From NCBI RefSeq assembly GCF_001280205.1, contig NZ_CP012573.1, positions 248,001-312,000 on the forward strand: a stretch of 64,000 nucleotides of DNA, in the 5' to 3' direction. The notes beneath the pieces are model-generated. The model was not told where the DNA came from. It saw nothing but the letters and a program-made list of their open reading frames with translations, and searched no databases. Source of the stretch: Clavibacter capsici (GTDB lineage: Bacteria > Actinomycetota > Actinomycetes > Actinomycetales > Microbacteriaceae). The translations under genes were made by a program, and so were the position numbers. Positions 1-64,000 of the stretch are shown here, in pieces. Each line of letters opens with the position of its first letter. The first letter of the stretch is position 1.

Positions 1-1705
1 CGGTGGTGTGGCTGACGCCCGACGCGATGTGGGAGCCGAGCAGCTCCGGCGGGAGGAGCTGCATGGTCCAGCGCATCATCTGCTGGCGGTCGAGCGGGTC
101 GATGCAGTCGGAGACCCAGACGCGGTCCGTGCGCTCGAGCACGCCGAGGTCGACGCGGGATCCGCCCGACGAGCACGACTCGATCTCGAGGCCGGGGAAG
201 CGCGCGCGCAGCTCGTCCATGAGGCGGTAGGCGGCGAGCGTCTGCAGGTGCACGCCCGCCTCGCCGCGCGGGTGGATGCCGGCGTCGACGAGGTCGCGGT
301 TGTGGTCCCACTTGACGTACGCGATGTCGTTCCCGCTCAGGATCGCCGTCATCCGCTCGAGCACGTACGCGTACGCCTCGGGGATCGCGAGGTCGAGCAC
401 CTGCTGGTCGCGGGCGCGCACGGGGAGGCGGCCGCCGGTGGCCATGATCCACTCGGGGTGCGCCCGCGCGAGGTCGGAGTCCTCGTTCACCATCTCGGGC
501 TCGAACCAGAGGCCGAACTCCATGCCGAGGCCCGTGACGTGGTCGACGATCGGGTCGAGCCCGTCGGGCCAGACGTCCTCGTCGACGTACCAGTCGCCGA
601 GTCCCGCGTGGTCGTCGCGGCGGTGGCGGAACCAGCCGTCGTCGAGCACGTAGCGCTCGACGCCGAGGGCCGCGGCGCGGTCCGCGAGGTCCGTCAGGCG
701 CGCGAGGTCGTGGTCGAAGTACACGGCCTCCCACACGTTGATCGTCATGGGGCGCTCGCGGCGCGGGTGGTAGTCGCGGGCGCGGAGGAAGCGGTGGAAG
801 CGGGCGGCCTGGTCGTCGAGGCCGTGGCCGAACGCGGCGTAGACCCACGGGCTCGCGTACGCCTCGCCCGTGGCGAGCCGCACCTCGCCGGGCAGCAGCA
901 GCTCGCCGCCGCCGATCACCTGGCGGCCGGTGGACAGGCGCTCGGCGTAGTGGCGGTGGTTGCCGCTGAACGCGACGTGCACGCCGCGCACGTCGCCGTG
1001 CCGGAAGCCGAAGCCGGGCGTGCCGACGGAGAGGAGGGTCGCGGCATCCGGGCCGGTGCGGCCCTTGCGGCCCTCGCGCTCGTGGATCCCGACCACGAGC
1101 TCCCGGCGCTGCGGCGTGCGCTCGAGGCCCCAGCGTCCGGCGAAGTCGAGGATCTCGCGGGCCTCGGCCGGCAGGGGCAGCGCGAGCTGGAGGCCGCCGA
1201 CGGAGTAGGTCGTCTCGCCGGTGTTGGTGACCTCGGCGCGCGTGCGGACGAGGCCGGACGGCAGCAGCTCGACGTCGAGCGCCAGGCCGAGGCCGGCGTG
1301 CTCGTCGACCGCGTCGACGTGCACGAGCGCGGGGCCGGTGGACGCGGATCCGGGACGGCCGTCGACGCCCGACGGGAGGGGCGAGCCGTCGACGGCGGCG
1401 GCGGTCACTCGGAACAGCGGCGACCAGTCGGCGCCGTCGCGGTGGCCCTCGAGGCCGGGCTTGCCGGTCCAGGACGTGTGCGCCTCGGGCAGGATCGCGA
1501 GGCGGACGGGCCGGTCGGCGGTGCTGCCGGCGATCGGCTCGACGGCGGCGAGGGCCAGCGTCTCGAGATCGGCCGGGGTGGTCTCGCCGAGGTCGGCGCC
1601 CCAGTGCACGACGGCCGGGAGGCGCCCGTCCGTGAGGTCGAGCACCAGCGAGACGCCGGAGGCGCGGAGGTGGAGGAGGGCGGAGGGGACGGCGGTGTCG
1701 GGCAT
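1..1705 (-). CDS. alpha-galactosidase, glycoside hydrolase family 36 (C-terminus beyond window)
   Basis: Predicted retaining alpha-galactosidase that releases terminal alpha-galactose from raffinose-type sugars or galactomannan. It is read on the minus strand from an ATG at 1705, and 568 residues are visible before the window ends. An N-terminal beta-sandwich region is followed by the catalytic barrel with the motif WYVDEDVWPDG. The nucleophile lies in YVKWDHNRD (Asp467), and the acid/base lies in CSSGGSRVD...SDCIDP (Asp533). Family GH36 proteins are usually about 700 residues, so the C-terminal domain is missing only because of the window edge. No signal peptide is visible, which suggests action on imported oligosaccharides. 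Family assignment is strong; the substrate is inferred. Confidence 0.93.
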   Translation of the reverse strand, partial: MPDTAVPSALLHLRASGVSLVLDLTDGRLPAVVHWGADLGETTPADLETLALAAVEPIAGSTADRPVRLAILPEAHTSWTGKPGLEGHRDGADWSPLFRVTAAAVDGSPLPSGVDGRPGSASTGPALVHVDAVDEHAGLGLALDVELLPSGLVRTRAEVTNTGETTYSVGGLQLALPLPAEAREILDFAGRWGLERTPQRRELVVGIHEREGRKGRTGPDAATLLSVGTPGFGFRHGDVRGVHVAFSGNHRHYAERLSTGRQVIGGGELLLPGEVRLATGEAYASPWVYAAFGHGLDDQAARFHRFLRARDYHPRRERPMTINVWEAVYFDHDLARLTDLADRAAALGVERYVLDDGWFRHRRDDHAGLGDWYVDEDVWPDGLDPIVDHVTGLGMEFGLWFEPEMVNEDSDLARAHPEWIMATGGRLPVRARDQQVLDLAIPEAYAYVLERMTAILSGNDIAYVKWDHNRDLVDAGIHPRGEAGVHLQTLAAYRLMDELRARFPGLEIESCSSGGSRVDLGVLERTDRVWVSDCIDPLDRQQMMRWTMQLLPPELLGSHIASGVSHTT

Positions 1706-1810
1706 GCTGCTCCTGCGTCGGTGCGGAAGGGGATGCGACCATCCTCCCGTGCCGGGGCCCCGGCGGCGGCTGCGCGACACGGGCGCGCGGCGACGGGAGC
1801 GGGGCGGGAC

Positions 1811-2164
1811 CTACCTGTCGAGGTCCTCGAGACCGGGCACGGCCACGCCGTCCTGGTGCTCCGCGGAGACGCGGGTGCCGTCCTGCGAGGACCGGGAGAG
1901 GACCGTCGCGGCGTGGATCCGGGCGACGAGCTCGGGATCCCGCAGCTCGTCGCCCCCGGGCTCGCCGGCCTCGACGACGAGCTGGCTGGCCGGGCCGATG
2001 AGCAGCTCGACGCGCTCCACGGATCCGTCGGCGACGCGCACCGGGATCACCACGGTCGCCGCCGCCGTGCCCTCGCGCGCGAGCGCCTCCGCGTAGCCGA
2101 CGACCGCTGCCGCGACCTCGTCGCCCGTCAGGTAGCGCCCGTCGGCGTAGTGGATGATGTGCAC
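1811..2164 (-). CDS. small protein of unknown function
   Basis: I do not recognise this 117-residue acidic protein. It has no signal peptide or membrane segment. The start is uncertain: the GTG at 2164 lies only one base after a good GGAGG, and no better in-frame start with ideal spacing is present. Codon third positions are strongly G/C, which supports real coding. It sits alone between the alpha-galactosidase and the divergent aldo/keto reductase, and its start is about 100 bp from the latter's, so the two share an upstream region. Confidence 0.6.
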   Translation of the reverse strand: MHIIHYADGRYLTGDEVAAAVVGYAEALAREGTAAATVVIPVRVADGSVERVELLIGPASQLVVEAGEPGGDELRDPELVARIHAATVLSRSSQDGTRVSAEHQDGVAVPGLEDLDR

Positions 2165-2255
2165 CCCTCCAGTGAATGCCCTCCGGCCCGGGTCGCCTAG
2201 GGGGCGTGGAGCGGTCGGGTCCCTGGTCGGCTGCGGCCGGCGCGCCGCCCCTCGG

Positions 2256-2261
2256 TACGCT
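2256..2261 (+). promoter_or_regulatory. -10 element of a predicted leaderless promoter (TACGCT)
   Basis: TACGCT fits the actinobacterial TANNNT -10 pattern and ends 6 nt before the ATG at 2268. Transcription would then begin at or next to the start codon, giving a leaderless mRNA. No Shine-Dalgarno sequence precedes the ATG, consistent with this. No clear -35 was found. Confidence 0.5.
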
Positions 2262-2267
2262 CGGCGG

Positions 2268-3272
2268 ATGACCTACGTCGCTCATCCCGATCGCTACTCG
2301 TCCATGCCGTACCGCCGCTCCGGCCGCTCCGGCCTCAAGCTCCCCGAGCTGTCGCTCGGCCTCTGGCACAACTTCGGCACCGCCCGCCCCATCGACACGC
2401 AGCGCGCCATCGTCCGTCGCGCGTTCGACCTCGGCATCACCCACTTCGACCTCGCGAACAACTACGGCCCGCCCCCCGGCAGCGCCGAGACCGCGTTCGG
2501 CCGGATCCTCGCCGAGGACCTCCGCCCGTACCGCGACGAGATCGTCATCTCCTCCAAGGCCGGCTACCTCATGTGGGAGGGGCCCTACGGCGAGTGGGGA
2601 TCCCGCAAGTCGATGCTGGCCTCGCTCGACCAGAGCCTCGGCCGCATGGGCCTCGAGTACGTCGACGTCTTCTACTCGCACCGCCCGGATCCCGAGACGC
2701 CCATCGAGGAGACCATGGGCGCGCTCGCCACCGCGGTGCACCAGGGCAAGGCGCTCTACGCCGGCATCAGCAACTACTCGCCCGAGCAGACCGAGCGCGC
2801 GGTCGCGGCGCTCGCCGAGCACAAGGTGCCGCTGACGATCCACCAGCCGAGCTACTCCATGTTCAACCGGCACGTCGAGGGCGGGCTGCTGCCCGTGCTG
2901 GAGGAGGCCGGATCCGGCTGCATCGTGTTCTCGCCGCTCGCGCAGGGGCTGCTCACCGACCGGTACCTGTCGGGATCCATCCCCGCCGACTCGCGCGCGG
3001 CCACCAGCGGATTCCTCGACGAGTCCGCGGTCTCGTCGGTCTACCTGGAGCGGGCCCGCGGTCTTCAGCAGGTGGCCGAGGGGCGCGGGCAGACGCTCGC
3101 GCAGCTCGCGCTGTCGTGGGTGCTGCGGCACCCGGGGATCACGAGCGCGCTCATCGGCGCCTCGAGCGTGGAGCAGCTGGAGCAGAACGTGGCCGCGGCC
3201 GGCGCCCCGGCGCTGACGGACGACGAGCTGGCGGCCATCGAGCCGCTCGCGGTCGACGGCACCGGGCGCTGA
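2268..3272 (+). CDS. aldo/keto reductase, YghZ/MgrA-like
   Basis: NADPH-dependent aldo/keto reductase of 334 residues in the subfamily that reduces L-glyceraldehyde 3-phosphate and other small aldehydes (YghZ, also called MgrA). The (beta/alpha)8 barrel tetrad is visible: Asp61 and Tyr66 in HFDLANNYG, Lys97 in ISSKAGY and His138 in FYSHRPDP. The C-terminal cofactor loop contains GITSALIGASS. The ATG at 2268 was chosen because family similarity (SSMPYRRSGRSGLKLPELS) begins just after it and a leaderless -10 precedes it. The dipeptidase gene begins 7 bp after its stop, so they are probably co-transcribed. Physiological role is inferred to be aldehyde detoxification. Confidence 0.92.
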   Translation: MTYVAHPDRYSSMPYRRSGRSGLKLPELSLGLWHNFGTARPIDTQRAIVRRAFDLGITHFDLANNYGPPPGSAETAFGRILAEDLRPYRDEIVISSKAGYLMWEGPYGEWGSRKSMLASLDQSLGRMGLEYVDVFYSHRPDPETPIEETMGALATAVHQGKALYAGISNYSPEQTERAVAALAEHKVPLTIHQPSYSMFNRHVEGGLLPVLEEAGSGCIVFSPLAQGLLTDRYLSGSIPADSRAATSGFLDESAVSSVYLERARGLQQVAEGRGQTLAQLALSWVLRHPGITSALIGASSVEQLEQNVAAAGAPALTDDELAAIEPLAVDGTGR

Positions 3273-3279
3273 TCCGCGG

Positions 3280-4485
3280 ATGACGGACGCGCCCGACCCC
3301 ACCTCCCTCGCCGACCGCGTGACCCGGATCCTCGACGCGCAGGGGATCGTCGACGGCCACGACGACCTCGCCTGGGCGCTCCGCGAGCGCGCGGTGCGGG
3401 AGGGCGGGCCGAGCGCGTCCGTCGCCGACGACGTGCTCGCGCGCCTCGCCGTCGACGACGCCGTGCCGGGCCTGCACACCGACCTGCCGCGCCTGGAGCG
3501 CGGACGCGTGGCGGCGCAGTTCTGGTCGGTGTGGGTGCCGGACCTGCCGGGCATCGACCCGGTGCGCTCCACCATCGAGCAGGTCGACGTGGTGCGCCGC
3601 CTCGTCGCCGCGCACCCGGACCGGCTCGCGCTCTGCGTCACGGCCGACGACGTGGACCGCGCGGTCGCGTCGGGCCGCATCGCCTCGCTCCTCGGCATGG
3701 AGGGCGGCCACTCGATCGGCGGATCGCTCGGCGCGCTCCGGACGATGCGCGCGCTCGGCGTCCGGTACATGACGCTCACGCACAACGCGAACGTGGCGTG
3801 GGCCGACTCCGCGACCGACACGCCCGTGCTGCACGGGCTGAGCCCCGAGGGCGAGCGCGTGGTCGCCGAGATGGAGCGGATCGGCATGGTCGTCGACCTC
3901 TCGCACGTGTCGGCCGACGTGATGCGCCACGCGCTGCGGATCGCCCGCCGGCCCGTGCTCTTCTCCCACTCGGGCGCGCGGGCGGAGTGCGACGTGCCGC
4001 GCAACGTGCCCGACGACGTGCTCCAGTCGCTGCCCGCGAACGACGGCGTCTGCATGGCGACGTTCGTGCCGCAGTTCGTGTCGCCCGCGGTGGCCGAGTG
4101 GCACGACGAGACGCTGATGCTGGCCGTGGCGGAGGGCGTGGATCCGCGCGACCACGAGGGCGTGCAGGCCGTCGCCGCGAGGCGCCCGGGCGAGCGGCCG
4201 CGCGCGACGCTGGCCGACGTCGTGCGGCACGTGGAGCGGATCCGCGAGGTCGCCGGGCCCCGGCACGTGGGCCTCGGCGGCGACTACGACGGCGTCGACC
4301 GCACGCCCGACGGACTCGAGGACGTGTCGCGCTACCCGGCGCTCATCGCCGCGCTCGCCCAGCGCGGCTGGTCGGACGAGGACCTCCGGGCCCTCGCGGG
4401 CGGCAACGCGCTGCGCGTGCTGCGGGCGGCGGATGCGGACGACGACGTGTCGCGCGGGCCGGCCGACGCGGGGCCGCTCGGGTGA
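3280..4485 (+). CDS. membrane dipeptidase family zinc hydrolase (peptidase M19)
   Basis: A 401-residue metallo-dipeptidase of the renal dipeptidase family, which cleaves dipeptides, including those with D-residues. The binuclear zinc ligands are all visible: His27 and Asp29 in DGHDDL, Glu141 in GMEGGHS, His209 in DLSHVS and His230 in FSHSGAR. The substrate Asp is in GLGGDYDG. There is no signal peptide, so it is probably cytoplasmic, as usual for bacterial members. The gene overlaps the following acetyltransferase gene by 4 bp (GTGA), which suggests translational coupling. Confidence 0.92.
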   Translation: MTDAPDPTSLADRVTRILDAQGIVDGHDDLAWALRERAVREGGPSASVADDVLARLAVDDAVPGLHTDLPRLERGRVAAQFWSVWVPDLPGIDPVRSTIEQVDVVRRLVAAHPDRLALCVTADDVDRAVASGRIASLLGMEGGHSIGGSLGALRTMRALGVRYMTLTHNANVAWADSATDTPVLHGLSPEGERVVAEMERIGMVVDLSHVSADVMRHALRIARRPVLFSHSGARAECDVPRNVPDDVLQSLPANDGVCMATFVPQFVSPAVAEWHDETLMLAVAEGVDPRDHEGVQAVAARRPGERPRATLADVVRHVERIREVAGPRHVGLGGDYDGVDRTPDGLEDVSRYPALIAALAQRGWSDEDLRALAGGNALRVLRAADADDDVSRGPADAGPLG

Positions 4486-5315
4486 CGGGGGAGGCGGCCG
4501 ACGCCGCCGCCGTGCTCGGCATGGATCGGCGCGCCGCGGCCGCCCTGCTCGACCGGCTGGCCGACCGCGGCTGGCCCGCGGAGCACCGGGAGCGCCACGG
4601 CGGCTGGATCCTGCGCGCGGCCGGCGGTGTCACGAAGCGCGCGAACTCGGCGCTGCCCGCGGGGCCCGTCGTCGACGTCGACGCCGCGCTCGACGCGGTC
4701 GAGGCCTTCGCGCGGACGCACGGGATGCCCGCGTGCGTGCAGGTGTCGCCCGCGTCGGAGCCCGCCGACCTCGCGTCGACGCTGGCCGCGCGCGGCTACG
4801 TCGCCGACGCCCGGACGCTGGTGCAGGTGGCCGACGCGGACGCCGTCGCGCGGCGTCTGGGGGAGGTGCGGGGCGGGGATCCCGCGCTCGAGGTCACCGT
4901 CGCCGACGCGCCCGACGACGCCTGGCTCGACGCGTGGTGGAGCGTCGACGGGCGCGGCGGATCCGTGGAGCGAGCGGTCGCGCGCGGGATCCTCACGGGC
5001 GGCCCCGCCGTCTACGCGGCGGTCCGCGAGCGCGCCGCCGACGGATCCGCTGGCCGCGTGCTCGCGACCGCCCGCCTCGCGCTCGTCGACGGCTGGGGCG
5101 GCCTGTTCGCCGTCGCGACCCGGCCGGAGGCGCGCCGCCGCGGGCTGTCCCGGGCGGCGATGGCGGCCGCCATCGCCGCCGGACGGGAGCGCGGGATCAC
5201 GGCGCTCTGGCTCCAGGTGGTCGAGGGGAACGCGGGCGCCCGCGCGCTCTACGCCGGGCTCGGCTTCGCCTCCGCGTCGCGCTACGAGTACTGGACGCGC
5301 CCGGCGGACGCCTGA
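4482..5315 (+). CDS. GNAT-family N-acetyltransferase
   Basis: A 277-residue acetyltransferase. The C-terminal half holds a typical GNAT fold: the acetyl-CoA pyrophosphate loop is seen as ATRPEARRRGLSRA (Q/RxxGxG-like), followed by ALWLQVVEGNAGARALYAGLGF, the conserved beta4-alpha4 segment. The N-terminal half, about residues 1-140, resembles the degenerate first domain of double-GNAT proteins. The GTG start at 4482 overlaps the dipeptidase stop by 4 bp. Substrate is unknown; the dipeptidase neighbour hints at amino acids or peptides, but this is only inference. Confidence 0.88.
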   Translation: MTGEAADAAAVLGMDRRAAAALLDRLADRGWPAEHRERHGGWILRAAGGVTKRANSALPAGPVVDVDAALDAVEAFARTHGMPACVQVSPASEPADLASTLAARGYVADARTLVQVADADAVARRLGEVRGGDPALEVTVADAPDDAWLDAWWSVDGRGGSVERAVARGILTGGPAVYAAVRERAADGSAGRVLATARLALVDGWGGLFAVATRPEARRRGLSRAAMAAAIAAGRERGITALWLQVVEGNAGARALYAGLGFASASRYEYWTRPADA

Positions 5316-5351
5316 CGCGCGCGGCCGACGCCTGACGCGCGCGGGCGTCAG
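5307..5351 (+). repeat. tandem duplication plus hairpin at a convergent gene junction
   Basis: An 18-bp segment, GACGCCTGACGCGCGCGG, occurs twice with a 20-bp period (5307-5324 and 5327-5344). The first copy contains the stop codon of the acetyltransferase gene. CTGACGC at 5332-5338 pairs with GCGTCAG at 5345-5351, giving a 7-bp stem that may serve as a weak terminator. The second arm overlaps the stop codon of the convergent DUF2207 gene. Confidence 0.6.
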
Positions 5352-7174
5352 ACCCCGCCGCCCCCGCCTCCTCCACCGCCGCCGCCGGACGTGGTCCCTC
5401 CCGTGGATCCGCCGCTCGTGCTCGACCCCGAGTACGTGGCGTGCATGCTCGACGACACCGACGAGATCGAGCTGGCGAACAGCGCGGGCGCGAACGGCGC
5501 CTGCCCGGCGTACCAGCCCGGCTGGCTCCGCTGGTGCTCGTAGCGGCGGCCGAGCTCGTCGCCCCACTCGCGCTCCTGGCCGGACATGGCGGCGTAGGGC
5601 AGCAGCTCCTCGGTGAGGCGCAGCGCGTCGCGGTCGTCGAGCGGCAGGTCGCGGCGCTCGGCGCCCTCGGGCGACTGGAGCATGCGGATCCGGTCGGCCT
5701 CGGCCAGCCGGATGAACTCCTGGAGCCCCGCGAGGTGGTCGCGCAGCGCGACGCCGCGCTCGGTGAGCGGGTGCTTCACGACCGCGAGGATCGTCACGGC
5801 CAGCGCGAGCACGCCCGCGACGAGGAACGCGATGACGATCGGCCCGCCGTACGCGCCCACGAGCGCGAGCACCGCGAACGCGATCGCGGCGGCCATGCCG
5901 AGCGCGGCCACGACGAGCAGCAGCACGATCGGGCCCACCGGGAGCGGCTTCCGCAGGCCGTCCGTCACGGCGCGCTTCCGCACTCCGGCCATGACCTTCT
6001 GGATCCGCGTCGCCACCTTCGCGTCGGTGCGCGCCAGCTCCGTCACGGCGCCGGGTCCCGCGCCGTCGCCGAAGACCGCGGCGACGAAGCGCCGCTCGTC
6101 GGGGTCGGTGACGCGCGACGGATCCACGAGCTCCAGCGCGAAGGCGGGCTTCCGGCCGCCGTCCCGCTCGAGGATCCGCACGGCCCCGCGCACCGCGAGG
6201 TCGAGCAGGAGCGCGGTGGTCGCGCGCGCGGCGTTCCCCGAGACGACGGACGAGACCAGCACGCCCACGCCCTCCGGCGGCTCGTACTGCGCGACGATCG
6301 TGCCGCGGCCCGGCGCGTCGGCGAGACGTCGGCGGCGGAGGACGAGCGCGCCGGCGGCGGCGGCCAGCGCGAGGAGCGCGCCCGCCAGCGACAGCGACGG
6401 CCACGGCGCCGCGAGGAACGACGAGTCGCGCGGCGTGAAGGTGCCCTGCTCGAAGCCGAGGGAGATGCTGAGGTTCTCGTGCGGTCCGAGGTCGGTCGCG
6501 CTGGCCGCGAAGCCGGTGGCGGTGCGGGTGATCTCCGCGGGGCCGTCCGCGCCCGCCGGCCCCGCGGCCGCGTCGGCGCCGCCCGTGAGGCGGGGGAGCA
6601 GGTCCGGCGCGATCTCGACGGTCGCCGTCACGCGCGCGAACGGCTGCGCCCAGCCGAGCCCGTTGACGTCCCAGTAGAACTCGTCGGCCTGCGTGTCCGC
6701 GAAGGCGCGGGTCACGTCGTGCTGCTCGTACTCGATCACGTAGGTCTGCTCGCCGCGCACGTACGCGTCGTCGTCGGCGATGGTGAGGACGGTCGCGCCG
6801 TCGTCGGAGTCCGTCTCGTACGCGCGCGGGGCGCCGGCGCCGTCCGTCACGGAGAGCACGCGGAGGCCCGTCGGGTGGCCGTCGTAGTCGGCCACGAGCT
6901 CGCGGCGGATCCCGCGGTTCTGGTCCCGGTCGGGGAACTCGGCCACCAGCGTCTCCGTCGTGCGGAGGACCGAGCGGCCGTCCTCGTCGGCGGACAGCCG
7001 GTACACGGCGTCGAACGAGCGGAAGGAGAAGTCGTCCACGCCGGCGTGCGCGGGCGCGGCGAGGCCGAGGGGGATCGCGAGCGCGGTCAGCAGCGCGGCG
7101 ACGAGCGCGAGGCGCGTGCGGGCGGTTCGCGTGCCCGCGATGGTGCCCGCGCGGGTGCCGGTGCGCTCACGCAT
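5348..7174 (-). CDS. DUF2207 family membrane protein
   Basis: A 608-residue membrane protein of unknown function. Residues 1-41 are a signal sequence ending AAPAHA. The extracytoplasmic DUF2207 domain follows, with the family signature region RNRGIRREL, DEFYWDVNG and FARVTATVEI. A transmembrane helix lies near residue 270 (LSLAGALLALAAAAGALVL), and two more lie near 415-465. The protein ends in a serine- and glycine-rich tail with a run of glycines, as is usual for this family. The ATG at 7174 overlaps the upstream gene by 8 bp. It probably acts in the cell envelope together with the small upstream protein. Confidence 0.88.
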   Translation of the reverse strand: MRERTGTRAGTIAGTRTARTRLALVAALLTALAIPLGLAAPAHAGVDDFSFRSFDAVYRLSADEDGRSVLRTTETLVAEFPDRDQNRGIRRELVADYDGHPTGLRVLSVTDGAGAPRAYETDSDDGATVLTIADDDAYVRGEQTYVIEYEQHDVTRAFADTQADEFYWDVNGLGWAQPFARVTATVEIAPDLLPRLTGGADAAAGPAGADGPAEITRTATGFAASATDLGPHENLSISLGFEQGTFTPRDSSFLAAPWPSLSLAGALLALAAAAGALVLRRRRLADAPGRGTIVAQYEPPEGVGVLVSSVVSGNAARATTALLLDLAVRGAVRILERDGGRKPAFALELVDPSRVTDPDERRFVAAVFGDGAGPGAVTELARTDAKVATRIQKVMAGVRKRAVTDGLRKPLPVGPIVLLLVVAALGMAAAIAFAVLALVGAYGGPIVIAFLVAGVLALAVTILAVVKHPLTERGVALRDHLAGLQEFIRLAEADRIRMLQSPEGAERRDLPLDDRDALRLTEELLPYAAMSGQEREWGDELGRRYEHQRSQPGWYAGQAPFAPALFASSISSVSSSMHATYSGSSTSGGSTGGTTSGGGGGGGGGGGV

Positions 7175-7562
7175 CGGTCGCTCCCGTGCCCGAGCCCGCA
7201 CCCGTGCCCGGACCCGCGTCGAGCAGGCGCCACTCGGCGACGAAGTCCGTCACGCTCCGGGTCTCGAGGTCGAGGCGCACGCGCTGCAGGAGGAGGTCCG
7301 CCTCGGCCAGGCTGCCGGCGTTCGTCCTGAGGACCTCGCGCCCCGTGTCGAGGCGCCGGACGACCAGGTCCGACTCCCGGCCGAGGTCGCTCCCGTCGGC
7401 GCCGACGGCCGCGAGCGCGACGGCGCCGATCGCGCGCACCGCTCGCCGGAGGGGGCGCCGCGGCCCGATCTCCAGCACCGCCTCGAGGACCTCGGCGGCG
7501 ACCTCCGGCTCGTCGTCGTGGTCGTCGTGGTCGTCCCCGACGGATGCGGCTCCGCTCGTCAT
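7167..7562 (-). CDS. small soluble protein upstream of DUF2207 gene
   Basis: A 131-residue protein that I do not recognise. It starts with an acidic, histidine-rich stretch (DDHDDHDDEPE, residues about 9-19) that could bind metal. A predicted compact domain follows with repeated basic residues (RRPLRRAVRAIGAVAL). The C-terminus ends in a low-complexity Gly/Thr/Ala tail. The ATG at 7562 is preceded by GAGGGGAG at good spacing. Its stop overlaps the start of the DUF2207 gene by 8 bp, so the two are co-translated and likely to act together. Confidence 0.7.
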   Translation of the reverse strand: MTSGAASVGDDHDDHDDEPEVAAEVLEAVLEIGPRRPLRRAVRAIGAVALAAVGADGSDLGRESDLVVRRLDTGREVLRTNAGSLAEADLLLQRVRLDLETRSVTDFVAEWRLLDAGPGTGAGSGTGATDA

Positions 7563-7598
7563 CGTGCTCCCCTCGCGCGGCCCCCGCCGCACCCGGAG

Positions 7599-9023
7599 TC
7601 AACCACGCGCGCCGTCCGCCAGCAGCGTCGCGGCGTCGGCGGCCAGGCCCGCGTACGCCGACTGGCGCTCGAGCCCGGAGGCCTCGCGCGCCGCCGCCTG
7701 CACCACCACGGTCCACGCGTCGTCCCCGTCCTCCACGAGGTAGGAGAGCGCGAGCGTGCCCACCGAGCTGCCGCCCTTGAACGCGACGTGGTCGAAGCGG
7801 CCCGGGTCGGGCAGGCCGGGGTTCGTCGACAGGATCCCGCGCACGGGCTCCCCGGCCGGCGTCGCCGCCAGCTCGGCGAGGCGCACGTGGGCGCGGGCGA
7901 TGTCGTCGGGCGTCGCGAACCAGTCGACGCCGTCGGTCCACACCACGTCCGTGACCGCGGTGACGGGGACGTCGAGCGCGCCGCCGGGCAGCCCGTCGAG
8001 GAGCGCGCGGCGCTCGGCCGCGTCGCCGTCGGCCCAGCGGGCGCGGAGGGCGCCGTCGTCCTGCCAGCCGACGCGGAAGAGGTCGCGCGTGGTCGGGAGC
8101 GGCACGTTCCGCGGCGGATCCGAGTGGCCGAGGTCCGCGAGCGCCGCCTCCACGCGCTCCCGCCCCACGGCCTCGATGACCATGTCGGTGGCCGTGTTGT
8201 CGCTGATCGAGATCATCTTCCCGGCCGCCTCGCGCACGCTCACGACGGTGCCGGTCGGGGCGTCCTGCAGCTCGCCGGAGGGCAGGCTGCGCACGTCGTC
8301 GGTGACGGTGAGCGGGTCGTCCCAGCCGATGCGGCCCTCCTCGACCGCCCGCACGAGCGCGCCGAGCACGTACAGCTTCACGATGGATCCGATGGGCCGC
8401 GCCTCGGTCGCCGCGACGCCGTCGGGCAGCACCTCGAGGACCCGCTCGCCCAGCTCCCCGCCCTGGACCCGCGTGACCGTGAGCGACACGTCGCCGCCGA
8501 GCGCCGCGGCCTGCTCCTCGAGCTCGTCCCAGCTGGTCGCGGGCTCCCGGTCGCCCTCGGGCTCGCCGAAGAACAGGCCCGTGATGAGGCCCGCGTCGTC
8601 GACGGCGACCTGCATGTCGAAGGTGCCCGCGTCCGCGCTCGCGATCGTCGTCACCGACTGCGCGCCCTGCTCCTCGTGCGCGGTCGCGGTCCACGGCCGT
8701 CCGGCGCGCACCTGCTCGAGCACGGTGACGAGGTCCTCCGCGGGCATCGCGTCGAGCATCGCCTGCGCCAGGCGCTCGCCGGTCTCCTGCACGGGGACGG
8801 CGTCCTCCGCGTTCACCACGTCGAGGAGCCACTGCGCCTGCTGGCCGACGGGCGACGTCGGCAGCACGACCGGTTCCGCGACGGGCGCGCTGGCGGCGCC
8901 CGCCCGATCGGCCGGCGCCGCGGAGCACGCGGTCGCGAGGGCGGTCACGGCGGCGACCGCGAGGGCGATCGCGGCACGGGCGGGACGGGACGGACGGGGC
9001 GCTCGGTGCGGTGTCGGGGCCAT
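7599..9023 (-). CDS. serine hydrolase lipoprotein with class A beta-lactamase fold
   Basis: A 474-residue exported serine hydrolase. A basic N-terminus and hydrophobic stretch lead to a lipobox with Cys33 (TALATAC), so it is probably a lipoprotein. Residues about 60-175 resemble an NTF2-like domain of the kind that precedes such hydrolases. The class A beta-lactamase triad is visible: Ser213-Ile-Val-Lys216, Ser274-Asp275-Asn276 and Lys416-Gly-Gly. No clear omega-loop Glu motif was recognised, so I call it a penicillin-binding or peptidase-like enzyme rather than a resistance lactamase. The ATG at 9023 was preferred over an upstream TTG at 9035. Confidence 0.85.
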   Translation of the reverse strand: MAPTPHRAPRPSRPARAAIALAVAAVTALATACSAAPADRAGAASAPVAEPVVLPTSPVGQQAQWLLDVVNAEDAVPVQETGERLAQAMLDAMPAEDLVTVLEQVRAGRPWTATAHEEQGAQSVTTIASADAGTFDMQVAVDDAGLITGLFFGEPEGDREPATSWDELEEQAAALGGDVSLTVTRVQGGELGERVLEVLPDGVAATEARPIGSIVKLYVLGALVRAVEEGRIGWDDPLTVTDDVRSLPSGELQDAPTGTVVSVREAAGKMISISDNTATDMVIEAVGRERVEAALADLGHSDPPRNVPLPTTRDLFRVGWQDDGALRARWADGDAAERRALLDGLPGGALDVPVTAVTDVVWTDGVDWFATPDDIARAHVRLAELAATPAGEPVRGILSTNPGLPDPGRFDHVAFKGGSSVGTLALSYLVEDGDDAWTVVVQAAAREASGLERQSAYAGLAADAATLLADGARG

Positions 9024-9040
9024 GCCCCCACACAAGCGGA

Positions 9041-9092
9041 ACGGGGCCGCCCGGGCGTCCCCCAGGAGGGGGAATCGTCCGGACGGCCCCGT
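9041..9092 (-). terminator. stem-loop downstream of the DUF1906 gene
   Basis: ACGGGGCCG (9041-9049) pairs perfectly with CGGCCCCGT (9084-9092). The intervening bases contain a further CCCCC/GGGGG pairing. It lies just after the stop of the gene at 9118-10344 on the minus strand. There is no U-tract, as is common in high-GC actinobacteria. Confidence 0.55.
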
Positions 9093-9117
9093 GGGTCGCC
9101 TGGCTTCGAGGGCGGGA

Positions 9118-10344
9118 TCAGCCGCGCGGCTCGACCCGGCTCTGGCCCGGGTCGCGGCCGGACACCACGTTGGTGTCCACGTCGAAGGCCTGGTCGCCCT
9201 CGCCGACGCTGTGCTCGAGGATCTGGTCGAAGGCCCAGTTCTCGGGGATCCTCGCGCCGAGGTTGGCGCCCCAGCCGGTGGACATGTCGGCCACGTAGCT
9301 GAGCTCGGTGAGGTGCGCGGCCGCGAGGTTGGCGCAGATCCGGCGGCCGGCGTAGACGCCCACCCGGTACGCGCTGCCGCGGCGCTTGAGCTCGGCGTGG
9401 ATGCCGCGGAAGTACGGCTGGAGGTACGTCTCGACCTCGGTGGGCGTCGCGTCGAAGTCGATCGCGTAGTAGATGGGCGTGCCGGGCAGGAAGCCGAGGC
9501 GGCGTGCCGCGTCGTCCGCGCGTCCCGCGGCGCGCACCCCGAGGTCGTACGAGAAGTACGTGCTGTCGGTGCCGCCCTCCTGGAAGATCGGGAACACCTT
9601 GAGGCCGCCGGCGAAGATGGCCTGCAGCTCGCCGTCCTGGATCCTCTTCTCGAGCGCGTCCGGCCGGTCGGAGTTCGTGAGGTAGCGGCCGACGACCGTG
9701 TATCCCGCGTCGCGGAGCGTCTTCGCGCGGGCGGCGTTGATGACGGTGATGCCGTCGACCGCCTTGCCGGGACGCGTGGGGTCGCCGTTGCTGGCGAGGA
9801 GCGCCGCCCAGGTGCGGTAGTCGCCGATCCCCGTCTCGGGGAGGGCGACGGTGCGCTGGAACTGCGAGAGCCGCTTGCCCTGCTCGGAGGAGAAGCGGCC
9901 GTCGACGGGGCCGTCCCACGTGCTCATGACCACGAGCGACGCCTGGAGCAGGTGGCCGAGGTAGCCGGTGGTGTCGGCGGATCCGACGACGAGGGTCGGC
10001 TGCTTCTGCAGCGCAGCGCGCGTGAGCGGGCCGAAGACGCCGTTCGCGGTCTCCTCGGCGATGCCGATCTCGAGCTGCAGCGCGTGGATGAACGCCTTGT
10101 GCGCGTCGCCGGTCCACAGGCCGTCGGTGGTGACGGCGGGGAAGCCGGCGCGCGTGCCGTAGCGCGCGGCGAGCTTCTGCTGGATGTCGCGGACGACGGC
10201 GCGGCCGGTGGACGCGAGCGCGGCGCCGGTGGCGGGGGGTGCGGTGGGCGCGGCCTCGTCGGCGTGCGCGGGCCCTGCGGCGACCAGGGCCACGGGGACG
10301 GCGGCGAGGGCGCCGCCCAGGACGGAGCGTCGGGACAGGTTCAT
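9118..10344 (-). CDS. Tat-exported DUF1906 (glycoside hydrolase-like) protein with peptidoglycan-binding regions
   Basis: A 408-residue secreted protein. Residues 1-29 form a Tat-type signal peptide (SRRSVLGGALAAV followed by AGPAHA). Two stretches resemble peptidoglycan-binding modules (FPAVTTDGLWTGDAHKAF and NGVFGPLTRAALQKQ; then GPVDGRFSSEQGKRLSQFQ). The C-terminal half is a DUF1906 domain, related to family 25 lysozyme barrels, with VVGRYLTN, IFPIFQEGG-type and IYYAIDFDA motifs. The start at 10344 has GGGAGG at proper spacing; an earlier ATG at 10359 would bury that site. Likely role is cell-wall binding or hydrolysis; the enzymatic activity is inferred. Confidence 0.85.
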   Translation of the reverse strand: MNLSRRSVLGGALAAVPVALVAAGPAHADEAAPTAPPATGAALASTGRAVVRDIQQKLAARYGTRAGFPAVTTDGLWTGDAHKAFIHALQLEIGIAEETANGVFGPLTRAALQKQPTLVVGSADTTGYLGHLLQASLVVMSTWDGPVDGRFSSEQGKRLSQFQRTVALPETGIGDYRTWAALLASNGDPTRPGKAVDGITVINAARAKTLRDAGYTVVGRYLTNSDRPDALEKRIQDGELQAIFAGGLKVFPIFQEGGTDSTYFSYDLGVRAAGRADDAARRLGFLPGTPIYYAIDFDATPTEVETYLQPYFRGIHAELKRRGSAYRVGVYAGRRICANLAAAHLTELSYVADMSTGWGANLGARIPENWAFDQILEHSVGEGDQAFDVDTNVVSGRDPGQSRVEPRG

Positions 10345-10565
10345 CGGTGTGCCTCCCATGCCGGTCCTCCGGGCGGACCGGTCCGCAGGGCGGCACGGTC
10401 GTCCGGGGACGGCGGTCTGCGGTTGTCCGTGGGCCTGATGGCGACGCGTGGTGCCGCCGGGCCGAGCGGGCGTGAACGGTCACCATAGGCGAGGCCCGCC
10501 TGCGTGGACGCCGCGCGTCCACAGGGGCGGGCGGCGTCCACGGGGCGGTCGGGGCGGCCGGGGCC

Positions 10566-11018
10566 TCAGCCGGCGTCGGGGGTGGGGCCCGTCGGCCCGG
10601 CGGATCCGTCGCGGTCCGTGCCCCGATCGCCCGGCCGGATCCGGTCGCGCGCGTGGTGCAGCGTGTCCGACGGCACGGGCGGCACGCCGCGCGAGAGCCG
10701 GGCGAGGCCGACCCGCACGACGACCGCGGTCGCGACGGCGAACAGCGCCAGCGTGATCAGCAGCGCGGCCCACAGCGGCAGCGCGAGCAGCAGGAGCGCG
10801 ACGACCAGGGCGGCCAGGAGGCCCAGCGACACGAGCGCGAGCGCGACGCCCGCGCCGAGCAGGATCGCGCCCGTCCGGGCGGACCGGGCGCGCTCGCCGA
10901 TCTCGCGCTTGGCCGAGTCGATCTCGGCGCGCACCGCGCGGAGCAGCGGGTCGACGGCCTTCTGGGCGAAGGATCCCCCGAACCAGCCGCCGCGGGAGGT
11001 GGTGTCGTCGTCGGTCAT
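10566..11018 (-). CDS. holin-X/Acetyl-type phage holin superfamily membrane protein
   Basis: A 150-residue protein with two adjacent long hydrophobic helices (about residues 49-75 and 80-103) and an N-terminal amphipathic region (LLRAVRAEIDSAKREIGERAR). This is typical of the putative actinobacterial holin-X superfamily (PF07332). A charged, Pro-rich C-terminal tail follows. Despite the name these are usually chromosomal proteins with no link to phage. It lies downstream of the Asp23/AmaP operon but is separated from it by an 18-bp stem terminator, so expression may be partly independent. Function is unknown; membrane-stress involvement is inferred from context. Confidence 0.75.
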   Translation of the reverse strand: MTDDDTTSRGGWFGGSFAQKAVDPLLRAVRAEIDSAKREIGERARSARTGAILLGAGVALALVSLGLLAALVVALLLLALPLWAALLITLALFAVATAVVVRVGLARLSRGVPPVPSDTLHHARDRIRPGDRGTDRDGSAGPTGPTPDAG

Positions 11019-11062
11019 GGTGCGTCTCTTCTCTCGTGGGGCGGAAGGGCGTGCGGGCGGAC

Positions 11063-11103
11063 GAGCGCCCCGGCCGGATCGCGGGGATCCGGCCGGGGCG
11101 CTC
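11063..11103 (-). terminator. 18-bp perfect stem terminator after the Asp23/AmaP operon
   Basis: GAGCGCCCCGGCCGGATC at 11063-11080 is perfectly complementary to 11086-11103, with a 5-nt loop. It begins 8 bp past the stop of the AmaP-like gene on the minus strand. It has no U-tract. It separates the five-gene operon from the holin-like gene. Confidence 0.8.
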
Positions 11104-11110
11104 GGGCGGA

Positions 11111-11716
11111 TCAGGCCAGGCGGGTGCCGCTCGACATGCTCGAGCGGAGCCCTCCGGTGATCTGGATGACGACCGGGACCTCGGTGCCGAGCACCGCGTC
11201 CCAGCGCGCCACGGCCTCGTCGACCGTGCGGCGGACCTGCATCGGCGAGACGCCGCGGCGGGCGACCGCCGTGATCCGGAGCACCGTGGAGCGCTTGACC
11301 TCGAACGCGCTGACGTCGATCGAGACGATGGAGGAGTCGTGCCCGAGGGCCTCCTCCAGCATCTGCTCGGCGACCTTGGCGTCGATGACGAGCGATCCGC
11401 CGGTGGGCGAGCCCGCGCCGTCGCCGGGGGCGCGGCGCAGCAGCGTGCCGGTGCGGCCGTGGCCCTGGCGGAGCGCGAACCACGCCAGCACCAGGATCAG
11501 GACGAGCGCGGCGGCCGCGACGACCCAGAGGATCCACGGCTGGTCGCCCGAGAGCGCGTCGTCGACGGGACCCCGGGCGTCGGATGCGGCGCCCGACACG
11601 GTGGACCGCACGTCCGGCAGGGCGGCGCCCAGCGCGACGGCGGCGCCGGCCACCAGCAGGACGAGCCCGACCACGATCACGAGCAGGCGGTTGAGCGCGC
11701 GGTTGGTGCTGGTCAT
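11111..11716 (-). CDS. amaP: AmaP-like alkaline shock membrane anchor protein
   Basis: A 201-residue membrane protein. Two transmembrane helices lie at about residues 11-34 and 61-81. A cytosolic domain follows (SLVIDAKVAEQMLEEAL and STVLRITAVARRGVSPMQVRRTVDEAV), matching the layout of AmaP, the membrane anchor of Asp23 in Firmicutes and its actinobacterial homologues. Its start overlaps the upstream DUF6286 stop by one base. It probably tethers the Asp23-type proteins of this operon to the membrane. Family call from layout and motif pattern; no alignment was run. Confidence 0.75.
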   Translation of the reverse strand: MTSTNRALNRLLVIVVGLVLLVAGAAVALGAALPDVRSTVSGAASDARGPVDDALSGDQPWILWVVAAAALVLILVLAWFALRQGHGRTGTLLRRAPGDGAGSPTGGSLVIDAKVAEQMLEEALGHDSSIVSIDVSAFEVKRSTVLRITAVARRGVSPMQVRRTVDEAVARWDAVLGTEVPVVIQITGGLRSSMSSGTRLA

Positions 11717-12291
11717 CAGCCGACCTTCCCTTCCTGGGCGAGCGTCACCTTGGCGGTGAGCGCGGGGGCGTAGTCGTATCCGGCGAGCTCGGCGCGCACG
11801 GCCTCCTCGACCGCGTGGACGTCCGTCGCGCGGCCCGACGTGGGCGTGAGGCGGACGAGCGCGGTGCGGTGCGCGACGGACACGTCGACCTGCTCGGGCG
11901 ACACGCCGCCCGCGTAGCTCGCGGTGCGGGCGAGCGACCGGGCGATGACCCGGTCGTCGACCACCGCGGCGGTGCGGGCGGACGAGGCGCCGCGGCGACC
12001 GCGACGGCCGGGCTTCAGCCCGACGACCACGAGCACGAGGCCCACGAGCGCCGCGACGACGCCCGCCGCGACCAGCCAGCCGGCCGGCGCGGAGACCGCG
12101 TCGAGCGCGGCCGTGACCGCGTCCGAGGGCGCCACCAGGAGCGGCGCGGCGCCGACGGCCTGGAGGACCGCCTCCGTGCCGAGCCAGGCGAGCACCAGGA
12201 TGAGGATCACGGCGAGCGTGACGGCGATGCCCGAGCGCGACGAGTGCGTCTCGCGTCGCACGAGGCGGCGGTAGGTGCTGTCCGTGCTCAT
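11716..12291 (-). CDS. DUF6286 domain membrane protein of the Asp23 operon
   Basis: A 191-residue protein with a basic N-terminus (STYRRLVRRETHSSRSG). Two transmembrane helices lie at about 20-45 and 71-92, followed by an alpha/beta cytosolic domain (VVDDRVIARSLARTASYAGGV). This arrangement matches the DUF6286 proteins that accompany Asp23 and AmaP genes in Actinobacteria. Its ATG overlaps the preceding Asp23 stop (ATGA). Likely a second membrane component of the envelope-stress complex. Confidence 0.75.
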   Translation of the reverse strand: MSTDSTYRRLVRRETHSSRSGIAVTLAVILILVLAWLGTEAVLQAVGAAPLLVAPSDAVTAALDAVSAPAGWLVAAGVVAALVGLVLVVVGLKPGRRGRRGASSARTAAVVDDRVIARSLARTASYAGGVSPEQVDVSVAHRTALVRLTPTSGRATDVHAVEEAVRAELAGYDYAPALTAKVTLAQEGKVG

Positions 12292-12662
12292 GAGACCCTC
12301 CTCCGTTCCTGGATGCGGGCGCCCGTGATCCGCAGGTCGACGCGGCCCACGGTGGACCCCGTGAGGTCGAGCACGCGGTCGCGGACCTCGGTCTGCGCCG
12401 CGACGAGCCGCTCGACGAGCGTGCCGCCCGCGTCGGGGCGTGCCGCGAGGGCGGGGATGCGGATGGGCGTGCGCGCCTCGACGGCGAGCTTCCCGTGGTC
12501 GTCCGTCAGCGTGACGGCGACGTCGTGCGCGGGCACCTCGAGGGCGTCCGCCGTGACGGCCGAGACGACCCGGCGCACCGCGCGCGACGTGATCGTGGTG
12601 CGGCCCCGAGCGGATCCGGATGCGTTCCCGGTCCTCCCGGGGGCCGACACCTCCGCGGTCAC
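12288..12662 (-). CDS. Asp23/Gls24 family envelope stress protein
   Basis: A 124-residue Asp23-type protein. A basic N-terminal segment leads into a DUF322-like alpha/beta core (ITSRAVRRVVSAVTADAL, then VAVTLTDDHGKLAVEARTPI and LVERLVAAQTEVRDRVLDLTG). The start is a GTG at 12662 overlapping the previous stop by 4 bp. It is more divergent from the other Asp23 copies in the window than they are from each other. It probably associates with the membrane partners encoded directly downstream. Confidence 0.75.
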   Translation of the reverse strand: MTAEVSAPGRTGNASGSARGRTTITSRAVRRVVSAVTADALEVPAHDVAVTLTDDHGKLAVEARTPIRIPALAARPDAGGTLVERLVAAQTEVRDRVLDLTGSTVGRVDLRITGARIQERRRVS

Positions 12663-12847
12663 GACGACCGACGCCCGCGGAGGGCGTCGGCGAGGCCGCG
12701 GATGTCCAGCTTGCCCTCGAGCACGCGACCGACGCCGAAGCCGACGGCCATGAAGATCAGGACGAGCAGGAAGCCGCCGAACCCGAAGGCGAGGCCGGAG
12801 AGCGCGAGGACCGCCCCGACGAGGAGGCCCGTGGTCGTGGGGCTCAC
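12659..12847 (-). CDS. small membrane protein of the Asp23 operon
   Basis: A 62-residue protein with two hydrophobic helices (about 7-22 and 24-40) and a basic C-terminus ending LADALRGRRSS. It resembles the small DUF2273-like membrane proteins found in Asp23 operons. The GTG start at 12847 overlaps the upstream Asp23 stop by 4 bp, and its own stop overlaps the next Asp23 start. Easily missed by gene callers because of its size, but the tight overlaps on both sides support it. Confidence 0.72.
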   Translation of the reverse strand: MSPTTTGLLVGAVLALSGLAFGFGGFLLVLIFMAVGFGVGRVLEGKLDIRGLADALRGRRSS

Positions 12848-13287
12848 TGGACGCGCTTCTCGGCCGCGTCGTCGTCGGACGACTTCTCGGAGGGGAGGTT
12901 CACGTCGGTGATCGTGACGTTGACCTCGGTGACCTCCATGCCGACGACCTGGTCGATGGCGTCGGCGATGGCCTGGCGCACGTCGTCGGCGACCTGCTGC
13001 AGGTCGACGGGGTACTCGGCGATGAGGGTGACGTCGACGGCGACCTGGGTCTCGCCGACCTCGACGGAGATGCCCTGGCCGCGGTCCTGCTGGCCGATGA
13101 CGTTGCGGATCGCGCCCACGGCACGCGCGGCGCCGTTGCCGAGGTCGTGGACGCCGGGGACCTGGCGGGCCGCGATGCCGGCGACCTTCTCGATCACGCC
13201 GTCGGCGATGGTGTTCTTGCCGCCCGCGGTGCTGGTGCTCGTGCCGGTGACGCCGGTGGACGCGGACGTGGGGGTGATGCTCGACAT
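12844..13287 (-). CDS. Asp23/Gls24 family alkaline shock protein (first copy)
   Basis: A 147-residue cytosolic protein. A Ser/Thr-rich N-terminus is followed by the Asp23 core (KNTIADGVIEKVAGIAARQ, then GQGISVEVGE, IAEYPVDLQQVADDVRQAI and VVGMEVTEVNVTITDV) and an acidic tail. The ATG at 13287 was chosen because the family region begins shortly after it and no strong upstream candidate fits. It is the first gene of a five-gene operon. A near-identical core is encoded at 57466-57915. Confidence 0.88.
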   Translation of the reverse strand: MSSITPTSASTGVTGTSTSTAGGKNTIADGVIEKVAGIAARQVPGVHDLGNGAARAVGAIRNVIGQQDRGQGISVEVGETQVAVDVTLIAEYPVDLQQVADDVRQAIADAIDQVVGMEVTEVNVTITDVNLPSEKSSDDDAAEKRVQ

Positions 13288-13399
13288 GGGATCTCTCTCT
13301 CGTGGTGGATGGGCGGTGCTGCGTGGTGCGGATCGGATGGTGCCTCCCGATCCGCCTTCGTCCATGAGACGCATCGGCGGAGCGGTTCGGCACGCCGTT

Positions 13400-13437
13400 C
13401 AGGCGAATCCCAGAGAGGGCGGTCGTCCCTTCGCCTG
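13400..13437 (-). terminator. possible stem-loop between Asp23 operon and AraC gene
   Basis: CAGGCGAA (13400-13407) pairs with TTCGCCTG (13430-13437), giving an 8-bp stem with a 22-nt loop. It lies 43 bp past the stop of the AraC-type gene on the minus strand and upstream of the Asp23 operon start. Confidence 0.4.
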
Positions 13438-13480
13438 CGGGACACGGCGCGGGGCGGGAGCGGACAGGGTCCGGGCCGCG

Positions 13481-14590
13481 TCAGCGACGCAGCGTCGCGC
13501 TCGGCAGCTCGCCGAAGCGCTCCTCGTACGACGCGGCGAACCGCCCGAGGTGACCGAAGCCCCACTGCTCGGCGACGGCGCGCACGGTGGTCGAGGTGGG
13601 CGACGCGTCGCGCAGCTCGTCGCGCACGCGGTCGAGCCGGATCCCGCGGAGCAGGGCGCTCGGCGTCGTGTCCTCGTGGCGGCGCACGGCGAGCTGCAGC
13701 ACGCGCGTGCTGATGCCCGCGGCGCGGGCCGCGTCGGCCGGGGTGATCGGCTGGTCCGCGTGATGGTGCATGTACTCGATGGCGGTGCGGACGGCGCTCA
13801 TGCGGGGCGCGCGCATCTCCGCGCTGAAGGGCACGTCGTGCCACGGGAACAGCTCGAGCGTCGCGCGCGCGACGAGGAGGCCGGCCTGCATCCGGAGCAG
13901 CGGGCTCGACGCGACGTCCTGCAGCGCCGGGCTCGCCTCGCCGACGGCCCGTCGCCAGGCGGACGACCGCTCGGGCGCCGGCGGACGCGTGTGGTCGAAG
14001 ACGAGCGGACGGGAGCGGCCCCCGTGCGCCTCCGCCGCGGTCTCCTCGAGGAACGCCGCGTGGACCTGCACGAGGTTCTGCACGCCGGCCTGGAAGCGGA
14101 AGTCGAACGCGCGCCCGGAGGGCAGGAGGAACGGGCGGGATCCGCTCGAGCGCACCTCGTGCGACCCGAGGTCGACCGCGCCGGATCCCTCGCGCCACCA
14201 GACGACGACGTAGTCCGGCAGCGCGGGCAGGCGGCCCCAGTGCTCGGCGAGGAAGGCGGAGGAGCGCAGGGTCACGTTCGCGTCGCCGACGAAGGAGTAG
14301 CGGTACGAGAAGTCCCGCGCGCCCGGGGCGGCGTGGAAGTCGCTGCCCGGGTAGAGCGCGGCGTAGCGCGCGACGGCCTCGTCGAGGTCGGTCCCGGACA
14401 TGTGGCCGCGGCGGAGCGCGGGGGAGGCGGAGCCGCGGGCGTCGGGGAGGCCCGCGCCGGGGGCGGCCGCATCGGAGACGGCGTCGGCGTCCGCACGGGA
14501 CTCGGCGCGGTCCGTCGCGGGGAGCGCGGGGAGCGCGTGCAACGGGGACGCCTCGCGGCGGCGTGCGTCGGGCGCGGGAGCGGTGCTCAT
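13481..14590 (-). CDS. AraC family transcriptional regulator
   Basis: A 369-residue regulator. A low-complexity N-terminal extension of about 60 residues precedes an AraC-binding-like sensor region (GARDFSYRYSFVGD, VVVWWREGSG, PFLLPSGRAFDF). The C-terminal 100 residues form the double HTH (ITPADAARAAGISTRVLQLAVRRHEDTTPSALLRGIRL and VRAVAEQWGFGHLGRFAASYEERFGELPS), close to the AraC consensus. The ATG at 14590 has GGAGGATCC in front; a shorter start at 14400 is possible. The inducer is unknown. It is adjacent to the exported ferritin-like gene, but no operator linking them was seen. Confidence 0.88.
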   Translation of the reverse strand: MSTAPAPDARRREASPLHALPALPATDRAESRADADAVSDAAAPGAGLPDARGSASPALRRGHMSGTDLDEAVARYAALYPGSDFHAAPGARDFSYRYSFVGDANVTLRSSAFLAEHWGRLPALPDYVVVWWREGSGAVDLGSHEVRSSGSRPFLLPSGRAFDFRFQAGVQNLVQVHAAFLEETAAEAHGGRSRPLVFDHTRPPAPERSSAWRRAVGEASPALQDVASSPLLRMQAGLLVARATLELFPWHDVPFSAEMRAPRMSAVRTAIEYMHHHADQPITPADAARAAGISTRVLQLAVRRHEDTTPSALLRGIRLDRVRDELRDASPTSTTVRAVAEQWGFGHLGRFAASYEERFGELPSATLRR

Positions 14591-14711
14591 GGATCCTCCG
14601 TCCTGCGCGACCGGGATCCGGTCGCGTGTCATGGAGTGGACGTGCGCGGAGGGGCGTTCGTCACGCTCGCGGTCCACGACATGCGTCCGGCCGCGCGGGT
14701 GAGGGGGCGAC

Positions 14712-14740
14712 GGCCGGGGCGCCTCCGCGGCGCCCCGGCC
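14712..14740 (-). terminator. 12-bp perfect stem terminator of the ferritin-like gene
   Basis: GGCCGGGGCGCC (14712-14723) pairs perfectly with GGCGCCCCGGCC (14729-14740), with a 5-nt loop. It starts 12 bp after the stop of the ferritin-like gene on the minus strand. Confidence 0.75.
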
Positions 14741-14751
14741 CGCCCGCGCCG

Positions 14752-15693
14752 CTAGTTCGCGGCGCTCGTGTTGACCGAGCCGTTGACGCCGTTCGGGTAG
14801 AACCCGCCCTTCGTCACGGCCTTGTCGTTCAGGTACACGATGTTGAGGACCTGGCCGGGGGTCCGGCTGAAGGCGATCGCGTTGGCGTCGGTCGGCACGA
14901 GGTTCGCGCCGCCGGAGACCGTGATGCCCTGGTCGAGGTCGGTCGGGCCGTCGAGCGAGTCGCGGGCGTTCGAGATCGCGTTGGCGGGCTCCGCCAGGCC
15001 GCGGGCGAACAGCTGCGAGCGGATGATGCCCGCGTGGTAGGCCTCGACCGCGAGGATGCCGGCGGCCGCCTCGAGGTAGGTCTTGTTCGTGATGAGGGGC
15101 GCGGCGCCCTTGTAGGCGGTGACTCCCACGTCCTCGAAGATGAAGGAGGCCAGCAGGAAGTTCTCCTGGTTGGCGAACGCGTCGAAGGTCTGGCCGGGCT
15201 TGATCAGGCCGGCCGCGGTGGCGGCGGCGGAGAACGCGGCGTCGAGGTCGATCGCGGGGCGCGCGACCTTCGCGGAGCCGAGCGCCGAGCGGAGGAACTT
15301 GACGTGGGCCTTCTCGTCCTGGGCGATCTCGTACGCGTACTGGCGGATCGCGTAGTCCTTGAACTGGACGGCGCGGCCGCCGGTCACGGCGCCGGGGGTG
15401 CCGACGCCGGAGATGTCGTTCGGCACGAGGCCGTTGCCGGTCACGGCGCGGAGGTAGAACTCGGCCTCGAGGTACTCGAGGTTGAGCGCGAAGTTGAGGA
15501 CGGCGGCGTCGGTGACGGCGCCCGCGTCGGCCTCGGCCTGCGCGTCGGCGGCCTGGGCTCCGGTCGCGGGGATCAGGGCGGCGGCGCCGACCCCGAGCCC
15601 GGCGACGCCGGCCGCGCTGAAGAAGCGGCGGCGGTCGAGCGGCGACTGCGCGCTCCTGTCGATGGCCTGGCTGATGAACTTCCTGTCGAACAT
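14752..15693 (-). CDS. Tat-exported ferritin-like domain protein
   Basis: A 313-residue secreted protein. Residues about 15-49 form a Tat signal ([15 protein letters not shown], with cleavage near AQAADA). The mature part carries a ferritin-like four-helix region: [19 protein letters not shown] and [20 protein letters not shown] supply the ExxE and ExxH metal-type residues. A second helix pair has [14 protein letters not shown] and [14 protein letters not shown]. This matches the ferritin_2 or desiccation-related family found in Actinobacteria. It probably handles iron or oxidative or desiccation stress outside the membrane; the exact role is inferred. RBS GGAGCG precedes the ATG at 15693. 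Confidence 0.85.
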
Positions 15694-15869
15694 GTGACGC
15701 TCCGGAGGTCTCGGCGGTGCGCATGGCTCGTCCATGAGCATCCGCTCGGCTCACGATCCGCCCGCGTCCTCGCGTGCGCAATGCCCTCGCGCCCCCGCGC
15801 CTACGGGGATTCGCTCACGGGCTACCGGTATCCGGACCCGGCCCCGCGTCCGGGGGTGATCCGGCGGGA

Positions 15870-16448
15870 TCAGCCGGCGCGCGCCTGCCCCGCGGCGAAC
15901 GCGGCGAAGGCCGCCTCGATCCGCTCGCGGTCCCCGGTGAGGAGCAGGTCGACCATGAGGCCGCGCATCGTGCCGAGGATCACGGTGGCCGCGGCCTGCG
16001 CCTCCACGGGCGGACGTCCCGCGGTCTCGAGCGCCCGGGCGATGAGGACCGTGCGGTCGCGGACGGAGCGCGCCACCGCGCTCGCGAAGGGCGGGTCGCC
16101 GTGGAGGCTGCGGCCGGTGATCGCGACGAAGAGCCGGACGTGCCGGCGGCCCTCGGGATCCGTGGCCCGCGCCCACAGCGCGCGCAGCGGGTCGTCGGCC
16201 CCGTCGACCAGGTCGGGGGACGAGAAGGTCTCGGCGAGCACGATCTCGACGATCTCGGTGATGAGCGCGTCGCGGGTCGCGAAGTGGTGCACCAGCGTGG
16301 CGTGGCTCACCCCCACCCCCTCGGCGATGCCGCGGAGGGTCAGGTCGTCGAGGCCGTGGTCGAGGACGTGCTCGGTCGCCGCCCGGAGCAGCTCCCCGCG
16401 CCGGTGGGCGTAGCGTGCCCGTCGTCCGTCGATCGCGTCCTCGCCCAT
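15870..16448 (-). CDS. TetR family regulator divergent from the polyester hydrolase gene
   Basis: A 192-residue TetR-type repressor. The N-terminal HTH is clear (RRGELLRAATEHVLDHGLDDLTLRGIAEGVGVSHATLVHHFATRDALI), followed by an all-helical ligand domain. The ATG at 16448 places the HTH at the usual position near residue 15. It is transcribed away from the esterase gene at 16612, and the 163-bp gap contains a strong palindrome, so it very likely represses itself and the esterase. The ligand is unknown; an ester-derived acid or alcohol would make sense but is inference. Confidence 0.9.
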   Translation of the reverse strand: MGEDAIDGRRARYAHRRGELLRAATEHVLDHGLDDLTLRGIAEGVGVSHATLVHHFATRDALITEIVEIVLAETFSSPDLVDGADDPLRALWARATDPEGRRHVRLFVAITGRSLHGDPPFASAVARSVRDRTVLIARALETAGRPPVEAQAAATVILGTMRGLMVDLLLTGDRERIEAAFAAFAAGQARAG

Positions 16449-16496
16449 GCCGCTCGTGCCCTCCTGCCCGACGGCCCCGGGGGCGCCGCCGAGATG

Positions 16497-16530
16497 TTTG
16501 CTTGACCAACTGGTAGAGCAAATGTAGCGT
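16497..16530 (+). promoter_or_regulatory. TetR-type operator overlapping the esterase promoter
   Basis: TTTGCTTGACCA (16497-16508) and TGGTAGAGCAAA (16511-16522) form an inverted repeat with 10 of 12 matches around a 2-bp spacer. TTGACC (16502-16507) inside the left arm is a good -35, and TAGCGT (16525-16530) sits 17 bp downstream as a -10 for the plus strand. A repressor bound here would block the esterase promoter and probably also the tetR promoter. Confidence 0.7.
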
Positions 16531-16611
16531 CCTCGGCACGACGCGCCCGCGGGGGCCCGGGAGCGTGTTCCCGGGGATCGGGCGGGCGCATGAGCTGTCC
16601 GGGGGGACACG

Positions 16612-17499
16612 ATGACGACCATGACGACGAGGAGCGGCCGGAGGGGCCTGCTCATGACCACGGCGACGATGCTGGTGGCGGCGGGGGCCGCCCTCGGCCT
16701 CGCCGCTCCCGCCCAGGCGGCGGCGGTCAACCCGTACGAGCGCGGGCCCGAGCCCAGCACCGCGAGCATCGAGGCCACGCGGGGCTCCTTCGCCGTCGCC
16801 GAGACGTCGGTGTCGCGGTTCGCGGCCCGCGGCTTCGGCGGCGGCACGATCCACTACCCGACCACCACGAGCGCGGGGACGTTCGGGGTGGTCGCCATCG
16901 CGCCCGGCTACACGGCCCGCGAGTCGAGCATCGCCTGGCTCGGCCCGCGCCTCGCGTCGCAGGGCTTCGTCGTCTTCACCATCGACACGATCACCACCTC
17001 CGACCAGCCGAGCTCCCGCGGCGACCAGCTCCGCGCGGCGCTCGCGTACGTGGTCGACGAGAGCTCGGTGCGCGGGCGCGTCGACGGCTCCCGGCTCGCG
17101 GTCATGGGCCACTCCATGGGCGGCGGCGGCTCCCTGCAGGCGGCCAAGGACGACCCCGCGATCCGCGCGGTCATCCCGATGACGCCGTACAACCTCGACA
17201 AGACGTGGCCCGAGGTCGTCGCGCCCACGCTCGTGATCGGCGCGGAGGACGACAGCGTGGCACCGGTCGCCCGCCACGCGGAGCCCTTCTACGAGTCGCT
17301 GACGCAGGCCTCGGAGAAGGCGTACCTGGAGCTGCGCGGGGCGAGCCACTTCGCGCCGAACATCTCGAACACCACCATCGCGAGCGCCAGCATCGCCTGG
17401 CTGAAGCGCCACGTCGACGCGGACACCCGCTACGAGCGGTTCATCTGCCCGGCGCCCGCGGTGAGCCTCCAGATCAGCGAGTACCGCAGCACCTGCTGA
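16612..17499 (+). CDS. secreted cutinase / PET hydrolase-like polyester hydrolase
   Basis: A 295-residue secreted alpha/beta hydrolase strongly resembling actinobacterial cutinases that hydrolyse cutin and synthetic polyesters (Thermobifida cutinases, LCC) and, in places, IsPETase. Signal peptide is residues 1-37 (AAPAQAA). Mature NPYERGP start, GFGGGTIHYP, and oxyanion Tyr100 in APGYTARESSIAWLG are visible. The nucleophile is Ser168 in GHSMGGGG, with Asp214 (AEDDSVAPV) and His246 (GASHFAPN). The C-terminal disulfide pair is Cys279 (DTRYERFICP) and Cys295. The aromatic-clamp Trp of known PET hydrolases is Tyr193 (TPYNLDKTW). Controlled by the divergent TetR. Natural substrate is probably plant cutin; PET activity is untested. 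Confidence 0.92.
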   Translation: MTTMTTRSGRRGLLMTTATMLVAAGAALGLAAPAQAAAVNPYERGPEPSTASIEATRGSFAVAETSVSRFAARGFGGGTIHYPTTTSAGTFGVVAIAPGYTARESSIAWLGPRLASQGFVVFTIDTITTSDQPSSRGDQLRAALAYVVDESSVRGRVDGSRLAVMGHSMGGGGSLQAAKDDPAIRAVIPMTPYNLDKTWPEVVAPTLVIGAEDDSVAPVARHAEPFYESLTQASEKAYLELRGASHFAPNISNTTIASASIAWLKRHVDADTRYERFICPAPAVSLQISEYRSTC

Positions 17500-17564
17500 G
17501 CGGGGTGGCCGTCGGGCGGGCGGCGCTCGCTCGCTCGCCCGACGGCGGTGTCGGGGGTGGCCGG

Positions 17565-17570
17565 TAGAAC
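17565..17570 (+). promoter_or_regulatory. -10 element of a predicted leaderless promoter (TAGAAC)
   Basis: TAGAAC ends 6 nt before the GTG at 17577, and no Shine-Dalgarno lies between. The spacing matches that of the other predicted leaderless starts in this window, but the last base deviates from TANNNT, so support is weaker. Confidence 0.35.
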
Positions 17571-17576
17571 GGATCC

Positions 17577-18671
17577 GTGACCACCCCCGCACCCGTCGCC
17601 GACCCGCGGCCGCGGCGCGCGCTGCTCGACATCACGCGCATCTACGCGGAGCCCGCCGCGCTCGAGCTGCCGCGCGGGCAGGAGATCGTGGGGGCCTGGC
17701 CGGACGCGACCATCGTCGAGGTGGCCTCGCACTGGCAGATCCCGGAGGTCCACGGCGACGAGGCGAACGTCGCGCGCTGGGTGCGCATCAAGACCGAGGC
17801 GCTCGTCGTGGGCGTGAAGAAGTCGCTCGTCACGCGGCCCAACGGGCGCTCGGCCGACTTCATCGCGCCGTCCACCGCCAACGGCTGCGCCATGGCGTGC
17901 GCCTACTGCTACGTGCCCCGGCGGAAGGGCTACAGCAACCCCATCACGGTGTTCGCGAACATCGAGCAGATCCAGCGCCACGTCGCCCGGCACATCGCGA
18001 AGCAGGGGCCGAAGGCCGAGCCGAACCAGTGCGATCCCGAGGCGTGGGTCTACGACATCGGCGAGAACAGCGACTGCTCGGCCGACGCGCGCGTGAGCGA
18101 GAACGTCCGCGACCTCGTGGAGCTGTTCCGCATGTCGCCCACCGCCAAGGCGTCGTTCGCCACCAAGCACGTCAACCGCGACATGCTCGACTGGGATCCG
18201 ATGGGCCGCACGCGGGTGCGCTTCTCGCTCATGCCGGAGGCCGTCGCCCGCGTCACCGACATCCGCACGTCGCCCATCCCGGACCGCATCGCCGCCATCG
18301 ACGACTTCGTGGCGGCCGGCTACGAGGTGCACCTCAACTTCTCGCCCGTCATCCTCACTCCCGGCTGGCGCGCCGAGTGGGAGGAGCTCCTCCGCACGCT
18401 CGACGACACCCTGGCGCCCGCCACCAAGGCCCAGCTCGCGGCCGAGGTCATCCTGCTCACGCACAACGAGCAGCTCCACGAGGTGAACATGGGCTGGCAC
18501 CCGAAGGCCGAGGAGCTCATCTGGCAGCCGGGCATGCAGGAGCGCAAGGTCTCGGAGAACGGCGCGATCAACGTGCGCTACCGCCGCGGCCTCAAGGGCG
18601 ACGCGGTGGCCGAGTTCACGGCGCTGGTGCGCCGCATCATGCCGTACTGCCGCATCCGCTACGCCTTCTGA
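17577..18671 (+). CDS. spore photoproduct lyase family radical SAM protein
   Basis: A 364-residue radical SAM enzyme of the actinobacterial spore-photoproduct-lyase-like family. The cluster motif is Cys104-Ala-Met-Ala-Cys108-Ala-Tyr-Cys111 (CxxxCxxC), followed by YVPRRKGY. Other family features are YDIGENSDCSAD, ATKHVNRDMLDW, RVRFSLMP and the C-terminal PYCRIRYAF. True SPL repairs the spore UV lesion, but this lineage does not sporulate, so the substrate is unknown; a DNA-repair or RNA role is only inference. The GTG start at 17577 follows a possible leaderless -10. No obvious operon partner; a small membrane protein follows 75 bp later. Confidence 0.88.
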   Translation: MTTPAPVADPRPRRALLDITRIYAEPAALELPRGQEIVGAWPDATIVEVASHWQIPEVHGDEANVARWVRIKTEALVVGVKKSLVTRPNGRSADFIAPSTANGCAMACAYCYVPRRKGYSNPITVFANIEQIQRHVARHIAKQGPKAEPNQCDPEAWVYDIGENSDCSADARVSENVRDLVELFRMSPTAKASFATKHVNRDMLDWDPMGRTRVRFSLMPEAVARVTDIRTSPIPDRIAAIDDFVAAGYEVHLNFSPVILTPGWRAEWEELLRTLDDTLAPATKAQLAAEVILLTHNEQLHEVNMGWHPKAEELIWQPGMQERKVSENGAINVRYRRGLKGDAVAEFTALVRRIMPYCRIRYAF

Positions 18672-18746
18672 GGGAGGTCGCGGCGGGATGCCGACGCCAG
18701 GATGGGCAGGAGGCGGTCATCGGTCGCGCGCGAGGAGGGACAGGAC

Positions 18747-19046
18747 ATGCTCACCAGGTTCGCGAAGGAGATCACGTCGCCGGGTGGGGCGATCGGGGGC
18801 GGCATCTTCTTCCTCGTGTTCGGCCTCATCGCGACCGCGCAGACGCTGGTCGACCCCGGCCGGGTGGGTCACCGAGGCACGCCGTTCGCGGTGCTCGCCG
18901 GCGGGATGCTGCTCGTCGGCATCGTCACGCTCCTCGCGGGCCTCACGGCCCGGCGCATGCGCGCCCGGGTTGCGCGCGAGGAGGCGGATGGTGAGCCCGC
19001 CGCCGACGGCGCGACAGCGGGCGACGAGGGCACCTCGCGACCGTGA
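18747..19046 (+). CDS. small two-helix membrane protein
   Basis: A 99-residue protein I do not recognise. Two transmembrane helices lie at about residues 13-30 and 46-65 (GGGIFFLVFGLIATAQTL and FAVLAGGMLLVGIVTLLAGL), followed by a charged acidic/basic tail. The ATG at 18747 is preceded by GAGGGACAGGAC. It converges on the TetR gene at 19069. Confidence 0.7.
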   Translation: MLTRFAKEITSPGGAIGGGIFFLVFGLIATAQTLVDPGRVGHRGTPFAVLAGGMLLVGIVTLLAGLTARRMRARVAREEADGEPAADGATAGDEGTSRP

Positions 19047-19068
19047 CGCGTCGACCGCCGACGGCGGG

Positions 19069-19623
19069 TCAGCGGCGCGGCAGGCCCGCGAGGTAGGCGG
19101 TGAGCACGCGCGTCGCGTCGAGCGGAGCCGCGTCGGCCACGTCGTAGAGGAGCAGCGCGTCGACGAGGCCCACGAGGTCCACGGCGTGCGTCGCGGGATC
19201 CCGCACGCCGATCGCCCGGAGGATCCCCGTCGCCGTGTCGACGAGCGCGGCCCGCACGGGCGCGGCGGAGGTGAGCGGGGCGCGGAGATCGGGTTCGTCG
19301 CGCAGCTCGGACAGGAGCGCGAGCCGCACGGCCTGCGCGTCGGCGCGTGCGGCGAGCCGGTCGAGCATCGCCCGCGCCACCGAGACGGCCGCCGCGTCGT
19401 CGAGGACCGGCGGCACGTCGAGCCCGCGCAGGTCCTCCTCGAGCTGCTCGGTGATCCGCGCCACGACGAGCCCGGTCAGCTCGCGGCGGCTGCGTGCGTA
19501 GTAGCTCGTGGATCCCGCGGGCACGCCGGCCTCGACGTCCACCGCGCGGTGCGTGAGGGCGCGGATGCCGCTCCGGGCGACCAGCCGCACGCCCGCGTCT
19601 GCGAGCTCCTCGCGTCGTCCCAT
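19069..19623 (-). CDS. TetR family regulator
   Basis: A 184-residue regulator with an N-terminal TetR-type HTH (RREELADAGVRLVARSGIRALTHRAVDVEAGVPAGSTSYYARSRRELTG) and a helical C-terminal domain. The HTH matches the subgroup with a TSYY recognition helix. It is divergent from the NAD(P)-binding protein gene at 19683, and a perfect palindrome lies in the 59-bp gap, so it probably represses both genes. Two starts (19629 and 19623) are possible; the shorter was chosen. Confidence 0.87.
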   Translation of the reverse strand: MGRREELADAGVRLVARSGIRALTHRAVDVEAGVPAGSTSYYARSRRELTGLVVARITEQLEEDLRGLDVPPVLDDAAAVSVARAMLDRLAARADAQAVRLALLSELRDEPDLRAPLTSAAPVRAALVDTATGILRAIGVRDPATHAVDLVGLVDALLLYDVADAAPLDATRVLTAYLAGLPRR

Positions 19624-19652
19624 GCCCACCCCGATCCTCTGCCAGCGTAATG

Positions 19653-19672
19653 TCCTCTACATACGTAGAGGA
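19653..19672. promoter_or_regulatory. perfect palindromic operator between tetR and oxidoreductase genes
   Basis: TCCTCTAC (19653-19660) and GTAGAGGA (19665-19672) are perfect inverted repeats around a 4-bp spacer ATAC. The site lies between divergent genes, 11 bp before the ATG at 19683, as expected for a TetR-family operator that blocks the initiation region. Assignment to this TetR is inference from position. Confidence 0.72.
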
Positions 19673-19682
19673 TGGAGCGAGG

Positions 19683-20411
19683 ATGCAGGTGGCAGTGATC
19701 GGCGGCGGGATCTCGGGGGCGGCGATCGCCCGGGCGGTGGAGGAGCGGGGCGGCGCGGTGCGGCTGCTGTCGCGCTCGACGGGGTTCGACGTGCTCCGCG
19801 ACGACGCCCGCGCGGCGACGGCCGGGGCGGATGCGGTCGTCGAGGCGACGGGCCTCTTCACGACGAGCGCCCGCCGGGCGACGCGGTTCTTCACGGGTTC
19901 GACCCGGGCCGTGGGTGCCGCCGCGCGCGCGTCGCGCGCCCGCCACGTCCTGCTGTCCATCGTCGGCTGCACGCTCCCCGAGGTGCAGGGCTACGGCTAC
20001 TTCGCCGGCAAGACGGCGCAGGAGGAGGCCGCGCGGCAGGTCGGCGCGGACCTCGCGATCGTCCGCTCGACGCAGTGGTTCGAGTTCGCGCGGCAGAACG
20101 TGGAGCGCATGCGGTTCGGGCCGGTCGCGCTCGTGCCGGCGATGCGGATCCAGCCGGTGGCGCTCGACGCCGTCGCGGCGGTCGTGGCCGACGTCGCGCT
20201 GGGTGCGCGGACGGGGCCGGTCGTCGAGGTCGCGGGACCCGAGGTCATGACGCTGTGGGAGATGACCCGCGGGCTCGACGGCCCGGGCGCACGGCCGGTC
20301 CCGCTGAGGATCCCCGGGCGCCTCGGCCGTGCGTTCGCCGGGGGCGCGCTGCTCCCCGGCTCCGCCGTCGAGGTCGTCGGCCCGCGCTTCGTCGACCGCG
20401 CCGCGCGCTGA
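19683..20411 (+). CDS. NAD(P)H-binding oxidoreductase, SDR/NmrA-like
   Basis: A 242-residue atypical short-chain dehydrogenase-like protein. An N-terminal dinucleotide-binding motif (VAVIGGGISGAAIARAVEERG) replaces the usual GxxGxxG. It continues with VVEATGLF, HVLLSIVGC, a YFAGKTAQEE segment in the place of YxxxK and IVRSTQWFEF, which matches NmrA-type or NAD(P)H-binding family proteins. The ATG at 19683 has GGAGCGAGG in front. It is probably induced when the divergent TetR releases the palindrome upstream. Substrate is unknown. Confidence 0.82.
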   Translation: MQVAVIGGGISGAAIARAVEERGGAVRLLSRSTGFDVLRDDARAATAGADAVVEATGLFTTSARRATRFFTGSTRAVGAAARASRARHVLLSIVGCTLPEVQGYGYFAGKTAQEEAARQVGADLAIVRSTQWFEFARQNVERMRFGPVALVPAMRIQPVALDAVAAVVADVALGARTGPVVEVAGPEVMTLWEMTRGLDGPGARPVPLRIPGRLGRAFAGGALLPGSAVEVVGPRFVDRAAR

Positions 20412-20427
20412 GGAGCCCGGACAGCAC

Positions 20428-20461
20428 GACGGCGGGGCACCCGTCCGGGCACCCCGCCGTC
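20428..20461. terminator. bidirectional stem-loop between convergent genes
   Basis: GACGGCGGGG (20428-20437) pairs perfectly with CCCCGCCGTC (20452-20461). It lies between the stop of the oxidoreductase gene (plus) and the stop of the membrane protein gene at 20476 (minus), so it can serve both. Confidence 0.75.
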
Positions 20462-20475
20462 ATGTTCGTTCCGGT

Positions 20476-21018
20476 CTAGCTCTTGAAGCGGTCGATCCAG
20501 CCGGCGACCGGGCGCTGCTGCTCGCCCTGCTGGGCGGCGAGGACCACGAGCACCGAGGTCAGCGCGGGGATCGCCCACTGGAGCGCCTTCTGCTGCTTCT
20601 GCGCCTTGGCGAGCTCGTCGGACGAGCCGGCGCCGGGCTCGGTCGTGCCGGCCGCGCCCTCGTCGGCGTGCTTCGCCATCTTCGTGCCGACGAGCGCCGA
20701 GTACAGCGTCGTGCCGGCGGCGACGACGGTCAGCACCGCCTTCACGTTCGTGTTCGAGCGGGCCTCGCCCTGGGCGGCGAGGCGGCCCTTGTTGGCGTAG
20801 ATGAGGCCGAGGCCGCCGACGGCGTGCGCGCCGAGGGCGGCGAGCTGCACGGGCGCCCAGCGGGCCCAGCCGATGGACGAGATGCGCAGGCGCTCCTGCG
20901 GCTGCTTCGCCTTGGCGGCGGCGCCGTTGAGGCCGACCGCGCCCATGAGGGATCCGCCGAACCAGGCCGCGAGGCCGAGGTCGTGCATGCTCCTGATGAC
21001 GGTGTTGCGTTCTGACAT
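20476..21018 (-). CDS. conserved actinobacterial membrane protein of unknown function
   Basis: A 180-residue protein I know only as a hypothetical. Hydrophobic segments lie at about residues 12-33, 55-74, 92-113 and 146-162. The early motif HDLGLAAWFGGSLMGAVGLN and a middle acidic, Gly-rich cytosolic loop are notable. The C-terminus is basic. It is monocistronic between a terminator and a 252-bp divergent intergenic region (21019-21270) in which I see no convincing operator. Confidence 0.72.
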   Translation of the reverse strand: MSERNTVIRSMHDLGLAAWFGGSLMGAVGLNGAAAKAKQPQERLRISSIGWARWAPVQLAALGAHAVGGLGLIYANKGRLAAQGEARSNTNVKAVLTVVAAGTTLYSALVGTKMAKHADEGAAGTTEPGAGSSDELAKAQKQQKALQWAIPALTSVLVVLAAQQGEQQRPVAGWIDRFKS

Positions 21019-21270
21019 GTGCTTCTCCGAGTCGTCGTAGGTGGCCGTCCGCGGGGCGGCCGGTGTCCTGTGTGCTGGACGCTACGCCCGGGATCGAGCA
21101 GTGTGTGGGCGGTCGGCGGATGCCCAGGGTCCGGCGTGCGGAGGTGCCGCCCGGCAGTCCTCATCGGAACCTGGGAGTCCTCCGGCGACCCCTTGGCGCT
21201 CCTCCGCCGGCCCGGTTCGCTGGACACGGTGCCCGACGTCGGCGGCACCGCGGTCGAGGGGACGGATGCC

Positions 21271-21663
21271 ATGGGCAAGGCGTGGATGGTGATGGTCGCG
21301 GCGGTGCTCGGCGGCCACGGGTTCGTGGGGCTCTTCATCGAGGGGTCGCACCTGCTGGGCGTCCTCAACGTCGACTTCTTCGTCGACGTCCTCTACCTGC
21401 TGAGCGCCATCGCGCTGCTCGTCGCCGGGACCAGGCAGATCGGGCCCGGCGCGATCCGCGGCACGCTCACCGCGTTCGGCGGCCTGTTCACGCTGATGGG
21501 CGTGCTCAGCATCCTCGACGATGAGCTCGGCGGCCTCACGCCCACGGGCTTCACGATCGTCGACGACTTCCTCTTCTTCGGGATCGGCCTCTCGGGCCTC
21601 GCGCTCGCGCTGACCCCCAGCTCGGTCGAGCCGCTCACCACCGGCGGCAAGCCGCTCAACTAG
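21271..21663 (+). CDS. small four-helix membrane protein
   Basis: A 130-residue integral membrane protein with four hydrophobic segments (about 3-20, 28-48, 62-80 and 99-116) and short loops. I do not recognise the family. The ATG at 21271 was chosen because upstream in-frame sequence has poor third-position GC bias and because GAGGGGACGG lies just upstream. A strong terminator follows. Confidence 0.68.
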   Translation: MGKAWMVMVAAVLGGHGFVGLFIEGSHLLGVLNVDFFVDVLYLLSAIALLVAGTRQIGPGAIRGTLTAFGGLFTLMGVLSILDDELGGLTPTGFTIVDDFLFFGIGLSGLALALTPSSVEPLTTGGKPLN

Positions 21664-21684
21664 CGGCCACGCCGCCACGACGAC

Positions 21685-21720
21685 GAGGGCGCGACCCGGC
21701 ATCGGCCGGATCGCGCCCTC
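21685..21720. terminator. bidirectional 10-bp stem-loop
   Basis: GAGGGCGCGA (21685-21694) pairs perfectly with TCGCGCCCTC (21711-21720), with GGC/GCC pairing inside the loop. It separates the plus-strand membrane protein gene from the end of the minus-strand mannosidase operon. Confidence 0.75.
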
Positions 21721-21741
21721 CTCGCGTGCGCGGGTCGCGGG

Positions 21742-24700
21742 TCAGGCCCGGTGGATCCGCACCGTGATCACCTGGAACGCCCGCAGCACGAGCCGCACCC
21801 CACGGCCGTCGTCCTCGGGCTCGAACGCGAGCGACCGCGGGAAGCCGTCGCCGAGCGGACGCTCCAGCACGTCGACCTCGGTGAAGCGGTCGGCGGCGAG
21901 GTGCGCCTCGAGCCGGGTGGCGGTGCGCGCGCCGGTGGACTCGTAGAGCCGCACGATCACGTCGCCCGAGCCGTCGTCGGCGAGCTTCAGCGCCTCGATC
22001 CGCACCGTGCCGCCGTGCACCGAGACCAGCCCGGCCGCGGTCGGCAGCGAGGAGGGGACGGCCTCGGCGGCGTCTGCGGGGGCCGCCACGACGGCCGGTG
22101 CCGCCTCGGACGGGTCGGGACGCACCACCCGCACGGGCAGGTTCTGCTCGAGCCCCGCGTCCACCGCGCCCTCGATGCCGACGCCCGGCACGAGCGCGTA
22201 CTCGAACCGGTGGTGGCCGATGTCCTGCACGGGGTCGGGGGAGCGCGCCGCCCGGACCAGGCTGATCCGCAGCTCGGTCTCGACCTCGCCCGTCGCGCCG
22301 ACCGCGCGCGTGATGTCGTGCCCGTAGCTGCCCGCGTTGGTGAGCGCGACGCCGTAGCCGGGCTCCTCCACGTGCACGAAGCGGTGCGCCATGACCTCGA
22401 AGCGCGCCTCGTCCCACGACGTGTTCGTGTGCGTGGGGCGGCGGACGTGCCCGAACTGGATCTCCGCGCTGTGGTGCTGCGCGTGCACCGACAGCGGGAA
22501 GGTCACCTTGAGCAGCTTCTCGTCCTCGAGCCAGTCGAGGTCGGCGGTCGCGTGGATCCGGGCGTCGTCGGCGTGCAGCGACACCCGCTGCACGACGCGC
22601 GAGCGCCCGAACTGCCGGACCACCTCGACGGTCGCGCGGAGCGGCGAGTCCTCGACGAGCTCGACGGACGCCGCGTCGACGAGGTCGGTGCGGCTCGCGC
22701 GGTAGTGCGCGTCGACGTCCCAGGCGTCCCAGGCGGTGGGGATGTCCTCGTGCAGCTGGAGCAGGTTCGCGGCGCGGCCCGCGGGGACGAGCTCGCGGTC
22801 GGCGTGACGCAGGTCGACGATCGAGGTGATGAGGCCGCGCGCGTCGAGCGTGACGCGCAGCAGCCCGTTGTCGAGCACGGTGCCGTCGTCGGCGCGCGTC
22901 GTGACGACGGGCGCGACGGGATCCACCGCGACGAGCGGCGCGATCCCGCTGCCGGGCACCGCGACGAGCGCGAGCGCGGACCCGTCGGGCGCCTCCACGA
23001 GCGCGGTGCGCGCGTGGCCGGTCGAGTTCACCGCGAACGCGCCGGATCCGTCGCCCTCGCCGTCCGCCACCGCCTGCGCCGTGACCCGCGCGATGGCGTC
23101 GGCCACGAGCGCGTCGAGCTCCGCGAGGCTGCGGGCGTAGTCCTCCTCGTTCTCCCGGTGCACCCACGTGATGGAGGAGCCGGGGAGGATGTCGTGGAAC
23201 TGCTGCAGCAGCGTCTGCTTCCAGAGCCGGTCGAGCGCCGCGTACGGGTAGTCGGCGCCCGTGCGGACGGCCGCGATCGTCCACCACAGCTCGGCCTCGC
23301 GCAGGCGGTGCTCGGCCTGGCGGTTGCCGCGCTTCTCGCGGGCGTGCGAGGTGAAGGTGCCCCGGTGCAGCTCGAGGTACAGCTCGCCGACCCACACGGG
23401 CGCGTCCGGGTACTCGGCCTCGGCCTTGCGGAAGAACTCGTCCGGGTGCTCGACGATCACCTTCGGCGACCCCTCGAGGTCGGCCGTGCGGCGCTGGCGC
23501 TCCATCATGTCGCGCGTGGGCCCGCCGCCGCCGTCGCCGTAGCCGAAGGGCGCGAGCGACATGGTCGCCCTGCCCTTCTCGCGGAACTGCCGCACGGCGT
23601 GGTGCGTCTCCTCCGCCTCGAGCGTGGAGTTGTAGGTGTCGATGGGCGGGAAGTGCGTGAAGATCCGCGACCCGTCGATGCCCTCCCAGAAGAAGGTGTG
23701 GTGCGGGAACGTGTTCGTCTGGTTCCAGGACAGCTTCTGCGTCAGGAACCAGTCGAGGCCCGCGAGCTTCGCGATCTGCGGGAACGACGCCGTGTAGCCG
23801 AACGAGTCGGGCAGCCAGACGCCGTGCGTCTCCACGCCGAGCTCCTCCTGGAAGAAGCGCATGCCGTGGGTGAGCTGGCGGATCATCGCCTCGCCGCCCG
23901 GCAGGTTGCCGTCGGGCTCGATCCACATGGATCCGACCGGGTACCAGGTGCCGTCCGCGACGGCCTGCTTGATCCCCGCGAACACCGTCGGGTAGTTCTC
24001 CTTCACCCAGGCGTACTGCTGCGCCTGCGAGCACGCGAAGCGGAAGTCGGGGTACTGCTCGGCGAGCCGCAGCACGTTGGAGAAGGTGCGCGCGGTCTTG
24101 CGCTTCGTCTCGCGGATGGGCCAGAGCCAGGCGCTGTCGATGTGGGCGTGGCCGACGCCGCTCAGCGTGTGGGCGCTCGGCACGGCGGGGCGCGAGAGGA
24201 CGTCGGCGAGCTCGGCGCGCGCGGCGGCCGCGGTGCCGACGATGTCGTCCATCGCGAGCACGTCGAGGGCGCGCTCGATCGCGCGGAGCACCTCGTGGCG
24301 GCGCGGCTCGGCCTCGGGCAGCTCCATCAGCAGCTGGTACAGCACCTCGACGTCGAAGCGCAGCGCCCACACCTCGGGCTCGAACACCGCGAGCTCGGCC
24401 TGGCGGAAGCGGTAGATGGGCTCGGCGGGCGCGGTCGCCTTGTCGCCGTAGGGGGTGGGCACGAACTCGTTCACGAGGATGTCCGGGTTGCCCGCCGCCT
24501 CCACGAGGAAGCGCACCTGCTCGCCGCCCGCGGCCTCGTCGGCGAGGCGCACGTACGTGTTGCGCGGGTGGATCCCCTTGACCGGCACGCCGTCCATCGT
24601 GTGCACGAGGCACTCGGCCTGGTTTCCCGGCCAGTCGCCGATGAAGCCCGGGTCGAGGAGCAGCTCGACCGTGCGGCCGGCCCACTCGGCGGGCACCTCG

Positions 24701-24924
24701 CCCGTGACCTCGAACCACCACGTGGACCACGCGCGGCCCCACGGCTGGCCGAGCGCGAACGGCGCGTACTCCTGCCGCATCGCCTCGGCGACGGGCACGG
24801 GCTCGTCGGGCGCCATCCAGGCGCGGAGGGTCACGGGTGTCGTCGACGAGTGCACGGCGGGGGTGATCCGCTCGGTCAGCGCGCGGAGGATCCGCTCCTG
24901 GACGAGCTTCTGGTTCTGGTGCAT
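21742..24924 (-). CDS. alpha-mannosidase, glycoside hydrolase family 38
   Basis: A 1060-residue cytosolic GH38 alpha-mannosidase that removes alpha-mannose from oligosaccharides, such as plant N-glycan fragments. After an N-terminal region of about 250 residues comes the catalytic barrel. GVGHAHIDSAWLWPIRET supplies metal ligands His261 and Asp263, and LPDSFGYTASFPQI supplies the nucleophile Asp373. LLQQFHDILPGSSI carries a further metal-type His/Asp pair. Beta-sandwich domains fill the C-terminal half. No signal peptide is present. It is the last gene of the DeoR-GH4-GH38 operon. AAGGA precedes the ATG at 24924. Confidence 0.95.
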   Translation of the reverse strand: MHQNQKLVQERILRALTERITPAVHSSTTPVTLRAWMAPDEPVPVAEAMRQEYAPFALGQPWGRAWSTWWFEVTGEVPAEWAGRTVELLLDPGFIGDWPGNQAECLVHTMDGVPVKGIHPRNTYVRLADEAAGGEQVRFLVEAAGNPDILVNEFVPTPYGDKATAPAEPIYRFRQAELAVFEPEVWALRFDVEVLYQLLMELPEAEPRRHEVLRAIERALDVLAMDDIVGTAAAARAELADVLSRPAVPSAHTLSGVGHAHIDSAWLWPIRETKRKTARTFSNVLRLAEQYPDFRFACSQAQQYAWVKENYPTVFAGIKQAVADGTWYPVGSMWIEPDGNLPGGEAMIRQLTHGMRFFQEELGVETHGVWLPDSFGYTASFPQIAKLAGLDWFLTQKLSWNQTNTFPHHTFFWEGIDGSRIFTHFPPIDTYNSTLEAEETHHAVRQFREKGRATMSLAPFGYGDGGGGPTRDMMERQRRTADLEGSPKVIVEHPDEFFRKAEAEYPDAPVWVGELYLELHRGTFTSHAREKRGNRQAEHRLREAELWWTIAAVRTGADYPYAALDRLWKQTLLQQFHDILPGSSITWVHRENEEDYARSLAELDALVADAIARVTAQAVADGEGDGSGAFAVNSTGHARTALVEAPDGSALALVAVPGSGIAPLVAVDPVAPVVTTRADDGTVLDNGLLRVTLDARGLITSIVDLRHADRELVPAGRAANLLQLHEDIPTAWDAWDVDAHYRASRTDLVDAASVELVEDSPLRATVEVVRQFGRSRVVQRVSLHADDARIHATADLDWLEDEKLLKVTFPLSVHAQHHSAEIQFGHVRRPTHTNTSWDEARFEVMAHRFVHVEEPGYGVALTNAGSYGHDITRAVGATGEVETELRISLVRAARSPDPVQDIGHHRFEYALVPGVGIEGAVDAGLEQNLPVRVVRPDPSEAAPAVVAAPADAAEAVPSSLPTAAGLVSVHGGTVRIEALKLADDGSGDVIVRLYESTGARTATRLEAHLAADRFTEVDVLERPLGDGFPRSLAFEPEDDGRGVRLVLRAFQVITVRIHRA

Positions 24925-24989
24925 GGGGAGTCCTTCGCGAGGTCGGGATGCAGGCAGTCGGGTGGGGCGCGAGGGCCGGGAGTCGCGCG

Positions 24990-26333
24990 TCAGCGCAGGT
25001 AGGAGAGCGCCGGGAACGCGTGCATCGCGTCCTCCAGCAGGGAGCGCGCGACCGTGACGGAGTCGACGAGCGGGTGGTGCGCGAGCGCGCGGACGGCCGC
25101 GGCGCGGGATCCGCCGAGGCCTGCCTCGATGGTCTGCCGCTCGACGTACTTGGCGTTGGTCACGAGGCCCACCCCGAAGTCGGGCAGCTCGGTGCCGGCG
25201 ACCGGATGCGCGCCCGAGGCGTCGACCACGCACGGCACCTCGACCACGGCGTCCGCATCCAGTGCCGCGAGCGTGCCGCGGTTGCGCACGTTGAGGATCA
25301 GCCGCGCGCTCTGGTCGTACGCGATGCCGCGCATGAGCGCGATCGCGACGTCCTCGTAGCCGCCGGAGACGAGGTCGTCCTCGTCGCGGTCGCCCATGCC
25401 GGCGGACTGCCGGTTGGTGGCCATGTAGGTGGTCTCGCGGTCGAGCCGGGTGCGCTCCCACAGCGCGAGCGCGGACACGTCGTGCCGGTGCTCGAGCTGC
25501 TCGTAGAACCGGCCCTGCTGCTCCACGAGGAACGCGCCGCGGGTCTGCGCGGCCAGCTGGTCGGCGTGCCGCACCTCGCGGCGGAAGTAGTAGTAGTGCA
25601 GGTACTCGTTCGGCACGGCGCCGAGCTCGGTGACCCACTCGGCGCCGAAGAGCCGGCCCTCCTCGAACGTGCCGATGAGGTCGGGGCGGGCCATGAGGTC
25701 CGGCAGCACGTCGCGGCCGTCGACGCGGAGGCCGCGCAGCCAGCCGAGGTGGTTGAGCCCCGCGTAGTCGATGACCACGTCGTCGCCCGCGACGCCGAGG
25801 GCGCCGAGCACGCGGCGGGCGAGGCCGATGGGGGAGTCGCAGATCCCGATGACGCGGTCGCCGAGCACACGCGACATGGCCTCGGTGACGACGCCGGCGG
25901 GGTTCGTGAAGTTGATGACCCACGCGTCGGGGGCTCGCAGGCGGATCCGCTCGGCCAGGTCCATGACCACCGGCAGCGTGCGCAGCGCGTAGGAGATGCC
26001 GCCGTAGCCGACGGTCTCCTGGCCGATGACGCCGTGCGCCATGCCGAGCCGCTCGTCGCACGAGCGCCCGGCCATGCCGCCCACGCGGATCGCCGAGAAG
26101 ACGAACGCGGCGCCGGCGAGCGCCTCGTCGAGGTCGGTGTGCAGCGTGATCACCGGGGCGTCGGCGTAGGCGGCGGCCTGCTCCGCGAGCACGCGCGCGA
26201 CGGCCGTGAGGCGCACCTCGTCGGTGTCGTAGAGGGCCACGTGCGAGACGCGCCCGGCCTCGTGGTCGCGCAGCAGCGCCGAGTAGACGAGCGGGACGCG
26301 GAAGCCGCCCCCGCCCAGGATCGTGAGCCTCAT
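24990..26333 (-). CDS. NAD-dependent glycosidase, family GH4 (6-phospho-glycosidase type)
   Basis: A 447-residue GH4 enzyme. These use NAD+ and a divalent metal in a redox-elimination mechanism. The Rossmann start LTILGGGGFRVP, the NFTNPAG motif (Asn144) and the metal-site Cys165 in CDSPIG and Asn194-His195 in GLNHLGWL are present. The CDxP signature resembles that reported for phospho-alpha-glucosidases more than the CNVP of phospho-beta-glucosidases, so anomer preference is open. Its start overlaps the DeoR stop (ATGA). No PTS gene is nearby; phosphorylated substrate may not be required, or may come from the divergent kinase. Confidence 0.9.
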   Translation of the reverse strand: MRLTILGGGGFRVPLVYSALLRDHEAGRVSHVALYDTDEVRLTAVARVLAEQAAAYADAPVITLHTDLDEALAGAAFVFSAIRVGGMAGRSCDERLGMAHGVIGQETVGYGGISYALRTLPVVMDLAERIRLRAPDAWVINFTNPAGVVTEAMSRVLGDRVIGICDSPIGLARRVLGALGVAGDDVVIDYAGLNHLGWLRGLRVDGRDVLPDLMARPDLIGTFEEGRLFGAEWVTELGAVPNEYLHYYYFRREVRHADQLAAQTRGAFLVEQQGRFYEQLEHRHDVSALALWERTRLDRETTYMATNRQSAGMGDRDEDDLVSGGYEDVAIALMRGIAYDQSARLILNVRNRGTLAALDADAVVEVPCVVDASGAHPVAGTELPDFGVGLVTNAKYVERQTIEAGLGGSRAAAVRALAHHPLVDSVTVARSLLEDAMHAFPALSYLR

Positions 26334-27076
26334 GCGACGGTCACCGACACTCCCTTGTCCGCGAGGCCCTGCGACACCCGCTCGTGCGGGGCGGCCTCGG
26401 TGATCAGCTGCGTCAGCGACGCGGTGGGGGCGACGCGGCCGGCGCCGGTGCCCGGGAACTTGGAGGAGTCGGCGAGCACCGTGACCCGGTCGCTCATCTC
26501 GGCCATCGCGCGCTTGATGGGCACCTGGGCCATCGTCGTGTCGCGCAGGTCGCCGTTGTCGGCGATGCCGCTCACGCCCACGAACGCGTGGTCGGCGTGC
26601 AGCATCCGCAGGCTTTCGGCGGTGAGCGGGCCCGACACCGAGCGGTAGACCGGATCCCAGTCGCCGGGCAGCAGGATGAGCCGCACGCTCCGGTCGTCCC
26701 GCAGCACGTCGAACGCGGCGATGCTCGCGGTGATCACCGTGAGGGACCGCCCGCGCAGCTGCTCGGCGAGGTGCAGCGTGGTCGTGCCGATGTCGAGCAC
26801 GACCGACTGGCCGTCCTGGACCTGCGCCGCCGCGGCCCGCGCGATGCGCTCCTTGGCCTCGCGGTTGACCTGCTCCACCTCGGCGAAGGGCGCGTCGACC
26901 TCGACGAGGACCGCGCCGCCGTGCGTGCGCCGGAGCGCGCCCTGCTCGTCGAGCCGGGCCAGGTCGCGGCGGATGGTGGCCTCGCTCGTGCCGGCGGCCT
27001 CGGCGAGCTCGGCGACCGTGGCGCTGCGGGTGGCGCGCAGCCGGTCGAGGATCACGAACTCCCGGGCGTCTCTCAT
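26330..27076 (-). CDS. DeoR family transcriptional regulator
   Basis: A 248-residue sugar-phosphate-responsive repressor. The N-terminal HTH (ILDRLRATRSATVAELAEAAGTSEATIRRDLARLDEQGALRRTHGGAVL) is a textbook DeoR signature. The DeoRC effector domain follows (IARAAAAQVQDGQSVVLDIGTTTLHLAEQL, ILLPGDWDPVYRSVSGPLT). First gene of the operon with GH4 and GH38, and divergent from the kinase/ABC operon at 27281, so it probably controls both. A 16-bp palindrome at 27139 is the best operator candidate. Confidence 0.92.
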   Translation of the reverse strand: MRDAREFVILDRLRATRSATVAELAEAAGTSEATIRRDLARLDEQGALRRTHGGAVLVEVDAPFAEVEQVNREAKERIARAAAAQVQDGQSVVLDIGTTTLHLAEQLRGRSLTVITASIAAFDVLRDDRSVRLILLPGDWDPVYRSVSGPLTAESLRMLHADHAFVGVSGIADNGDLRDTTMAQVPIKRAMAEMSDRVTVLADSSKFPGTGAGRVAPTASLTQLITEAAPHERVSQGLADKGVSVTVA

Positions 27077-27138
27077 GACGTGAACATTAGCGCGCAGGAT
27101 CGAGCAGAAACAATCTCGTAATGGGCAAGGTCTTCCAT

Positions 27139-27154
27139 CCATGTGCTCACATGG
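27139..27154. promoter_or_regulatory. palindromic operator candidate between DeoR and kinase operons
   Basis: CCATGTG-CT-CACATGG is a perfect 7-bp inverted repeat with a 2-bp spacer. It sits in the 204-bp gap between the divergent deoR and pfkB-type genes. Position makes it a candidate site for the DeoR protein, but DeoR proteins often bind direct repeats, so the match is tentative. Confidence 0.5.
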
Positions 27155-27280
27155 GCTAGAAACGTCACTACCGGTCGGCGGCCCCCGTCGACCTCGTCCC
27201 GCCGGCAGCGTCGCCGTCGGCGGACCCGCACCGCTCGTCGCCCGCCGGGCGCGGCGGCCCACCCGGAGGAAGGGGTCCAC

Positions 27281-28288
27281 GTGCCCGCTGCATCGCGACC
27301 CGACCAGGTCCCCGCGGGGCTGCTGGTCGTCGGCCAGCTGTTCGCGGACGTCGTGTTCGGCGACCTGCCGAGCGAGCCGCGGCCCGGCCACGAGATCTGG
27401 ACGTCGTCGTTCGGGCACGGCCCCGGCGGCATCGCGAACTTCGCCGTCGCGGGCGCGCGCCTCGGGGTGCCGACCGTCATCGCGGCGGCCGTGGGCACGG
27501 ATCCGTTCTCCCGGCTGGTGCGCGCCGCGCTCGCCGCCGAGGGCGTGGCGCTCGACCACCTCGTGACCCTCGACGACTGGGCGCTGCCTGTCACGGCGTC
27601 GCTCGGCTGCGACGACGACCGCGCGCTCGTCACGGGCGGCGTGCCCTGCCCGCTCGGCTCCGACGAGCTCGTGCCGGGCGCGGTGCCGCCGGCCGCCGCG
27701 GCGCTCGTGCACCTGGATCCGCACCGCGCCGCGTGGATCGGCCGCGCCGCCGCCGCGGGCACCGACGTGTACGCGGACGTCGGCTGGGACCCGTCCGAGC
27801 GCTGGGACCCCGCGATCCTCGACCAGCTCGACGAGTGCCACGCGTTCGTCCCCAACGAGCTCGAGGCCTCCGCCTACACGGGCACCGACTCGGCCGTGCA
27901 GGCGGCCCGGGCGCTCGCCGCGCGCGTGCCGCTGAGCGTCGTCACCTCCGGATCCCGCGGCGTCGTCGCGGTGGACTCCGCCCGCGGCGAGGAGGTCGTG
28001 CGCCCGCCGCTCGCGGTGCGCGCCGTCGACGCCACGGGCGCCGGCGACGTGTTCGGCGCCGCGCTCGCCGCGTCCGCCCGTGCCCCGTGGAGCCTCATCG
28101 AGCGCGTCGACTTCGCGTGCCTGGTCGCGGGGATCACGGTCACGCGGCCCGGCGGCGCGTCCGGCGCCCCGCGGCTCGACGAGCTCGCGCCCTGGCTGCG
28201 CGCGCACCCGGAGGCCGCCGAGCCCGGCCGCTACGACTACCTCCTCGACGCCCTCGCCCATCCCGACGCCGCGCGCCTGCTCGCCTGA
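27281..28288 (+). CDS. PfkB family carbohydrate kinase
   Basis: A 335-residue ribokinase-like sugar kinase. The N-terminal lid region has GHGPGGIANFAVAGARLG, the PfkB signature 1 type. The C-terminal anion-hole motif DATGAGDVF at residues 250-258 carries catalytic Asp256. The GTG start at 27281 is preceded by GGAGGAAGGGG; a longer frame to 27143 lacks a site and has poor codon bias. It heads the plus-strand sugar operon with an ABC importer and NagB, so it probably phosphorylates the imported sugar. The exact sugar is unknown. Confidence 0.9.
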   Translation: MPAASRPDQVPAGLLVVGQLFADVVFGDLPSEPRPGHEIWTSSFGHGPGGIANFAVAGARLGVPTVIAAAVGTDPFSRLVRAALAAEGVALDHLVTLDDWALPVTASLGCDDDRALVTGGVPCPLGSDELVPGAVPPAAAALVHLDPHRAAWIGRAAAAGTDVYADVGWDPSERWDPAILDQLDECHAFVPNELEASAYTGTDSAVQAARALAARVPLSVVTSGSRGVVAVDSARGEEVVRPPLAVRAVDATGAGDVFGAALAASARAPWSLIERVDFACLVAGITVTRPGGASGAPRLDELAPWLRAHPEAAEPGRYDYLLDALAHPDAARLLA

Positions 28289-28361
28289 CGCGGCGCGCGT
28301 CCCGCTCCCCGACTCCCGCTCCCGACCCGCCCGTCCCCTCCCCACCGAATCGAGAACCACC

Positions 28362-29648
28362 ATGTCCCCTCACCCCGCCCGCCGCTCCCGCGCCCGGCGC
28401 GTCGTCGTCGGCGTCGCCGCCCTCGCGCTCCTCGCCCCGGTGCTCGCCTCCTGCTCGTCGTCGTCGGGATCCTCCGCGGGCGGCCAGCTCGACCTGTGGA
28501 TCTGGCCGGACGGCCTCAGCCAGACGGTGCTCGACCAGGTGCCGGACGCGGTCCCGGGCACCACGCTGAACGTCTCCACGATCGGCGGCGACTTCAAGCA
28601 GAAGCTCGTCACGACCTTCACCGGTCGCTCGGGCCTGCCGTCCATCACGGGCGTCAAGGGCGAGGACATGCCCTACTTCCTCAGCGAGGACGGCCTCTTC
28701 GAGGACCTCGACCAGCTGGGCGCGAAGGACGTCGCCGACCAGTACCCGGAGTGGAAGCTCAAGGAGGCGACCACCGAGGACGGCCAGCTCATCGGCCTCC
28801 CCATCGACATCGGCCCCACCGCCCTCTACTACCGCGCCGACGTCTTCCAGAAGGCCGGCCTCCCCAGCGAGCCCGCCGACGTCGCGGCGGCCACGGCCAC
28901 CTGGGACGACTACTTCGCCTTCGGCAAGAGGCTCAAGGCGGCGACCGGCGGCGCGATCTTCGTGGACGCCTCCGACGTGTTCACCAAGTCGATCGGCCAG
29001 GGCACCACCCGCTTCGTCGACGAGGACGGCGACTACACGGGCGACAGCCCCGAGGTGAAGGCCGCGTGGGATCGCGCGGTGCTCGCGTACCAGGAGGGCC
29101 TCACCGCGAACGTCACCGACGGCAGCCCGGACTGGGCTTCCGCCATCTCGAACGGATCCCTCCCCGCGCTCCTCGGCGCCTCGTGGTACCAGGCCGACCT
29201 CAAGAGCGCGACGGCCGACACCTCCGGCGACTGGCGTGTGGCGCCCATGCCCGGCGGCCCCGCGAACATCGGCGGCTCGTTCCTCTCCATCCCGGCCGGC
29301 ACCAAGGACCCCGAGGCCGCGTTCGCCGTGATCAAGGACGTGCTGAGCGAGGACAACCAGGTCACCGCCTACGCCGACAAGGGCATCTTCCCGTCGGCCA
29401 CCGCCGCCTACGACGCCCCGAAGCTGCAGGAGGGCGACCCGTTCTTCGGCGGCCAGTCGACCGTCGGGATCTTCGCCGACGCCGCCGCGAAGATGCCCAC
29501 CGCGTACACGAGCCCCTACGACAACCAGGTGCAGGCCGCCTTCGTCACCGAGCTGCAGAACGTCACGTCGCTCGGCAAGGACCCGGACCAGGCCTGGACC
29601 GACGCCGTCGCCGCGGGCGAGGCCGCCCTGAGGACCGCGAAGCAGTGA
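28362..29648 (+). CDS. sugar ABC transporter substrate-binding lipoprotein
   Basis: A 428-residue extracytoplasmic solute-binding protein of the sugar family 1 type. The signal ends in a lipobox (VLASC, Cys31) followed by a Ser/Gly linker. Typical family features are LDLWIWPDG near the mature start, LPIDIGPTALYYRADVFQKAGLP and GGSFLSIPAGTKDPEAAFAVIKDVL. Translationally linked to two permease genes downstream. No ATPase gene is in the operon, so it probably uses a shared MsmK-like ATPase elsewhere. Ligand unknown; the mannosidase and NagB context suggests a mannose- or amino-sugar-containing oligosaccharide. Confidence 0.92.
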   Translation: MSPHPARRSRARRVVVGVAALALLAPVLASCSSSSGSSAGGQLDLWIWPDGLSQTVLDQVPDAVPGTTLNVSTIGGDFKQKLVTTFTGRSGLPSITGVKGEDMPYFLSEDGLFEDLDQLGAKDVADQYPEWKLKEATTEDGQLIGLPIDIGPTALYYRADVFQKAGLPSEPADVAAATATWDDYFAFGKRLKAATGGAIFVDASDVFTKSIGQGTTRFVDEDGDYTGDSPEVKAAWDRAVLAYQEGLTANVTDGSPDWASAISNGSLPALLGASWYQADLKSATADTSGDWRVAPMPGGPANIGGSFLSIPAGTKDPEAAFAVIKDVLSEDNQVTAYADKGIFPSATAAYDAPKLQEGDPFFGGQSTVGIFADAAAKMPTAYTSPYDNQVQAAFVTELQNVTSLGKDPDQAWTDAVAAGEAALRTAKQ

Positions 29649-30643
29649 TCCCCGTCGCCGTCCGCCCGGGAGGGCGCCCTCCCGCGCCCACCCGGGCGGG
29701 CGCGGGAGCCCGCGGGATCCGCCGCACGTGGCCGTACTACCTCGCCATCGCGCCGTTCTTCGTGCTGTTCCTGGTCTTCGGACTCTTCCCCGCGATCTAC
29801 TCGCTCGTGCTCTCGTTCCAGGACTGGAACGGGCTCGGCACGGCGAAGTGGGTGGGGCTCGCGAACTTCCAGGCGCTGGCGGCCGACGCCACGTTCTGGC
29901 TGTCGATCCGGAACACGCTCATCATCTTCGCCCTGTCGACGTTCCCGATGATGGCGATCGCCGTGGTCGTCGCGGCCATGCTCAACTCGGCGAAGCGGCT
30001 CAGCACCTTCTACAAGATCAGCTACTTCGTGCCGAACGTCACGAGCGTGGTCGCGATGGCGGTGCTCTTCGGCTCGATCTTCGGCGACAGCTTCGGGCTC
30101 GTGAACGCGGGCCTCCGTGCGATCGGGCTCGACGGGGTGGCCTGGCTCTCGACGCCGTGGGCGATCCAGGTGACCATCGCGGTGCTCATCACGTACCAGT
30201 GGACCGGCTACAACGCGATCATCTTCCTCGCGGGCATGCAGGCCATCGGCACCGAGGTCTACGAGGCCGCGAAGCTCGACGGAGCGGGCGCGATCCGCAC
30301 CTTCTGGTCGGTGACGCTTCCGCTGCTGCGCCCCACGATCCTCTTCGTGCTCGTGGTCTCGACCATCACGGGCCTGCAGAGCTTCACCGAGGCGCAGGTG
30401 CTCACGTCGTCCTCCAGCATCACCAACCCGAACTCGGGGGGCGCGGGCCAGGCCGGCCTGACGACCGTCCTGTACTTCTACCAGCAGGCCTTCAACTACA
30501 ACCGCTTCGGCTACGGCGCCGCCATCGCGTGGGGCGTGTTCCTGCTCGTGGTGATCTTCTCCATCATCAGCTTCCGGCTCGGGTCGGAGAAGAAGGAGAA
30601 GGTCGTGCGGGCGCCCAGCACGAGGAAGGGGCACCGCGCATGA
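29645..30643 (+). CDS. sugar ABC transporter permease (MalF-type)
   Basis: A 332-residue inner-membrane permease with six predicted transmembrane segments, starting WPYYLAIAPFFVLFLVFGLFP. The EAA loop that contacts the ATPase is visible as YEAAKLDGAGAIRTFWSVTLPLLRP (about residues 203-227). The GTG start overlaps the SBP stop by 4 bp. Pairs with the following permease to form the channel. Confidence 0.92.
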   Translation: MIPVAVRPGGRPPAPTRAGAGARGIRRTWPYYLAIAPFFVLFLVFGLFPAIYSLVLSFQDWNGLGTAKWVGLANFQALAADATFWLSIRNTLIIFALSTFPMMAIAVVVAAMLNSAKRLSTFYKISYFVPNVTSVVAMAVLFGSIFGDSFGLVNAGLRAIGLDGVAWLSTPWAIQVTIAVLITYQWTGYNAIIFLAGMQAIGTEVYEAAKLDGAGAIRTFWSVTLPLLRPTILFVLVVSTITGLQSFTEAQVLTSSSSITNPNSGGAGQAGLTTVLYFYQQAFNYNRFGYGAAIAWGVFLLVVIFSIISFRLGSEKKEKVVRAPSTRKGHRA

Positions 30644-31563
30644 GCGCCACCGTCCACGCCGCGGGATCCGCCGCGGCCCGGGTCGCCGACCAGGCCTCGG
30701 GGCGACCGCGCGACGAGCGCACTGGCCGTCCCGCCGGCCGCAGGCAGCTGCCGCCCGGGCGCGTGATCCTGCACGGGGTCCTCTTCGCCGGATCCATCGT
30801 GAGCCTGTTCCCGCTGTACTGGCTCGTCGTGATGGCGAGCAACACCACGAGCGACATCTACAGGTCGCCGCCCGTGCTCGTGCCGGGGCCGTACCTGTGG
30901 GACAACATCCAGGCCGTGTTCCGCACGATCGACTTCGGCGGATCGCTCATGAACACGGTCATCGTCGCGGTGTCCGTCACCGTGCTCGTGCTGTTCTTCG
31001 ACTCCATCGCGGCGTTCACGTTCGCGAAGTACGAGTTCCCCGGGCGGCGGGCGCTCTTCGCGCTGCTGCTGGTGACCTTCATGCTGCCGGCGCAGCTGTC
31101 GGTGATCCCGCAGTTCGTCACGATGATCAACCTCGGCTGGGTCGGCCAGCTGCAGGCGCTCATCGTGCCGGCGGCCGCCAACGCGTTCGGCATCTTCTGG
31201 CTGCGGCAGTTCATCGTCTCGAGCGTGCCCGACGAGCTCATCGACGCGGCCCGCATCGACGGCGCCGGGTTCTTCCGGCAGTACCTCACGGTGTGCCTGC
31301 CGCTCATCCGTCCGGGCCTCGGGTTCCTCGGGATCTTCACCTTCATCGCCGCATGGAACGACTACCTGTGGCCGCTCATCGTGCTCAACGACCCGGGCAC
31401 GGTCACGCTGCAGGTGGCGATGAGCCAGCTCAACAGCGCGCACGGCAAGGACTACGGGATGGTCATGGCGGGTGCGCTGCTCGCGGTGATCCCGCTGATC
31501 GTCGTGTTCCTCGTCGGCGCCCGGCAGTTCATCGGCGACATCGCGAAGGGCGCGCTGAAGTGA
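30640..31563 (+). CDS. sugar ABC transporter permease (MalG-type)
   Basis: A 307-residue permease with six transmembrane helices. The opening helix ILHGVLFAGSIVSLFPLYWL and the EAA loop DELIDAARIDGAGFFRQYLTVCLPLIRP followed by AAWNDYLWPLIVL are characteristic of MalG-type partners. ATGA overlap with the upstream permease. A 4-bp overlap with nagB downstream ties transport to amino-sugar catabolism. Confidence 0.92.
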   Translation: MSATVHAAGSAAARVADQASGRPRDERTGRPAGRRQLPPGRVILHGVLFAGSIVSLFPLYWLVVMASNTTSDIYRSPPVLVPGPYLWDNIQAVFRTIDFGGSLMNTVIVAVSVTVLVLFFDSIAAFTFAKYEFPGRRALFALLLVTFMLPAQLSVIPQFVTMINLGWVGQLQALIVPAAANAFGIFWLRQFIVSSVPDELIDAARIDGAGFFRQYLTVCLPLIRPGLGFLGIFTFIAAWNDYLWPLIVLNDPGTVTLQVAMSQLNSAHGKDYGMVMAGALLAVIPLIVVFLVGARQFIGDIAKGALK

Positions 31564-32342
31564 CGGCCCCCGCGCCCCGCTCGCCCGCGGTCACGGCGGT
31601 GGACGACGCGGCCGGCCTCGGCGTGGCCGCGGCCGACGTCGTGCAGGCGTTCCTCGGTGAGGATCCGGCGGGCGTGCTCGGCGTGGCCACCGGATCCACC
31701 CCCGAGCCGCTCTACGCCGAGCTCGCCCGGCGGCGCCGGGAGCGCGGGCTCGTGACCGACGGCCTGTCGCTCGTCGCCCTCGACGAGTACGTGGGGCTGC
31801 CGCCCGGGCACCCGGAGTCGTACCTCTCCTTCGTGCGGGACCGGATCGCCGGTCCGCTCGGGGTGCCCGTCGCGCGCGTCGTGGTGCCCGACGGGTCGGC
31901 GGCGGACCCGCACCACGCCGCGGCCGAGCACGAGCGGCGGATCCGGCGCCTCGGCGGCGCGGGCCTCCAGATCGTGGGCATCGGGGCGAACGGGCACCTC
32001 GGCTTCAACGAGCCGGGGTCGCCGTTCGCCGGGACCACGCGGGTCGTCGAGCTCGCGGACGCCACGCGGCGCGCCAACGCCCGGTACTTCGGCGGCGATG
32101 CCGCGCGCGTCCCGACGCACGCCGTCACGCAGGGGATCGCGACGATCATGTCGGCCGCGCGGATCCTGCTCGTCGCCTCGGGCGCGCACAAGGCCGAGGC
32201 GCTCGCCGAGGCGCTCGCCGGCCCGGTGACGACGGCCGTCCCCGCCTCCGTCCTGCAGCGGCACCGGCGGGTCACCGTCGTGGCGGATCGCGACGCGCTG
32301 GCCGCGCTGCACGGCCGCGTCGACCTGGCGGCGCTCGCCTGA
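31560..32342 (+). CDS. nagB: glucosamine-6-phosphate deaminase
   Basis: A 260-residue deaminase that converts glucosamine 6-phosphate to fructose 6-phosphate and ammonia. Key motifs are GVATGSTPEPLY (phosphate loop), LVALDEYVGLPPGHPESYL with the active-site Asp, and GIGANGHLGFNEPGS with the catalytic His. The Asn in GANGH matches the Gram-positive form. GTG start overlapping the permease stop by 4 bp. No nagA is present in the window, so a deacetylase, if needed, lies elsewhere. Confidence 0.93.
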   Translation: MTAPAPRSPAVTAVDDAAGLGVAAADVVQAFLGEDPAGVLGVATGSTPEPLYAELARRRRERGLVTDGLSLVALDEYVGLPPGHPESYLSFVRDRIAGPLGVPVARVVVPDGSAADPHHAAAEHERRIRRLGGAGLQIVGIGANGHLGFNEPGSPFAGTTRVVELADATRRANARYFGGDAARVPTHAVTQGIATIMSAARILLVASGAHKAEALAEALAGPVTTAVPASVLQRHRRVTVVADRDALAALHGRVDLAALA

Positions 32343-32364
32343 GGCCGCGTCCACCTCCCCGGGC

Positions 32365-32387
32365 TATGCTCCATGCGCGCGCATGGA
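32365..32387 (+). promoter_or_regulatory. -10 box fused to an 18-bp perfect palindrome
   Basis: TATGCT (32365-32370) is a -10 candidate. Its last T starts the palindrome TCCATGCGCGCGCATGGA (32370-32387), which is perfectly self-complementary. It lies 28 bp before the FMN reductase ATG. A repressor or redox sensor bound here would cover the transcription start. The same TATGCT -10 appears at 40659. Confidence 0.6.
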
Positions 32388-32414
32388 ATTGGTCCGTGCG
32401 GGAAGGAACGCACC

Positions 32415-32987
32415 ATGAGCACCACGTACCGCGTCGGCTACCTCGTCGGCAGCCTGTCGTCCACCTCCATCAACCGGGCCCTGTCGCTCGCGCTGAAGCG
32501 CCTCGGCGCGCAGGCCGGCCTCGAGCTCACCGAGATCCCGATCCAGCCGCTGCCCTTCTACAGCGCCGACATGGACGGGGAGTACCCCGAGGTCGCGAAC
32601 GACTTCAAGGCGGCCATCGCCGACGCCGACGCGATCATGATCGTGACGCCCGAGTACAACCGCTCGGTGCCCGGCGTCCTCAAGAACGCGCTCGACTTCG
32701 CGAGCCGCCCCTACGGCGAGAACGCGTTCCAGGGCAAGCCCAGCGCCGTCATCGGCACGTCCATCGGCGCGGTCGGCACGGCCGTCGCGCAGCAGCACCT
32801 CCGCAGCATCCTGTCGTTCCTCGCGTCGCCGGAGCTGTCGCAGCCCGAGGCCTACATCCAGACCACCGAGGGCCTCATCTCGCCCGAGGGCGCGATCTCG
32901 AACGCCGGCACCGAGGAGTTCCTCCTCAGCTGGCTGCAGGCGTTCCACGCGCACATCGAGAAGAACCTCCAGGCGGTCGCCGCGTAG
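32415..32987 (+). CDS. NADPH-dependent FMN reductase family protein
   Basis: A 190-residue flavoprotein of the ArsH/azoreductase-like FMN reductase family. The phosphate-binding loop VGSLSSTSINRALSLAL and the signature TPEYNRSVPGVLKNALDF are clear. Ends with conserved helices near WLQAFHAHIEK. GGAAGGAACG precedes the ATG. It reduces FMN or quinone-type substrates and probably protects against redox stress. Own promoter with palindrome and a strong terminator, so a single-gene unit. Confidence 0.92.
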   Translation: MSTTYRVGYLVGSLSSTSINRALSLALKRLGAQAGLELTEIPIQPLPFYSADMDGEYPEVANDFKAAIADADAIMIVTPEYNRSVPGVLKNALDFASRPYGENAFQGKPSAVIGTSIGAVGTAVAQQHLRSILSFLASPELSQPEAYIQTTEGLISPEGAISNAGTEEFLLSWLQAFHAHIEKNLQAVAA

Positions 32988-33000
32988 CGGACGCCGTGCA

Positions 33001-33039
33001 CGACGAGGGGCCCGGGCGGATCGTCCGGGCCCCTCGTCG
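33001..33039. terminator. 15-bp perfect stem terminator between convergent genes
   Basis: CGACGAGGGGCCCGG (33001-33015) is perfectly complementary to 33025-33039, with a 9-nt loop. It sits between the FMN reductase stop (plus) and the GH127 stop at 33049 (minus), and is likely bidirectional. Confidence 0.85.
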
Positions 33040-33048
33040 CGCTCCGGG

Positions 33049-35394
33049 TCAGCGCCTGAGCTGGATCCCGAGCACGTCCCGCGTGCGCCCGCCCGGCACC
33101 GCGTGCACCGACACCGCGACGACGCCGTGGGGGGATCCGGCGCGCATCGCGTCCGTGATGGTCACGTCGAGCGCGTCGTCGCCCACCTCGCCGCCGAGCT
33201 CGACGGGGTCCGGGGCGGGCGCCTCCACGCCGCCGACGCGGATCGCCTGGCCGACGGCGGCCTTCGCGGTCGCGCCGTCCCCGTCCGACGGCGCCCGCCG
33301 CAGCCGCACGCGCACCACGGTCGCCGTGCCCGCGGGATCCCGCAGCTCGTAGGAGAACCAGCCGGTCGCGCTCCGCCAGTGCCGGCCGTCGGCGCCGCCC
33401 GCGCGCGTGCCCTCGCCGCGGAAGACGTGGTCGACCTCGGGCTGCTGCTCGCCGGCGACCACCTCGTCGACCACGTCGCCGTCCGTTCCCGCGGCGTCCA
33501 TCGCGCGCAGCTCCGCGGCGCGCGCGACCGGGTCGGCACCCGTCGGCCAGACCAGCGTCGTGCGCTCGTCGTGGATCCCCGCGAACGGCTCGAGCGCGAC
33601 CGCCACCCGCTCGCCCTCCCGCCACGCGTCGAGCCGGAACGCGAGCGCCTCGCGGTCGTCGAGCGTCACGGCGTCGGCCGGATCGGCCGCGGTCACCACG
33701 GGCGTCCGCTCGAGCGGCACCTTCGGCGCGGGCGACACGTGGCCCATGCGCGAGTCCTCGGCGAGCGAGGTCGCGATCCCGTCCCGGCCGTCGCGCGAGG
33801 CGAGCGCGACCGGGCCGTAGCGGAACGACGTCCACGCGGATCCGTCGGGCAGGCGCTCGGCGCGCACCTCCATCCCGAACCGGACGGCCACGACGGTCGC
33901 GCCCGACCAGGTGCGGCGGATGCGGGCGAAGCCGGCGCCGGGCACGACGGGCACCGGCGCGCCGTCGACGAGCACCTCCATCGACGTCGCCCAGCCCGGC
34001 CGTCGGAGCCGCAGCTCCAGGTCGGCGGGTGCGTCCGCCTCGACCGTCACGCTCACCTCGCCCGTGCGCGCGACGTCGCCCGCGATGCGCGCCCGGATCC
34101 CGCGCTCGGCCCAGTCCAGCTCGGCCGGCACGTACAGGTCCACGAGCAGCGCGTCGCCCGCGTGCGCGAACACCTGCTCGCCGTAGCGCGCGTGGTTCTC
34201 CATGCCGGTGCCGACGCAGCACCACATCGACTCCTCGGCGACCGAGTACGCGCGGTGGTGCGCGGGCCGGAGGGAGGTGAAGTACACGAGGCCGCCGTGC
34301 TCGGGGTGCTGCGTGGAGAGGACGTGGTCGAGGGTCGTGCGCTCGACCTGGTCGAGGATGGCCGGATCCCCCGTCCGCTCGAAGCGCAGCCGCGCGAGCT
34401 CGAGCATGTTGTAGCTGTTGCAGGTCTCCGGCCCCTGCTCGTCGAGCACCATGGGCGCGAAGTCGCGCGACGGATGGAAGTGCTCGCGCACGCTGTTGCC
34501 GCCGATCACGACGCTCCGCCGGTGCACGACCGAGTCCCAGAACGCGTCGGAGGCGGCGACGAGGCGCGCGTCGCCCGTCATCCGGCCGAGCCGCTCGATC
34601 CCGATGACCTTGGGGATCTGCGTGTTCGCGTGCAGCCCGTCCAGCTCGTCGCGGCCGGCGGCGAGCGGATCCACCAGGGCCCGCTGCGCGAACCGGCGCG
34701 CCTCGGCGAGCAGGTCGTCGCGCCCGGAGATCCCCGCGAGCGTCGCGAACGCGTCGCACATGCCGCCGTGCTCGGTCGCGAGCATGCCCTCGAACTGCGC
34801 GTCGTCGAGGTGCGCGGAGACGCCGAGCCACCAGTCGGCCATGCTCTCCGCCATCCGCAGCGCGCGGGCGGATCCCGTGTGCTCGTGCGCGTGCAGCAGC
34901 CCGCGGAGCGTCTTGTGCAGGTTGTAGAGCGGCACCCACCTGCCCTCGAGGTCGAAGGTGTCCGCCTCGATCCGGCCCTCCGCGATGGTACGGCCGAACT
35001 CGCGGCCGTCGGGCACGCCGCCGAGCCAGCCGTCGCCCGCCGCCTCCTGGCAGCGCTCGAGCACGTCGAGCATGCGCTCGAGGCGGGGGAGGAGGCGCGG
35101 ATCCCCGGTGGCGGCGTGCAGCTGCGCGAGCGCGGACAGGTGGTGGCCGCCGATGTGCCCGTCGAGGCCGATCGCCTCCCAGCTGCCGTAGCTCGGCACG
35201 GGGGAGTCGAGCCCGGCCTCCCGGAGGAAGGGCGCGAGCAGCCGCTCGGGATCCAGGCGCAGCACGTACTCGACGTCGGTCCGCTGCGCGTGCCGGAGCG
35301 GGCCGTCGCCGAGCCGGACGGCGGAGAGGGGGAAGGAGCGGGCGGCGGCGGGGCTGGCGGCGGCGGGGCGCGGGGTGGCGGGGGCGGCGGTCAT
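33049..35394 (-). CDS. beta-L-arabinofuranosidase, glycoside hydrolase family 127
   Basis: A 781-residue intracellular GH127 (formerly DUF1680) enzyme. It removes beta-L-arabinofuranose from plant hydroxyproline-rich glycoprotein or arabinan fragments. All four zinc/active-site residues known from HypBA1 are visible: Glu323 and Cys325 in GPETCNSYN, and Cys392-Cys393 in SMWCCVGTGMEN, with Cys393 the expected nucleophile-equivalent position. HHLSAL and GLHANTQIPK are further family motifs. The C-terminal part is beta-sandwich. The ATG at 35394 is preceded by GAGGATCCCG. Divergent from the ABC importer, sharing LacI-type operators. Confidence 0.93.
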   Translation of the reverse strand: MTAAPATPRPAAASPAAARSFPLSAVRLGDGPLRHAQRTDVEYVLRLDPERLLAPFLREAGLDSPVPSYGSWEAIGLDGHIGGHHLSALAQLHAATGDPRLLPRLERMLDVLERCQEAAGDGWLGGVPDGREFGRTIAEGRIEADTFDLEGRWVPLYNLHKTLRGLLHAHEHTGSARALRMAESMADWWLGVSAHLDDAQFEGMLATEHGGMCDAFATLAGISGRDDLLAEARRFAQRALVDPLAAGRDELDGLHANTQIPKVIGIERLGRMTGDARLVAASDAFWDSVVHRRSVVIGGNSVREHFHPSRDFAPMVLDEQGPETCNSYNMLELARLRFERTGDPAILDQVERTTLDHVLSTQHPEHGGLVYFTSLRPAHHRAYSVAEESMWCCVGTGMENHARYGEQVFAHAGDALLVDLYVPAELDWAERGIRARIAGDVARTGEVSVTVEADAPADLELRLRRPGWATSMEVLVDGAPVPVVPGAGFARIRRTWSGATVVAVRFGMEVRAERLPDGSAWTSFRYGPVALASRDGRDGIATSLAEDSRMGHVSPAPKVPLERTPVVTAADPADAVTLDDREALAFRLDAWREGERVAVALEPFAGIHDERTTLVWPTGADPVARAAELRAMDAAGTDGDVVDEVVAGEQQPEVDHVFRGEGTRAGGADGRHWRSATGWFSYELRDPAGTATVVRVRLRRAPSDGDGATAKAAVGQAIRVGGVEAPAPDPVELGGEVGDDALDVTITDAMRAGSPHGVVAVSVHAVPGGRTRDVLGIQLRR

Positions 35395-35480
35395 CGGGAT
35401 CCTCACGTGGCGGCGGCGGCGTCCACGGCGACGGTGCCTCGGACGGGTCCCGGACGCGATCCGGGGCGCATCGACCGCCC

Positions 35481-35525
35481 TTGACGAGCAGTACATCGAT
35501 GCACATAATCTAGTACAACGATGTA
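35481..35525 (+). promoter_or_regulatory. strong promoter with two LacI-type operator-like palindromes
   Basis: TTGACG (35481-35486) and CATAAT (35504-35509) are spaced 17 bp and form the best sigma-70-type promoter seen here, reading toward the ABC operon. Two CG-centred imperfect palindromes lie within it: GTACATCGATGCAC (35491-35504) and TACAACGATGTA (35514-35525). Their centres are 22 bp apart, two helical turns, and AGTACATCGATG / AGTACAACGATG form an 11-of-12 direct repeat. A LacI-family gene ends the operon, so autoregulation is likely. Confidence 0.7.
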
Positions 35526-35601
35526 GAAGGCACCAGGGCGGTGCGTGCGGCCACGCGGCCGAGCCTCTCGGGGCCGACACGTCACGGACACGAGGAGCGC
35601 G

Positions 35602-36888
35602 ATGAAGCGGACCACGAGGAGGCTGGTCGCCGCGGCGACCGTCACGATCACGGGCCTGGCGCTCAGCGGCTGCTCCGCAGGATCCGGCGCCGGGGGCGAC
35701 GGCACCATCGAGCTCTGGATCCGCGACTACGAGAAGGCGCTCGTCGAGCCGCTCGCCGAGGCCTACAACGCGTCGCACGAGACGCAGGTCGAGATCACGC
35801 TGGTGCCGTCGCCCAGCTACGTGCAGAAGCTCGCGACCTCCATCGCGGGCGGCGACCCGCCCGACGTGGCCGCGCTCGACCTGGTCTTCACGCCCTACTT
35901 CGCGCAGGCCGGCGCCCTCGTCGACATCACCGACCGGGTGGACGCGCTCGGCTACGCCGACGACTTCAGCCCCGCTCACGCGTCCGTCTCGTCGTTCGAC
36001 GACCGCACCTACGCCGTGCCGTTCACGGGCGACGCATCGGTGCTCTTCTACAACAAGACGCTCTTCGCCGAGGCCGGGCTGGATCCCGAGCGCCCGCCGA
36101 CGACGCACGCCGAGATCCGCGCGGCCGCGAAGGCCATCACCGCGCTCGGCGACAGCACGTACGGCTACTCGATCCCCGGCGCGTGCGGCGGCTGCCTCAT
36201 CTTCGGCTTCACGCCGCTCATCTGGGGCGGCGGCGGCGACGTGCTCTCCGCCGACGGCCGCACCGCGACCCTCGACAGCCCGGAGGTGAGGGAGGGCCTC
36301 GAGCTGCTGCGCGGGATGTGGACCGACGGCAGCATGCCGTCGCTCGCCCGCACCGACGCCGGCCCGAACACCGCGACCGCGTTCCAGCAGGGGACGGTCG
36401 GCATGATCGCCGACGGCACCGCGACCATGGGGTCGCTCGTCGCCGGCGGCAAGGTCGACTTCGGCGTCACCCCGCTGCCCGGGAAGGACGGCGGATCCGC
36501 GTCCTTCGGCGGCGGCGACACCCTCGCCATCCTCGACGGCGCGGAGGACGCCGACGCCGCGTGGGAGTTCGTCGAGTGGGCGACGGGCGAGGAGGCGCAG
36601 ACGATCCTCGCCGAGCAGTCGGTCGTGCCCATCCGCACCGACCTGCTCGACGAGGTCTACGTGCCGCAGGACCCGCGCTACGCCGTGTTCGCGGACGCGC
36701 TCCGGGTCGGCCACGTGCCGTTCAGCCCGGTCGAGAACGAGCTGTTCAACGACAACAACGGGGTCTGGGTCAACCTGATCTCGCAGTCCGTGTTCGGCGG
36801 CGGGATCCCGGAGGCGCAGCGCGAGGCCCAGGCCGAGGCGCAGCGCATCCTCGACTCCGTCGTCTACGTCGAGGAGGACGAGAAGTGA
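35602..36888 (+). CDS. sugar ABC transporter substrate-binding lipoprotein
   Basis: A 428-residue solute-binding protein. Signal with lipobox LALSGC, then a Ser/Gly linker. Family features include IELWIRDYEKAL, SPSYVQKLATSIAGGDPPDV, VPFTGDASVLFYNKTLFAEAGLDPE and the C-terminal NNNGVWVNLISQSVFGG. A CGGC pair (ACGGCLIF) in the middle may form a disulfide. The ATG at 35602 has GAGGAGCG in front. First gene of the LacI-controlled operon; the ligand is likely an arabinose-containing oligosaccharide because of the divergent GH127. Confidence 0.92.
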   Translation: MKRTTRRLVAAATVTITGLALSGCSAGSGAGGDGTIELWIRDYEKALVEPLAEAYNASHETQVEITLVPSPSYVQKLATSIAGGDPPDVAALDLVFTPYFAQAGALVDITDRVDALGYADDFSPAHASVSSFDDRTYAVPFTGDASVLFYNKTLFAEAGLDPERPPTTHAEIRAAAKAITALGDSTYGYSIPGACGGCLIFGFTPLIWGGGGDVLSADGRTATLDSPEVREGLELLRGMWTDGSMPSLARTDAGPNTATAFQQGTVGMIADGTATMGSLVAGGKVDFGVTPLPGKDGGSASFGGGDTLAILDGAEDADAAWEFVEWATGEEAQTILAEQSVVPIRTDLLDEVYVPQDPRYAVFADALRVGHVPFSPVENELFNDNNGVWVNLISQSVFGGGIPEAQREAQAEAQRILDSVVYVEEDEK

Positions 36889-37835
36889 CCGCACCCGTGA
36901 TCACCCGGCTGGAGGGCGCGGTCGCGTCCCCGGCCTCGAGCGCGGTGCGCGACCGCGGCGGCATGGCGAGGAGGCGGCGCCGCACCGGGATCCTGCTGGT
37001 GCTGCCGGCCCTCGTGATGCTCCTCACCTTCTTCATCTGGCCGCTGATGCGCACGATCGCGATGAGCACGTACACGTGGCCGCTGCTCGGCAACCGCGCC
37101 TTCACGGGCCTCGCGAACTACGTCGAGGCGTTCCAGGACGCCGCGTTCCTCAAGGCCGTCGGCTTCACGCTCGTCTACACGGCGGTCGTGACCCCGGTGC
37201 TCCTCGTGATCGGCCTCCTGCTGGTGCTGCTTATCCAGCGCCGCACGCGCACCGCCCGGATCTTCCAGTCGATCTACTTCCTGCCCGTGGTCGTCGGCCT
37301 CGCCTCCGCGAGCTACCTCTTCCTCTTCATGTGGCAGCCGGTGATCGGGCCGACCATGAAGGCGCTCGCCGGGATCGGCCTCGTCGACGTGTCGACCAAC
37401 ATGTTCGGCGGGAACGTGACCGCGTTCCTCGTGGTGGTGAGCATGGTCGCGTGGAAGTCCGCGGGGCTCCAGATGCTGCTCCTGCTGTCGGGCTTCCAGT
37501 CGATCCCGCAGGAGGTGAACGAGGCGGCCGAGGTGGACGGATCCACCCGCTGGCAGCGGTTCTTCCACATCACGCTGCCGCTGCTGCGGCCGACCCTGGC
37601 GCTCGTGCTGGTGTTCAGCGTGGCCGGGTCGCTGCTGGCGTTCGACCAGTTCTACATCATGACCGCAGGCGGGCCAGACAACGGCACCATCACGGCGGTC
37701 TACGAGATCTACCGCTCCTCGTTCATCCGGCTCGACCTCGGCTACGGGGCCGCGCTCTCCATCATCCTCATGGTCGTCCTCGGCCTCGTCAGCGCAGCCC
37801 AGATGCTGCTCCTCCGGAACTCGGACCACTCATGA
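36885..37835 (+). CDS. sugar ABC transporter permease (MalF-type)
   Basis: A 316-residue permease with six transmembrane segments, beginning GILLVLPALVMLLTFFIWPL. The EAA loop is QEVNEAAEVDGSTRWQRFFHITLPLLRP. The GTG start overlaps the SBP stop by 4 bp. Forms the import channel with the next gene product; no ATPase gene is in the operon. Confidence 0.92.
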   Translation: MTAPVITRLEGAVASPASSAVRDRGGMARRRRRTGILLVLPALVMLLTFFIWPLMRTIAMSTYTWPLLGNRAFTGLANYVEAFQDAAFLKAVGFTLVYTAVVTPVLLVIGLLLVLLIQRRTRTARIFQSIYFLPVVVGLASASYLFLFMWQPVIGPTMKALAGIGLVDVSTNMFGGNVTAFLVVVSMVAWKSAGLQMLLLLSGFQSIPQEVNEAAEVDGSTRWQRFFHITLPLLRPTLALVLVFSVAGSLLAFDQFYIMTAGGPDNGTITAVYEIYRSSFIRLDLGYGAALSIILMVVLGLVSAAQMLLLRNSDHS

Positions 37836-38740
37836 GCACATCCGCCCCCGCCCGCCCCGCCTCCTCCATCCCCGCCGCGGGCGCGTCCCCGCATCGCGAG
37901 GCGCGCGGCCGCGACGCCCGCGGTCTCGGAGCCGTGCGCGCCTCCATGCCGCGCCTCGCCTGGTACGTCGCGTGCGGCTGCGTCGCGCTCCTCTTCCTCT
38001 ACCCGCTCGGGATCATGCTCGGCACCGCGCTCACCGCGCAGGACGGCTCGGTCGGCCTCGGCAACCTGCAGCGGCTGCTCACACCCACCGGCGGACTCGA
38101 CCTCCTGACGAGCCTCCGCAACAGCGTCTTCGTGTCGCTGCTGGTCACGGCGATCACGATCGTCGTCTCGACGCTGGCCGGCTACGCGTTCGCGCGGCTG
38201 CCGTTCCGGGGGAGCGACGTCGTGTTCTTCGTCGTGCTCATCACGTTCATGATCCCGTTCCAGGCGATCATCACGCCGCTGTTCCTGACGCTCATCGAGC
38301 TCGACCTCGACAACAGCCTCGTGGGGCTGTCGCTCGTGCTCGCCACCTTCAACCTGCCGTTCGGGATCTTCCTCATGCGGAACTCCTTCGCGGCGGTGCC
38401 GGCGAGCCTGGAGGAGGCCGCGCTCATCGACGGGAACACGCCGCTGCAGGCCATGCGGCGGGTGATGCTGCCCATCGCGATCCCCGGCGTCGTCTCGACT
38501 GCGCTCCTGACCTTCTTCTCGGCGTGGAACGACTTCTTCGCGACGCTCATCCTCATCACCGACCAGAGCCTGTACACGCTGCCGGTGAGCCTCAACATCC
38601 TCTCGGCCGGCCAGAACAACTCGGTCGACTGGGGGCTGATGCAGACGGGCGTCGCCGTGACGGTGCTCCCGTGCGTCGTGCTCTACCTGCTGCTGCAGCG
38701 GTACTACGTGGCCGGCCTCGTCAGCGGCGCCGTGAAGTAG
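37832..38740 (+). CDS. sugar ABC transporter permease (MalG-type)
   Basis: A 302-residue permease with six helices and the EAA loop ASLEEAALIDGNTPLQAMRRVMLPIAIPG, then SAWNDFFATLIL. ATGA overlap with the upstream permease. The 91-bp gap to the LacI gene has no clear terminator, so lacI is probably co-transcribed. Confidence 0.92.
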   Translation: MSTSAPARPASSIPAAGASPHREARGRDARGLGAVRASMPRLAWYVACGCVALLFLYPLGIMLGTALTAQDGSVGLGNLQRLLTPTGGLDLLTSLRNSVFVSLLVTAITIVVSTLAGYAFARLPFRGSDVVFFVVLITFMIPFQAIITPLFLTLIELDLDNSLVGLSLVLATFNLPFGIFLMRNSFAAVPASLEEAALIDGNTPLQAMRRVMLPIAIPGVVSTALLTFFSAWNDFFATLILITDQSLYTLPVSLNILSAGQNNSVDWGLMQTGVAVTVLPCVVLYLLLQRYYVAGLVSGAVK

Positions 38741-38831
38741 GGCCGCCGCCCGCCCCGCATGCAAGGCTGGGGGCGGCGCGCGCCGTGTCCGGAGGAGGAT
38801 CCGCGGCGGGCGCCCGGACGAGGGGGAGCGG

Positions 38832-39851
38832 ATGGCGGCCACGATGAGCGACGTCGCGAAGGCCGCGGGCGTCTCCATCAAGACCGTCAGCAACTACTTC
38901 AACGGCTACCCGTACATGCGCGACGAGACGCGGACGCGGATCGAGGCGGCGGTCGCCGAGCTCGGCTACCGGATGAACGTCTCCGCCCGGAACCTCCGCT
39001 CCGGCCGGTCGCGCATGATCGCGCTCGTGATCCCCGAGCTCGACAGCGCCTACCTCGCGCCGCTCGCGCAGGACGTGATCGACGCGGCCGACGAGCTCGG
39101 CCTCAGCGTGCTCGTCGAGACGACGGCGGGGCGGCGCGACCGCGAGATCGGTGCGCTCTCGGGCCTGCACCGCCAGGTGCTCGACGGCGTGATCTACGAG
39201 CCGCTCGCCCTCCACCAGGAGGACGCGGGCGTCATCGACCTCCACGTGCCGCTCGTGATGATCGGCCAGCGCTTCCTCGAGGGCCTCGCCGACCAGGTGC
39301 TCATCGCCGACCGGGATGCCGCGCACGCCGCGGTCGCCCACCTCGTCGACACGGGCCGGCGCCGCATCGCGCTCATCGGCGTGCGCGAGGCGGACGAGCC
39401 GTCGGGTTCCGCGCTGCGACGGCGCGGCGCCGAGGACGCGCTCGCCGCGGCTGGCATCCCCGTCGACCCGCGCCTCCAGGTGGATCCCGGCCCCTGGCGC
39501 CGCGAGTCCGGCGCCGCCGCGATGGCCCGCCTGCTCGACGACGGGGTCGAGCTCGACGCGGTCTTCGGCTTCAACGACTCGCTCGCGCTCGGCGCCCAGT
39601 GGATGCTCCAGGAGCGCGGCCTCCGCGTGCCCGAGGACGTGGCCGTCGCGGGTCTCGACGACACCGCCGACTCCCGCTTCGCGCAGCCGCCGCTCACCAC
39701 GGTCTCGCCCGGCCGTCGCGCCATCGCGCGCCGGGCGGTGGAGATGCTGGCCGAGCGGATCGAGCACGGCGCGGACGCGGGCGCCTTCCGCACCGAGACG
39801 ATGGGCTTCGAGCTGCTCGTGCGCGGATCCACGGTGGCGCGCGGGCGCTGA
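38832..39851 (+). CDS. LacI family transcriptional regulator
   Basis: A 339-residue repressor. The HTH and hinge are clear (MSDVAKAAGVSIKTVSNYFNGYPYMRDETRTRIEAAVAELGYRMNVSARNLRSGRS), followed by a periplasmic-binding-protein-like effector domain (MIALVIPELDSAYLAPL through VFGFNDSLALGAQWML and VAVAGLDDTADSRFAQPPLTTVSP). The hinge YRMNVSARNLRSG predicts binding to CG-centred palindromes such as those at 35491-35525. It probably represses its own importer operon and the divergent GH127 gene. Confidence 0.93.
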   Translation: MAATMSDVAKAAGVSIKTVSNYFNGYPYMRDETRTRIEAAVAELGYRMNVSARNLRSGRSRMIALVIPELDSAYLAPLAQDVIDAADELGLSVLVETTAGRRDREIGALSGLHRQVLDGVIYEPLALHQEDAGVIDLHVPLVMIGQRFLEGLADQVLIADRDAAHAAVAHLVDTGRRRIALIGVREADEPSGSALRRRGAEDALAAAGIPVDPRLQVDPGPWRRESGAAAMARLLDDGVELDAVFGFNDSLALGAQWMLQERGLRVPEDVAVAGLDDTADSRFAQPPLTTVSPGRRAIARRAVEMLAERIEHGADAGAFRTETMGFELLVRGSTVARGR

Positions 39852-39880
39852 TCTCGTGGTCTGCCCGCCGTGGATGCTTC

Positions 39881-39905
39881 GGCACGTTCTCGGGGCCGAC
39901 GTGCC
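39881..39905 (+). terminator. short stem-loop after the LacI gene
   Basis: GGCACGT (39881-39887) pairs with ACGTGCC (39899-39905), leaving an 11-nt loop. It lies 30 bp past the lacI stop. GC content drops just downstream. Confidence 0.45.
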
Positions 39906-40047
39906 CACCCGATGGCCGCTGACCTGGCATGCAGGCAGTCGATGCCACCGAGGACGGATGTCTCCCGACGCTTGTGGATCGGTTGACGTGCGTCCACGAT
40001 TGCGTCCTCAGATTCGAAGTCCTGAACAACCGACCGAGAGGAAGACG

Positions 40048-40338
40048 ATGAAGAAGCTGCGATTCACGTTGCTCGGACTGGCGCTCACGGGCGCGATGGT
40101 CAGTGGCGCCGCGCTCGTGACGGTGCCTGCTGGTCCGGCTCACGCCCAAGACACAGCGTCGGACTTGGCCTACGCCGAGTGCCATTACGACCATGACTTC
40201 GATTCGTGCCAGTTCCTCGCGGAACAGGGGCAGAACATCACGGAACCGGAACTGAAGTGCCTGGCTGCCGCGGGGATCACCATCGCGCGCAAGTACCTCG
40301 CTGCGGGTGCGACCGGTTGCCTCGGGTCCTTCCTCTAG
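40048..40338 (+). CDS. small secreted four-cysteine peptide, bacteriocin-like
   Basis: A 96-residue precursor. Residues 1-33 are a good Sec signal peptide (KKLRF, hydrophobic core, PAHA) with cleavage before Gln34. The 63-residue mature peptide has Cys45, Cys54, Cys71 and Cys91. Its C-terminal half (CLAAAGITIARKYLAAGATGC) is hydrophobic and cationic between two cysteines, a pattern seen in membrane-active antimicrobial peptides. GAGGAAG precedes the ATG. Base composition and codon use are clearly lower in GC than neighbours. A two-helix protein that could provide immunity follows 11 bp later. Identity as a bacteriocin is inference. Confidence 0.72.
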   Translation: MKKLRFTLLGLALTGAMVSGAALVTVPAGPAHAQDTASDLAYAECHYDHDFDSCQFLAEQGQNITEPELKCLAAAGITIARKYLAAGATGCLGSFL

Positions 40339-40349
40339 GGTCGGCTCGC

Positions 40350-40526
40350 ATGACATCAATGGATCGAAAGAACATCCCGACCTGGATCGCGGCTGTGGTC
40401 GCGTTCCTCCTCGCTGCGATCTGCTTCTCCCTGCTTCCGTCAGGCTGGGCGATCGTGGTCTATGGCGTGCTGGTCTTCGGCATCGCGTTGATCTACCGGG
40501 CTTCGTCTTCGAGGGCGAGCAGGTAG
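40350..40526 (+). CDS. small two-helix membrane protein, immunity-like
   Basis: A 58-residue protein with a short polar N-terminus, two transmembrane helices (about 11-30 and 33-50) and a basic Arg/Ser tail. It begins 11 bp after the secreted-peptide gene and is followed directly by a strong terminator, so both form one transcription unit. Size and topology match many bacteriocin self-immunity proteins, but no sequence family was recognised. Confidence 0.6.
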   Translation: MTSMDRKNIPTWIAAVVAFLLAAICFSLLPSGWAIVVYGVLVFGIALIYRASSSRASR

Positions 40527-40533
40527 TCCACCA

Positions 40534-40569
40534 CCGAGGGGTGTCTCGGCTCTCCGAGGCACCCCTCGG
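40534..40569 (+). terminator. 16-bp stem terminator of the peptide operon
   Basis: CCGAGGGGTGTCTCGG (40534-40549) pairs with 40554-40569, matching at 15 of 16 positions, with a 4-nt CTCT loop. It begins 7 bp after the stop of the two-helix protein. Confidence 0.85.
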
Positions 40570-40647
40570 GTCGCCTCCTCCATCGAGCGGCAGCGAGCGA
40601 GCGCGGGCGTAGCGATCGAGGATCGGGACGAAGGTCGAATCCCCCAG

Positions 40648-40666
40648 TGAGGTAAGGCTATGCTTA
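40648..40666 (+). promoter_or_regulatory. DtxR/IdeR-type iron box overlapping a -10 element
   Basis: TGAGGTAAGGCTATGCTTA matches the DtxR consensus TTAGGTTAGGCTAACCTAA at 14 of 19 positions by eye. The -10 candidate TATGCT (40659-40664) lies inside it. The site is 54 bp upstream of the binding-protein gene of an iron-type ABC importer, so iron-dependent repression is expected. Confidence 0.6.
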
Positions 40667-40720
40667 CCCGCGGCCCGGCTCCCTGCGGGCCCGACACCGG
40701 CCTCGATCCCCAGGAGACCC

Positions 40721-41770
40721 ATGCCCCGCGCCCTCGCCCGCCTCACCGCCACCGCCGTCACGGGCCTCGTGCTCGTCGCCCTCACGGGATGCGGGGCGTC
40801 CGAGGAGGTGCCGGCGGCGTCCGTCGCCGAGGCGGGCCAGGGGACGACGACCTACCCGCTCACGCTGTCGAACTGCGGGCACGACGTGACGATCGACCAG
40901 GCGCCGCAGCGCGTGGTGTCGCTCGACCAGGACTCCACCGAGATCCTGCTGTCGCTCGGCCTGCAGGACCGCATGGTCGGCACGGCGTCGTGGACGGATC
41001 CCGTGCTCGACTCGCTCGCGGACGCCAACGCGCAGGTGCCCCGCCTCGCCGACAACGCGCCCACCTACGAGGTGCTCATGGGCGCCGATCCCGACTTCGT
41101 CACCGCGTCCTTCGGCCGCCACTACGGCACCGGCGGCGTGGTCACGCGCGACCGGCTCGCGGAGACCGGCATCCCCTCCTACCTCTCGCCGACCGACTGC
41201 GACTCCGACGTCAGCATCAACGGCGGCGGCCAGCGCACCACCCCGCTCACGGTCGACGCGCTGTACCAGGAGATCCGCGAGATGGCCCAGGTGTTCGACG
41301 TGGAGGACCGCGGCGAGGCCCTCGTCAGCAGCCTCCAGCAGCGCGCGGCCGCGGCCACCGACGGCATGGACCTCGGCGGGGCGAAGGTCATGTACTGGTT
41401 CGCCGACACCAAGACGCCGTACATGGGCGGGGGCTTCGGCGCCACCGCGCTCCTGTCCCGCCAGGTCGGCCTCACGGACGCGTTCCCCGAGGTGCGCGAC
41501 GACTTCATCGCCACGGGGTGGGAGGACGTCGTCGACCGGGATCCGGACATCCTCGTGCTCGGCGACCTGCAGCGGAACCGGTTCCCCGGCGACAAGCTGC
41601 AGGACAAGATCGACTTCCTCAAGTCCGACCCGCTCACCCGCGACCTCACGGCCGTGAAGGAGGACCGCATGGTCGCCCTGCACGGCGCGGAGCTCAACCC
41701 GTCGATCCGCTTCGTGGACGGGCTCGAGAAGATCCGGGCGTGGTGGGACGCGCGCGGGGCGAGGCTCTGA
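40721..41770 (+). CDS. iron-siderophore ABC transporter substrate-binding lipoprotein
   Basis: A 349-residue FecB/FepB-type binding protein. The lipobox is VALTGC (Cys24). The family core includes CGHDVTIDQAPQRVVSLDQDSTEILLSLGLQDRMVG near the mature start and DPDILVLGDL late in the protein. It delivers ferric-siderophore or a related metal chelate to the permease encoded next. A DtxR-like box upstream supports a role in iron. The exact siderophore is unknown. Confidence 0.88.
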   Translation: MPRALARLTATAVTGLVLVALTGCGASEEVPAASVAEAGQGTTTYPLTLSNCGHDVTIDQAPQRVVSLDQDSTEILLSLGLQDRMVGTASWTDPVLDSLADANAQVPRLADNAPTYEVLMGADPDFVTASFGRHYGTGGVVTRDRLAETGIPSYLSPTDCDSDVSINGGGQRTTPLTVDALYQEIREMAQVFDVEDRGEALVSSLQQRAAAATDGMDLGGAKVMYWFADTKTPYMGGGFGATALLSRQVGLTDAFPEVRDDFIATGWEDVVDRDPDILVLGDLQRNRFPGDKLQDKIDFLKSDPLTRDLTAVKEDRMVALHGAELNPSIRFVDGLEKIRAWWDARGARL

Positions 41771-42839
41771 GCGCCGCGGCCCCGCGGGCCCCCTTCGCGA
41801 CGGTCGCCGCGCGGATGCGCGCCCTGCCGCACGCCGTCCGCGTCGTGCTGCTCGGCGCGCTCGGGATCGTCGCGGTCGCGCTCTCGGTGGGCGTCGCCGT
41901 CACGCTCGGGCCGGCCGACGTGTCGCTCGTGAACGTGCGCGACATCCTGCTGAACCACGCCGGGCTCGCGCGGATCCCGGTGCGCGTCTCCGAGGACGCC
42001 ATCGTCTGGCAGGAGCGCCTCCCGCGCGCGCTCGTCGCCGCGGCCTGCGGCGCCGGCCTCGGCATCTGCGGCGTCGTGCTCCAGTCACTGCTGCGGAACC
42101 CGCTCGCGGACCCGTTCGTGCTCGGCGTCTCGTCCGGGGCGTCCACCGGCGCCGTGCTCATCGGCGTGCTCGGCCTCGGCGGCGGCGCGCTCGGCATGTC
42201 CGGCGGCGCCTTCATCGGGGCGCTCGTGGCATTCGGGTTCGTGCTGCTGCTCGCGCGGTTCTCCTCGGGCGGCACGGCCGGCGTGATCCTCGCGGGCGTC
42301 GCCAGCACGCAGCTCTTCTCCGCGCTCACCTCGCTCGTCGTCTTCGCGTTCGCCGACTCCGACGAGACGCGCGGCATCATGTTCTGGCTCCTCGGATCCC
42401 TCGAGGGCATGCGCTGGGACGAGGTGGGGCTCAGCGTCTCCGTGGTCGCGGCCGGTGCGGTCGTCTGCCTCGCCTACGCCCGCTCGCTCGACGCCTTCGC
42501 GTTCGGCGAGGAGGTGGCCTCCTCGCTCGGGATCCACGTGGGCCGCACCCGCACGATCCTCCTGGTGGTCACGGCGCTCCTCACCGCGACGCTCGTCAGC
42601 ATCGCGGGTGCCATCGGCTTCGTCGGCCTGGTGCTCCCGCACGCCGCGCGCCTGCTCTTCGGTCAGCGGCACTCGCGCGTCGTGCCGGCCACCATCGTGC
42701 TCGGCGCGGTCTTCATGGTGTGGGTGGACGCGTTCTCGCGCCTCGCCTTCGCGCCCACGCCGCTGCCCGTGGGCGTCGGCACGGCGCTCGTCGGCGTGCC
42801 CGTGTTCATGCTGCTGCTGATGCGGAACAGGGGGCGCGC

Positions 42840-42843
<4 letters not shown>
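41743..42843 (+). CDS. FecCD family iron-siderophore ABC permease
   Basis: A permease of about 340-366 residues with roughly nine to ten transmembrane helices and FecCD motifs (RLPRALVAAACGAGLGICGVVLQSLLRNPLADPFVLGVSSGAS, GAIGFVGLVLPHAARLL). The start is uncertain. GTG at 41743 overlaps the binding-protein gene by 28 bp; ATG at 41815 lacks a ribosome site. A CTG at 41767 follows GCGAGG and would make a CTGA overlap with the upstream stop, as with the GTGA junctions elsewhere. A single polypeptide probably forms a homodimeric channel. Confidence 0.88.
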
Positions 42844-43610
<767 letters not shown>

Positions 43611-43685
43611 GCGGGCACCCGCCCGTCGCCCAGGATGGGAGGACGGCCGCGGGAGCGCGGCGCGTCGACGACGAGGGGATCCGAC

Positions 43686-44486
43686 ATGGGCACGATCACG
43701 ATCACGGGAGGATCCGGGCGGATCGCCACGAGCATCCGCCCCCTGCTCCTCGCCGCCGGGCACGAGCTGCGGCTGCTCGACGTCGTGGAGCCGCCGACGC
43801 AGCTCGCGGACGGGGAGACGTCGGCGATCGTGGACACCACGGACGTGGACGCGTGCACGGAGGCGTTCCGCGGATCCGACCTCGTCGTGCACCTGGCGGC
43901 GCACGCGGCCGAGCGGCCGTGGGAGGCGATCCAGGCCGTGAACAACGACGGCGCGCACGCGGTGCACGAGGCGGTCGTGCGGGCGGGGGTGCCGCGGATC
44001 CTCGCGGCCAGCTCCATCCACGCGGTCGGCTTCCTGCCCGCGACCGAGGCCGCGCGCGACGACGTGCCCGCGCCCCGCCCCGACACCTTCTACGGCCTGA
44101 GCAAGGTGCTGCTCGAGGGGCTCGGCAGCCTGTACGCCGACCGGCACGGGCACGTCGTGGTGAGCGTGCGGATCATGACGGCCGAGCCCGAGCCGTCGCA
44201 GGCCCGCAGCGTCTCCACCTGGCTCTCGCCCGGCGACGCGGCCCGCCTCGTGGAGGCCGTGCTGAGGTGGGACGAGCCCGGCCACCGGATCGTGTGGGGC
44301 GTCTCGCGGAACACCCGCCGCTGGGTGTCGCTCGCTGCGGGCGAGGCGATCGGCTACCACCCCGAGGACGACGCCGAGGTCTTCGCGCACCGCTTCCCGG
44401 AGCTCGGCGCGGACACGGCGCCGCCCGCGGGCGTGCTGCTCGGGTCGATCTTCACGGAGGTGGAGCTGGGGTCGGACATGGGGTGA
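43686..44486 (+). CDS. NAD-dependent epimerase/dehydratase, uronate dehydrogenase-like
   Basis: A 266-residue extended SDR. The nucleotide-binding motif TITGGSGRIATSIRPLL is at the N-terminus, with LRLLDVVEPP providing the ribose-binding Asp. VVHLAAHAAERPW and the active-site YGLSKVLLEGLG follow, and RIMTAEPEP and ARLVEAVLRW resemble uronate dehydrogenase proteins of about 265 residues. That enzyme oxidises galacturonate or glucuronate, which would suit growth on pectin, but the substrate is inferred. The ATG at 43686 was chosen for the Rossmann start. Confidence 0.82.
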   Translation: MGTITITGGSGRIATSIRPLLLAAGHELRLLDVVEPPTQLADGETSAIVDTTDVDACTEAFRGSDLVVHLAAHAAERPWEAIQAVNNDGAHAVHEAVVRAGVPRILAASSIHAVGFLPATEAARDDVPAPRPDTFYGLSKVLLEGLGSLYADRHGHVVVSVRIMTAEPEPSQARSVSTWLSPGDAARLVEAVLRWDEPGHRIVWGVSRNTRRWVSLAAGEAIGYHPEDDAEVFAHRFPELGADTAPPAGVLLGSIFTEVELGSDMG

Positions 44487-44528
44487 GGCGCGGGCCGGTC
44501 GGCCGGTCGGGCGCGCCCCGACCCGACG

Positions 44529-44534
44529 TACGCT
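44529..44534 (+). promoter_or_regulatory. -10 element of a predicted leaderless promoter (TACGCT)
   Basis: TACGCT ends exactly 6 nt before the ATG at 44541, and no ribosome site is present. It is the same hexamer at the same spacing as upstream of the aldo/keto reductase gene at 2268. Confidence 0.5.
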
Positions 44535-44540
44535 GGGACC

Positions 44541-45815
44541 ATGCGGTCCTTCCGACGTGCGGGATCCGCGCGCACCCCCGAGCCCGGCGACGGCTCGATG
44601 CCCGACACCCGCGGCCCCGTCCGCGCACCCCGCGCGAAGCTCCCGCGCGACGTGCTCGTCCTCGGCATCATCGCCTTCTTCGTCATGGTCGGCTTCGGCG
44701 TGGTCGTGCCGGTGCTCCCCGTCTACGCGCGCAGCTTCGGGGTCGGCAGCTTCGAGATCGGCGCGGTCATCTCCGCGTTCGCGCTCATGCGGCTCGTGAT
44801 GAGCCCGTTCGTGGCGCGGATCATGGACGGGACGGGCGAGCGCACCGTCCTCGCCATCGGCCTCGCGATCGTCGCGCTCTCCTCCGGCCTCGCGGGCCTC
44901 GCGCAGGACTACCTCCAGCTCCTGCTCCTCCGCGGCGCGGGCGGCATCGGCTCGGCGATGTTCTCGGTGGCGGCCATGACGCTGCTGCTCGGCTCGACGG
45001 ATCCCACCCGCCGCGCCCGCGCGATCGGCTTCTACCAGGGCGGCTTCCTCATCGGCGGCATGGCCGGGCCCGCGCTCGGCGCCGTGCTCGCGACCGTGTC
45101 GCTCACCGCTCCCTTCTTCTTCTACGCGGCGACCCTCGCGGTCGCGAGCGTGATCGGGCTGCTGCTGCTGTCGAAGCGCACGGGCCAGGCCGCCGCCACC
45201 GGACCCGCCGAGCCGCCGCGCCCCTTCGCCGAGGTGCTCCGCGACACCCGCTACCGGGGCGCGCTGCTCGCCAACCTCGGCAACGGGTGGGCGTCGATGG
45301 GCGTCCGCAGCTCCCTGATCCCGCTGCTCGTGGTCGAGGTGATCCGCGCGCCCGCCGCCTCCACCGGCATCGCGTTCGCGTGCGCCGCCGTCGTGCAGGC
45401 CCTCGCGCTCGCGCCGGCCGCGCGCTTCGTCGACACGGTCGGGCGCCGGCCCGCGATCATCGGGTCGTTCGCCGTCGCCGGCGTGCTGATGGTCGCGATC
45501 CCGTTCGCGCCGACCGTCATCGTGCTCACGATCCTGCTCTGCGTGTTCGGCGCCGCCGCCTCGTTCATGGGGACGGCGCCGGGCGCCGCGGTGGGCGACG
45601 CCGCGGGCGGTCGCAGCGGCCGCCCGGTCGCGGTGTTCTCGATGGTCTCGGACCTCGGCGCCATCGTCGGCCCGCTCGTCGCCGGATACCTCGCCGACGC
45701 CGTGTCCTTCCCCGTCGCCTTCGCGACGGGCGCCGTGCTGCTGCTCGCCGCCTCCGCGTACGCGCTGCTGCGCATGCCGCGGGACGAGCGCACGGCCGCG
45801 CCCGTCGCCGCCTGA
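44541..45815 (+). CDS. MFS transporter, drug efflux type
   Basis: A 424-residue major facilitator with about twelve transmembrane helices. After a 35-residue cytosolic tail the first helix reads VLVLGIIAFFVMVGFGVVVPVLP. The loop 2-3 signature FVARIMDGTGERTVL and the helix-5 antiporter-type motif GFYQGGFLIGGMAGPALGAVL point to a proton-drug antiporter. The central loop carries the charged AATGPAEPPRPF segment. Substrate is unknown. Confidence 0.9.
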   Translation: MRSFRRAGSARTPEPGDGSMPDTRGPVRAPRAKLPRDVLVLGIIAFFVMVGFGVVVPVLPVYARSFGVGSFEIGAVISAFALMRLVMSPFVARIMDGTGERTVLAIGLAIVALSSGLAGLAQDYLQLLLLRGAGGIGSAMFSVAAMTLLLGSTDPTRRARAIGFYQGGFLIGGMAGPALGAVLATVSLTAPFFFYAATLAVASVIGLLLLSKRTGQAAATGPAEPPRPFAEVLRDTRYRGALLANLGNGWASMGVRSSLIPLLVVEVIRAPAASTGIAFACAAVVQALALAPAARFVDTVGRRPAIIGSFAVAGVLMVAIPFAPTVIVLTILLCVFGAAASFMGTAPGAAVGDAAGGRSGRPVAVFSMVSDLGAIVGPLVAGYLADAVSFPVAFATGAVLLLAASAYALLRMPRDERTAAPVAA

Positions 45816-45905
45816 TCCGTCGCCGCAGCCCTCCTCCCCCGCCGGATCCGCGGCCGGAGCGTCCGTCCTCGGACGTCATGCGCAGGATCCGGCCCCCGCC
45901 TTCCG

Positions 45906-45911
45906 TATCCT
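45906..45911 (+). promoter_or_regulatory. -10 element of a predicted leaderless ppc promoter (TATCCT)
   Basis: TATCCT ends 7 nt before the GTG start of ppc at 45919. No Shine-Dalgarno is present in the gap, so a leaderless transcript is expected. Confidence 0.5.
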
Positions 45912-45918
45912 CGTCAGC

Positions 45919-48651
45919 GTGACGACTCCCCCGAAGAAGCCGCTTCCCCTCGAGCACGACTCCACCCGCGACGGCACCCGCGACGCCGTGGAGCCCGCTC
46001 TCCGATCCGACGTCAGCCACCTGGGCGGCCTGCTCGGCCAGGTGCTCCGCGAGTCCGGCGGCGAGGACCTGCTGCGCGACGTCGAGCGGCTGCGCGAGCT
46101 GGTCATCGACGCGTACGAGAGCGCGCGCGACGCCTCCATCGACGACGCCGAGCGGCTCGTCGCCACCTTCACGCCCGAGCGCGCCGAGCAGGTCGCCCGC
46201 GCGTTCACCTGCTACTTCCACCTCGCGAACCTCGCCGAGGAGCACCACCGCGTGCGCGTGCTGCGCGAGCGCGAGGCGGCGTCGGGCTTCGTGCCCGACT
46301 CCATCCCGGACGCCGTCGGGAAGCTCACCGAGGAGCTCGGCCGCGAGGAGGCCATGCGCCGCCTCGGGGAGATGCGGTTCCACCCGGTGCTCACGGCGCA
46401 CCCCACCGAGGCGCGCCGTCGGGCCGTGGCCACGGGGATCCGCCGCATCGGCGACCTGCTCACCGAGCGCGACGGCGCCGTCGCGGGCACGCTCACCGGG
46501 CAGGACGTCGACCGCCGGCTGCTCGAGGAGATCGACGGCCTCTGGCGCACCTCCCCGCTGCGCACCACCCGGCCGACGCCGCTCGACGAGGTCCGCACCG
46601 CCATGGGCGTCTTCGACCAGACCCTGTTCGAGGTCGTGCCGCGCGTCTACCGGCTGCTGGACGACTGGCTGCTCGGCGAGGAGGCCGGGGTGCGCGACGC
46701 GGTCGCGCCCGCGTTCTTCCGGCTCGGCAACTGGATCGCGGCGGATCGCGACGGCAACCCCTACGTCACCGCGGCGGTCACCGAGGAGGCCGCGGGCATC
46801 GCGAGCGAGCACATCCTGCTCGGGCTCGAGCGCGTCGCCCTCCGCGTCGGCCGCTCGCTCACCCTCGGCGACGCCGACACCCCGCCGAGCGCGGAGCTGC
46901 GGGAGCTCGCCGCCGGGCAGGACGCGCTCGCCCCGCACCTCACCGCCCGCATCGGCACGCGCGCCCCGGCCGAGCTGCACCGCCGCGTGCTCCTCGTGAT
47001 CGCGGGGCGCCTCGCCGCCACGCGCGAGCGCCACGACGACGCCATCGCCTACCCGTCGGCCGCCGAGCTGCTCGCCGACCTGCGCGTGCTGCAGGCGTCG
47101 CTCCGCGCCGCCGGCGCCCACCGCATCGCGAGCGGCGAGCTGCAGGGCCTCATCTGGCAGGCCGAGACCTTCGGGTTCCACCTCGCCGAGATGGAGGTGC
47201 GCCAGCACTCGCAGGTGCACCGGGAGGCGCTGCGCGAGGTGCTCGCCGTGGCCTCAGCGGATGCGTCGGGCGACGCCGCCCCCGAGCTCGCGCCCATGAC
47301 GGTGGAGGTGCTCGACGTGTTCCGCACGCTCGCCCGCCTCCAGGAGCGGCACGGCGTCGCGCCGTTCTCGCGCTTCATCGTCTCGTTCACGCAGTCGGCC
47401 GACGACATCCGCACGGTGCACGAGCTGGCCGCGCTCGCGCTCGGCTCCGCGGAGGCGGCGCCCGTCCTCGACGTCATCCCGCTGTTCGAGACGTTCGCCG
47501 ACCTCGACGCGAGCACCGAGATCCTCGACGCGATGATCCGGCTGCCCCAGGTGGAGGCGCGCCTCGCCGCCACGGGTCGGAGGCTCGAGGTCATGCTCGG
47601 CTACTCCGACTCGTCGAAGGACGTGGGGCCCGTCTCCGCGACCTTCGCGCTGTTCGACGCGCAGGCCCGCATCGCCGCGTGGGCGCGCGCGAACGACATC
47701 GAGCTCACGCTCTTCCACGGCCGCGGTGGCGCCCTCGGCCGGGGCGGGGGCCCTGCCGACCGCGCGGTGCGGGCCCAGCCGCCGGGATCCGTCGACGGCC
47801 GCTTCAAGCTCACCGAGCAGGGCGAGGTGATCTTCGCCCACTACGGCGACAAGCGCATCGCCGCCCGCCACATCGAGCAGATGGCCGCCGCCACCCTGCT
47901 GGCGTCCGCGCCCTCGAACGAGGAGCGCAACGCGGCGGCCGCGCACGGGTCGGCGGACATGGTGCGCGTCATGGACGAGGCCTCGCGCGCCCGGTTCTTC
48001 GAGCTCGTGAAGGCGCCCGGCTTCGCGCCCTGGTTCGCGCAGGTCACGCCCATGGAGGAGATCGGGCTGCTGGCCCTCGGCTCGCGTCCCGCCCGCCGCG
48101 GCCTGTCTGTCGAGTCGCTCGAGGACCTGCGGGCGATCCCGTGGGTGTTCGCGTGGACGCAGGCGCGCATCAACCTCACGGGCTGGTTCGGCCTCGGCTC
48201 CGCGCTGGCCGCGGTCGGCGACGAGGCCGTGCTCCGCCGGGCCTACGACGAGTGGCCGCTGTTCACGTCGATGATCGACAACGTCGAGATGTCGCTCGCC
48301 AAGACCGACGGCCGCCTCGCGGAGCGCTACCTCGCGCTCGGCGACCGGCCGGATCTCGCGGCCCTCGTCACCGAGGAGATGGAGCTCACGCGCGAGTGGG
48401 TGCGCAAGGCCACCGGCCGCGGCGACATCCTCGAGGGCCGGCCGGTGCTGCGCCGCGCGGTGCGCCTGCGGAGCCCGTACGTCGACGCGCTGTCGCTGCT
48501 CCAGCTGCGGGCCCTCCGCGCGCTGCGCACGTCGGCTTCCGATGCGACCGGCCAGACCGCTCCCGGCCAGGCCGACCCGACGGATCCGGACCACCGGCTC
48601 CTGCTCCTCACCGTCAACGGCATCGCTGCGGGGCTGCAGAACACGGGGTGA
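45919..48651 (+). CDS. ppc: phosphoenolpyruvate carboxylase
   Basis: A 910-residue anaplerotic enzyme that makes oxaloacetate from PEP and bicarbonate. Catalytic His161 lies in VLTAHPTEARRRA, the PEPC signature 1. Signature 2, FHGRGGALGRGGGP, spans about residues 599-612 with the essential Arg. MLGYSDSSKDVGP and the C-terminal NTG end are also family features. Length is normal. The GTG start follows a leaderless -10. The stop codon sits exactly at the left edge of a low-GC island, and part of the terminal codon context is repeated at the other edge. Confidence 0.97.
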   Translation: MTTPPKKPLPLEHDSTRDGTRDAVEPALRSDVSHLGGLLGQVLRESGGEDLLRDVERLRELVIDAYESARDASIDDAERLVATFTPERAEQVARAFTCYFHLANLAEEHHRVRVLREREAASGFVPDSIPDAVGKLTEELGREEAMRRLGEMRFHPVLTAHPTEARRRAVATGIRRIGDLLTERDGAVAGTLTGQDVDRRLLEEIDGLWRTSPLRTTRPTPLDEVRTAMGVFDQTLFEVVPRVYRLLDDWLLGEEAGVRDAVAPAFFRLGNWIAADRDGNPYVTAAVTEEAAGIASEHILLGLERVALRVGRSLTLGDADTPPSAELRELAAGQDALAPHLTARIGTRAPAELHRRVLLVIAGRLAATRERHDDAIAYPSAAELLADLRVLQASLRAAGAHRIASGELQGLIWQAETFGFHLAEMEVRQHSQVHREALREVLAVASADASGDAAPELAPMTVEVLDVFRTLARLQERHGVAPFSRFIVSFTQSADDIRTVHELAALALGSAEAAPVLDVIPLFETFADLDASTEILDAMIRLPQVEARLAATGRRLEVMLGYSDSSKDVGPVSATFALFDAQARIAAWARANDIELTLFHGRGGALGRGGGPADRAVRAQPPGSVDGRFKLTEQGEVIFAHYGDKRIAARHIEQMAAATLLASAPSNEERNAAAAHGSADMVRVMDEASRARFFELVKAPGFAPWFAQVTPMEEIGLLALGSRPARRGLSVESLEDLRAIPWVFAWTQARINLTGWFGLGSALAAVGDEAVLRRAYDEWPLFTSMIDNVEMSLAKTDGRLAERYLALGDRPDLAALVTEEMELTREWVRKATGRGDILEGRPVLRRAVRLRSPYVDALSLLQLRALRALRTSASDATGQTAPGQADPTDPDHRLLLLTVNGIAAGLQNTG

Positions 48652-48663
48652 CGTGCGTGCACG

Positions 48664-49074
48664 ATGCTTGACCGGTTGGGGCGGTCGACGCAGAACATGA
48701 TCGCCCTGGCTGAGGACATGCGGGGGAGGCGCGCGTCGCTTCGGGTGCTGAACCTCGGCAGGGGAGACATGGAAACCGCGACCCCAATAGGGTCGACGGT
48801 CTTCACCGTGATGGCGGCGCTCGCGTACATGGGGCTCGAGATCGCGCGAGAGCGCATCACGAACTCGGTATCCAAGCGCCGGGCGGCAGGCAAGGACCTG
48901 AGTGGCCGGCGCCAGGCCTTCACCGACAGCCAGGTCAAGAACGCTGCGAGACCGATCGATGCCGGCGAGCCGACCGTCCAGGTCGCGCGCGACCTGAGCA
49001 CGTCCAGGGCGACGCTGTACCGCCAACTTCGGGACCGCCAAAGAGCCGAAGCGGCAACTGCGATCACGAGCTAA
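48664..49074 (+). pseudogene. truncated serine recombinase (resolvase/invertase) remnant
   Basis: A 136-residue reading frame matching the C-terminal two thirds of resolvase/invertase proteins. LDRLGRSTQNMIALAEDM and the helix-E region FTVMAALAYMGLEIARERI are followed by a C-terminal HTH (AFTDSQVKNAARPIDAGEPTVQVARDLSTSRATLYRQLR). About 60 N-terminal residues, including the catalytic Ser and its arginine partners, are missing, so it cannot be active. It begins 13 bp after ppc, which suggests the element inserted or was deleted at this point. Confidence 0.8.
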
Positions 49075-49113
49075 GGAGGTCGCAGGGGCACCACTATATG
49101 ACCCCTCCGGACT

Positions 49114-49193
49114 CTTTTCCGAAGGGTTCGGCTGAAACGCGTTGCTGCGGCTGGCGACAGCCGTGCCTCAGTAGCGGATACCGTTCGGAAAAG
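49114..49193. repeat. 10-bp inverted repeat downstream of the recombinase remnant
   Basis: CTTTTCCGAA (49114-49123) and TTCGGAAAAG (49184-49193) are perfect inverted repeats separated by 60 bp. They lie in a 195-bp noncoding gap next to the recombinase remnant and may be a relic recombination site or transposon end. Too far apart for a simple terminator. Confidence 0.45.
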
Positions 49194-49269
49194 TGGGCGC
49201 CCCGCAGGCAGAATTTTCTTTCGTGATGCGCGCCCGGTGTCGACTACATTGCGCTTTTGGCGCGCGGCA

Positions 49270-49698
49270 TTAGAAGTCGAGCACCATGCCCGGGAACTCT
49301 CCCGTGTAGCTCTCGACCGCGTCCCCGACGTTGACCTTGGAGTCCTTCTCGTCGAGCATCTGCTGTAGACGCCGCTCGTCAGAGCGCAGTGTCTCTGAGC
49401 GCTCCCCGCCCAGCCCAGCGATCGCGGCGATGTTGAGCCCTTGCTTTGTTCGGAACGTGCGCGCGACCGCCAAACGTGCTTCAGCTCGAACAATCTTGAG
49501 CACCGTCTTCGCAATTGCCACAGAGCCAATGACGTCCCCGCTCTCCGGGTCCTTAATGTCGCGGCCCAGAGGGTCCATCACTGCGAACTTCATTCCGACT
49601 TCCACGCCATCCTCGCTACCACGGTTGATCACGAGGTCTGTACTAGTCAGTAGCTGCGCAACTTTGGCGCGGATGAGGGTAGGTTCTTCACTGCTCAT
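49270..49698 (-). CDS. small protein with FlgT C-terminal-like region, function unknown
   Basis: A 142-residue soluble protein. Residues about 20-80 (DLVINRGSEDGVEVGMKFAV then IKDPESGDVIGSVAIAKTVLKIVRAEARLAVA) have the pattern of FlgT C-terminal or related small beta domains seen in bacterial surface-assembly proteins. A charged helical region (SDERRLQQMLDEKDSKVNVGDAV) and a short tail follow. It overlaps the upstream membrane protein gene by 11 bp, so the two form a unit. Lower GC than host genes. Similarity is by pattern only. Confidence 0.6.
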   Translation of the reverse strand: MSSEEPTLIRAKVAQLLTSTDLVINRGSEDGVEVGMKFAVMDPLGRDIKDPESGDVIGSVAIAKTVLKIVRAEARLAVARTFRTKQGLNIAAIAGLGGERSETLRSDERRLQQMLDEKDSKVNVGDAVESYTGEFPGMVLDF

Positions 49699-50155
49699 TT
49701 TCGGTTCCGTCCTCCGGGGTAGTCGCCATTCGTCTGTACAGCAAGTACCAGTTCGCGGCGAGGTCTTCGTGATCGCGCGAGGCCTGGGAAAGACGCCAGC
49801 TCAACTCGCCGACGACCTTCTTAGCGACGAGGGCTGCCCCGTCGTCAACTGCAGTCTCGGCAAGCTCGCGAGCGACAATCAGATCGTCTGCGAGGCGTTT
49901 GTGGCCCTGCATCTGCATGCGCAGAGATTCCGCGTTCGGAGCACCACGAGCGAACAAGTAGGCCGACGCCAGTTGGAACAAGCCAGAGACAAGCACCAAG
50001 AATCCGCTCTGCGATCCCGACGGCGGAGTCTTGCTTGATGCAAGGAACGCAACCCATGCGGCAAAGGCGATGCCAGCCACCAGTGCGCCCGCGCCGAGAA
50101 GCCGAAAGCGGTGCCGCCAGCACCACTGCCGCACTTGTCCTCGACCAGAATCCAC
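49688..50155 (-). CDS. two-helix membrane protein of the island operon
   Basis: A 155-residue protein with a basic N-terminus, two transmembrane helices (about 18-40 and 49-69) and a cytosolic helical domain (GHKRLADDLIVARELAETAV and VVGELSWRLSQASRDHEDLAANWYLLYRRM) that may form a coiled coil. I do not recognise the family. The start at 50155 is the first in-frame ATG of a frame with consistent coding use. Overlaps the FlgT-like gene downstream by 11 bp. Confidence 0.6.
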   Translation of the reverse strand: MDSGRGQVRQWCWRHRFRLLGAGALVAGIAFAAWVAFLASSKTPPSGSQSGFLVLVSGLFQLASAYLFARGAPNAESLRMQMQGHKRLADDLIVARELAETAVDDGAALVAKKVVGELSWRLSQASRDHEDLAANWYLLYRRMATTPEDGTENEQ

Positions 50156-50350
50156 AACTGGAGCTTAGTGGGGAAACGGTCGGTGCTCGCGATGGCCGAT
50201 CCGTGGCTTGACTGTGCGGCGAGGTCACCCGCGTGCGTGCAGTGGGTCAGTGCACAGTTATGTGACCACGAGCGTCCGGGAAGCGGTCTCCCCTTGGATG
50301 TCGTCTCCGGCGAGGTAAGTGCGTACAGTCGTGATACGAGGTAAGGGCGG

Positions 50351-51400
50351 ATGCGCATGGGATTCATGGATCGACTGCTTGGTCGCAAGGGCGGATCCGT
50401 TTCGGATCTTGCTGAGGCGGAGTCGTACGAGGCGCGGCATACCCGTGCGGATGCCGCCGGGTCATTCCGCGGTAAGCACTTCACGGAGTGGGCTTCGCGA
50501 GTGGATCAGCTGCGGGCCGAGGGGCGGCCCGATGAGTCTCTCGCCTTGGCGTACGAGTGCATCGAGGCGACGGAGCGCCAGCACGCAATTGACGGGACTG
50601 GAGTCGCGCCTGGCTACTACCGAGATGCCGCGGTGGTCTTGCGTGCGCAAAAGAGGTTCGTGGAGGAGGTCCAGGTCCTCGAGCGGTACCTTCAGCACGC
50701 AACTGGGAGGCACCCTGAGATTGAGGATCGAGTTCGTAAGGCGACCGCTCTACGTGACGCCGGACGGGACGCAGTGCCGCTCGCGTGTCCGGCGTGTGCA
50801 GAGGTGCTTGAGGCCCCGCCAAAGTCTCGAGGTAAGTGCCCTTCGTGCGGCCAGCAGCTGGTCATGCGCAGTGTCCACGGGCAGAGAAAGGCCCTCACGC
50901 CAGATCAGGCAGCGGCGTGGACCGCTGCCGATAAAGCGGAGAAGTCCCGTGCGTCGTTCCTCAAACGCTTGGGGTACTTCGGCGTCGCTCGGTCTCAATG
51001 GGACCGAGTACGCGCTGAGCAATCAGCGCGGTTCGGTCACTCGGCAGCTGACGGTGACGTGTACTGGCAGCTGGCGAACGAGGCTGCTGTCCGGCACGAG
51101 AGCGCCGCCGAGTGGGGCGAGGCCGGCCGCGTGCGAAGCGATATGACCAAGTTCTTGGTCGAGGAAGGCCGCGATTGGGTGTCTGCCGGGCGCTTGGCCG
51201 AGGCGAACTGGATGCGAGCTCTTCAGCAGTACGACTCTCTAAGTGCCGAGATGATCCTCATCGCATGTCCGTGTGCGAACTGCCAAAAGGACGATCTCGC
51301 GGTCGCCTCCTTGCGGGATTTCTTGTCCGCTTGGCCGCTGCCGCATACGAACTGCAGCCGGCCGCCGTGTCGTTGCCGCATTACGCGCAAGACCCACTGA
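50351..51400 (+). CDS. zinc-ribbon protein with helical-repeat region, function unknown
   Basis: A 349-residue protein. Residues about 40-130 look like a helical TPR-type repeat region (WASRVDQLRAEGRPDESLALAYECIEATERQ). A zinc ribbon follows (CPACAEVLEAPPKSRGKCPSCGQQL, about 145-170). The C-terminus has a second cysteine cluster (CPCANC and CSRPPCRC) that could bind another zinc. Three ATG codons lie in the first six positions, so the precise start is unsure. Divergent from the membrane-protein operon and 93 bp ahead of the HEPN gene on the same strand. I assign no function. Confidence 0.65.
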   Translation: MRMGFMDRLLGRKGGSVSDLAEAESYEARHTRADAAGSFRGKHFTEWASRVDQLRAEGRPDESLALAYECIEATERQHAIDGTGVAPGYYRDAAVVLRAQKRFVEEVQVLERYLQHATGRHPEIEDRVRKATALRDAGRDAVPLACPACAEVLEAPPKSRGKCPSCGQQLVMRSVHGQRKALTPDQAAAWTAADKAEKSRASFLKRLGYFGVARSQWDRVRAEQSARFGHSAADGDVYWQLANEAAVRHESAAEWGEAGRVRSDMTKFLVEEGRDWVSAGRLAEANWMRALQQYDSLSAEMILIACPCANCQKDDLAVASLRDFLSAWPLPHTNCSRPPCRCRITRKTH

Positions 51401-51493
51401 GCGCGTTGTAGGGCCGTCCGGGAACAGCGATCCTATCGGGCACCCACTTGCGGTTGTGCTTTAGATGTAAACCTTCGATTGCAAGGAGTACGA

Positions 51494-52114
51494 ATGCCAG
51501 TCATAACGCCTCTAAGGGCTGCGACGGATGTGCTCGATCGGGCTGATGCGCTTCTGGGCCTCGACGCTGACCCATTGCAGGATCCTCTTCGTACCGACGT
51601 GCGGCGGCTCGCATGGGCTATGGGTGTTGCCTCGATTGACACCTACTTACACTGGTTAGTTCATGCCGTGGACTTGGCTGCTCCGCTACCGAACGCGCTC
51701 AGGAAGCTAGATGTGCGGTTTGAGGATCTCGTTGCAATGGGGAAGTCCAGCGTCACGGCGCGTCAATCGGGCAAGCGTGACAGGCCGATGGTCCGCGCCC
51801 GTAACGTGTTGCACGCCCGGGTCCTGAAGGACACCTACCAGTCCGAACGCGGCGTTGAGACGGCGCTCGGCCTAGCGGGAGTCACAGGGTATTGGCGCGA
51901 CCTGTCCCTCCACATGGGTGAGCCTTCCCCAGCTATCAAAAGCCACTTGAACTCACTTGCGGCCCGCCGCAACTCCGTCGTGCACGAAGGTGACATCAAG
52001 CGTCAGGCGCGGCCTCGCGCAATTCGGCACAAGGAATTAAGTGCGGCCGATGTGAGGAGCGAGCTGGACTGGGTTCGGCGCTTTATCGCTGCGCTGGCCG
52101 TGGTGGCTCCCTGA
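51494..52114 (+). CDS. HEPN-domain protein, RiboL-PSP-HEPN-like
   Basis: A 206-residue protein whose pattern fits the RiboL-PSP-HEPN family (putative RNase). The N-terminal helix pair (LRTDVRRLAWAMGVASIDTYLHWLV) matches the family start. The predicted catalytic RX4-6H motif is Arg159-Asn-Ser-Val-Val-His164 in AARRNSVVHEGD. AGGAG at 5-nt spacing fixes the ATG at 51494. HEPN RNases act in toxin-antitoxin, abortive infection and RNA-processing systems. No MNT antitoxin gene is next to it. Low-GC composition supports acquisition with the island. Confidence 0.72.
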   Translation: MPVITPLRAATDVLDRADALLGLDADPLQDPLRTDVRRLAWAMGVASIDTYLHWLVHAVDLAAPLPNALRKLDVRFEDLVAMGKSSVTARQSGKRDRPMVRARNVLHARVLKDTYQSERGVETALGLAGVTGYWRDLSLHMGEPSPAIKSHLNSLAARRNSVVHEGDIKRQARPRAIRHKELSAADVRSELDWVRRFIAALAVVAP

Positions 52115-52391
52115 TTTCTGATATTCAGGGTCCCGGGGTAGGCGCTCGGCTTGCGGGTCGCAATCACGATAAGCAGCCCGGCAAGAATCACGATACAGAG
52201 CGACGGTACTCACAAGTGGCTGGCAGCGTCGTCGGCCTCAAGAAGGAGGACCTGTCGCACGCCTGTCCCTCCCCCGCTCGGTGATGTGTGCAGAACCAAC
52301 GCGTGCTCGGTCACGAAGCCGCACAACCCGTCGCGTAACCATCGGGCACGACCTCGAGCGAGAACCTGACTCGTTGAGAACGGGGTGCGCA

Positions 52392-53492
52392 CTACCCCGC
52401 CCCGACCTCCCGCCGGATCGCCGCCGCGAACCGGTCGATGTCGTCCTCCGTGGTGTCGAACGAGCACATCCAGCGGACCTCGCGGCGGGCCGGGTCCCAG
52501 TCGTAGAAGCGGAACTCGGAGCGGAGGCGGTCGGCGACGCCCTCGGGCAGGATCGCGAACAGGCCGTTCGCCTGCGTCTCCTGCGTGAACTCGACGCCGT
52601 CGACGCCGTCGAGAGCGGCCCGGAGGCGCGCGGCCATGCCGTTGGCGTGGCGGGCGGAGCGGAGGTAGAGCGGCACGCCGTCGACCTCGGATCCGAGCAG
52701 CGCCAGCAGCTGCGCGCTCACGAACCGCATCTTCGAGGCGAGCTGCATGTTGAGCTTGCGGAGGTAGGTCAGCCCCTCGGACGCCTCGGGGTCGAGCACC
52801 ACGATCGCCTCGCCGTAGAGCAGGCCGTTCTTGGTGCCGCCGAAGCTCACGACGTCGACGCCCGCGTCGGACGTGAAGGCGCGGAAGGGCGCGTCCAGCG
52901 TGGCCGCGGCGTTGGAGAGGCGGGCGCCGTCCATGTGCAGGCGCATGCCGCGCTCGTGCGCGTGGTCGGCGATCGCCCGCACCTCGGCCGGCGTGTAGAC
53001 GGTGCCGAGCTCGGTGGTCTGCGTGATGCTCACGGCGAGCGGCTGCGCGCGGTGCTCGTCGCCCCAGCCCCACGCCTCGCGGTCGATGAGCTCGGGCGTG
53101 AGCTTGCCGTCCTCCGTGGGCACCTGGAGCAGCTTGATCCCGGCGACGCGCTCGGGGGCGCCGCCCTCGTCGGTGTTGATGTGCGCGGTGGTCGCGCACA
53201 CCACGGCACCCCAGCGCGGCAGCATCGAGAGGAGCCCGGTGACGTTCGCGCCCGTGCCGTTGAAGACGGGGAACGCCTCGGCGCCGCGGCCGAAGTGCTC
53301 GCCCACGACCTCCTGCAGGCGTGCCGTGTAGGCGTCGCCGCCGTAGGCGACCTGGTGCCCGCCGTTCGCGGCGGCGATCGCCTCGAGCACCTCGGGGTGG
53401 ATCCCGGAGTAGTTGTCGGAGGCGAACCCTCGGGCGGCGGTGTCGTGGAGCTGGAGGGGGGAGACGGGGGTGGTGGCGGTGGCGTCGGTCAC
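52392..53492 (-). CDS. low-specificity L-threonine aldolase family protein
   Basis: A 366-residue PLP enzyme of the beta-eliminating lyase family that cleaves L-threonine or allo-threonine to glycine and acetaldehyde. The PLP lysine is Lys221 in SFGGTKNGLL and the cofactor Asp is Asp188 in LHMDGARLSNA. FASDNYSGIHPEV near the start and AYGGDAYTARLQ are family motifs. The normal host base composition resumes here after the island. Confidence 0.92.
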   Translation of the reverse strand: MTDATATTPVSPLQLHDTAARGFASDNYSGIHPEVLEAIAAANGGHQVAYGGDAYTARLQEVVGEHFGRGAEAFPVFNGTGANVTGLLSMLPRWGAVVCATTAHINTDEGGAPERVAGIKLLQVPTEDGKLTPELIDREAWGWGDEHRAQPLAVSITQTTELGTVYTPAEVRAIADHAHERGMRLHMDGARLSNAAATLDAPFRAFTSDAGVDVVSFGGTKNGLLYGEAIVVLDPEASEGLTYLRKLNMQLASKMRFVSAQLLALLGSEVDGVPLYLRSARHANGMAARLRAALDGVDGVEFTQETQANGLFAILPEGVADRLRSEFRFYDWDPARREVRWMCSFDTTEDDIDRFAAAIRREVGAG

Positions 53493-53542
53493 CCGTCCAT
53501 CCTCGCCTACCCGGCGCGCGGCCCCGGCCGCCCGCTCCCGGC

Positions 53543-54199
53543 CTACGCGGGGAAGCCGTGCAGCGCCACGTGCTGCAGCAGGATCACCGTCTTGCCGTCC
53601 GCGATGCGCCCGTCGGCGACCATCGCGAGCGCCTCGTCGAGCGTCACCTCGATCCGCTCGATGTCCTCGCCCTCCTCGGCCACGCCGCCGCCCGCGCCCA
53701 CGACGTCGGCGGGCGCGTACGCGGCGAGGTAGTGGTGCACGCGCTCGGTCACGGATCCGGGGCTCATGAACAGGTCGAACAGGTGCGTGAGCGCGACGAC
53801 CTCCACGCCCAGCTCCTCGCGGGCCTCGCGGCGGATGGCGTCCTCGGGGGAGTCCTCGTCGAGGAGGCCGGCCGCCGCCTCGACGAGCATGCCGTCCGGG
53901 TGGCCGTTGACGTAGGCGGGGTAGCGGAACTGGCGTGTGAGGAGGATCCGGTGCGTGTCGGCCGCGTAGAGCAGCACGGTCGCGCCGTCCCCGCGGTCGT
54001 ACGTCTCGCGCTGCTGCTCCTGCCAGGATCCGTCGCGCAGCCGCAGGTCGAGCGTGGTCCGGCGGAGCACGTGCCAGCCGTCGGAGGTGACCTCGACGCG
54101 CTTCACGACCACGTCGGGGTTGCGGTCGAGGTCCGTCCCGCGCAGGTGGAGGCCGGTGCGGCCCCGCGAGTCGGGCACGGTCTCACCGGGGCGCGTCAT
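53543..54199 (-). CDS. nudK: Nudix hydrolase, GDP-mannose pyrophosphatase (NudK)-like
   Basis: A 218-residue Nudix enzyme. The sequence order (RRTTLDLRLRDGSWQEQQRETYDRGDGATVLLY, then LLTRQFRYPAYVNGHPDGMLVEAAAGLLDED and SPGSVTERVHHYLA) matches NudK proteins that hydrolyse GDP-mannose. The Nudix box is AGLLDEDSPEDAIRREAREELGV with REAREELG supplying metal ligands. Substrate could be another nucleotide sugar or ADP-ribose. Single gene; the mannosidase operon elsewhere in the window is not obviously linked. Confidence 0.87.
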   Translation of the reverse strand: MTRPGETVPDSRGRTGLHLRGTDLDRNPDVVVKRVEVTSDGWHVLRRTTLDLRLRDGSWQEQQRETYDRGDGATVLLYAADTHRILLTRQFRYPAYVNGHPDGMLVEAAAGLLDEDSPEDAIRREAREELGVEVVALTHLFDLFMSPGSVTERVHHYLAAYAPADVVGAGGGVAEEGEDIERIEVTLDEALAMVADGRIADGKTVILLQHVALHGFPA

Positions 54200-54231
54200 G
54201 CCGCCATCCTCGCGGGCGGCCAGGCGTCGGC

Positions 54232-54266
54232 GCGTCCGCCCGACGGCGGATCCGCGCGGCGGACGC
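54232..54266 (-). terminator. 9-bp stem-loop after the SQR-like gene
   Basis: GCGTCCGCC (54232-54240) pairs perfectly with GGCGGACGC (54258-54266). It lies immediately past the stop of the SQR-like gene (54270) on the minus strand. Confidence 0.6.
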
Positions 54267-54269
54267 GGA

Positions 54270-55538
54270 TCAGGCGCGGCCCTGCAGGATCAGGTTCCAG
54301 TACACCCACGGCAGCACGTACCGGTCCGCGACGAAGGTGAGGCGGCGCTCCTTCGCGAGGCCCTTCCAGCCGGGGATCGTGGGCTTCGGGCGGTAGCGGT
54401 CGTCGAACTCGGCGAACACCACCGTCGAGCGCGAGACCACGAACGGGCACACGGAGTACCCGTCGTACGTCTGCGGCAGCGGCTTCCCCTTCAGAGCGGC
54501 CACGAGGTTCTTCGCGACCGTCGTGGTCTGCTGGCGCAGCGCGCCGCCGGACTTCGAGTTGGTGGTCGCGGCCGCGTCACCGAGCGCCCACACGTCGGGG
54601 AAGCGCGGGTGGCGGAGGGTCAGCGGATCCACCTCGACGAAGCCGCCCGCGTCGCCGGGCGCCGCGAGGCCCGTGCCGGCCAGCCAATCGGGCGCGGACT
54701 GCGGCGGCACCGCGTGGAGCACGTCGTAGGGGAGCGTCTCGCGCTCCGCGTCGTCGAGGCCCTGCTGCGCGGCGTGGTCGGGGCCGAGGAGCGCACGGGA
54801 GCGGTCGACGCCGCCGATCTCGACGGTGCGGGCGGCCGGATCCACGCCCACGAGCTCGCGCCCGTACCGCACCTCGATGCCGTACTCGGCGACCTTGCGC
54901 TCGAGCTCCGCGTCGATGAGCGGCATGCCGAACATCGTGGGCGTCGGCACGACGAGCACCACGCGGATGTCGTCGAGCACGCCGATCGCGCGCCAGTGGT
55001 CGCACGCGAGGTACATGGGCTTCTGCGACGCGCCCGAGCAGGTGCCGGGGCCGTCGGGCTGCGTGAAGACGACCGTGCCGGAGCGCACGTCGCGCAGCAC
55101 CTTCGACGCCTTGGCCGCGTGATGGTGCTCGTAGTTGGAGATGCCGACCGGGCTCGCCATGGCCTCGGCGAGGCCGGGCACGCGGTCCCAGTCCTTCTGG
55201 ATGCCGGGGCACACGATCAGCTGGCCGTAGGAGACCCCGCGGCCCGACGCGAGCGTCACCGCCTTCGCGACCGGGTCGATGCCGGCGACGCGGTCCTGGA
55301 TCCACGTGACGCCCTTCGGCGTGACGGACCCCTGCGGCCGGGTGGCCTGCGACGCCCGTGCGGTGCCGCCCGCGACGTGCGAGAACATCGGCTGGTAGTA
55401 GTGCGTGTCGCGCGGCTCGATCACCGCGACGTCGTCGACGCCGTACCGCCGGAGGCGCCCGGCGACCGAGAGGCCGGCGTTCCCCCCGCCGATGACGAGG
55501 ACGTCGTGATGGGCGGTCGTGCCGGGGGCAGCGGTCAT
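54270..55538 (-). CDS. sulfide:quinone oxidoreductase-like FAD protein
   Basis: A 422-residue FAD-dependent oxidoreductase. The N-terminal Rossmann motif is VLVIGGGNAGLSVAGRL. THYYQPMFSHVAGG is a typical SQR segment. GTCSGASQKPMYLACD carries a cysteine near the position of an SQR redox cysteine, and the second FAD motif is VWALGDAAATTNSKSGGA. The C-terminal membrane-associating region ends YVLPWVYWNLILQGRA, as in SQR. It probably oxidises sulfide or persulfide and passes electrons to quinone, consistent with detoxification. The expected second redox cysteine is in YSVCPFVV. Confidence 0.87.
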   Translation of the reverse strand: MTAAPGTTAHHDVLVIGGGNAGLSVAGRLRRYGVDDVAVIEPRDTHYYQPMFSHVAGGTARASQATRPQGSVTPKGVTWIQDRVAGIDPVAKAVTLASGRGVSYGQLIVCPGIQKDWDRVPGLAEAMASPVGISNYEHHHAAKASKVLRDVRSGTVVFTQPDGPGTCSGASQKPMYLACDHWRAIGVLDDIRVVLVVPTPTMFGMPLIDAELERKVAEYGIEVRYGRELVGVDPAARTVEIGGVDRSRALLGPDHAAQQGLDDAERETLPYDVLHAVPPQSAPDWLAGTGLAAPGDAGGFVEVDPLTLRHPRFPDVWALGDAAATTNSKSGGALRQQTTTVAKNLVAALKGKPLPQTYDGYSVCPFVVSRSTVVFAEFDDRYRPKPTIPGWKGLAKERRLTFVADRYVLPWVYWNLILQGRA

Positions 55539-55601
55539 GGGCTCACCCTAGGCCGGGCGCGGGGCGACCGACCGGGTGCGGGCGGGATCCCCACGTGCCC
55601 G

Positions 55602-55949
55602 TCAGGCCGGCGGCGCCCCGTCCTCGACCAGGCGGCCCGTCACGCGCACGAGGGCGGTGGCGCCGACGCCGGGCTCGGCGTCGAGGAGCGCGCGGACGCG
55701 CTCCCCGACCGCGCGGATCACGTCCGCGGCGGGGCGGTCGGCGGCCGTGGCGACGTGGGTGGCGACGGTGGTGGATCCCTCCCGTCGGTCGACGTCGACG
55801 AGCACGTCGGGAGCCTGGAGGCGCAGCCGGCCCGCGACCGCGACGGCGGCGGCCTCGAGCGGCGGCTGCGCAGGGTAGACGCCCGTCACGCCGTCGACCG
55901 CGCGGATGGCGGCGGTGAGGCGGCGCGAGAGGTCGGCGTCGTCGGTCAC
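55602..55949 (-). CDS. small Asp23-like domain protein of the sigma factor operon
   Basis: A 115-residue protein with an Asp23-like alpha/beta pattern (RRLTAAIRAVDGVTGVYPAQ and PDVLVDVDRREGSTTVATHV and ADVIRAVGERVRALL). The GTG start at 55949 overlaps the upstream Asp23 gene by 4 bp. It ends the ECF-sigma operon. Role is presumably in the same envelope-stress complex, by context. Confidence 0.65.
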   Translation of the reverse strand: MTDDADLSRRLTAAIRAVDGVTGVYPAQPPLEAAAVAVAGRLRLQAPDVLVDVDRREGSTTVATHVATAADRPAADVIRAVGERVRALLDAEPGVGATALVRVTGRLVEDGAPPA

Positions 55950-56626
55950 GGGCGGTCCTCCTCGGGCGGGGCGGCGGGAGCCGCGTCGGGGTCGCCCGGG
56001 GGCCTGATGTCGTCCACGGTCACGTCGATCCCGCCCACGGTCAGCTCCGCGTGCCGGGCGAGCGCCTCGCGGATCCGCGCGCGCAGCCGGTCCGCCACGC
56101 CGGCGATCGGCAGGGGGAACGCCAGCGCGCAGGTGACGGCCACGCGGATCACGGCGCCGGGCGTCGCGACGTCGCCGTCGAGCACGCAGCGGCCCATGAT
56201 CACGCCGCCCATGCTGTCGCCCGCGCGGCGCACGATGCCGCGGACGGCCGCCTCCGTGATCGTGAGGCGCAGCGTCGGATCCGGGTGGCTGATCGGCACG
56301 TCGCGACCCGAGCGCACCTCGGCGCCGATGGTGTCGAGGAGGTCCGAGATCCATGCGGCGTCGCGGTCGGGATCGCGGTCGGCCTCGCGGCGGAGGCCGG
56401 AGGCGGAGAGCTCGGAGAGGCGGGTCAGGTTGGCGAGGGCGAGGCGGCAGGCGGCGGATCCCTCGATGGCGGGATCGGCCGGCGTGCGCCCGCGGTCGAG
56501 GTAGTCGGCGAGCTCCTCCATGGTGCGGCCGTCGACCAGGTCGTCGCGCTCCACGGACTCCACGGCGTCGTCGCGGGCAGCGCCGTCGTCGGGCGGGTCC
56601 GGGCGCATGCCCGAGGTGTCGGTCAT
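55946..56626 (-). CDS. Asp23/Gls24-type protein co-translated with ECF sigma factor
   Basis: A 226-residue protein. The N-terminal 90 residues are acidic and contain a short helix (MEELADYLDRGRTP) typical of regions that contact sigma factors. The C-terminal half is Asp23-like (LRLTITEAAVRGIVRRAGDSM, GVADRLRARIREALARHAELTVGGIDVTVDDI). The ATG at 56626 overlaps the sigma factor stop (ATGA) and has GGAGG 7 nt upstream. It could act as an anti-sigma or membrane-stress partner; this is inference. Confidence 0.72.
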   Translation of the reverse strand: MTDTSGMRPDPPDDGAARDDAVESVERDDLVDGRTMEELADYLDRGRTPADPAIEGSAACRLALANLTRLSELSASGLRREADRDPDRDAAWISDLLDTIGAEVRSGRDVPISHPDPTLRLTITEAAVRGIVRRAGDSMGGVIMGRCVLDGDVATPGAVIRVAVTCALAFPLPIAGVADRLRARIREALARHAELTVGGIDVTVDDIRPPGDPDAAPAAPPEEDRP

Positions 56627-57195
56627 CGCCATGCCTCCAGTTCGCGGAGCAGGAACCGCCGCGCCCGGGCCAGCAGGCCGCGCACGGTGGAGAGGGGGAG
56701 GTCGAGCTCGTCCGCGATCTCCTGGTAGCTGAGGCCCGCCGTCTCGCGGAGGAGCCAGCACCTCCGCTGGTCGTCCGGCAGCCTGCCGACAGCGTCCCAC
56801 ACGGCGTCGAGCTGGAGCCGGGTCTCGACGATGCGCTCGGGGCCGCGCGCGGCGGGCGCCGGCGGATCCCAGTCGTCGATGTCGTCGTGGTGGCGGCGGA
56901 CGCGGATCCGGTCGATGGCCTTGTGGGTCACGATGCGGATCAGCCAGGCGCGGATGCCCGCGGGGCTCTCGAGCTCCCCGAGGCGCCGCCAGCCCGTGAG
57001 GAACGACTCCTGCACGACGTCGTCGGACTCGATGTCGGAGCCGAGGATGCGCGCCGCGTACACGCGCATGAGCGGGCCGTGGCGTCGGGCCAGCTGCGCG
57101 AACGCCTGCACGTCGCCGTCGGCCGCGCGCGACGCGAGGGTCGCGTCGGCGGCGTGGAGGAGCGGATCCTGGTCGGTGCCGATGATCGCCTCCAG
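56623..57195 (-). CDS. ECF-type RNA polymerase sigma factor
   Basis: A sigma-70 family ECF factor of about 186-190 residues. Region 2 is ADGDVQAFAQLARRHGPLMRVYAARILGSDIESDDVVQESFLTGWRRL. Region 4 is LPDDQRRCWLLRETAGLSYQEIADELDLPLSTVRGLLARARRFLLREL. No ATG, GTG or TTG exists in frame near the expected N-terminus; the nearest upstream is a GTG at 57417 that would add about 75 odd residues. GGAGG lies 5 nt before an ATC at 57183, and a CTG at 57195 is another option. It heads an operon with two Asp23-type genes and is divergent from a third. Confidence 0.85.
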   Translation of the reverse strand: MEAIIGTDQDPLLHAADATLASRAADGDVQAFAQLARRHGPLMRVYAARILGSDIESDDVVQESFLTGWRRLGELESPAGIRAWLIRIVTHKAIDRIRVRRHHDDIDDWDPPAPAARGPERIVETRLQLDAVWDAVGRLPDDQRRCWLLRETAGLSYQEIADELDLPLSTVRGLLARARRFLLRELEAWR

Positions 57196-57465
57196 CCGGT
57201 CTCGTCGCCCACGGCAGGTGTGTCCGGCCGCGCCCCGGACCGAGCATGCCCGACGGCCGCAGGGGCCTCTGGCCGCGTGGCCGGAAAGCGCACGCCGGAT
57301 GCCGCCAGGTGGCCGCGCAGCGAAGCCCGGCCGCTCCCGCCTGGAGGAAAGCTGGACGTGCGGGACGAGCCGGACGCCCGGCCCGTCTCCTTGACGCGCC
57401 GGGCATCCAGCCGGCACCGCGATCCCCTCGACGGGAGCGCGCCCCATCCACCACAGGAGCACCAC

Positions 57466-57915
57466 ATGACCGACGTCACCCCCGCCACCGCCTCCAGCCG
57501 CGCCGCCGCCAAGCACACGCCCGCCGACTCGGCCGCCGGCAAGAACACGATCGCCGACGGCGTCGTCGAGAAGGTCGCGGGCATCGCGGCCCGCCAGGTC
57601 CCCGGCGTCCACGACCTCGGCAACGGCGCGGCCCGTGCCGTCGGCGCGATCCGCAACGTCATCGGCCAGCAGGACCGCGGCCAGGGCATCTCCGTCGAGG
57701 TCGGCGAGAAGCAGGTTGCCGCGGACATCGTGGTCGTCGCCGAGTACCCCGTCGCGCTGCAGGACCTCGCCGACCGGATCCGCGAGTCCGTCACCGACGC
57801 GATCTCGCAGGTCGTCGGCATGGACGTGACCGAGGTCAACGTCACCGTCTCCGACGTGCACATCCCGTCGGACGACAAGGACGAGGACGACGCCGCGAAG
57901 AGCCGCGTCCAGTAG
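57466..57915 (+). CDS. Asp23/Gls24 family alkaline shock protein (second copy)
   Basis: A 149-residue cytosolic Asp23 protein with Ser/Thr/Ala-rich N-terminus, core (KNTIADGVVEKVAGIAARQ and GQGISVEVGEK and VVVAEYPVALQDLADRIRESV and VVGMDVTEVNVTVSDV) and acidic tail. AGGAG precedes the ATG. Its central 65 residues are almost identical, also at DNA level, to the copy at 12844-13287. Divergent from the ECF sigma operon, with which it probably shares regulation. Confidence 0.9.
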   Translation: MTDVTPATASSRAAAKHTPADSAAGKNTIADGVVEKVAGIAARQVPGVHDLGNGAARAVGAIRNVIGQQDRGQGISVEVGEKQVAADIVVVAEYPVALQDLADRIRESVTDAISQVVGMDVTEVNVTVSDVHIPSDDKDEDDAAKSRVQ

Positions 57916-57958
57916 GAGCGACCTCGTCGGCCACGGCCGACGCACCGCCCGCACGACG

Positions 57959-57996
57959 CGCGCCCGCGGACCCCGCCATCGGGATCCGCGGGCGCG
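57959..57996. terminator. 12-bp perfect stem terminator between convergent genes
   Basis: CGCGCCCGCGGA (57959-57970) pairs perfectly with TCCGCGGGCGCG (57985-57996). It lies between the second Asp23 gene and the end of the lipoprotein gene at 58005, so it can serve both strands. Confidence 0.8.
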
Positions 57997-58004
57997 TCCG
58001 CGCG

Positions 58005-58556
58005 CTACCGGCCGATGCCGGCGAGCGAGCCCGTGGTCTTGCCTGCCGGATCGCCGACCAGGCACGTCACGATGCGGTCGCCGGTCATCCAGCCCTCGGC
58101 CGTGGGCTGGTAGTACGTGTAGTCGTAGATCGAGTCCTGGTAGTCGAAGCCGATGAAGGAGTCGAACGCCGTGCCGCACGCGTCGTCGGCCTGCGCGTCG
58201 ACCGGATCCGAGCCGGGGTAGTCGGACCCGCCCGTGAGGGTCACCTCCCGGTACGCCTCGAAGTCGTGCGGGTCGGAGCACGCCACCGTGCGCACCGCGG
58301 TCACCTCCTGGGCGACCCCGTCCGTGTCCTCGCCCGAGACGCTGTCGACGAGCGACTGGTCCTCGATGCAGTCGCCCTGGCGCAGGTCGAAGACGTCGGT
58401 CCTGCCGCTCGCGGTGACGGCCCCCTTCTCGTCGCGCGGGGCGTCGTGGGGGATCAGGTCGGCGATCTGCTGCGGTGAGCATCCGCTCAGCGCGGCGGCG
58501 ACGAGGAGGGCCGCGAGCGCGGCGGGCAGGGTGGTGCGGCGGGCGGCGGTGGTCAT
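58005..58556 (-). CDS. septum formation family-like lipoprotein
   Basis: A 183-residue exported lipoprotein with lipobox AALSGC (Cys26). The mature part has DVFDLRQGDCIEDQ, a CSDPHDFEAYREVTL segment and the C-terminal WMTGDRIVTCLVGDPAGKTTGSLAG. These are features of the septum-formation-related domain found in many actinobacterial membrane and secreted proteins. Four cysteines after the lipobox may form two disulfides. Precise role unknown. Confidence 0.82.
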   Translation of the reverse strand: MTTAARRTTLPAALAALLVAAALSGCSPQQIADLIPHDAPRDEKGAVTASGRTDVFDLRQGDCIEDQSLVDSVSGEDTDGVAQEVTAVRTVACSDPHDFEAYREVTLTGGSDYPGSDPVDAQADDACGTAFDSFIGFDYQDSIYDYTYYQPTAEGWMTGDRIVTCLVGDPAGKTTGSLAGIGR

Positions 58557-58659
58557 GGTGTCCTCGGGGTGGTGGGTGGATCGCGCTCACCGTAGCGGGA
58601 AGCGGGCCGGCTGCGTGCGCGTTCCGTGCGACGCCGCTGCGGGCCGTCGGACGTGGACG

Positions 58660-58699
58660 CGCCCGGCCGCCTCCGCGGGGGAGCGGAGGCGGCCGGGCG
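58660..58699 (-). terminator. 17-bp perfect stem terminator of the ABC exporter operon
   Basis: The 17 bases 58660-58676 (CGCCCGGCCGCCTCCGC) are perfectly complementary to 58683-58699, with a 6-nt loop. It lies just after the stop of the ABC permease gene at 58730 on the minus strand. Confidence 0.8.
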
Positions 58700-58729
58700 G
58701 TCGTCGGGTGCGGTCCGGCCGCGCGGGCG

Positions 58730-59860
58730 TCATCCCTTCAGCGCGTCCTTCAGCTTCACGCGGGATCCGGTGCGCAGCAGCGAGTTGCTGTAGATGCGGG
58801 ATCCGAGGGCCACCACCACGGCGGTCGTCGCGATGAGCACGAGGAGCGACAGGAGCGGCTCCCACCACTCGGCCTCGCCGAGGAACAGGCGCATCGGCAT
58901 CCCGACCGGGGCCGAGAACGGGACGTACGACATGATCGTCATCACCACGGGGTTGTCGTTGAAGAAGATGACCGCGAAGTACGGGATCATCACGAGGTAC
59001 GTGACCGGGGCCGTGACGGCGCCCACGTCCTCCTGGCGGGAGACGAGCGACGCCGCCGCCGCGAAGAGCGACGCGAGCAGCACGAACCCGAACAGGAAGA
59101 ACACCACGAACCACAGCACCGCGGGGCCGACGATCGCGAGCAGCGCTGTCTGGTCCGTCACGAGGAGGCCGACGCCGGTCATCAGGGCGATGAGCGCGAT
59201 CTGCGTGAACGCCAGGATGCTGTTGCCGAGCACCTTGCCCGCGAGCAGCGCCCGCACGGGGATCGTGGACATGAGCAGCTCGACCACCCGGGTCTGCTTC
59301 TCCTCCACCACGCTCTGGGCGATGATCTGCCCGAACGTCAGCGCCGAGATGAAGAACACGAGGCCGAACGCGATCGCCACGAGGTAGGCGACGCCCGGGT
59401 TGGTGGCCGGCTCGTCGAGCAGCTCGACGCGCGGGGTGTCGGTGAGGGCGCTGACGACGCCGTCCGGGGCGGAGGTGTCGCCGATCACGAGCACGGCGCC
59501 GTCGGAGTCCGCCTGGGGGTCGGGGACGACGGCCGCCTCCACGTCGCCGTCGCGCACCATCGCCTGCGCGTCCTCGACGCTGTCGGCGGGCACGCCCTCC
59601 AGCGACGGGGCGCCGGACACGGCCTGCTGGGCGGCGCCGACGACGGCCACGCGGGTGGTGTCGCCGTCGCCGCTGCCGGCCTGCGTGGCGAGGAACCCGC
59701 TGACGACGATGGAGACCAGGATCCCGACGAGCAGGATCCCGGTGCTGATGAGGAACGACTTGCTGCGCAGGCGCATGCGCACCTCGCGGCCGGTCACGAG
59801 CATCGTGGACTGGGCGAACGTCGGGGCCGTGCCCCGTCGGGTGGCGCTGGTGGTGCTCAC
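58730..59860 (-). CDS. ABC-2 type exporter permease (NatB-like)
   Basis: A 376-residue permease. One helix near residues 36-60 is followed by a large extracytoplasmic domain (to about 175). Five helices then follow, beginning GVAYLVAIAFGLVFFISALTFGQIIAQSVVEEKQTRVVELLMSTIP, the hallmark ABC-2/NatB segment. GTG start overlapping the ATPase stop by 4 bp. Together with the ATPase it forms an exporter, possibly for sodium, peptides or drugs; substrate unknown. Confidence 0.9.
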   Translation of the reverse strand: MSTTSATRRGTAPTFAQSTMLVTGREVRMRLRSKSFLISTGILLVGILVSIVVSGFLATQAGSGDGDTTRVAVVGAAQQAVSGAPSLEGVPADSVEDAQAMVRDGDVEAAVVPDPQADSDGAVLVIGDTSAPDGVVSALTDTPRVELLDEPATNPGVAYLVAIAFGLVFFISALTFGQIIAQSVVEEKQTRVVELLMSTIPVRALLAGKVLGNSILAFTQIALIALMTGVGLLVTDQTALLAIVGPAVLWFVVFFLFGFVLLASLFAAAASLVSRQEDVGAVTAPVTYLVMIPYFAVIFFNDNPVVMTIMSYVPFSAPVGMPMRLFLGEAEWWEPLLSLLVLIATTAVVVALGSRIYSNSLLRTGSRVKLKDALKG

Positions 59861-60738
59861 TGGACGACCTCCTGGAAGATCTCGCTGAGGGTGGGGCGGC
59901 GGCGCGTGAACCCGGTGACGGATCCACGGGAGACGGCCTCGGCGAGCACGCGCTGGCGCGCCTCCTCCTCGGCCTCGAAGAGCACGTAGCCGCCGTCGAA
60001 CTCGACGACGTCGACGCCGGGCACGTCGCGCACCCAGCCGCCGTCGCCGTCGATGAGGAGCTCCGTGAGGGGGCGGCTGTGCTGGTCGCGCAGCTCCTCG
60101 CGGTCGCCGGATGCGCGGATCCGGCCCTCGGCGATGACGACCACGTCGTCGCAGAGGCGCTCCACGATGTCGAGCTGGTGCGAGGAGAAGAGCACGGGCA
60201 CGCCCTGCGCGGCGCGCTCGGTGAGGACGCCGAGGACGGTCTCGACCGCGAGCGGGTCGAGGCCCGAGAACGGCTCGTCGAGCACGAGCACCTCGGGGTC
60301 GTGCACGAGGCTCGCCGCGATCTGCGCCCGCTGCTGGTTGCCGAGCGACAGCGACTCGATGGGGTCGTTGCGGCGCTCGCCGAGGCTGAGGCGCTCGAGC
60401 AGTCGCTCGGTGCTGGCGGTCGCGTCGGCGGCGCTCATGCCGTGCAGGCGGCCGAGGTAGACGATCTGCTCCTGCAGCTTCATCTTCGGGTAGAGGCCGC
60501 GCTCCTCGGGCATGTAGCCGAACGTGCGGCGGCTGGAGGTGCCGAGGTCGCTGCCGTTCAGCGACACGGTGCCGGAGTCGGCGGTGAGCACGCCGAGCAT
60601 GATCCGCATGGTGGTGGTCTTGCCGGCGCCGTTGCCGCCGACGAAGCCGGTCAGCCTCCCCGGCCGCACGGCGAAGGACACGTCGTCGAGGACGCGGCGG
60701 TCCCCGAACGATCGCGTGACGTTGTGGACTTCGAGCAC
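59857..60738 (-). CDS. ABC exporter ATP-binding protein (NatA-like)
   Basis: A 293-residue ATPase. Walker A GGNGAGKTTTMRIML, Q-loop GYMPEERGLYPKM, signature LSLGNQQRAQIAASL, Walker B VLVLDEPFSGLDPL and switch His in FSSHQLDIVERL are present. A C-terminal regulatory extension ends FTRRRPTLSEIFQEVV. The variant LSLGNQQ signature is typical of NatA. GTG start at 60738 is preceded by AGGAGG. Confidence 0.94.
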   Translation of the reverse strand: MLEVHNVTRSFGDRRVLDDVSFAVRPGRLTGFVGGNGAGKTTTMRIMLGVLTADSGTVSLNGSDLGTSSRRTFGYMPEERGLYPKMKLQEQIVYLGRLHGMSAADATASTERLLERLSLGERRNDPIESLSLGNQQRAQIAASLVHDPEVLVLDEPFSGLDPLAVETVLGVLTERAAQGVPVLFSSHQLDIVERLCDDVVVIAEGRIRASGDREELRDQHSRPLTELLIDGDGGWVRDVPGVDVVEFDGGYVLFEAEEEARQRVLAEAVSRGSVTGFTRRRPTLSEIFQEVVQ

Positions 60739-60871
60739 GGAGGGCCTCCTCGGTGGGCGTGGGTGATCCGTGCTGCTCACGCTAGGTGCGGGGGTGCGCG
60801 GGGGCGTCCGCCGTGTGGGGGAACCGGGTGGGGGACGGGTGGTCGTCGGGGGGACGGGGGCGCTCGGCGGG

Positions 60872-61126
60872 GTGACGGGGGCGTGCACGCGGGGTGCGGG
60901 TCGCGGTGCCTGGCGGCGCTGGGTCCTCGCCCTCTGGCTCGTGCAGGGCCTCGCCTTCGTCGCGGGTCTCGTCCTCGCGCACTCGTCCCTCAGGGCCGTC
61001 ACGACCGCGGTGTCCGTCGGCGTCGTCGTGGGCGTCGCATCGGCCGCGCTCGCCGGGGGCGCCGCGCGCCGGGCGGGACGCGGACCCGGCTTCGTCGACT
61101 CCGCCTCGATCACCGCCTACGCGTAG
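60872..61126 (+). CDS. small two-helix membrane protein, convergent with the SMP-30 gene
   Basis: An 84-residue protein with helices at about 17-38 and 43-65 (VLALWLVQGLAFVAGLVL and AVTTAVSVGVVVGVASAAL) and a short tail ending SITAYA. Third-position GC is very high from about 60900 on, which supports real coding on this strand, while both flanking genes are on the minus strand. The start is uncertain; GTG codons at 60770, 60839 and 60872 are in frame. It overlaps the 3' end of the SMP-30 gene by 10 bp. No family recognised. Confidence 0.5.
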   Translation: MTGACTRGAGRGAWRRWVLALWLVQGLAFVAGLVLAHSSLRAVTTAVSVGVVVGVASAALAGGAARRAGRGPGFVDSASITAYA

Positions 61127-62007
61127 GCGCTCGGCCCCGGGCCGGTGACGCCCGGCCGCACCGCGAACAGCATCCCCGCGCGCGGATGCCGGGCCGAGTC
61201 CTCGGGCGCGTAGCCCTCCTGCGAGGTCGTGATCACGAGCACGTCGCGGTCGGGGCCGACGAAGGCGCAGCTGGAGACCTGAGGCGCGTCGACCCGCACG
61301 GACCCGACGTGCTCGCCGGTCGGGGAGTAGCGGCGCACCTCGCTGCCGCCCCAGAGCGCGACCCAGAGGCGCCCCTCGTCGTCGACGCACATGCCGTCGG
61401 GGTGGCCGTCGGCGGGGTCGATCTCGACCACCACCTCGGGATCCGCCAGCCCGCCCTCGTCGGTGACGCGGAAGCGCCGCACCTGCTGCGTGGTCGTGTC
61501 GATGTAGAGCATCTCGGCGCCGTCGGCCGAGAACGCGGTGCCGTTGGAGATGGTGACGCCCTCGAGCACCGTCGTCGCGCGGCCGCGGTCGAGGAGGTAG
61601 AGCGCGCCGGCCCCGGGCGTCTTGTCGAAGGCCATGGATCCCGCCCAGAGCCGGCCCCGCGGATCCACCTCGCCGTCGTTCATGCGGCGCCGGATGCCGT
61701 CGGCCGGGAGCACGTCCGCCATGGGGATCAGCTCGCCCTCCGCCGTGAGGCGGACGAAGCCGTCGCGCGCGGCGAGCACGTGGCCGCCGTCCGCGTGGCG
61801 GACGACCGCCCCGACCGGGCCGCCCACGTGCGTCTCGGTGACGGGGCCGACCGCGAGTGTGCCCGGATCCAGCGTGGCCTCGCGCACGATGCCGACGTAC
61901 TGGTCGGCCCAGAGGAGGGTGCCGCGGACCGCGTCCCAGAGCGGCGCCTCCGCGTGCTCGGAGCGGACGGTGGCGAGGGGCACGGCGTCCCACGTGGTGA
62001 CGCTCAT
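61117..62007 (-). CDS. SMP-30/gluconolactonase family lactonase
   Basis: A 296-residue beta-propeller lactonase. The metal ligand Glu is in EHAEAPLWD; RRRMNDGEVDPRGRLWAGSM, ISNGTAFSADGAEMLYIDT and GHPDGMCVDDEGRLWVALWGG are the expected blades with Asn and Asp ligands. It hydrolyses sugar lactones such as glucono- or arabinono-lactone. ATGA overlap with the SDR gene upstream, which would supply the lactone by oxidising the sugar. Confidence 0.92.
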   Translation of the reverse strand: MSVTTWDAVPLATVRSEHAEAPLWDAVRGTLLWADQYVGIVREATLDPGTLAVGPVTETHVGGPVGAVVRHADGGHVLAARDGFVRLTAEGELIPMADVLPADGIRRRMNDGEVDPRGRLWAGSMAFDKTPGAGALYLLDRGRATTVLEGVTISNGTAFSADGAEMLYIDTTTQQVRRFRVTDEGGLADPEVVVEIDPADGHPDGMCVDDEGRLWVALWGGSEVRRYSPTGEHVGSVRVDAPQVSSCAFVGPDRDVLVITTSQEGYAPEDSARHPRAGMLFAVRPGVTGPGPSAYA

Positions 62008-62813
62008 CGGGGATCCCCCGGGGCGGCGCCGTCCCGCGGCCCGCGCTCCGGGGCGCCCTCGCCCTCGTACGCGCGCTGCGGCATCTGCGTCGCGAGCTTG
62101 CCGCCGCTCACGTCGACGAGCGTGCCCGTGATGTACCCGGCGCGGTCGCTCGCGAGGAACACGAGCAGGTCGGCCACGTCGTCGGGCCGCTCCCACCGGC
62201 GGATGCTGAGGGTGTCGAGCAGGCGGTCCTGCGCGGGCTCGGGCATCTCGGCGAAGCCGTTCATGGCCGTGGGGATCATGCCGGGCGCGTACGCGTTGAC
62301 GGTGATGCCCCAGGGCCCCAGCTCGCTCGCGAGCACGCGCGTGAACTGCACGACGGCCGCCTTCGATGCTCCGTACGCGGCCGCGCCGACGCTCGGGACG
62401 ACGGCCGCGAACGACGCCGCGTTGACGATGCGCCCGCCTCCCGCCGCCTTCATGGCCGGGATGACGGCCTGCGAGAGCAGGAACACCCCGCCGACGTTCA
62501 CGTCGAACGCGGCCTGGAAGCGCGCGGGCTCGAGCGTCTCGACCGTCCCCTCGACGTTGATCCCCGCGTTGTTCACGAGCACGTCGACGCGGCCGGCCTC
62601 CTCCAGGACCCGCGCGACGGCGGCCTGCACGGACGCCGGGTCGGTGACGTCGGCGACGATCGCGGTGATCCCCTCCGGCAGCGCGTCGCCGAAGCGGAGG
62701 TCGAGCCCGAAGACCCGGCACCCCTCCTCGAGGAAGCGCTCGGCGATGGCACGGCCGATGCCCTGAGCGGCACCGGACACGACGACGACCCTGTCGCGGA
62801 GGTCGATGAGCAT
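62004..62813 (-). CDS. SDR family sugar dehydrogenase
   Basis: A 269-residue classical SDR. The cofactor motif is VSGAAQGIGRAIAE (TGxxxGxG type), followed by NNAGINVEG, NAASF with the catalytic Ser position and YGASKAA with Tyr and Lys. The C-terminal family end ITGTLVDVSGG is present. Co-translated with the lactonase gene, so an oxidative sugar pathway is likely. The start at 62813 was chosen because the dehydrogenase fold begins immediately after it. Confidence 0.92.
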   Translation of the reverse strand: MLIDLRDRVVVVSGAAQGIGRAIAERFLEEGCRVFGLDLRFGDALPEGITAIVADVTDPASVQAAVARVLEEAGRVDVLVNNAGINVEGTVETLEPARFQAAFDVNVGGVFLLSQAVIPAMKAAGGGRIVNAASFAAVVPSVGAAAYGASKAAVVQFTRVLASELGPWGITVNAYAPGMIPTAMNGFAEMPEPAQDRLLDTLSIRRWERPDDVADLLVFLASDRAGYITGTLVDVSGGKLATQMPQRAYEGEGAPERGPRDGAAPGDPR

Positions 62814-62875
62814 GCGTGTTCCCCACAGTCCGAATAGCGTTTCCCTCAACGTAGGGGTGACCGAGGGAGACCGCC

Positions 62876-63649
62876 ATGGCCGGAGCACGCACGCGGGACG
62901 ATGACGGCGGCGATGCGCCTGGGGAGGGAGCGGCGAGCCCGCGGACCCTCTGGGTGAGCGGCGCCGGATCCGGCGTGGGCCGCGCGACCGCCGTCGCCGC
63001 CGCCCGCGACGGCTGGCACCTCGTGCTGTCGGGCCGCCGCCGGGAGGCGCTCGAGGAGACGCGCGCGCTCGTGGGGGCAGCGGGATCCGCCGCGGTCGTC
63101 GCCCCGCTCGACATCACCGACGACGCCGCGCTCGCCGGCGTGGTGGCGGGCCTCGACCGGCTCGACGGGATCGTGGTGGCGGCCGGCCTCAACGCCCCGC
63201 GCCGCTCGTGGGCCGACCAGGACCTCGCCGACTTCGACCGGATCGTCGCGACCAACCTCACCGGCACCGCGCACCAGGTCGCCGCCGCTCTCCCGCTGCT
63301 GCGGGCGTCCGGCGGCACCGTCGTGCTCGTCTCCTCGTACGCCGCATGGACCCACTCGCCGGGGGCCGGGGTCGCCTACAGCGCGTCGAAGACGGCGCTC
63401 GCGACCCTCGTCCGCGACCTCAACGCGCAGGAGGCGGGCAGCGGGATCCGCGCCACGCACCTCTGCCCGGGCACGATCGACAGCGACTTCCTCGCGCTCC
63501 GGCCCACCGTGCCCGACGCCGCCGAGCGCGCCGCCATGCTCACGCCGGACGACGTGGCGCGGGCCGCGATGTTCGTGCTCGCCTCCCCGCCGCACGTGCG
63601 CGTCGACGAGCTGGTGCTGTCCCCGATGTCGCAGCGCGGCGGATTCTGA
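62876..63649 (+). CDS. SDR family oxidoreductase
   Basis: A 257-residue SDR with a 22-residue charged N-terminal extension, cofactor motif VSGAGSGVGRATAV, VAAGLNAP in place of NNAG, SSYAAW and the catalytic YSASKTALATL. HLCPGTIDSDF follows. It is divergent from the sugar SDR, 62 bp apart. Substrate is unknown. Confidence 0.9.
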   Translation: MAGARTRDDDGGDAPGEGAASPRTLWVSGAGSGVGRATAVAAARDGWHLVLSGRRREALEETRALVGAAGSAAVVAPLDITDDAALAGVVAGLDRLDGIVVAAGLNAPRRSWADQDLADFDRIVATNLTGTAHQVAAALPLLRASGGTVVLVSSYAAWTHSPGAGVAYSASKTALATLVRDLNAQEAGSGIRATHLCPGTIDSDFLALRPTVPDAAERAAMLTPDDVARAAMFVLASPPHVRVDELVLSPMSQRGGF

Positions 63650-63662
63650 CGGCCTCGCCGGG

Positions 63663-64000
63663 TCAGCTCGCCCCCGGCACCACGATGCCGCGCTCGTACG
63701 CGAACACCACGGCCTGCACGCGGTCGCGCACGCCGAGCTTCAGCAGGAGGCGCGACACGTGCGTCTTCACGGTGGCCTCGCCGAGGTAGAGCCTCTCGGC
63801 GATCTCCGCGTTCGCGAGCCCCTCGGCGAGGAGGCGCAGCACCTCGAGCTCGCGGTCGGTGAGGGTCTGCACGCGCGGGTCCGTCGGGATCGTCGGGGCG
63901 GCTGCGGAGGCCGGAGCGTCGTCGTCGGCCGCGCCGGATCCGCGGCCGAACCGCTCGATGACCCGGCGCGTGACGTCGGGCGAGAGCAGCGCATCCCCGC
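63663..64000 (-). CDS. LuxR/NarL-type response regulator, C-terminal part (N-terminus beyond window)
   Basis: The last 112 residues of a two-component response regulator. The linker GDALLSPDVTRRVIERFG is characteristic of NarL-type receivers, and the HTH is LTDRELEVLRLLAEGLANAEIAERLYLGEATVKTHVSRLLLKLGVRDRVQAVVFAYERGIV. The receiver domain and start lie beyond the window end. The partner kinase is probably upstream, outside the window. Confidence 0.9.
   Translation of the reverse strand, partial: GDALLSPDVTRRVIERFGRGSGAADDDAPASAAAPTIPTDPRVQTLTDRELEVLRLLAEGLANAEIAERLYLGEATVKTHVSRLLLKLGVRDRVQAVVFAYERGIVVPGAS

Follow-up and report, generated by a model that had tools for sequence, protein, structure and literature searches.

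A highly iterated GGATCC word in Clavibacter capsici and its spacing variants among Microbacteriaceae: a candidate recognition site of a host factor

The window analysed here is a 64,000-base stretch of the Clavibacter capsici genome (contig NZ_CP012573.1, positions 248,001 to 312,000; GC 0.734). Over its whole length (1..64000) it holds 149 copies of GGATCC, a palindrome with no strand to assign, against 20.5 expected from base composition, a 7.3-fold excess; 122 of them lie within called ORFs and 27 outside. ORFs are those of our own simple caller (GC3 minus GC2) rather than a validated annotation. A preliminary description of this DNA had called the hexamer massively over-represented, with about 19 copies in positions 1..5410. 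We counted 20 in that dense stretch, 7 in 21742-24924 and 8 in 43-46 kb. The single site at 1915..1920 has another 20 bases away, at 1935..1940, close pairs of this kind being rarer than expected.

Seventeen sites fall in the called ORF span 33052..36897, whose minus-strand frame is doubtful: third-position divergence is only about twice second-position divergence, and the ORF was excluded from the conservation test as likely in the wrong frame. The plus-strand ORF at 45919..48651 (three sites; 910 amino acids), which was included in the orthologue test, probably encodes phosphoenolpyruvate carboxylase, since short stretches of its DNA match annotated ppc genes. Three more sites lie in the minus-strand gene at 53546..54202, the anchor for orthologous stretches, which has a match in all 18 genomes of the genus; it is in two pieces in G149, and the match in G031 carries one in-frame stop. 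Foreign-looking stretches had been described as lacking the word, and the counts hold: two sites in the lower-GC (0.628) stretch 48652..52391, where 6.8 are expected at genome rate, and none in 39852-40640, where 1.4 are. The deficit is nevertheless mostly explained by protein content or small size. The called proteins of the former permit GGATCC at 10 places, of which 3.7 are expected to be realised and 2 are seen, and the latter is without a called gene.

Our main null was a synonymous-codon shuffle that keeps every protein and the codon usage of each gene, applied to 352 called ORFs from the window and 20 spaced 20-kb stretches (464 kb). Under it about 186 GGATCC were expected and 791 observed (O/E 4.25); for the window by itself the ORFs hold 122 against 27.8 expected. 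In the 464 kb, GGATCC was the top hexamer class by z (among those with 5 or more expected) and by O/E (20 or more). The dicodon-preserving null that the preliminary description had suggested was set aside because it retains GGA-TCC by construction. Stricter pooled nulls that also hold neighbouring bases gave O/E of 1.7 to 2.8, which is conservative since the contexts kept are themselves inflated by GGATCC. A maximal-order Markov model gave just 1.31, which in our reading says little, as the site inflates its own five-base sub-words in the same manner. Shorter words are also enriched in the synonymous shuffle (GATCC 2.3, ATCCG 1.8).

The excess extends to the rest of the genome, which carries 5,909 copies in 3,241,713 bases (1.82/kb). 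O/E ranges from 2.6 to 6.8 across all 21 stretches sampled on the main contig, and is weaker, 2.2, on the two smaller contigs. An origin-to-terminus trend, raised in the preliminary description, was rejected: with the origin assumed at the contig start, O/E is flat with distance from the contig end (Spearman -0.02) despite a drop in raw count (-0.64). Close pairs are depleted, with 38 gaps below 50 bases against 63.5 for independent sites (z -3.7), and sites up to 300 bases apart have no clear periodicity of 3, 10, 10.5 or 11 bases.

The bias acts on DNA and not on protein, since three reading frames, DNA outside ORFs, synonymous choice and cross-species conservation agree, and to this extent the earlier argument for selection on DNA is borne out. 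O/E per frame is 9.3 (GGA|TCC), 2.2 (GG|ATC|C) and 6.1 (G|GAT|CC), and density is 2.01/kb in called ORFs and 2.36/kb in other DNA. GGA makes up 65% of Gly codons before TCC but 2.3% before AGC, and GAT makes up 76% of Asp codons in the G_CC context but 7% after C. From such codon-choice data a hand calculation gives odds of 4 to 10 per position for the GGATCC-making choice. All three codons had been said to be otherwise rare, which is right for GGA (9% of Gly) and GAT (13% of Asp) and wrong for TCC (33% of Ser).

The best extended form of the word is CGGATCCG, the flanks lengthening palindromically. Seven of the nine other NGATCN classes have O/E of 0.95-1.12; the exceptions, GGATCA/TGATCC (1.6) and GGATCG/CGATCC (1.34), are partial GGATCC sites. 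The position 1/6 variants have O/E of 1.12 (AGATCC), 1.34 (CGATCC) and 1.6 (TGATCC); those at position 3/4 (GGCTCC 0.63, GGGTCC/GGACCC 0.58, GGTTCC 0.93) and position 2/5 (GAATCC 0.66, GCATCC 0.92, GTATCC 0.43) are low.

Comparison of orthologous genes from 17 genomes of the genus, pairwise and unpolarised and with few columns for some classes, revealed that synonymous changes that break GGATCC occur 3 to 12 times less often than identical changes elsewhere. Loss inside and outside the word, respectively, was 2.6% and 31% for GAT, 13.5% and 41% for GGA, 4.2% and 29% for NGG, and 2.8% and 22% for TCC, with separate bootstrap intervals in every case. GGATCC thus resists synonymous loss at four codon positions, transitions and transversions alike, and both transitions (GAC/GAT, GGG/GGA) and transversions (GGC/GGA, TCG/TCC, NGC/NGG) lean toward it. 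Apparent gains are raised too, the GAT gain in G_CC resting on 7 columns (interval 0.016-1.0).

CGGATCCG is genus-wide, in 18 of 18 genomes (genus g1). Two further lineages are enriched for GGATCC while their congeners are without it: G138 in genus g6 (O/E 5.5) and G227 in genus g78 (O/E 3.8, down to 3.3 with two more stretches, 178 against 53.2). In one of four G138 stretches CGGATC came first and GGATCC second, and a prophage-like stretch of that genome is not enriched (2 sites against 2.8 expected). When 12 congeners of G227, whose GC is similar or slightly higher, are pooled, GGATCC has an O/E of 0.88 and GGATGCC/GGCATCC is favoured instead (O/E 3.1). Taken singly, only 7 of the 12 have GCATCC within their top two hexamers, and G358 has few GGATGCC sites. 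The two words are spacing dialects. CGG-AT-CCG has O/E of 6.6 in Clavibacter capsici, 4.9 in G227 and 9.5 in G138, and CGG-ATG-CCG of 6.6 in the 12 pooled congeners and 4.9 in genus g53; the other 2- or 3-base spacers listed reach at most 2.7 in these groups, apart from ATC, which contains the site. By its distribution, the AT spacer would have been gained at least three times, in g1, G138 and G227. G435 was rejected as a further gain, its raw density of 0.89/kb corresponding to an O/E of only 1.5, mostly composition and codon usage.

Among known systems, the closest is the HIP class of cyanobacteria, a likeness that the preliminary description had recognised and that stands in both kind and density. 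Words of that class (HIP1, GCGATCGC; GGGATCCC in Synechococcus JA-3-3Ab and JA-2-3B) are palindromic, GATC-centred and the top over-represented word genome-wide, with about 500-2,500 copies/Mb spread through the genome (Elhai 2015, PMC4390886). GGATCC, the top hexamer in the 464 kb sampled and at 1,820/Mb, falls within these limits, and shares with HIPs a density of about 1-2 per kb, palindromic flanks, another word substituting in some relatives and a central AT at which deviation is least tolerated, although the position 2/5 variants are also low. It differs in that its host is an actinobacterium, relatives carry a non-palindromic one-base spacer variant in its place, and neither Dam nor C5 methylase was found in the Clavibacter capsici genome. 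It is not HIP1 proper, which contains CGATCG (O/E 0.95 here), nor a general Dam/GATC mismatch-repair mark, GATC not being generally favoured. In mycobacteriophages of subcluster B3 GGATCC is also found genome-wide at more than 4 times expectation, of unknown cause (PMC4841201); as far as the part of that report available to us goes, the excess there is in phage genomes and without a codon-controlled null, and a link to genus g1 is not demonstrated. Chi and the FtsK-directing KOPS, likewise over-represented short words, have strand polarity. GGATCC, as a palindrome, has none, and the word of g78 and g53 is also without it (340 against 361 in 23 stretches, with no excess between-stretch variation, p 0.13).

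What, then, maintains the word? A first reading is that nothing beyond base composition, codon usage or repeats in proteins is needed. Proteins and codon usage yield about 187 of the 791 sites, and such effects most of the high count of G435, but the excess left when proteins, codon usage and neighbouring bases are kept, and the O/E of 0.88 in G227 congeners of similar or slightly higher GC, refute this reading on our nulls for g1, G138 and G227, and we regard it as barely credible. Context-dependent mutation or repair bias acting without function would fit the enrichment of GATCC and ATCCG and the raised gains; we find it quite improbable, since losses are suppressed and transitions and transversions lean alike, a pattern not to be expected of a repair enzyme that acts on one kind of lesion, as Vsr does, and spacing dialects are hard to derive from a mutation spectrum. 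Vsr itself was found in Clavibacter capsici and not in G031, G099 or G138. An uptake-type word, in which DNA carrying GGATCC would be favoured in uptake and recombination and so spread by biased transmission, is in our view unlikely. The depletion of close pairs, the lower values on the smaller contigs and the intermediate enrichment of some partial words are in its favour, but a six-base word at 1.8/kb would separate self from foreign high-GC DNA weakly. Moreover, known DNA uptake words are, to our knowledge, longer than six bases and not palindromic, and the DUS of Neisseriaceae is longer than GGATCC and asymmetric. DUS too are short words, present in thousands of copies and conserved within lineages, with dialects that have a core in common much as the arms are conserved here (PMC3630211); for DUS, uptake was shown by experiment.

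A methylase that marks GGATCC, with methyl-directed repair or selection on the mark ratcheting its number up as Elhai proposed for cyanobacterial HIPs, is rather unlikely, though several points speak for it. Besides the shared density, intolerance at the central AT (GGACCC, GGCTCC) and the top rank of GGGATCCC in two Synechococcus genomes, Elhai reports that no cyanobacterial genome with a HIP is without some methylase whose predicted target is part of that word, although single enzymes have exceptions (PMC4390886). C5 methylases (PF00145) were found in G099 and G138; none was found in Clavibacter capsici or G031, and Dam-type methylases (PF02086) were found in none of these four. Dam, C5 methylase and Vsr were rejected as drivers, their distribution in the 20 genomes tested not following GGATCC. 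Clavibacter capsici, G099 and G227 have one PF01555 (N6/N4) methylase each, but presence does not discriminate because the family occurs in every genome searched (30 of 30 in one search, 23 of 23 in another), including genomes without GGATCC. In an alignment of the conserved type, made from the 31 of 42 loci with an LDPPFN motif (11 dropped), no residue distinguished the enzymes of g1 and G227 from the other 27, and this enzyme was also rejected as driver. Additionally, MutS/MutL are reported, at phylum level, to be absent from almost all Actinobacteria (PMC5290159). On the three methylase families covered, the methylation role suggested earlier is unsupported so far, and the earlier interpretation as a whole is partly supported.

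We would give an even chance to the reading that GGATCC is a HIP-like genome-wide word recognised by a putative host factor. Judging from word statistics, this factor would be sequence-specific and probably two-fold symmetric, contacting half-sites CGG and CCG that a short spacer containing AT holds apart, and its sites would be maintained by weak selection (scaled coefficient about 1.4 to 2.3, if selection is taken to be the cause of the bias). AT is the spacer in g1, G227 and G138 and ATG/CAT in the pooled g78 congeners and g53, so that the preferred spacing would have changed between lineages; the asymmetric ATG spacer fits a simple two-fold factor poorly. More tentative, and short of an even chance, is the wider proposal that Microbacteriaceae carry lineage-specific genome-wide self-words, built of these half-sites and an AT or ATG spacer and read by a putative host protein, whose spacing switched repeatedly. 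In the open-access literature we found no report of GGATCC as an iterated word in actinobacterial genomes, and an earlier one may exist.

If that proposal is true, bacteria other than cyanobacteria would have a HIP-like system, one without ties to the usual methylases and whose dialects evolve through their spacing. What highly iterated palindromes do for the cell has been described as little known (Elhai 2015, PMC4390886). Here the word varies among close relatives, one species having GGATCC where its sampled congeners have the variant spacer, and the phylum is one reported to be nearly devoid of MutS/MutL. Comparison of a few whole genomes could reveal which gene determines the word, and could tell a model of methyl-directed mismatch repair apart from models of binding or uptake.

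The window holds 149 copies of GGATCC, against 20.5 expected from base composition, with sites at 158, 1084, 1346, 1915, 1935, 2021, 2503, 2598, 2687, 2910, 2973, 3326, 4140, 4238, 4606, 4877, 4959, 4987, 5043, 5405, 5686, 6001, 6120, 6172, 6907, 7832, 8116, 8385, 9246, 9639 and 9979; at 10602, 10637, 10971, 11085, 11530, 12612, 13639, 14138, 14183, 14591, 14614, 16156, 17571, 18194, 19196, 19221 and 19510; at 20146, 20308, 20950, 21753, 22554, 22919, 23044, 23929, 24570, 24888, 25107, 25943, 26652, 27499, 27715, 27950, 28467, 29154 and 29715; at 30664, 30790, 31661, 31692, 31939, 32161, 33063, 33133, 33335, 33573, 33838, 34095, 34364, 34667, 34870, 35099, 35249, 35397, 35680, 35717, 36081, 36493, 36803, 36988, 37539, 38797, 39482 and 39825; at 40996, 41539, 41972, 42394, 42530, 42921, 43677, 43710, 43872, 43996, 44562, 44999, 45844, 45885, 46436, 47785 and 48582; and at 50393, 51580, 52689, 53399, 53753, 53944, 54026, 54248, 54625, 54838, 55298, 55585, 55773, 56071, 56277, 56456, 56864, 56904, 57164, 57776, 57982, 58204, 58763, 58799, 59719, 59734, 59920, 60117, 61439, 61636, 61661, 61865, 62011, 62966, 63083, 63444 and 63936. 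The stretch 48664-52114 has a lower GC content and its first ORF starts, by eye, like part of a serine recombinase, suggesting a mobile island.

The over-representation in host DNA claimed by the preliminary description holds under a codon null, in which synonymous codons were shuffled within each gene. Across 352 ORFs called in the window plus twenty 20-kb stretches along the main contig (85% of 464 kb), 791 sites were observed where 186 were expected (observed/expected, O/E, 4.25), and GGATCC headed the hexamer list both by z (classes with 5 or more expected) and by O/E (20 or more expected). The excess was seen in all three reading frames (GGA|TCC, 308 vs 33; GG|ATC|C, 249 vs 115; G|GAT|CC, 234 vs 38.5), and densities were similar outside and inside called ORFs (2.36 and 2.01 per kb). 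Pooled shuffles that also preserved neighbouring bases still gave 1.7 to 2.8 for our genome and, in two members of other genera, 1.9 to 2.6 (G227) and 2.9 to 5.3 (G138). The enrichment is specific to GGATCC: seven of the nine other NGATCN classes lay at 0.95-1.12, the raised ones being GGATCA/TGATCC (1.6) and GGATCG/CGATCC (1.34). With its preferred flanks the word becomes CGGATCCG (209 observed, 31.6 expected). Two results point the other way: under a maximal-order Markov model built on the window GGATCC reached only 1.31, and sub-words are enriched too (GATCC 2.3, ATCCG 1.8). Under the codon null, the window and stretches L005-L024 also showed strong avoidance of C runs (CCCCCC, 47 vs 490), depletion of CCAGG and GGACC, and raised TGCA.

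Along the chromosome, O/E ranged from 2.6 to 6.8 over 21 stretches and did not change systematically with distance from the end of the contig (Spearman -0.02); raw counts, in a list that includes the 64-kb window, dropped with that distance (-0.64). Counts per gene were almost homogeneous (variance of z 1.2), and site pairs less than 50 bases apart were depleted (38 vs 63.5 under independent realisation, z -3.7). Three 20-kb stretches (L257-L259) of the two smaller contigs, C2 and C3 (39.9 and 145.5 kb), gave 2.2 together and 1.9, 2.8 and 1.7 singly, about half the chromosomal excess; these contigs have lower GC and are possibly plasmids.

Maintenance between species was followed in 14 genes (6 to 16 genomes each, 17 genomes of the genus overall, one doubtful frame left out), giving 131 genome pairs with more than 300 shared codons each and a median third-position divergence of 0.15. 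Inside and outside GGATCC, respectively, GAT differed in 2.6% and 31% of comparisons, GGA in 13.5% and 41%, NGG in 4.2% and 29%, and TCC in 2.8% and 22%, with disjoint intervals for all four when columns were bootstrapped. Apparent gains toward the word were raised (GGC to GGA, 30% vs 1%; GGG to GGA, 60% vs 1.3%), but they mix true gains with losses in the partner genome because the pairs are unpolarised, and several classes rest on few columns, such as gain of GAT in G_CC (0.112, interval 0.016-1.0, 7 columns). Changes at the word include transitions as well as transversions, which is not what a one-lesion repair bias would produce. The excess in every frame and the rarity of synonymous losses inside the word agree with the earlier proposal of a bias on DNA rather than protein; the GGATCC excess is real, strong, DNA-level and evolutionarily maintained.

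It also extends beyond the window, to the whole genome (5,909 sites) and to 18 of 18 genomes of the genus, each with 1,118-1,959 copies of CGGATCCG. With rounded sizes for genomes other than our own, a survey of 149 family genomes found three members of the genus at 1.82-1.92 per kb, G138 at 1.41 and the remaining 145 at 0.93 or less; among 396 genomes of the order, only our genome and G227 exceeded 1 per kb, followed by G435 (0.89; codon-null O/E 1.5), and 16 listed congeners of G227 had 0.16-0.44. Within its genus of five sampled genomes, G138 alone is high (2,680 vs 137, 336, 494 and 592). Codon-null O/E was 4.0 and 4.7 in two relatives of the genus (G031, G099), 6.4 and 4.3 in the first two G138 stretches (the second ranking GGATCC below CGGATC), 5.5 in two additional ones, and 0.3-1.7 in 13 other stretches. 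G227 gave 3.8 (rank 1), falling to 3.3 with two stretches added, and 12 of its congeners 0.88 pooled (0.24-1.64 singly). From this patchy distribution across genomes, rather than from a species tree, we infer that GGATCC became abundant on at least three occasions. By eye, G138:C2:220001-232000 (L066) and G138:C14 (L067, L260) are prophage-like and carry PF01555 methylases; of these, L260 is enriched in GGATCC (8 vs 1.9) but L066 is not (2 vs 2.8).

In the 12 pooled congeners of G227 the top hexamer was GCATCC, part of GGATGCC/GGCATCC (O/E 3.1; 3.85 and 2.68 by coding orientation); taken singly, 7 of these 12 genomes ranked GCATCC first or second. This sister word is a one-base spacer variant of GGATCC. 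CGG-AT-CCG reached 6.6 in our genome (209 vs 31.8), 4.9 in G227 (47 vs 9.5) and 9.5 in G138 (34 vs 3.6), and ATG/CAT between CGG and CCG reached 6.6 in the G227 congeners (125 vs 18.9) and 4.9 in two genomes of another group, g53 (20 vs 4.1); neither spacer was clear in sampled g13, g109, other family members or other genomes of G138's genus. GGATGCC/GGCATCC, with CGG-ATG-CCG as its spaced form, was the top over-represented word in pooled L238-L249 of the congeners and L029, L030 and L037 of g53. Sister-word density across the stretches of G227's genus ran from 0.45 (G358) to 2.55 per kb, and no strand polarity was found over 23 stretches (340 vs 361). G227, itself a member of that genus, is enriched in GGATCC and not in the sister word (0.76 and 0.36). 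A small gene set near the shared methylase gave 17 comparisons at same-protein sites where a congener has the word; in 7 of them G227 had GGGATCC for GGCATCC, which is probably a single site compared with seven congeners.

Methylases, with Vsr, were considered as possible readers of the word. Among 20 genomes tested, which included our genome, G031, G099 and G138, C5 methylases were found in 12, including G099 and G138 and not our genome or G031; Dam in 7, and not in our genome, G031, G099 or G138; and Vsr in 3, including ours and not G031, G099 or G138. The Vsr-like gene lies at G000:C1:2024893-2025078 (L080), though no C5 methylase was found in this genome; the C5 methylases of G099 (L126, 5267-6547) and G138 (L124, 629-1570) look alike by eye. 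PF01555 was present in 30 of 30 and 23 of 23 genomes tested, the enzyme kind not always being the same, with one gene each in our genome, G099 and G227, more in G031, and two in G138, in surroundings prophage-like by eye. Our enzyme resembles RsrI and CcrM methylases in sequence, with relatives, among the best 80 of 496 loci, in Arthrobacter, Kocuria, Rothia, Curtobacterium, Cryobacterium and others. In an alignment of 31 enzymes of that kind, both columns separating our genus and G227 from every G227 congener share their residue with other genomes lacking the word. In the genomes tested, neither family distribution nor these residues follow GGATCC; the methylases seen therefore do not account for it, barring an unseen change of specificity or a part played by another family. 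A host factor that would bind GGATCC is the reading we prefer, at roughly an even chance.

Elhai (PMC4390886) treats highly iterated palindromes (HIPs) as a class, names GGGATCCC as the most over-represented word in a pair of thermophilic Synechococcus, and ties HIPs to methylases through a methyl-directed repair model. According to PMC5290159, almost all Actinobacteria lack MutS and MutL, by which that model would be undercut here. Over-represented words with dialects are described for Neisseriaceae uptake sequences in PMC3630211, and an unexplained GGATCC excess of more than 4 times expected for mycobacteriophage subcluster B3 in PMC4841201; among the hits listed from the open-access literature there was no earlier report for actinobacterial genomes. 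The likeness to HIP1 suggested earlier stands at the level of the HIP class: GGATCC has a fitting density, is symmetric and tolerates little change at the AT, whereas the methylase link was not seen. GGATCC is an actinobacterial word of HIP-like character, and relatives carry a dialect of it that differs in the spacer.
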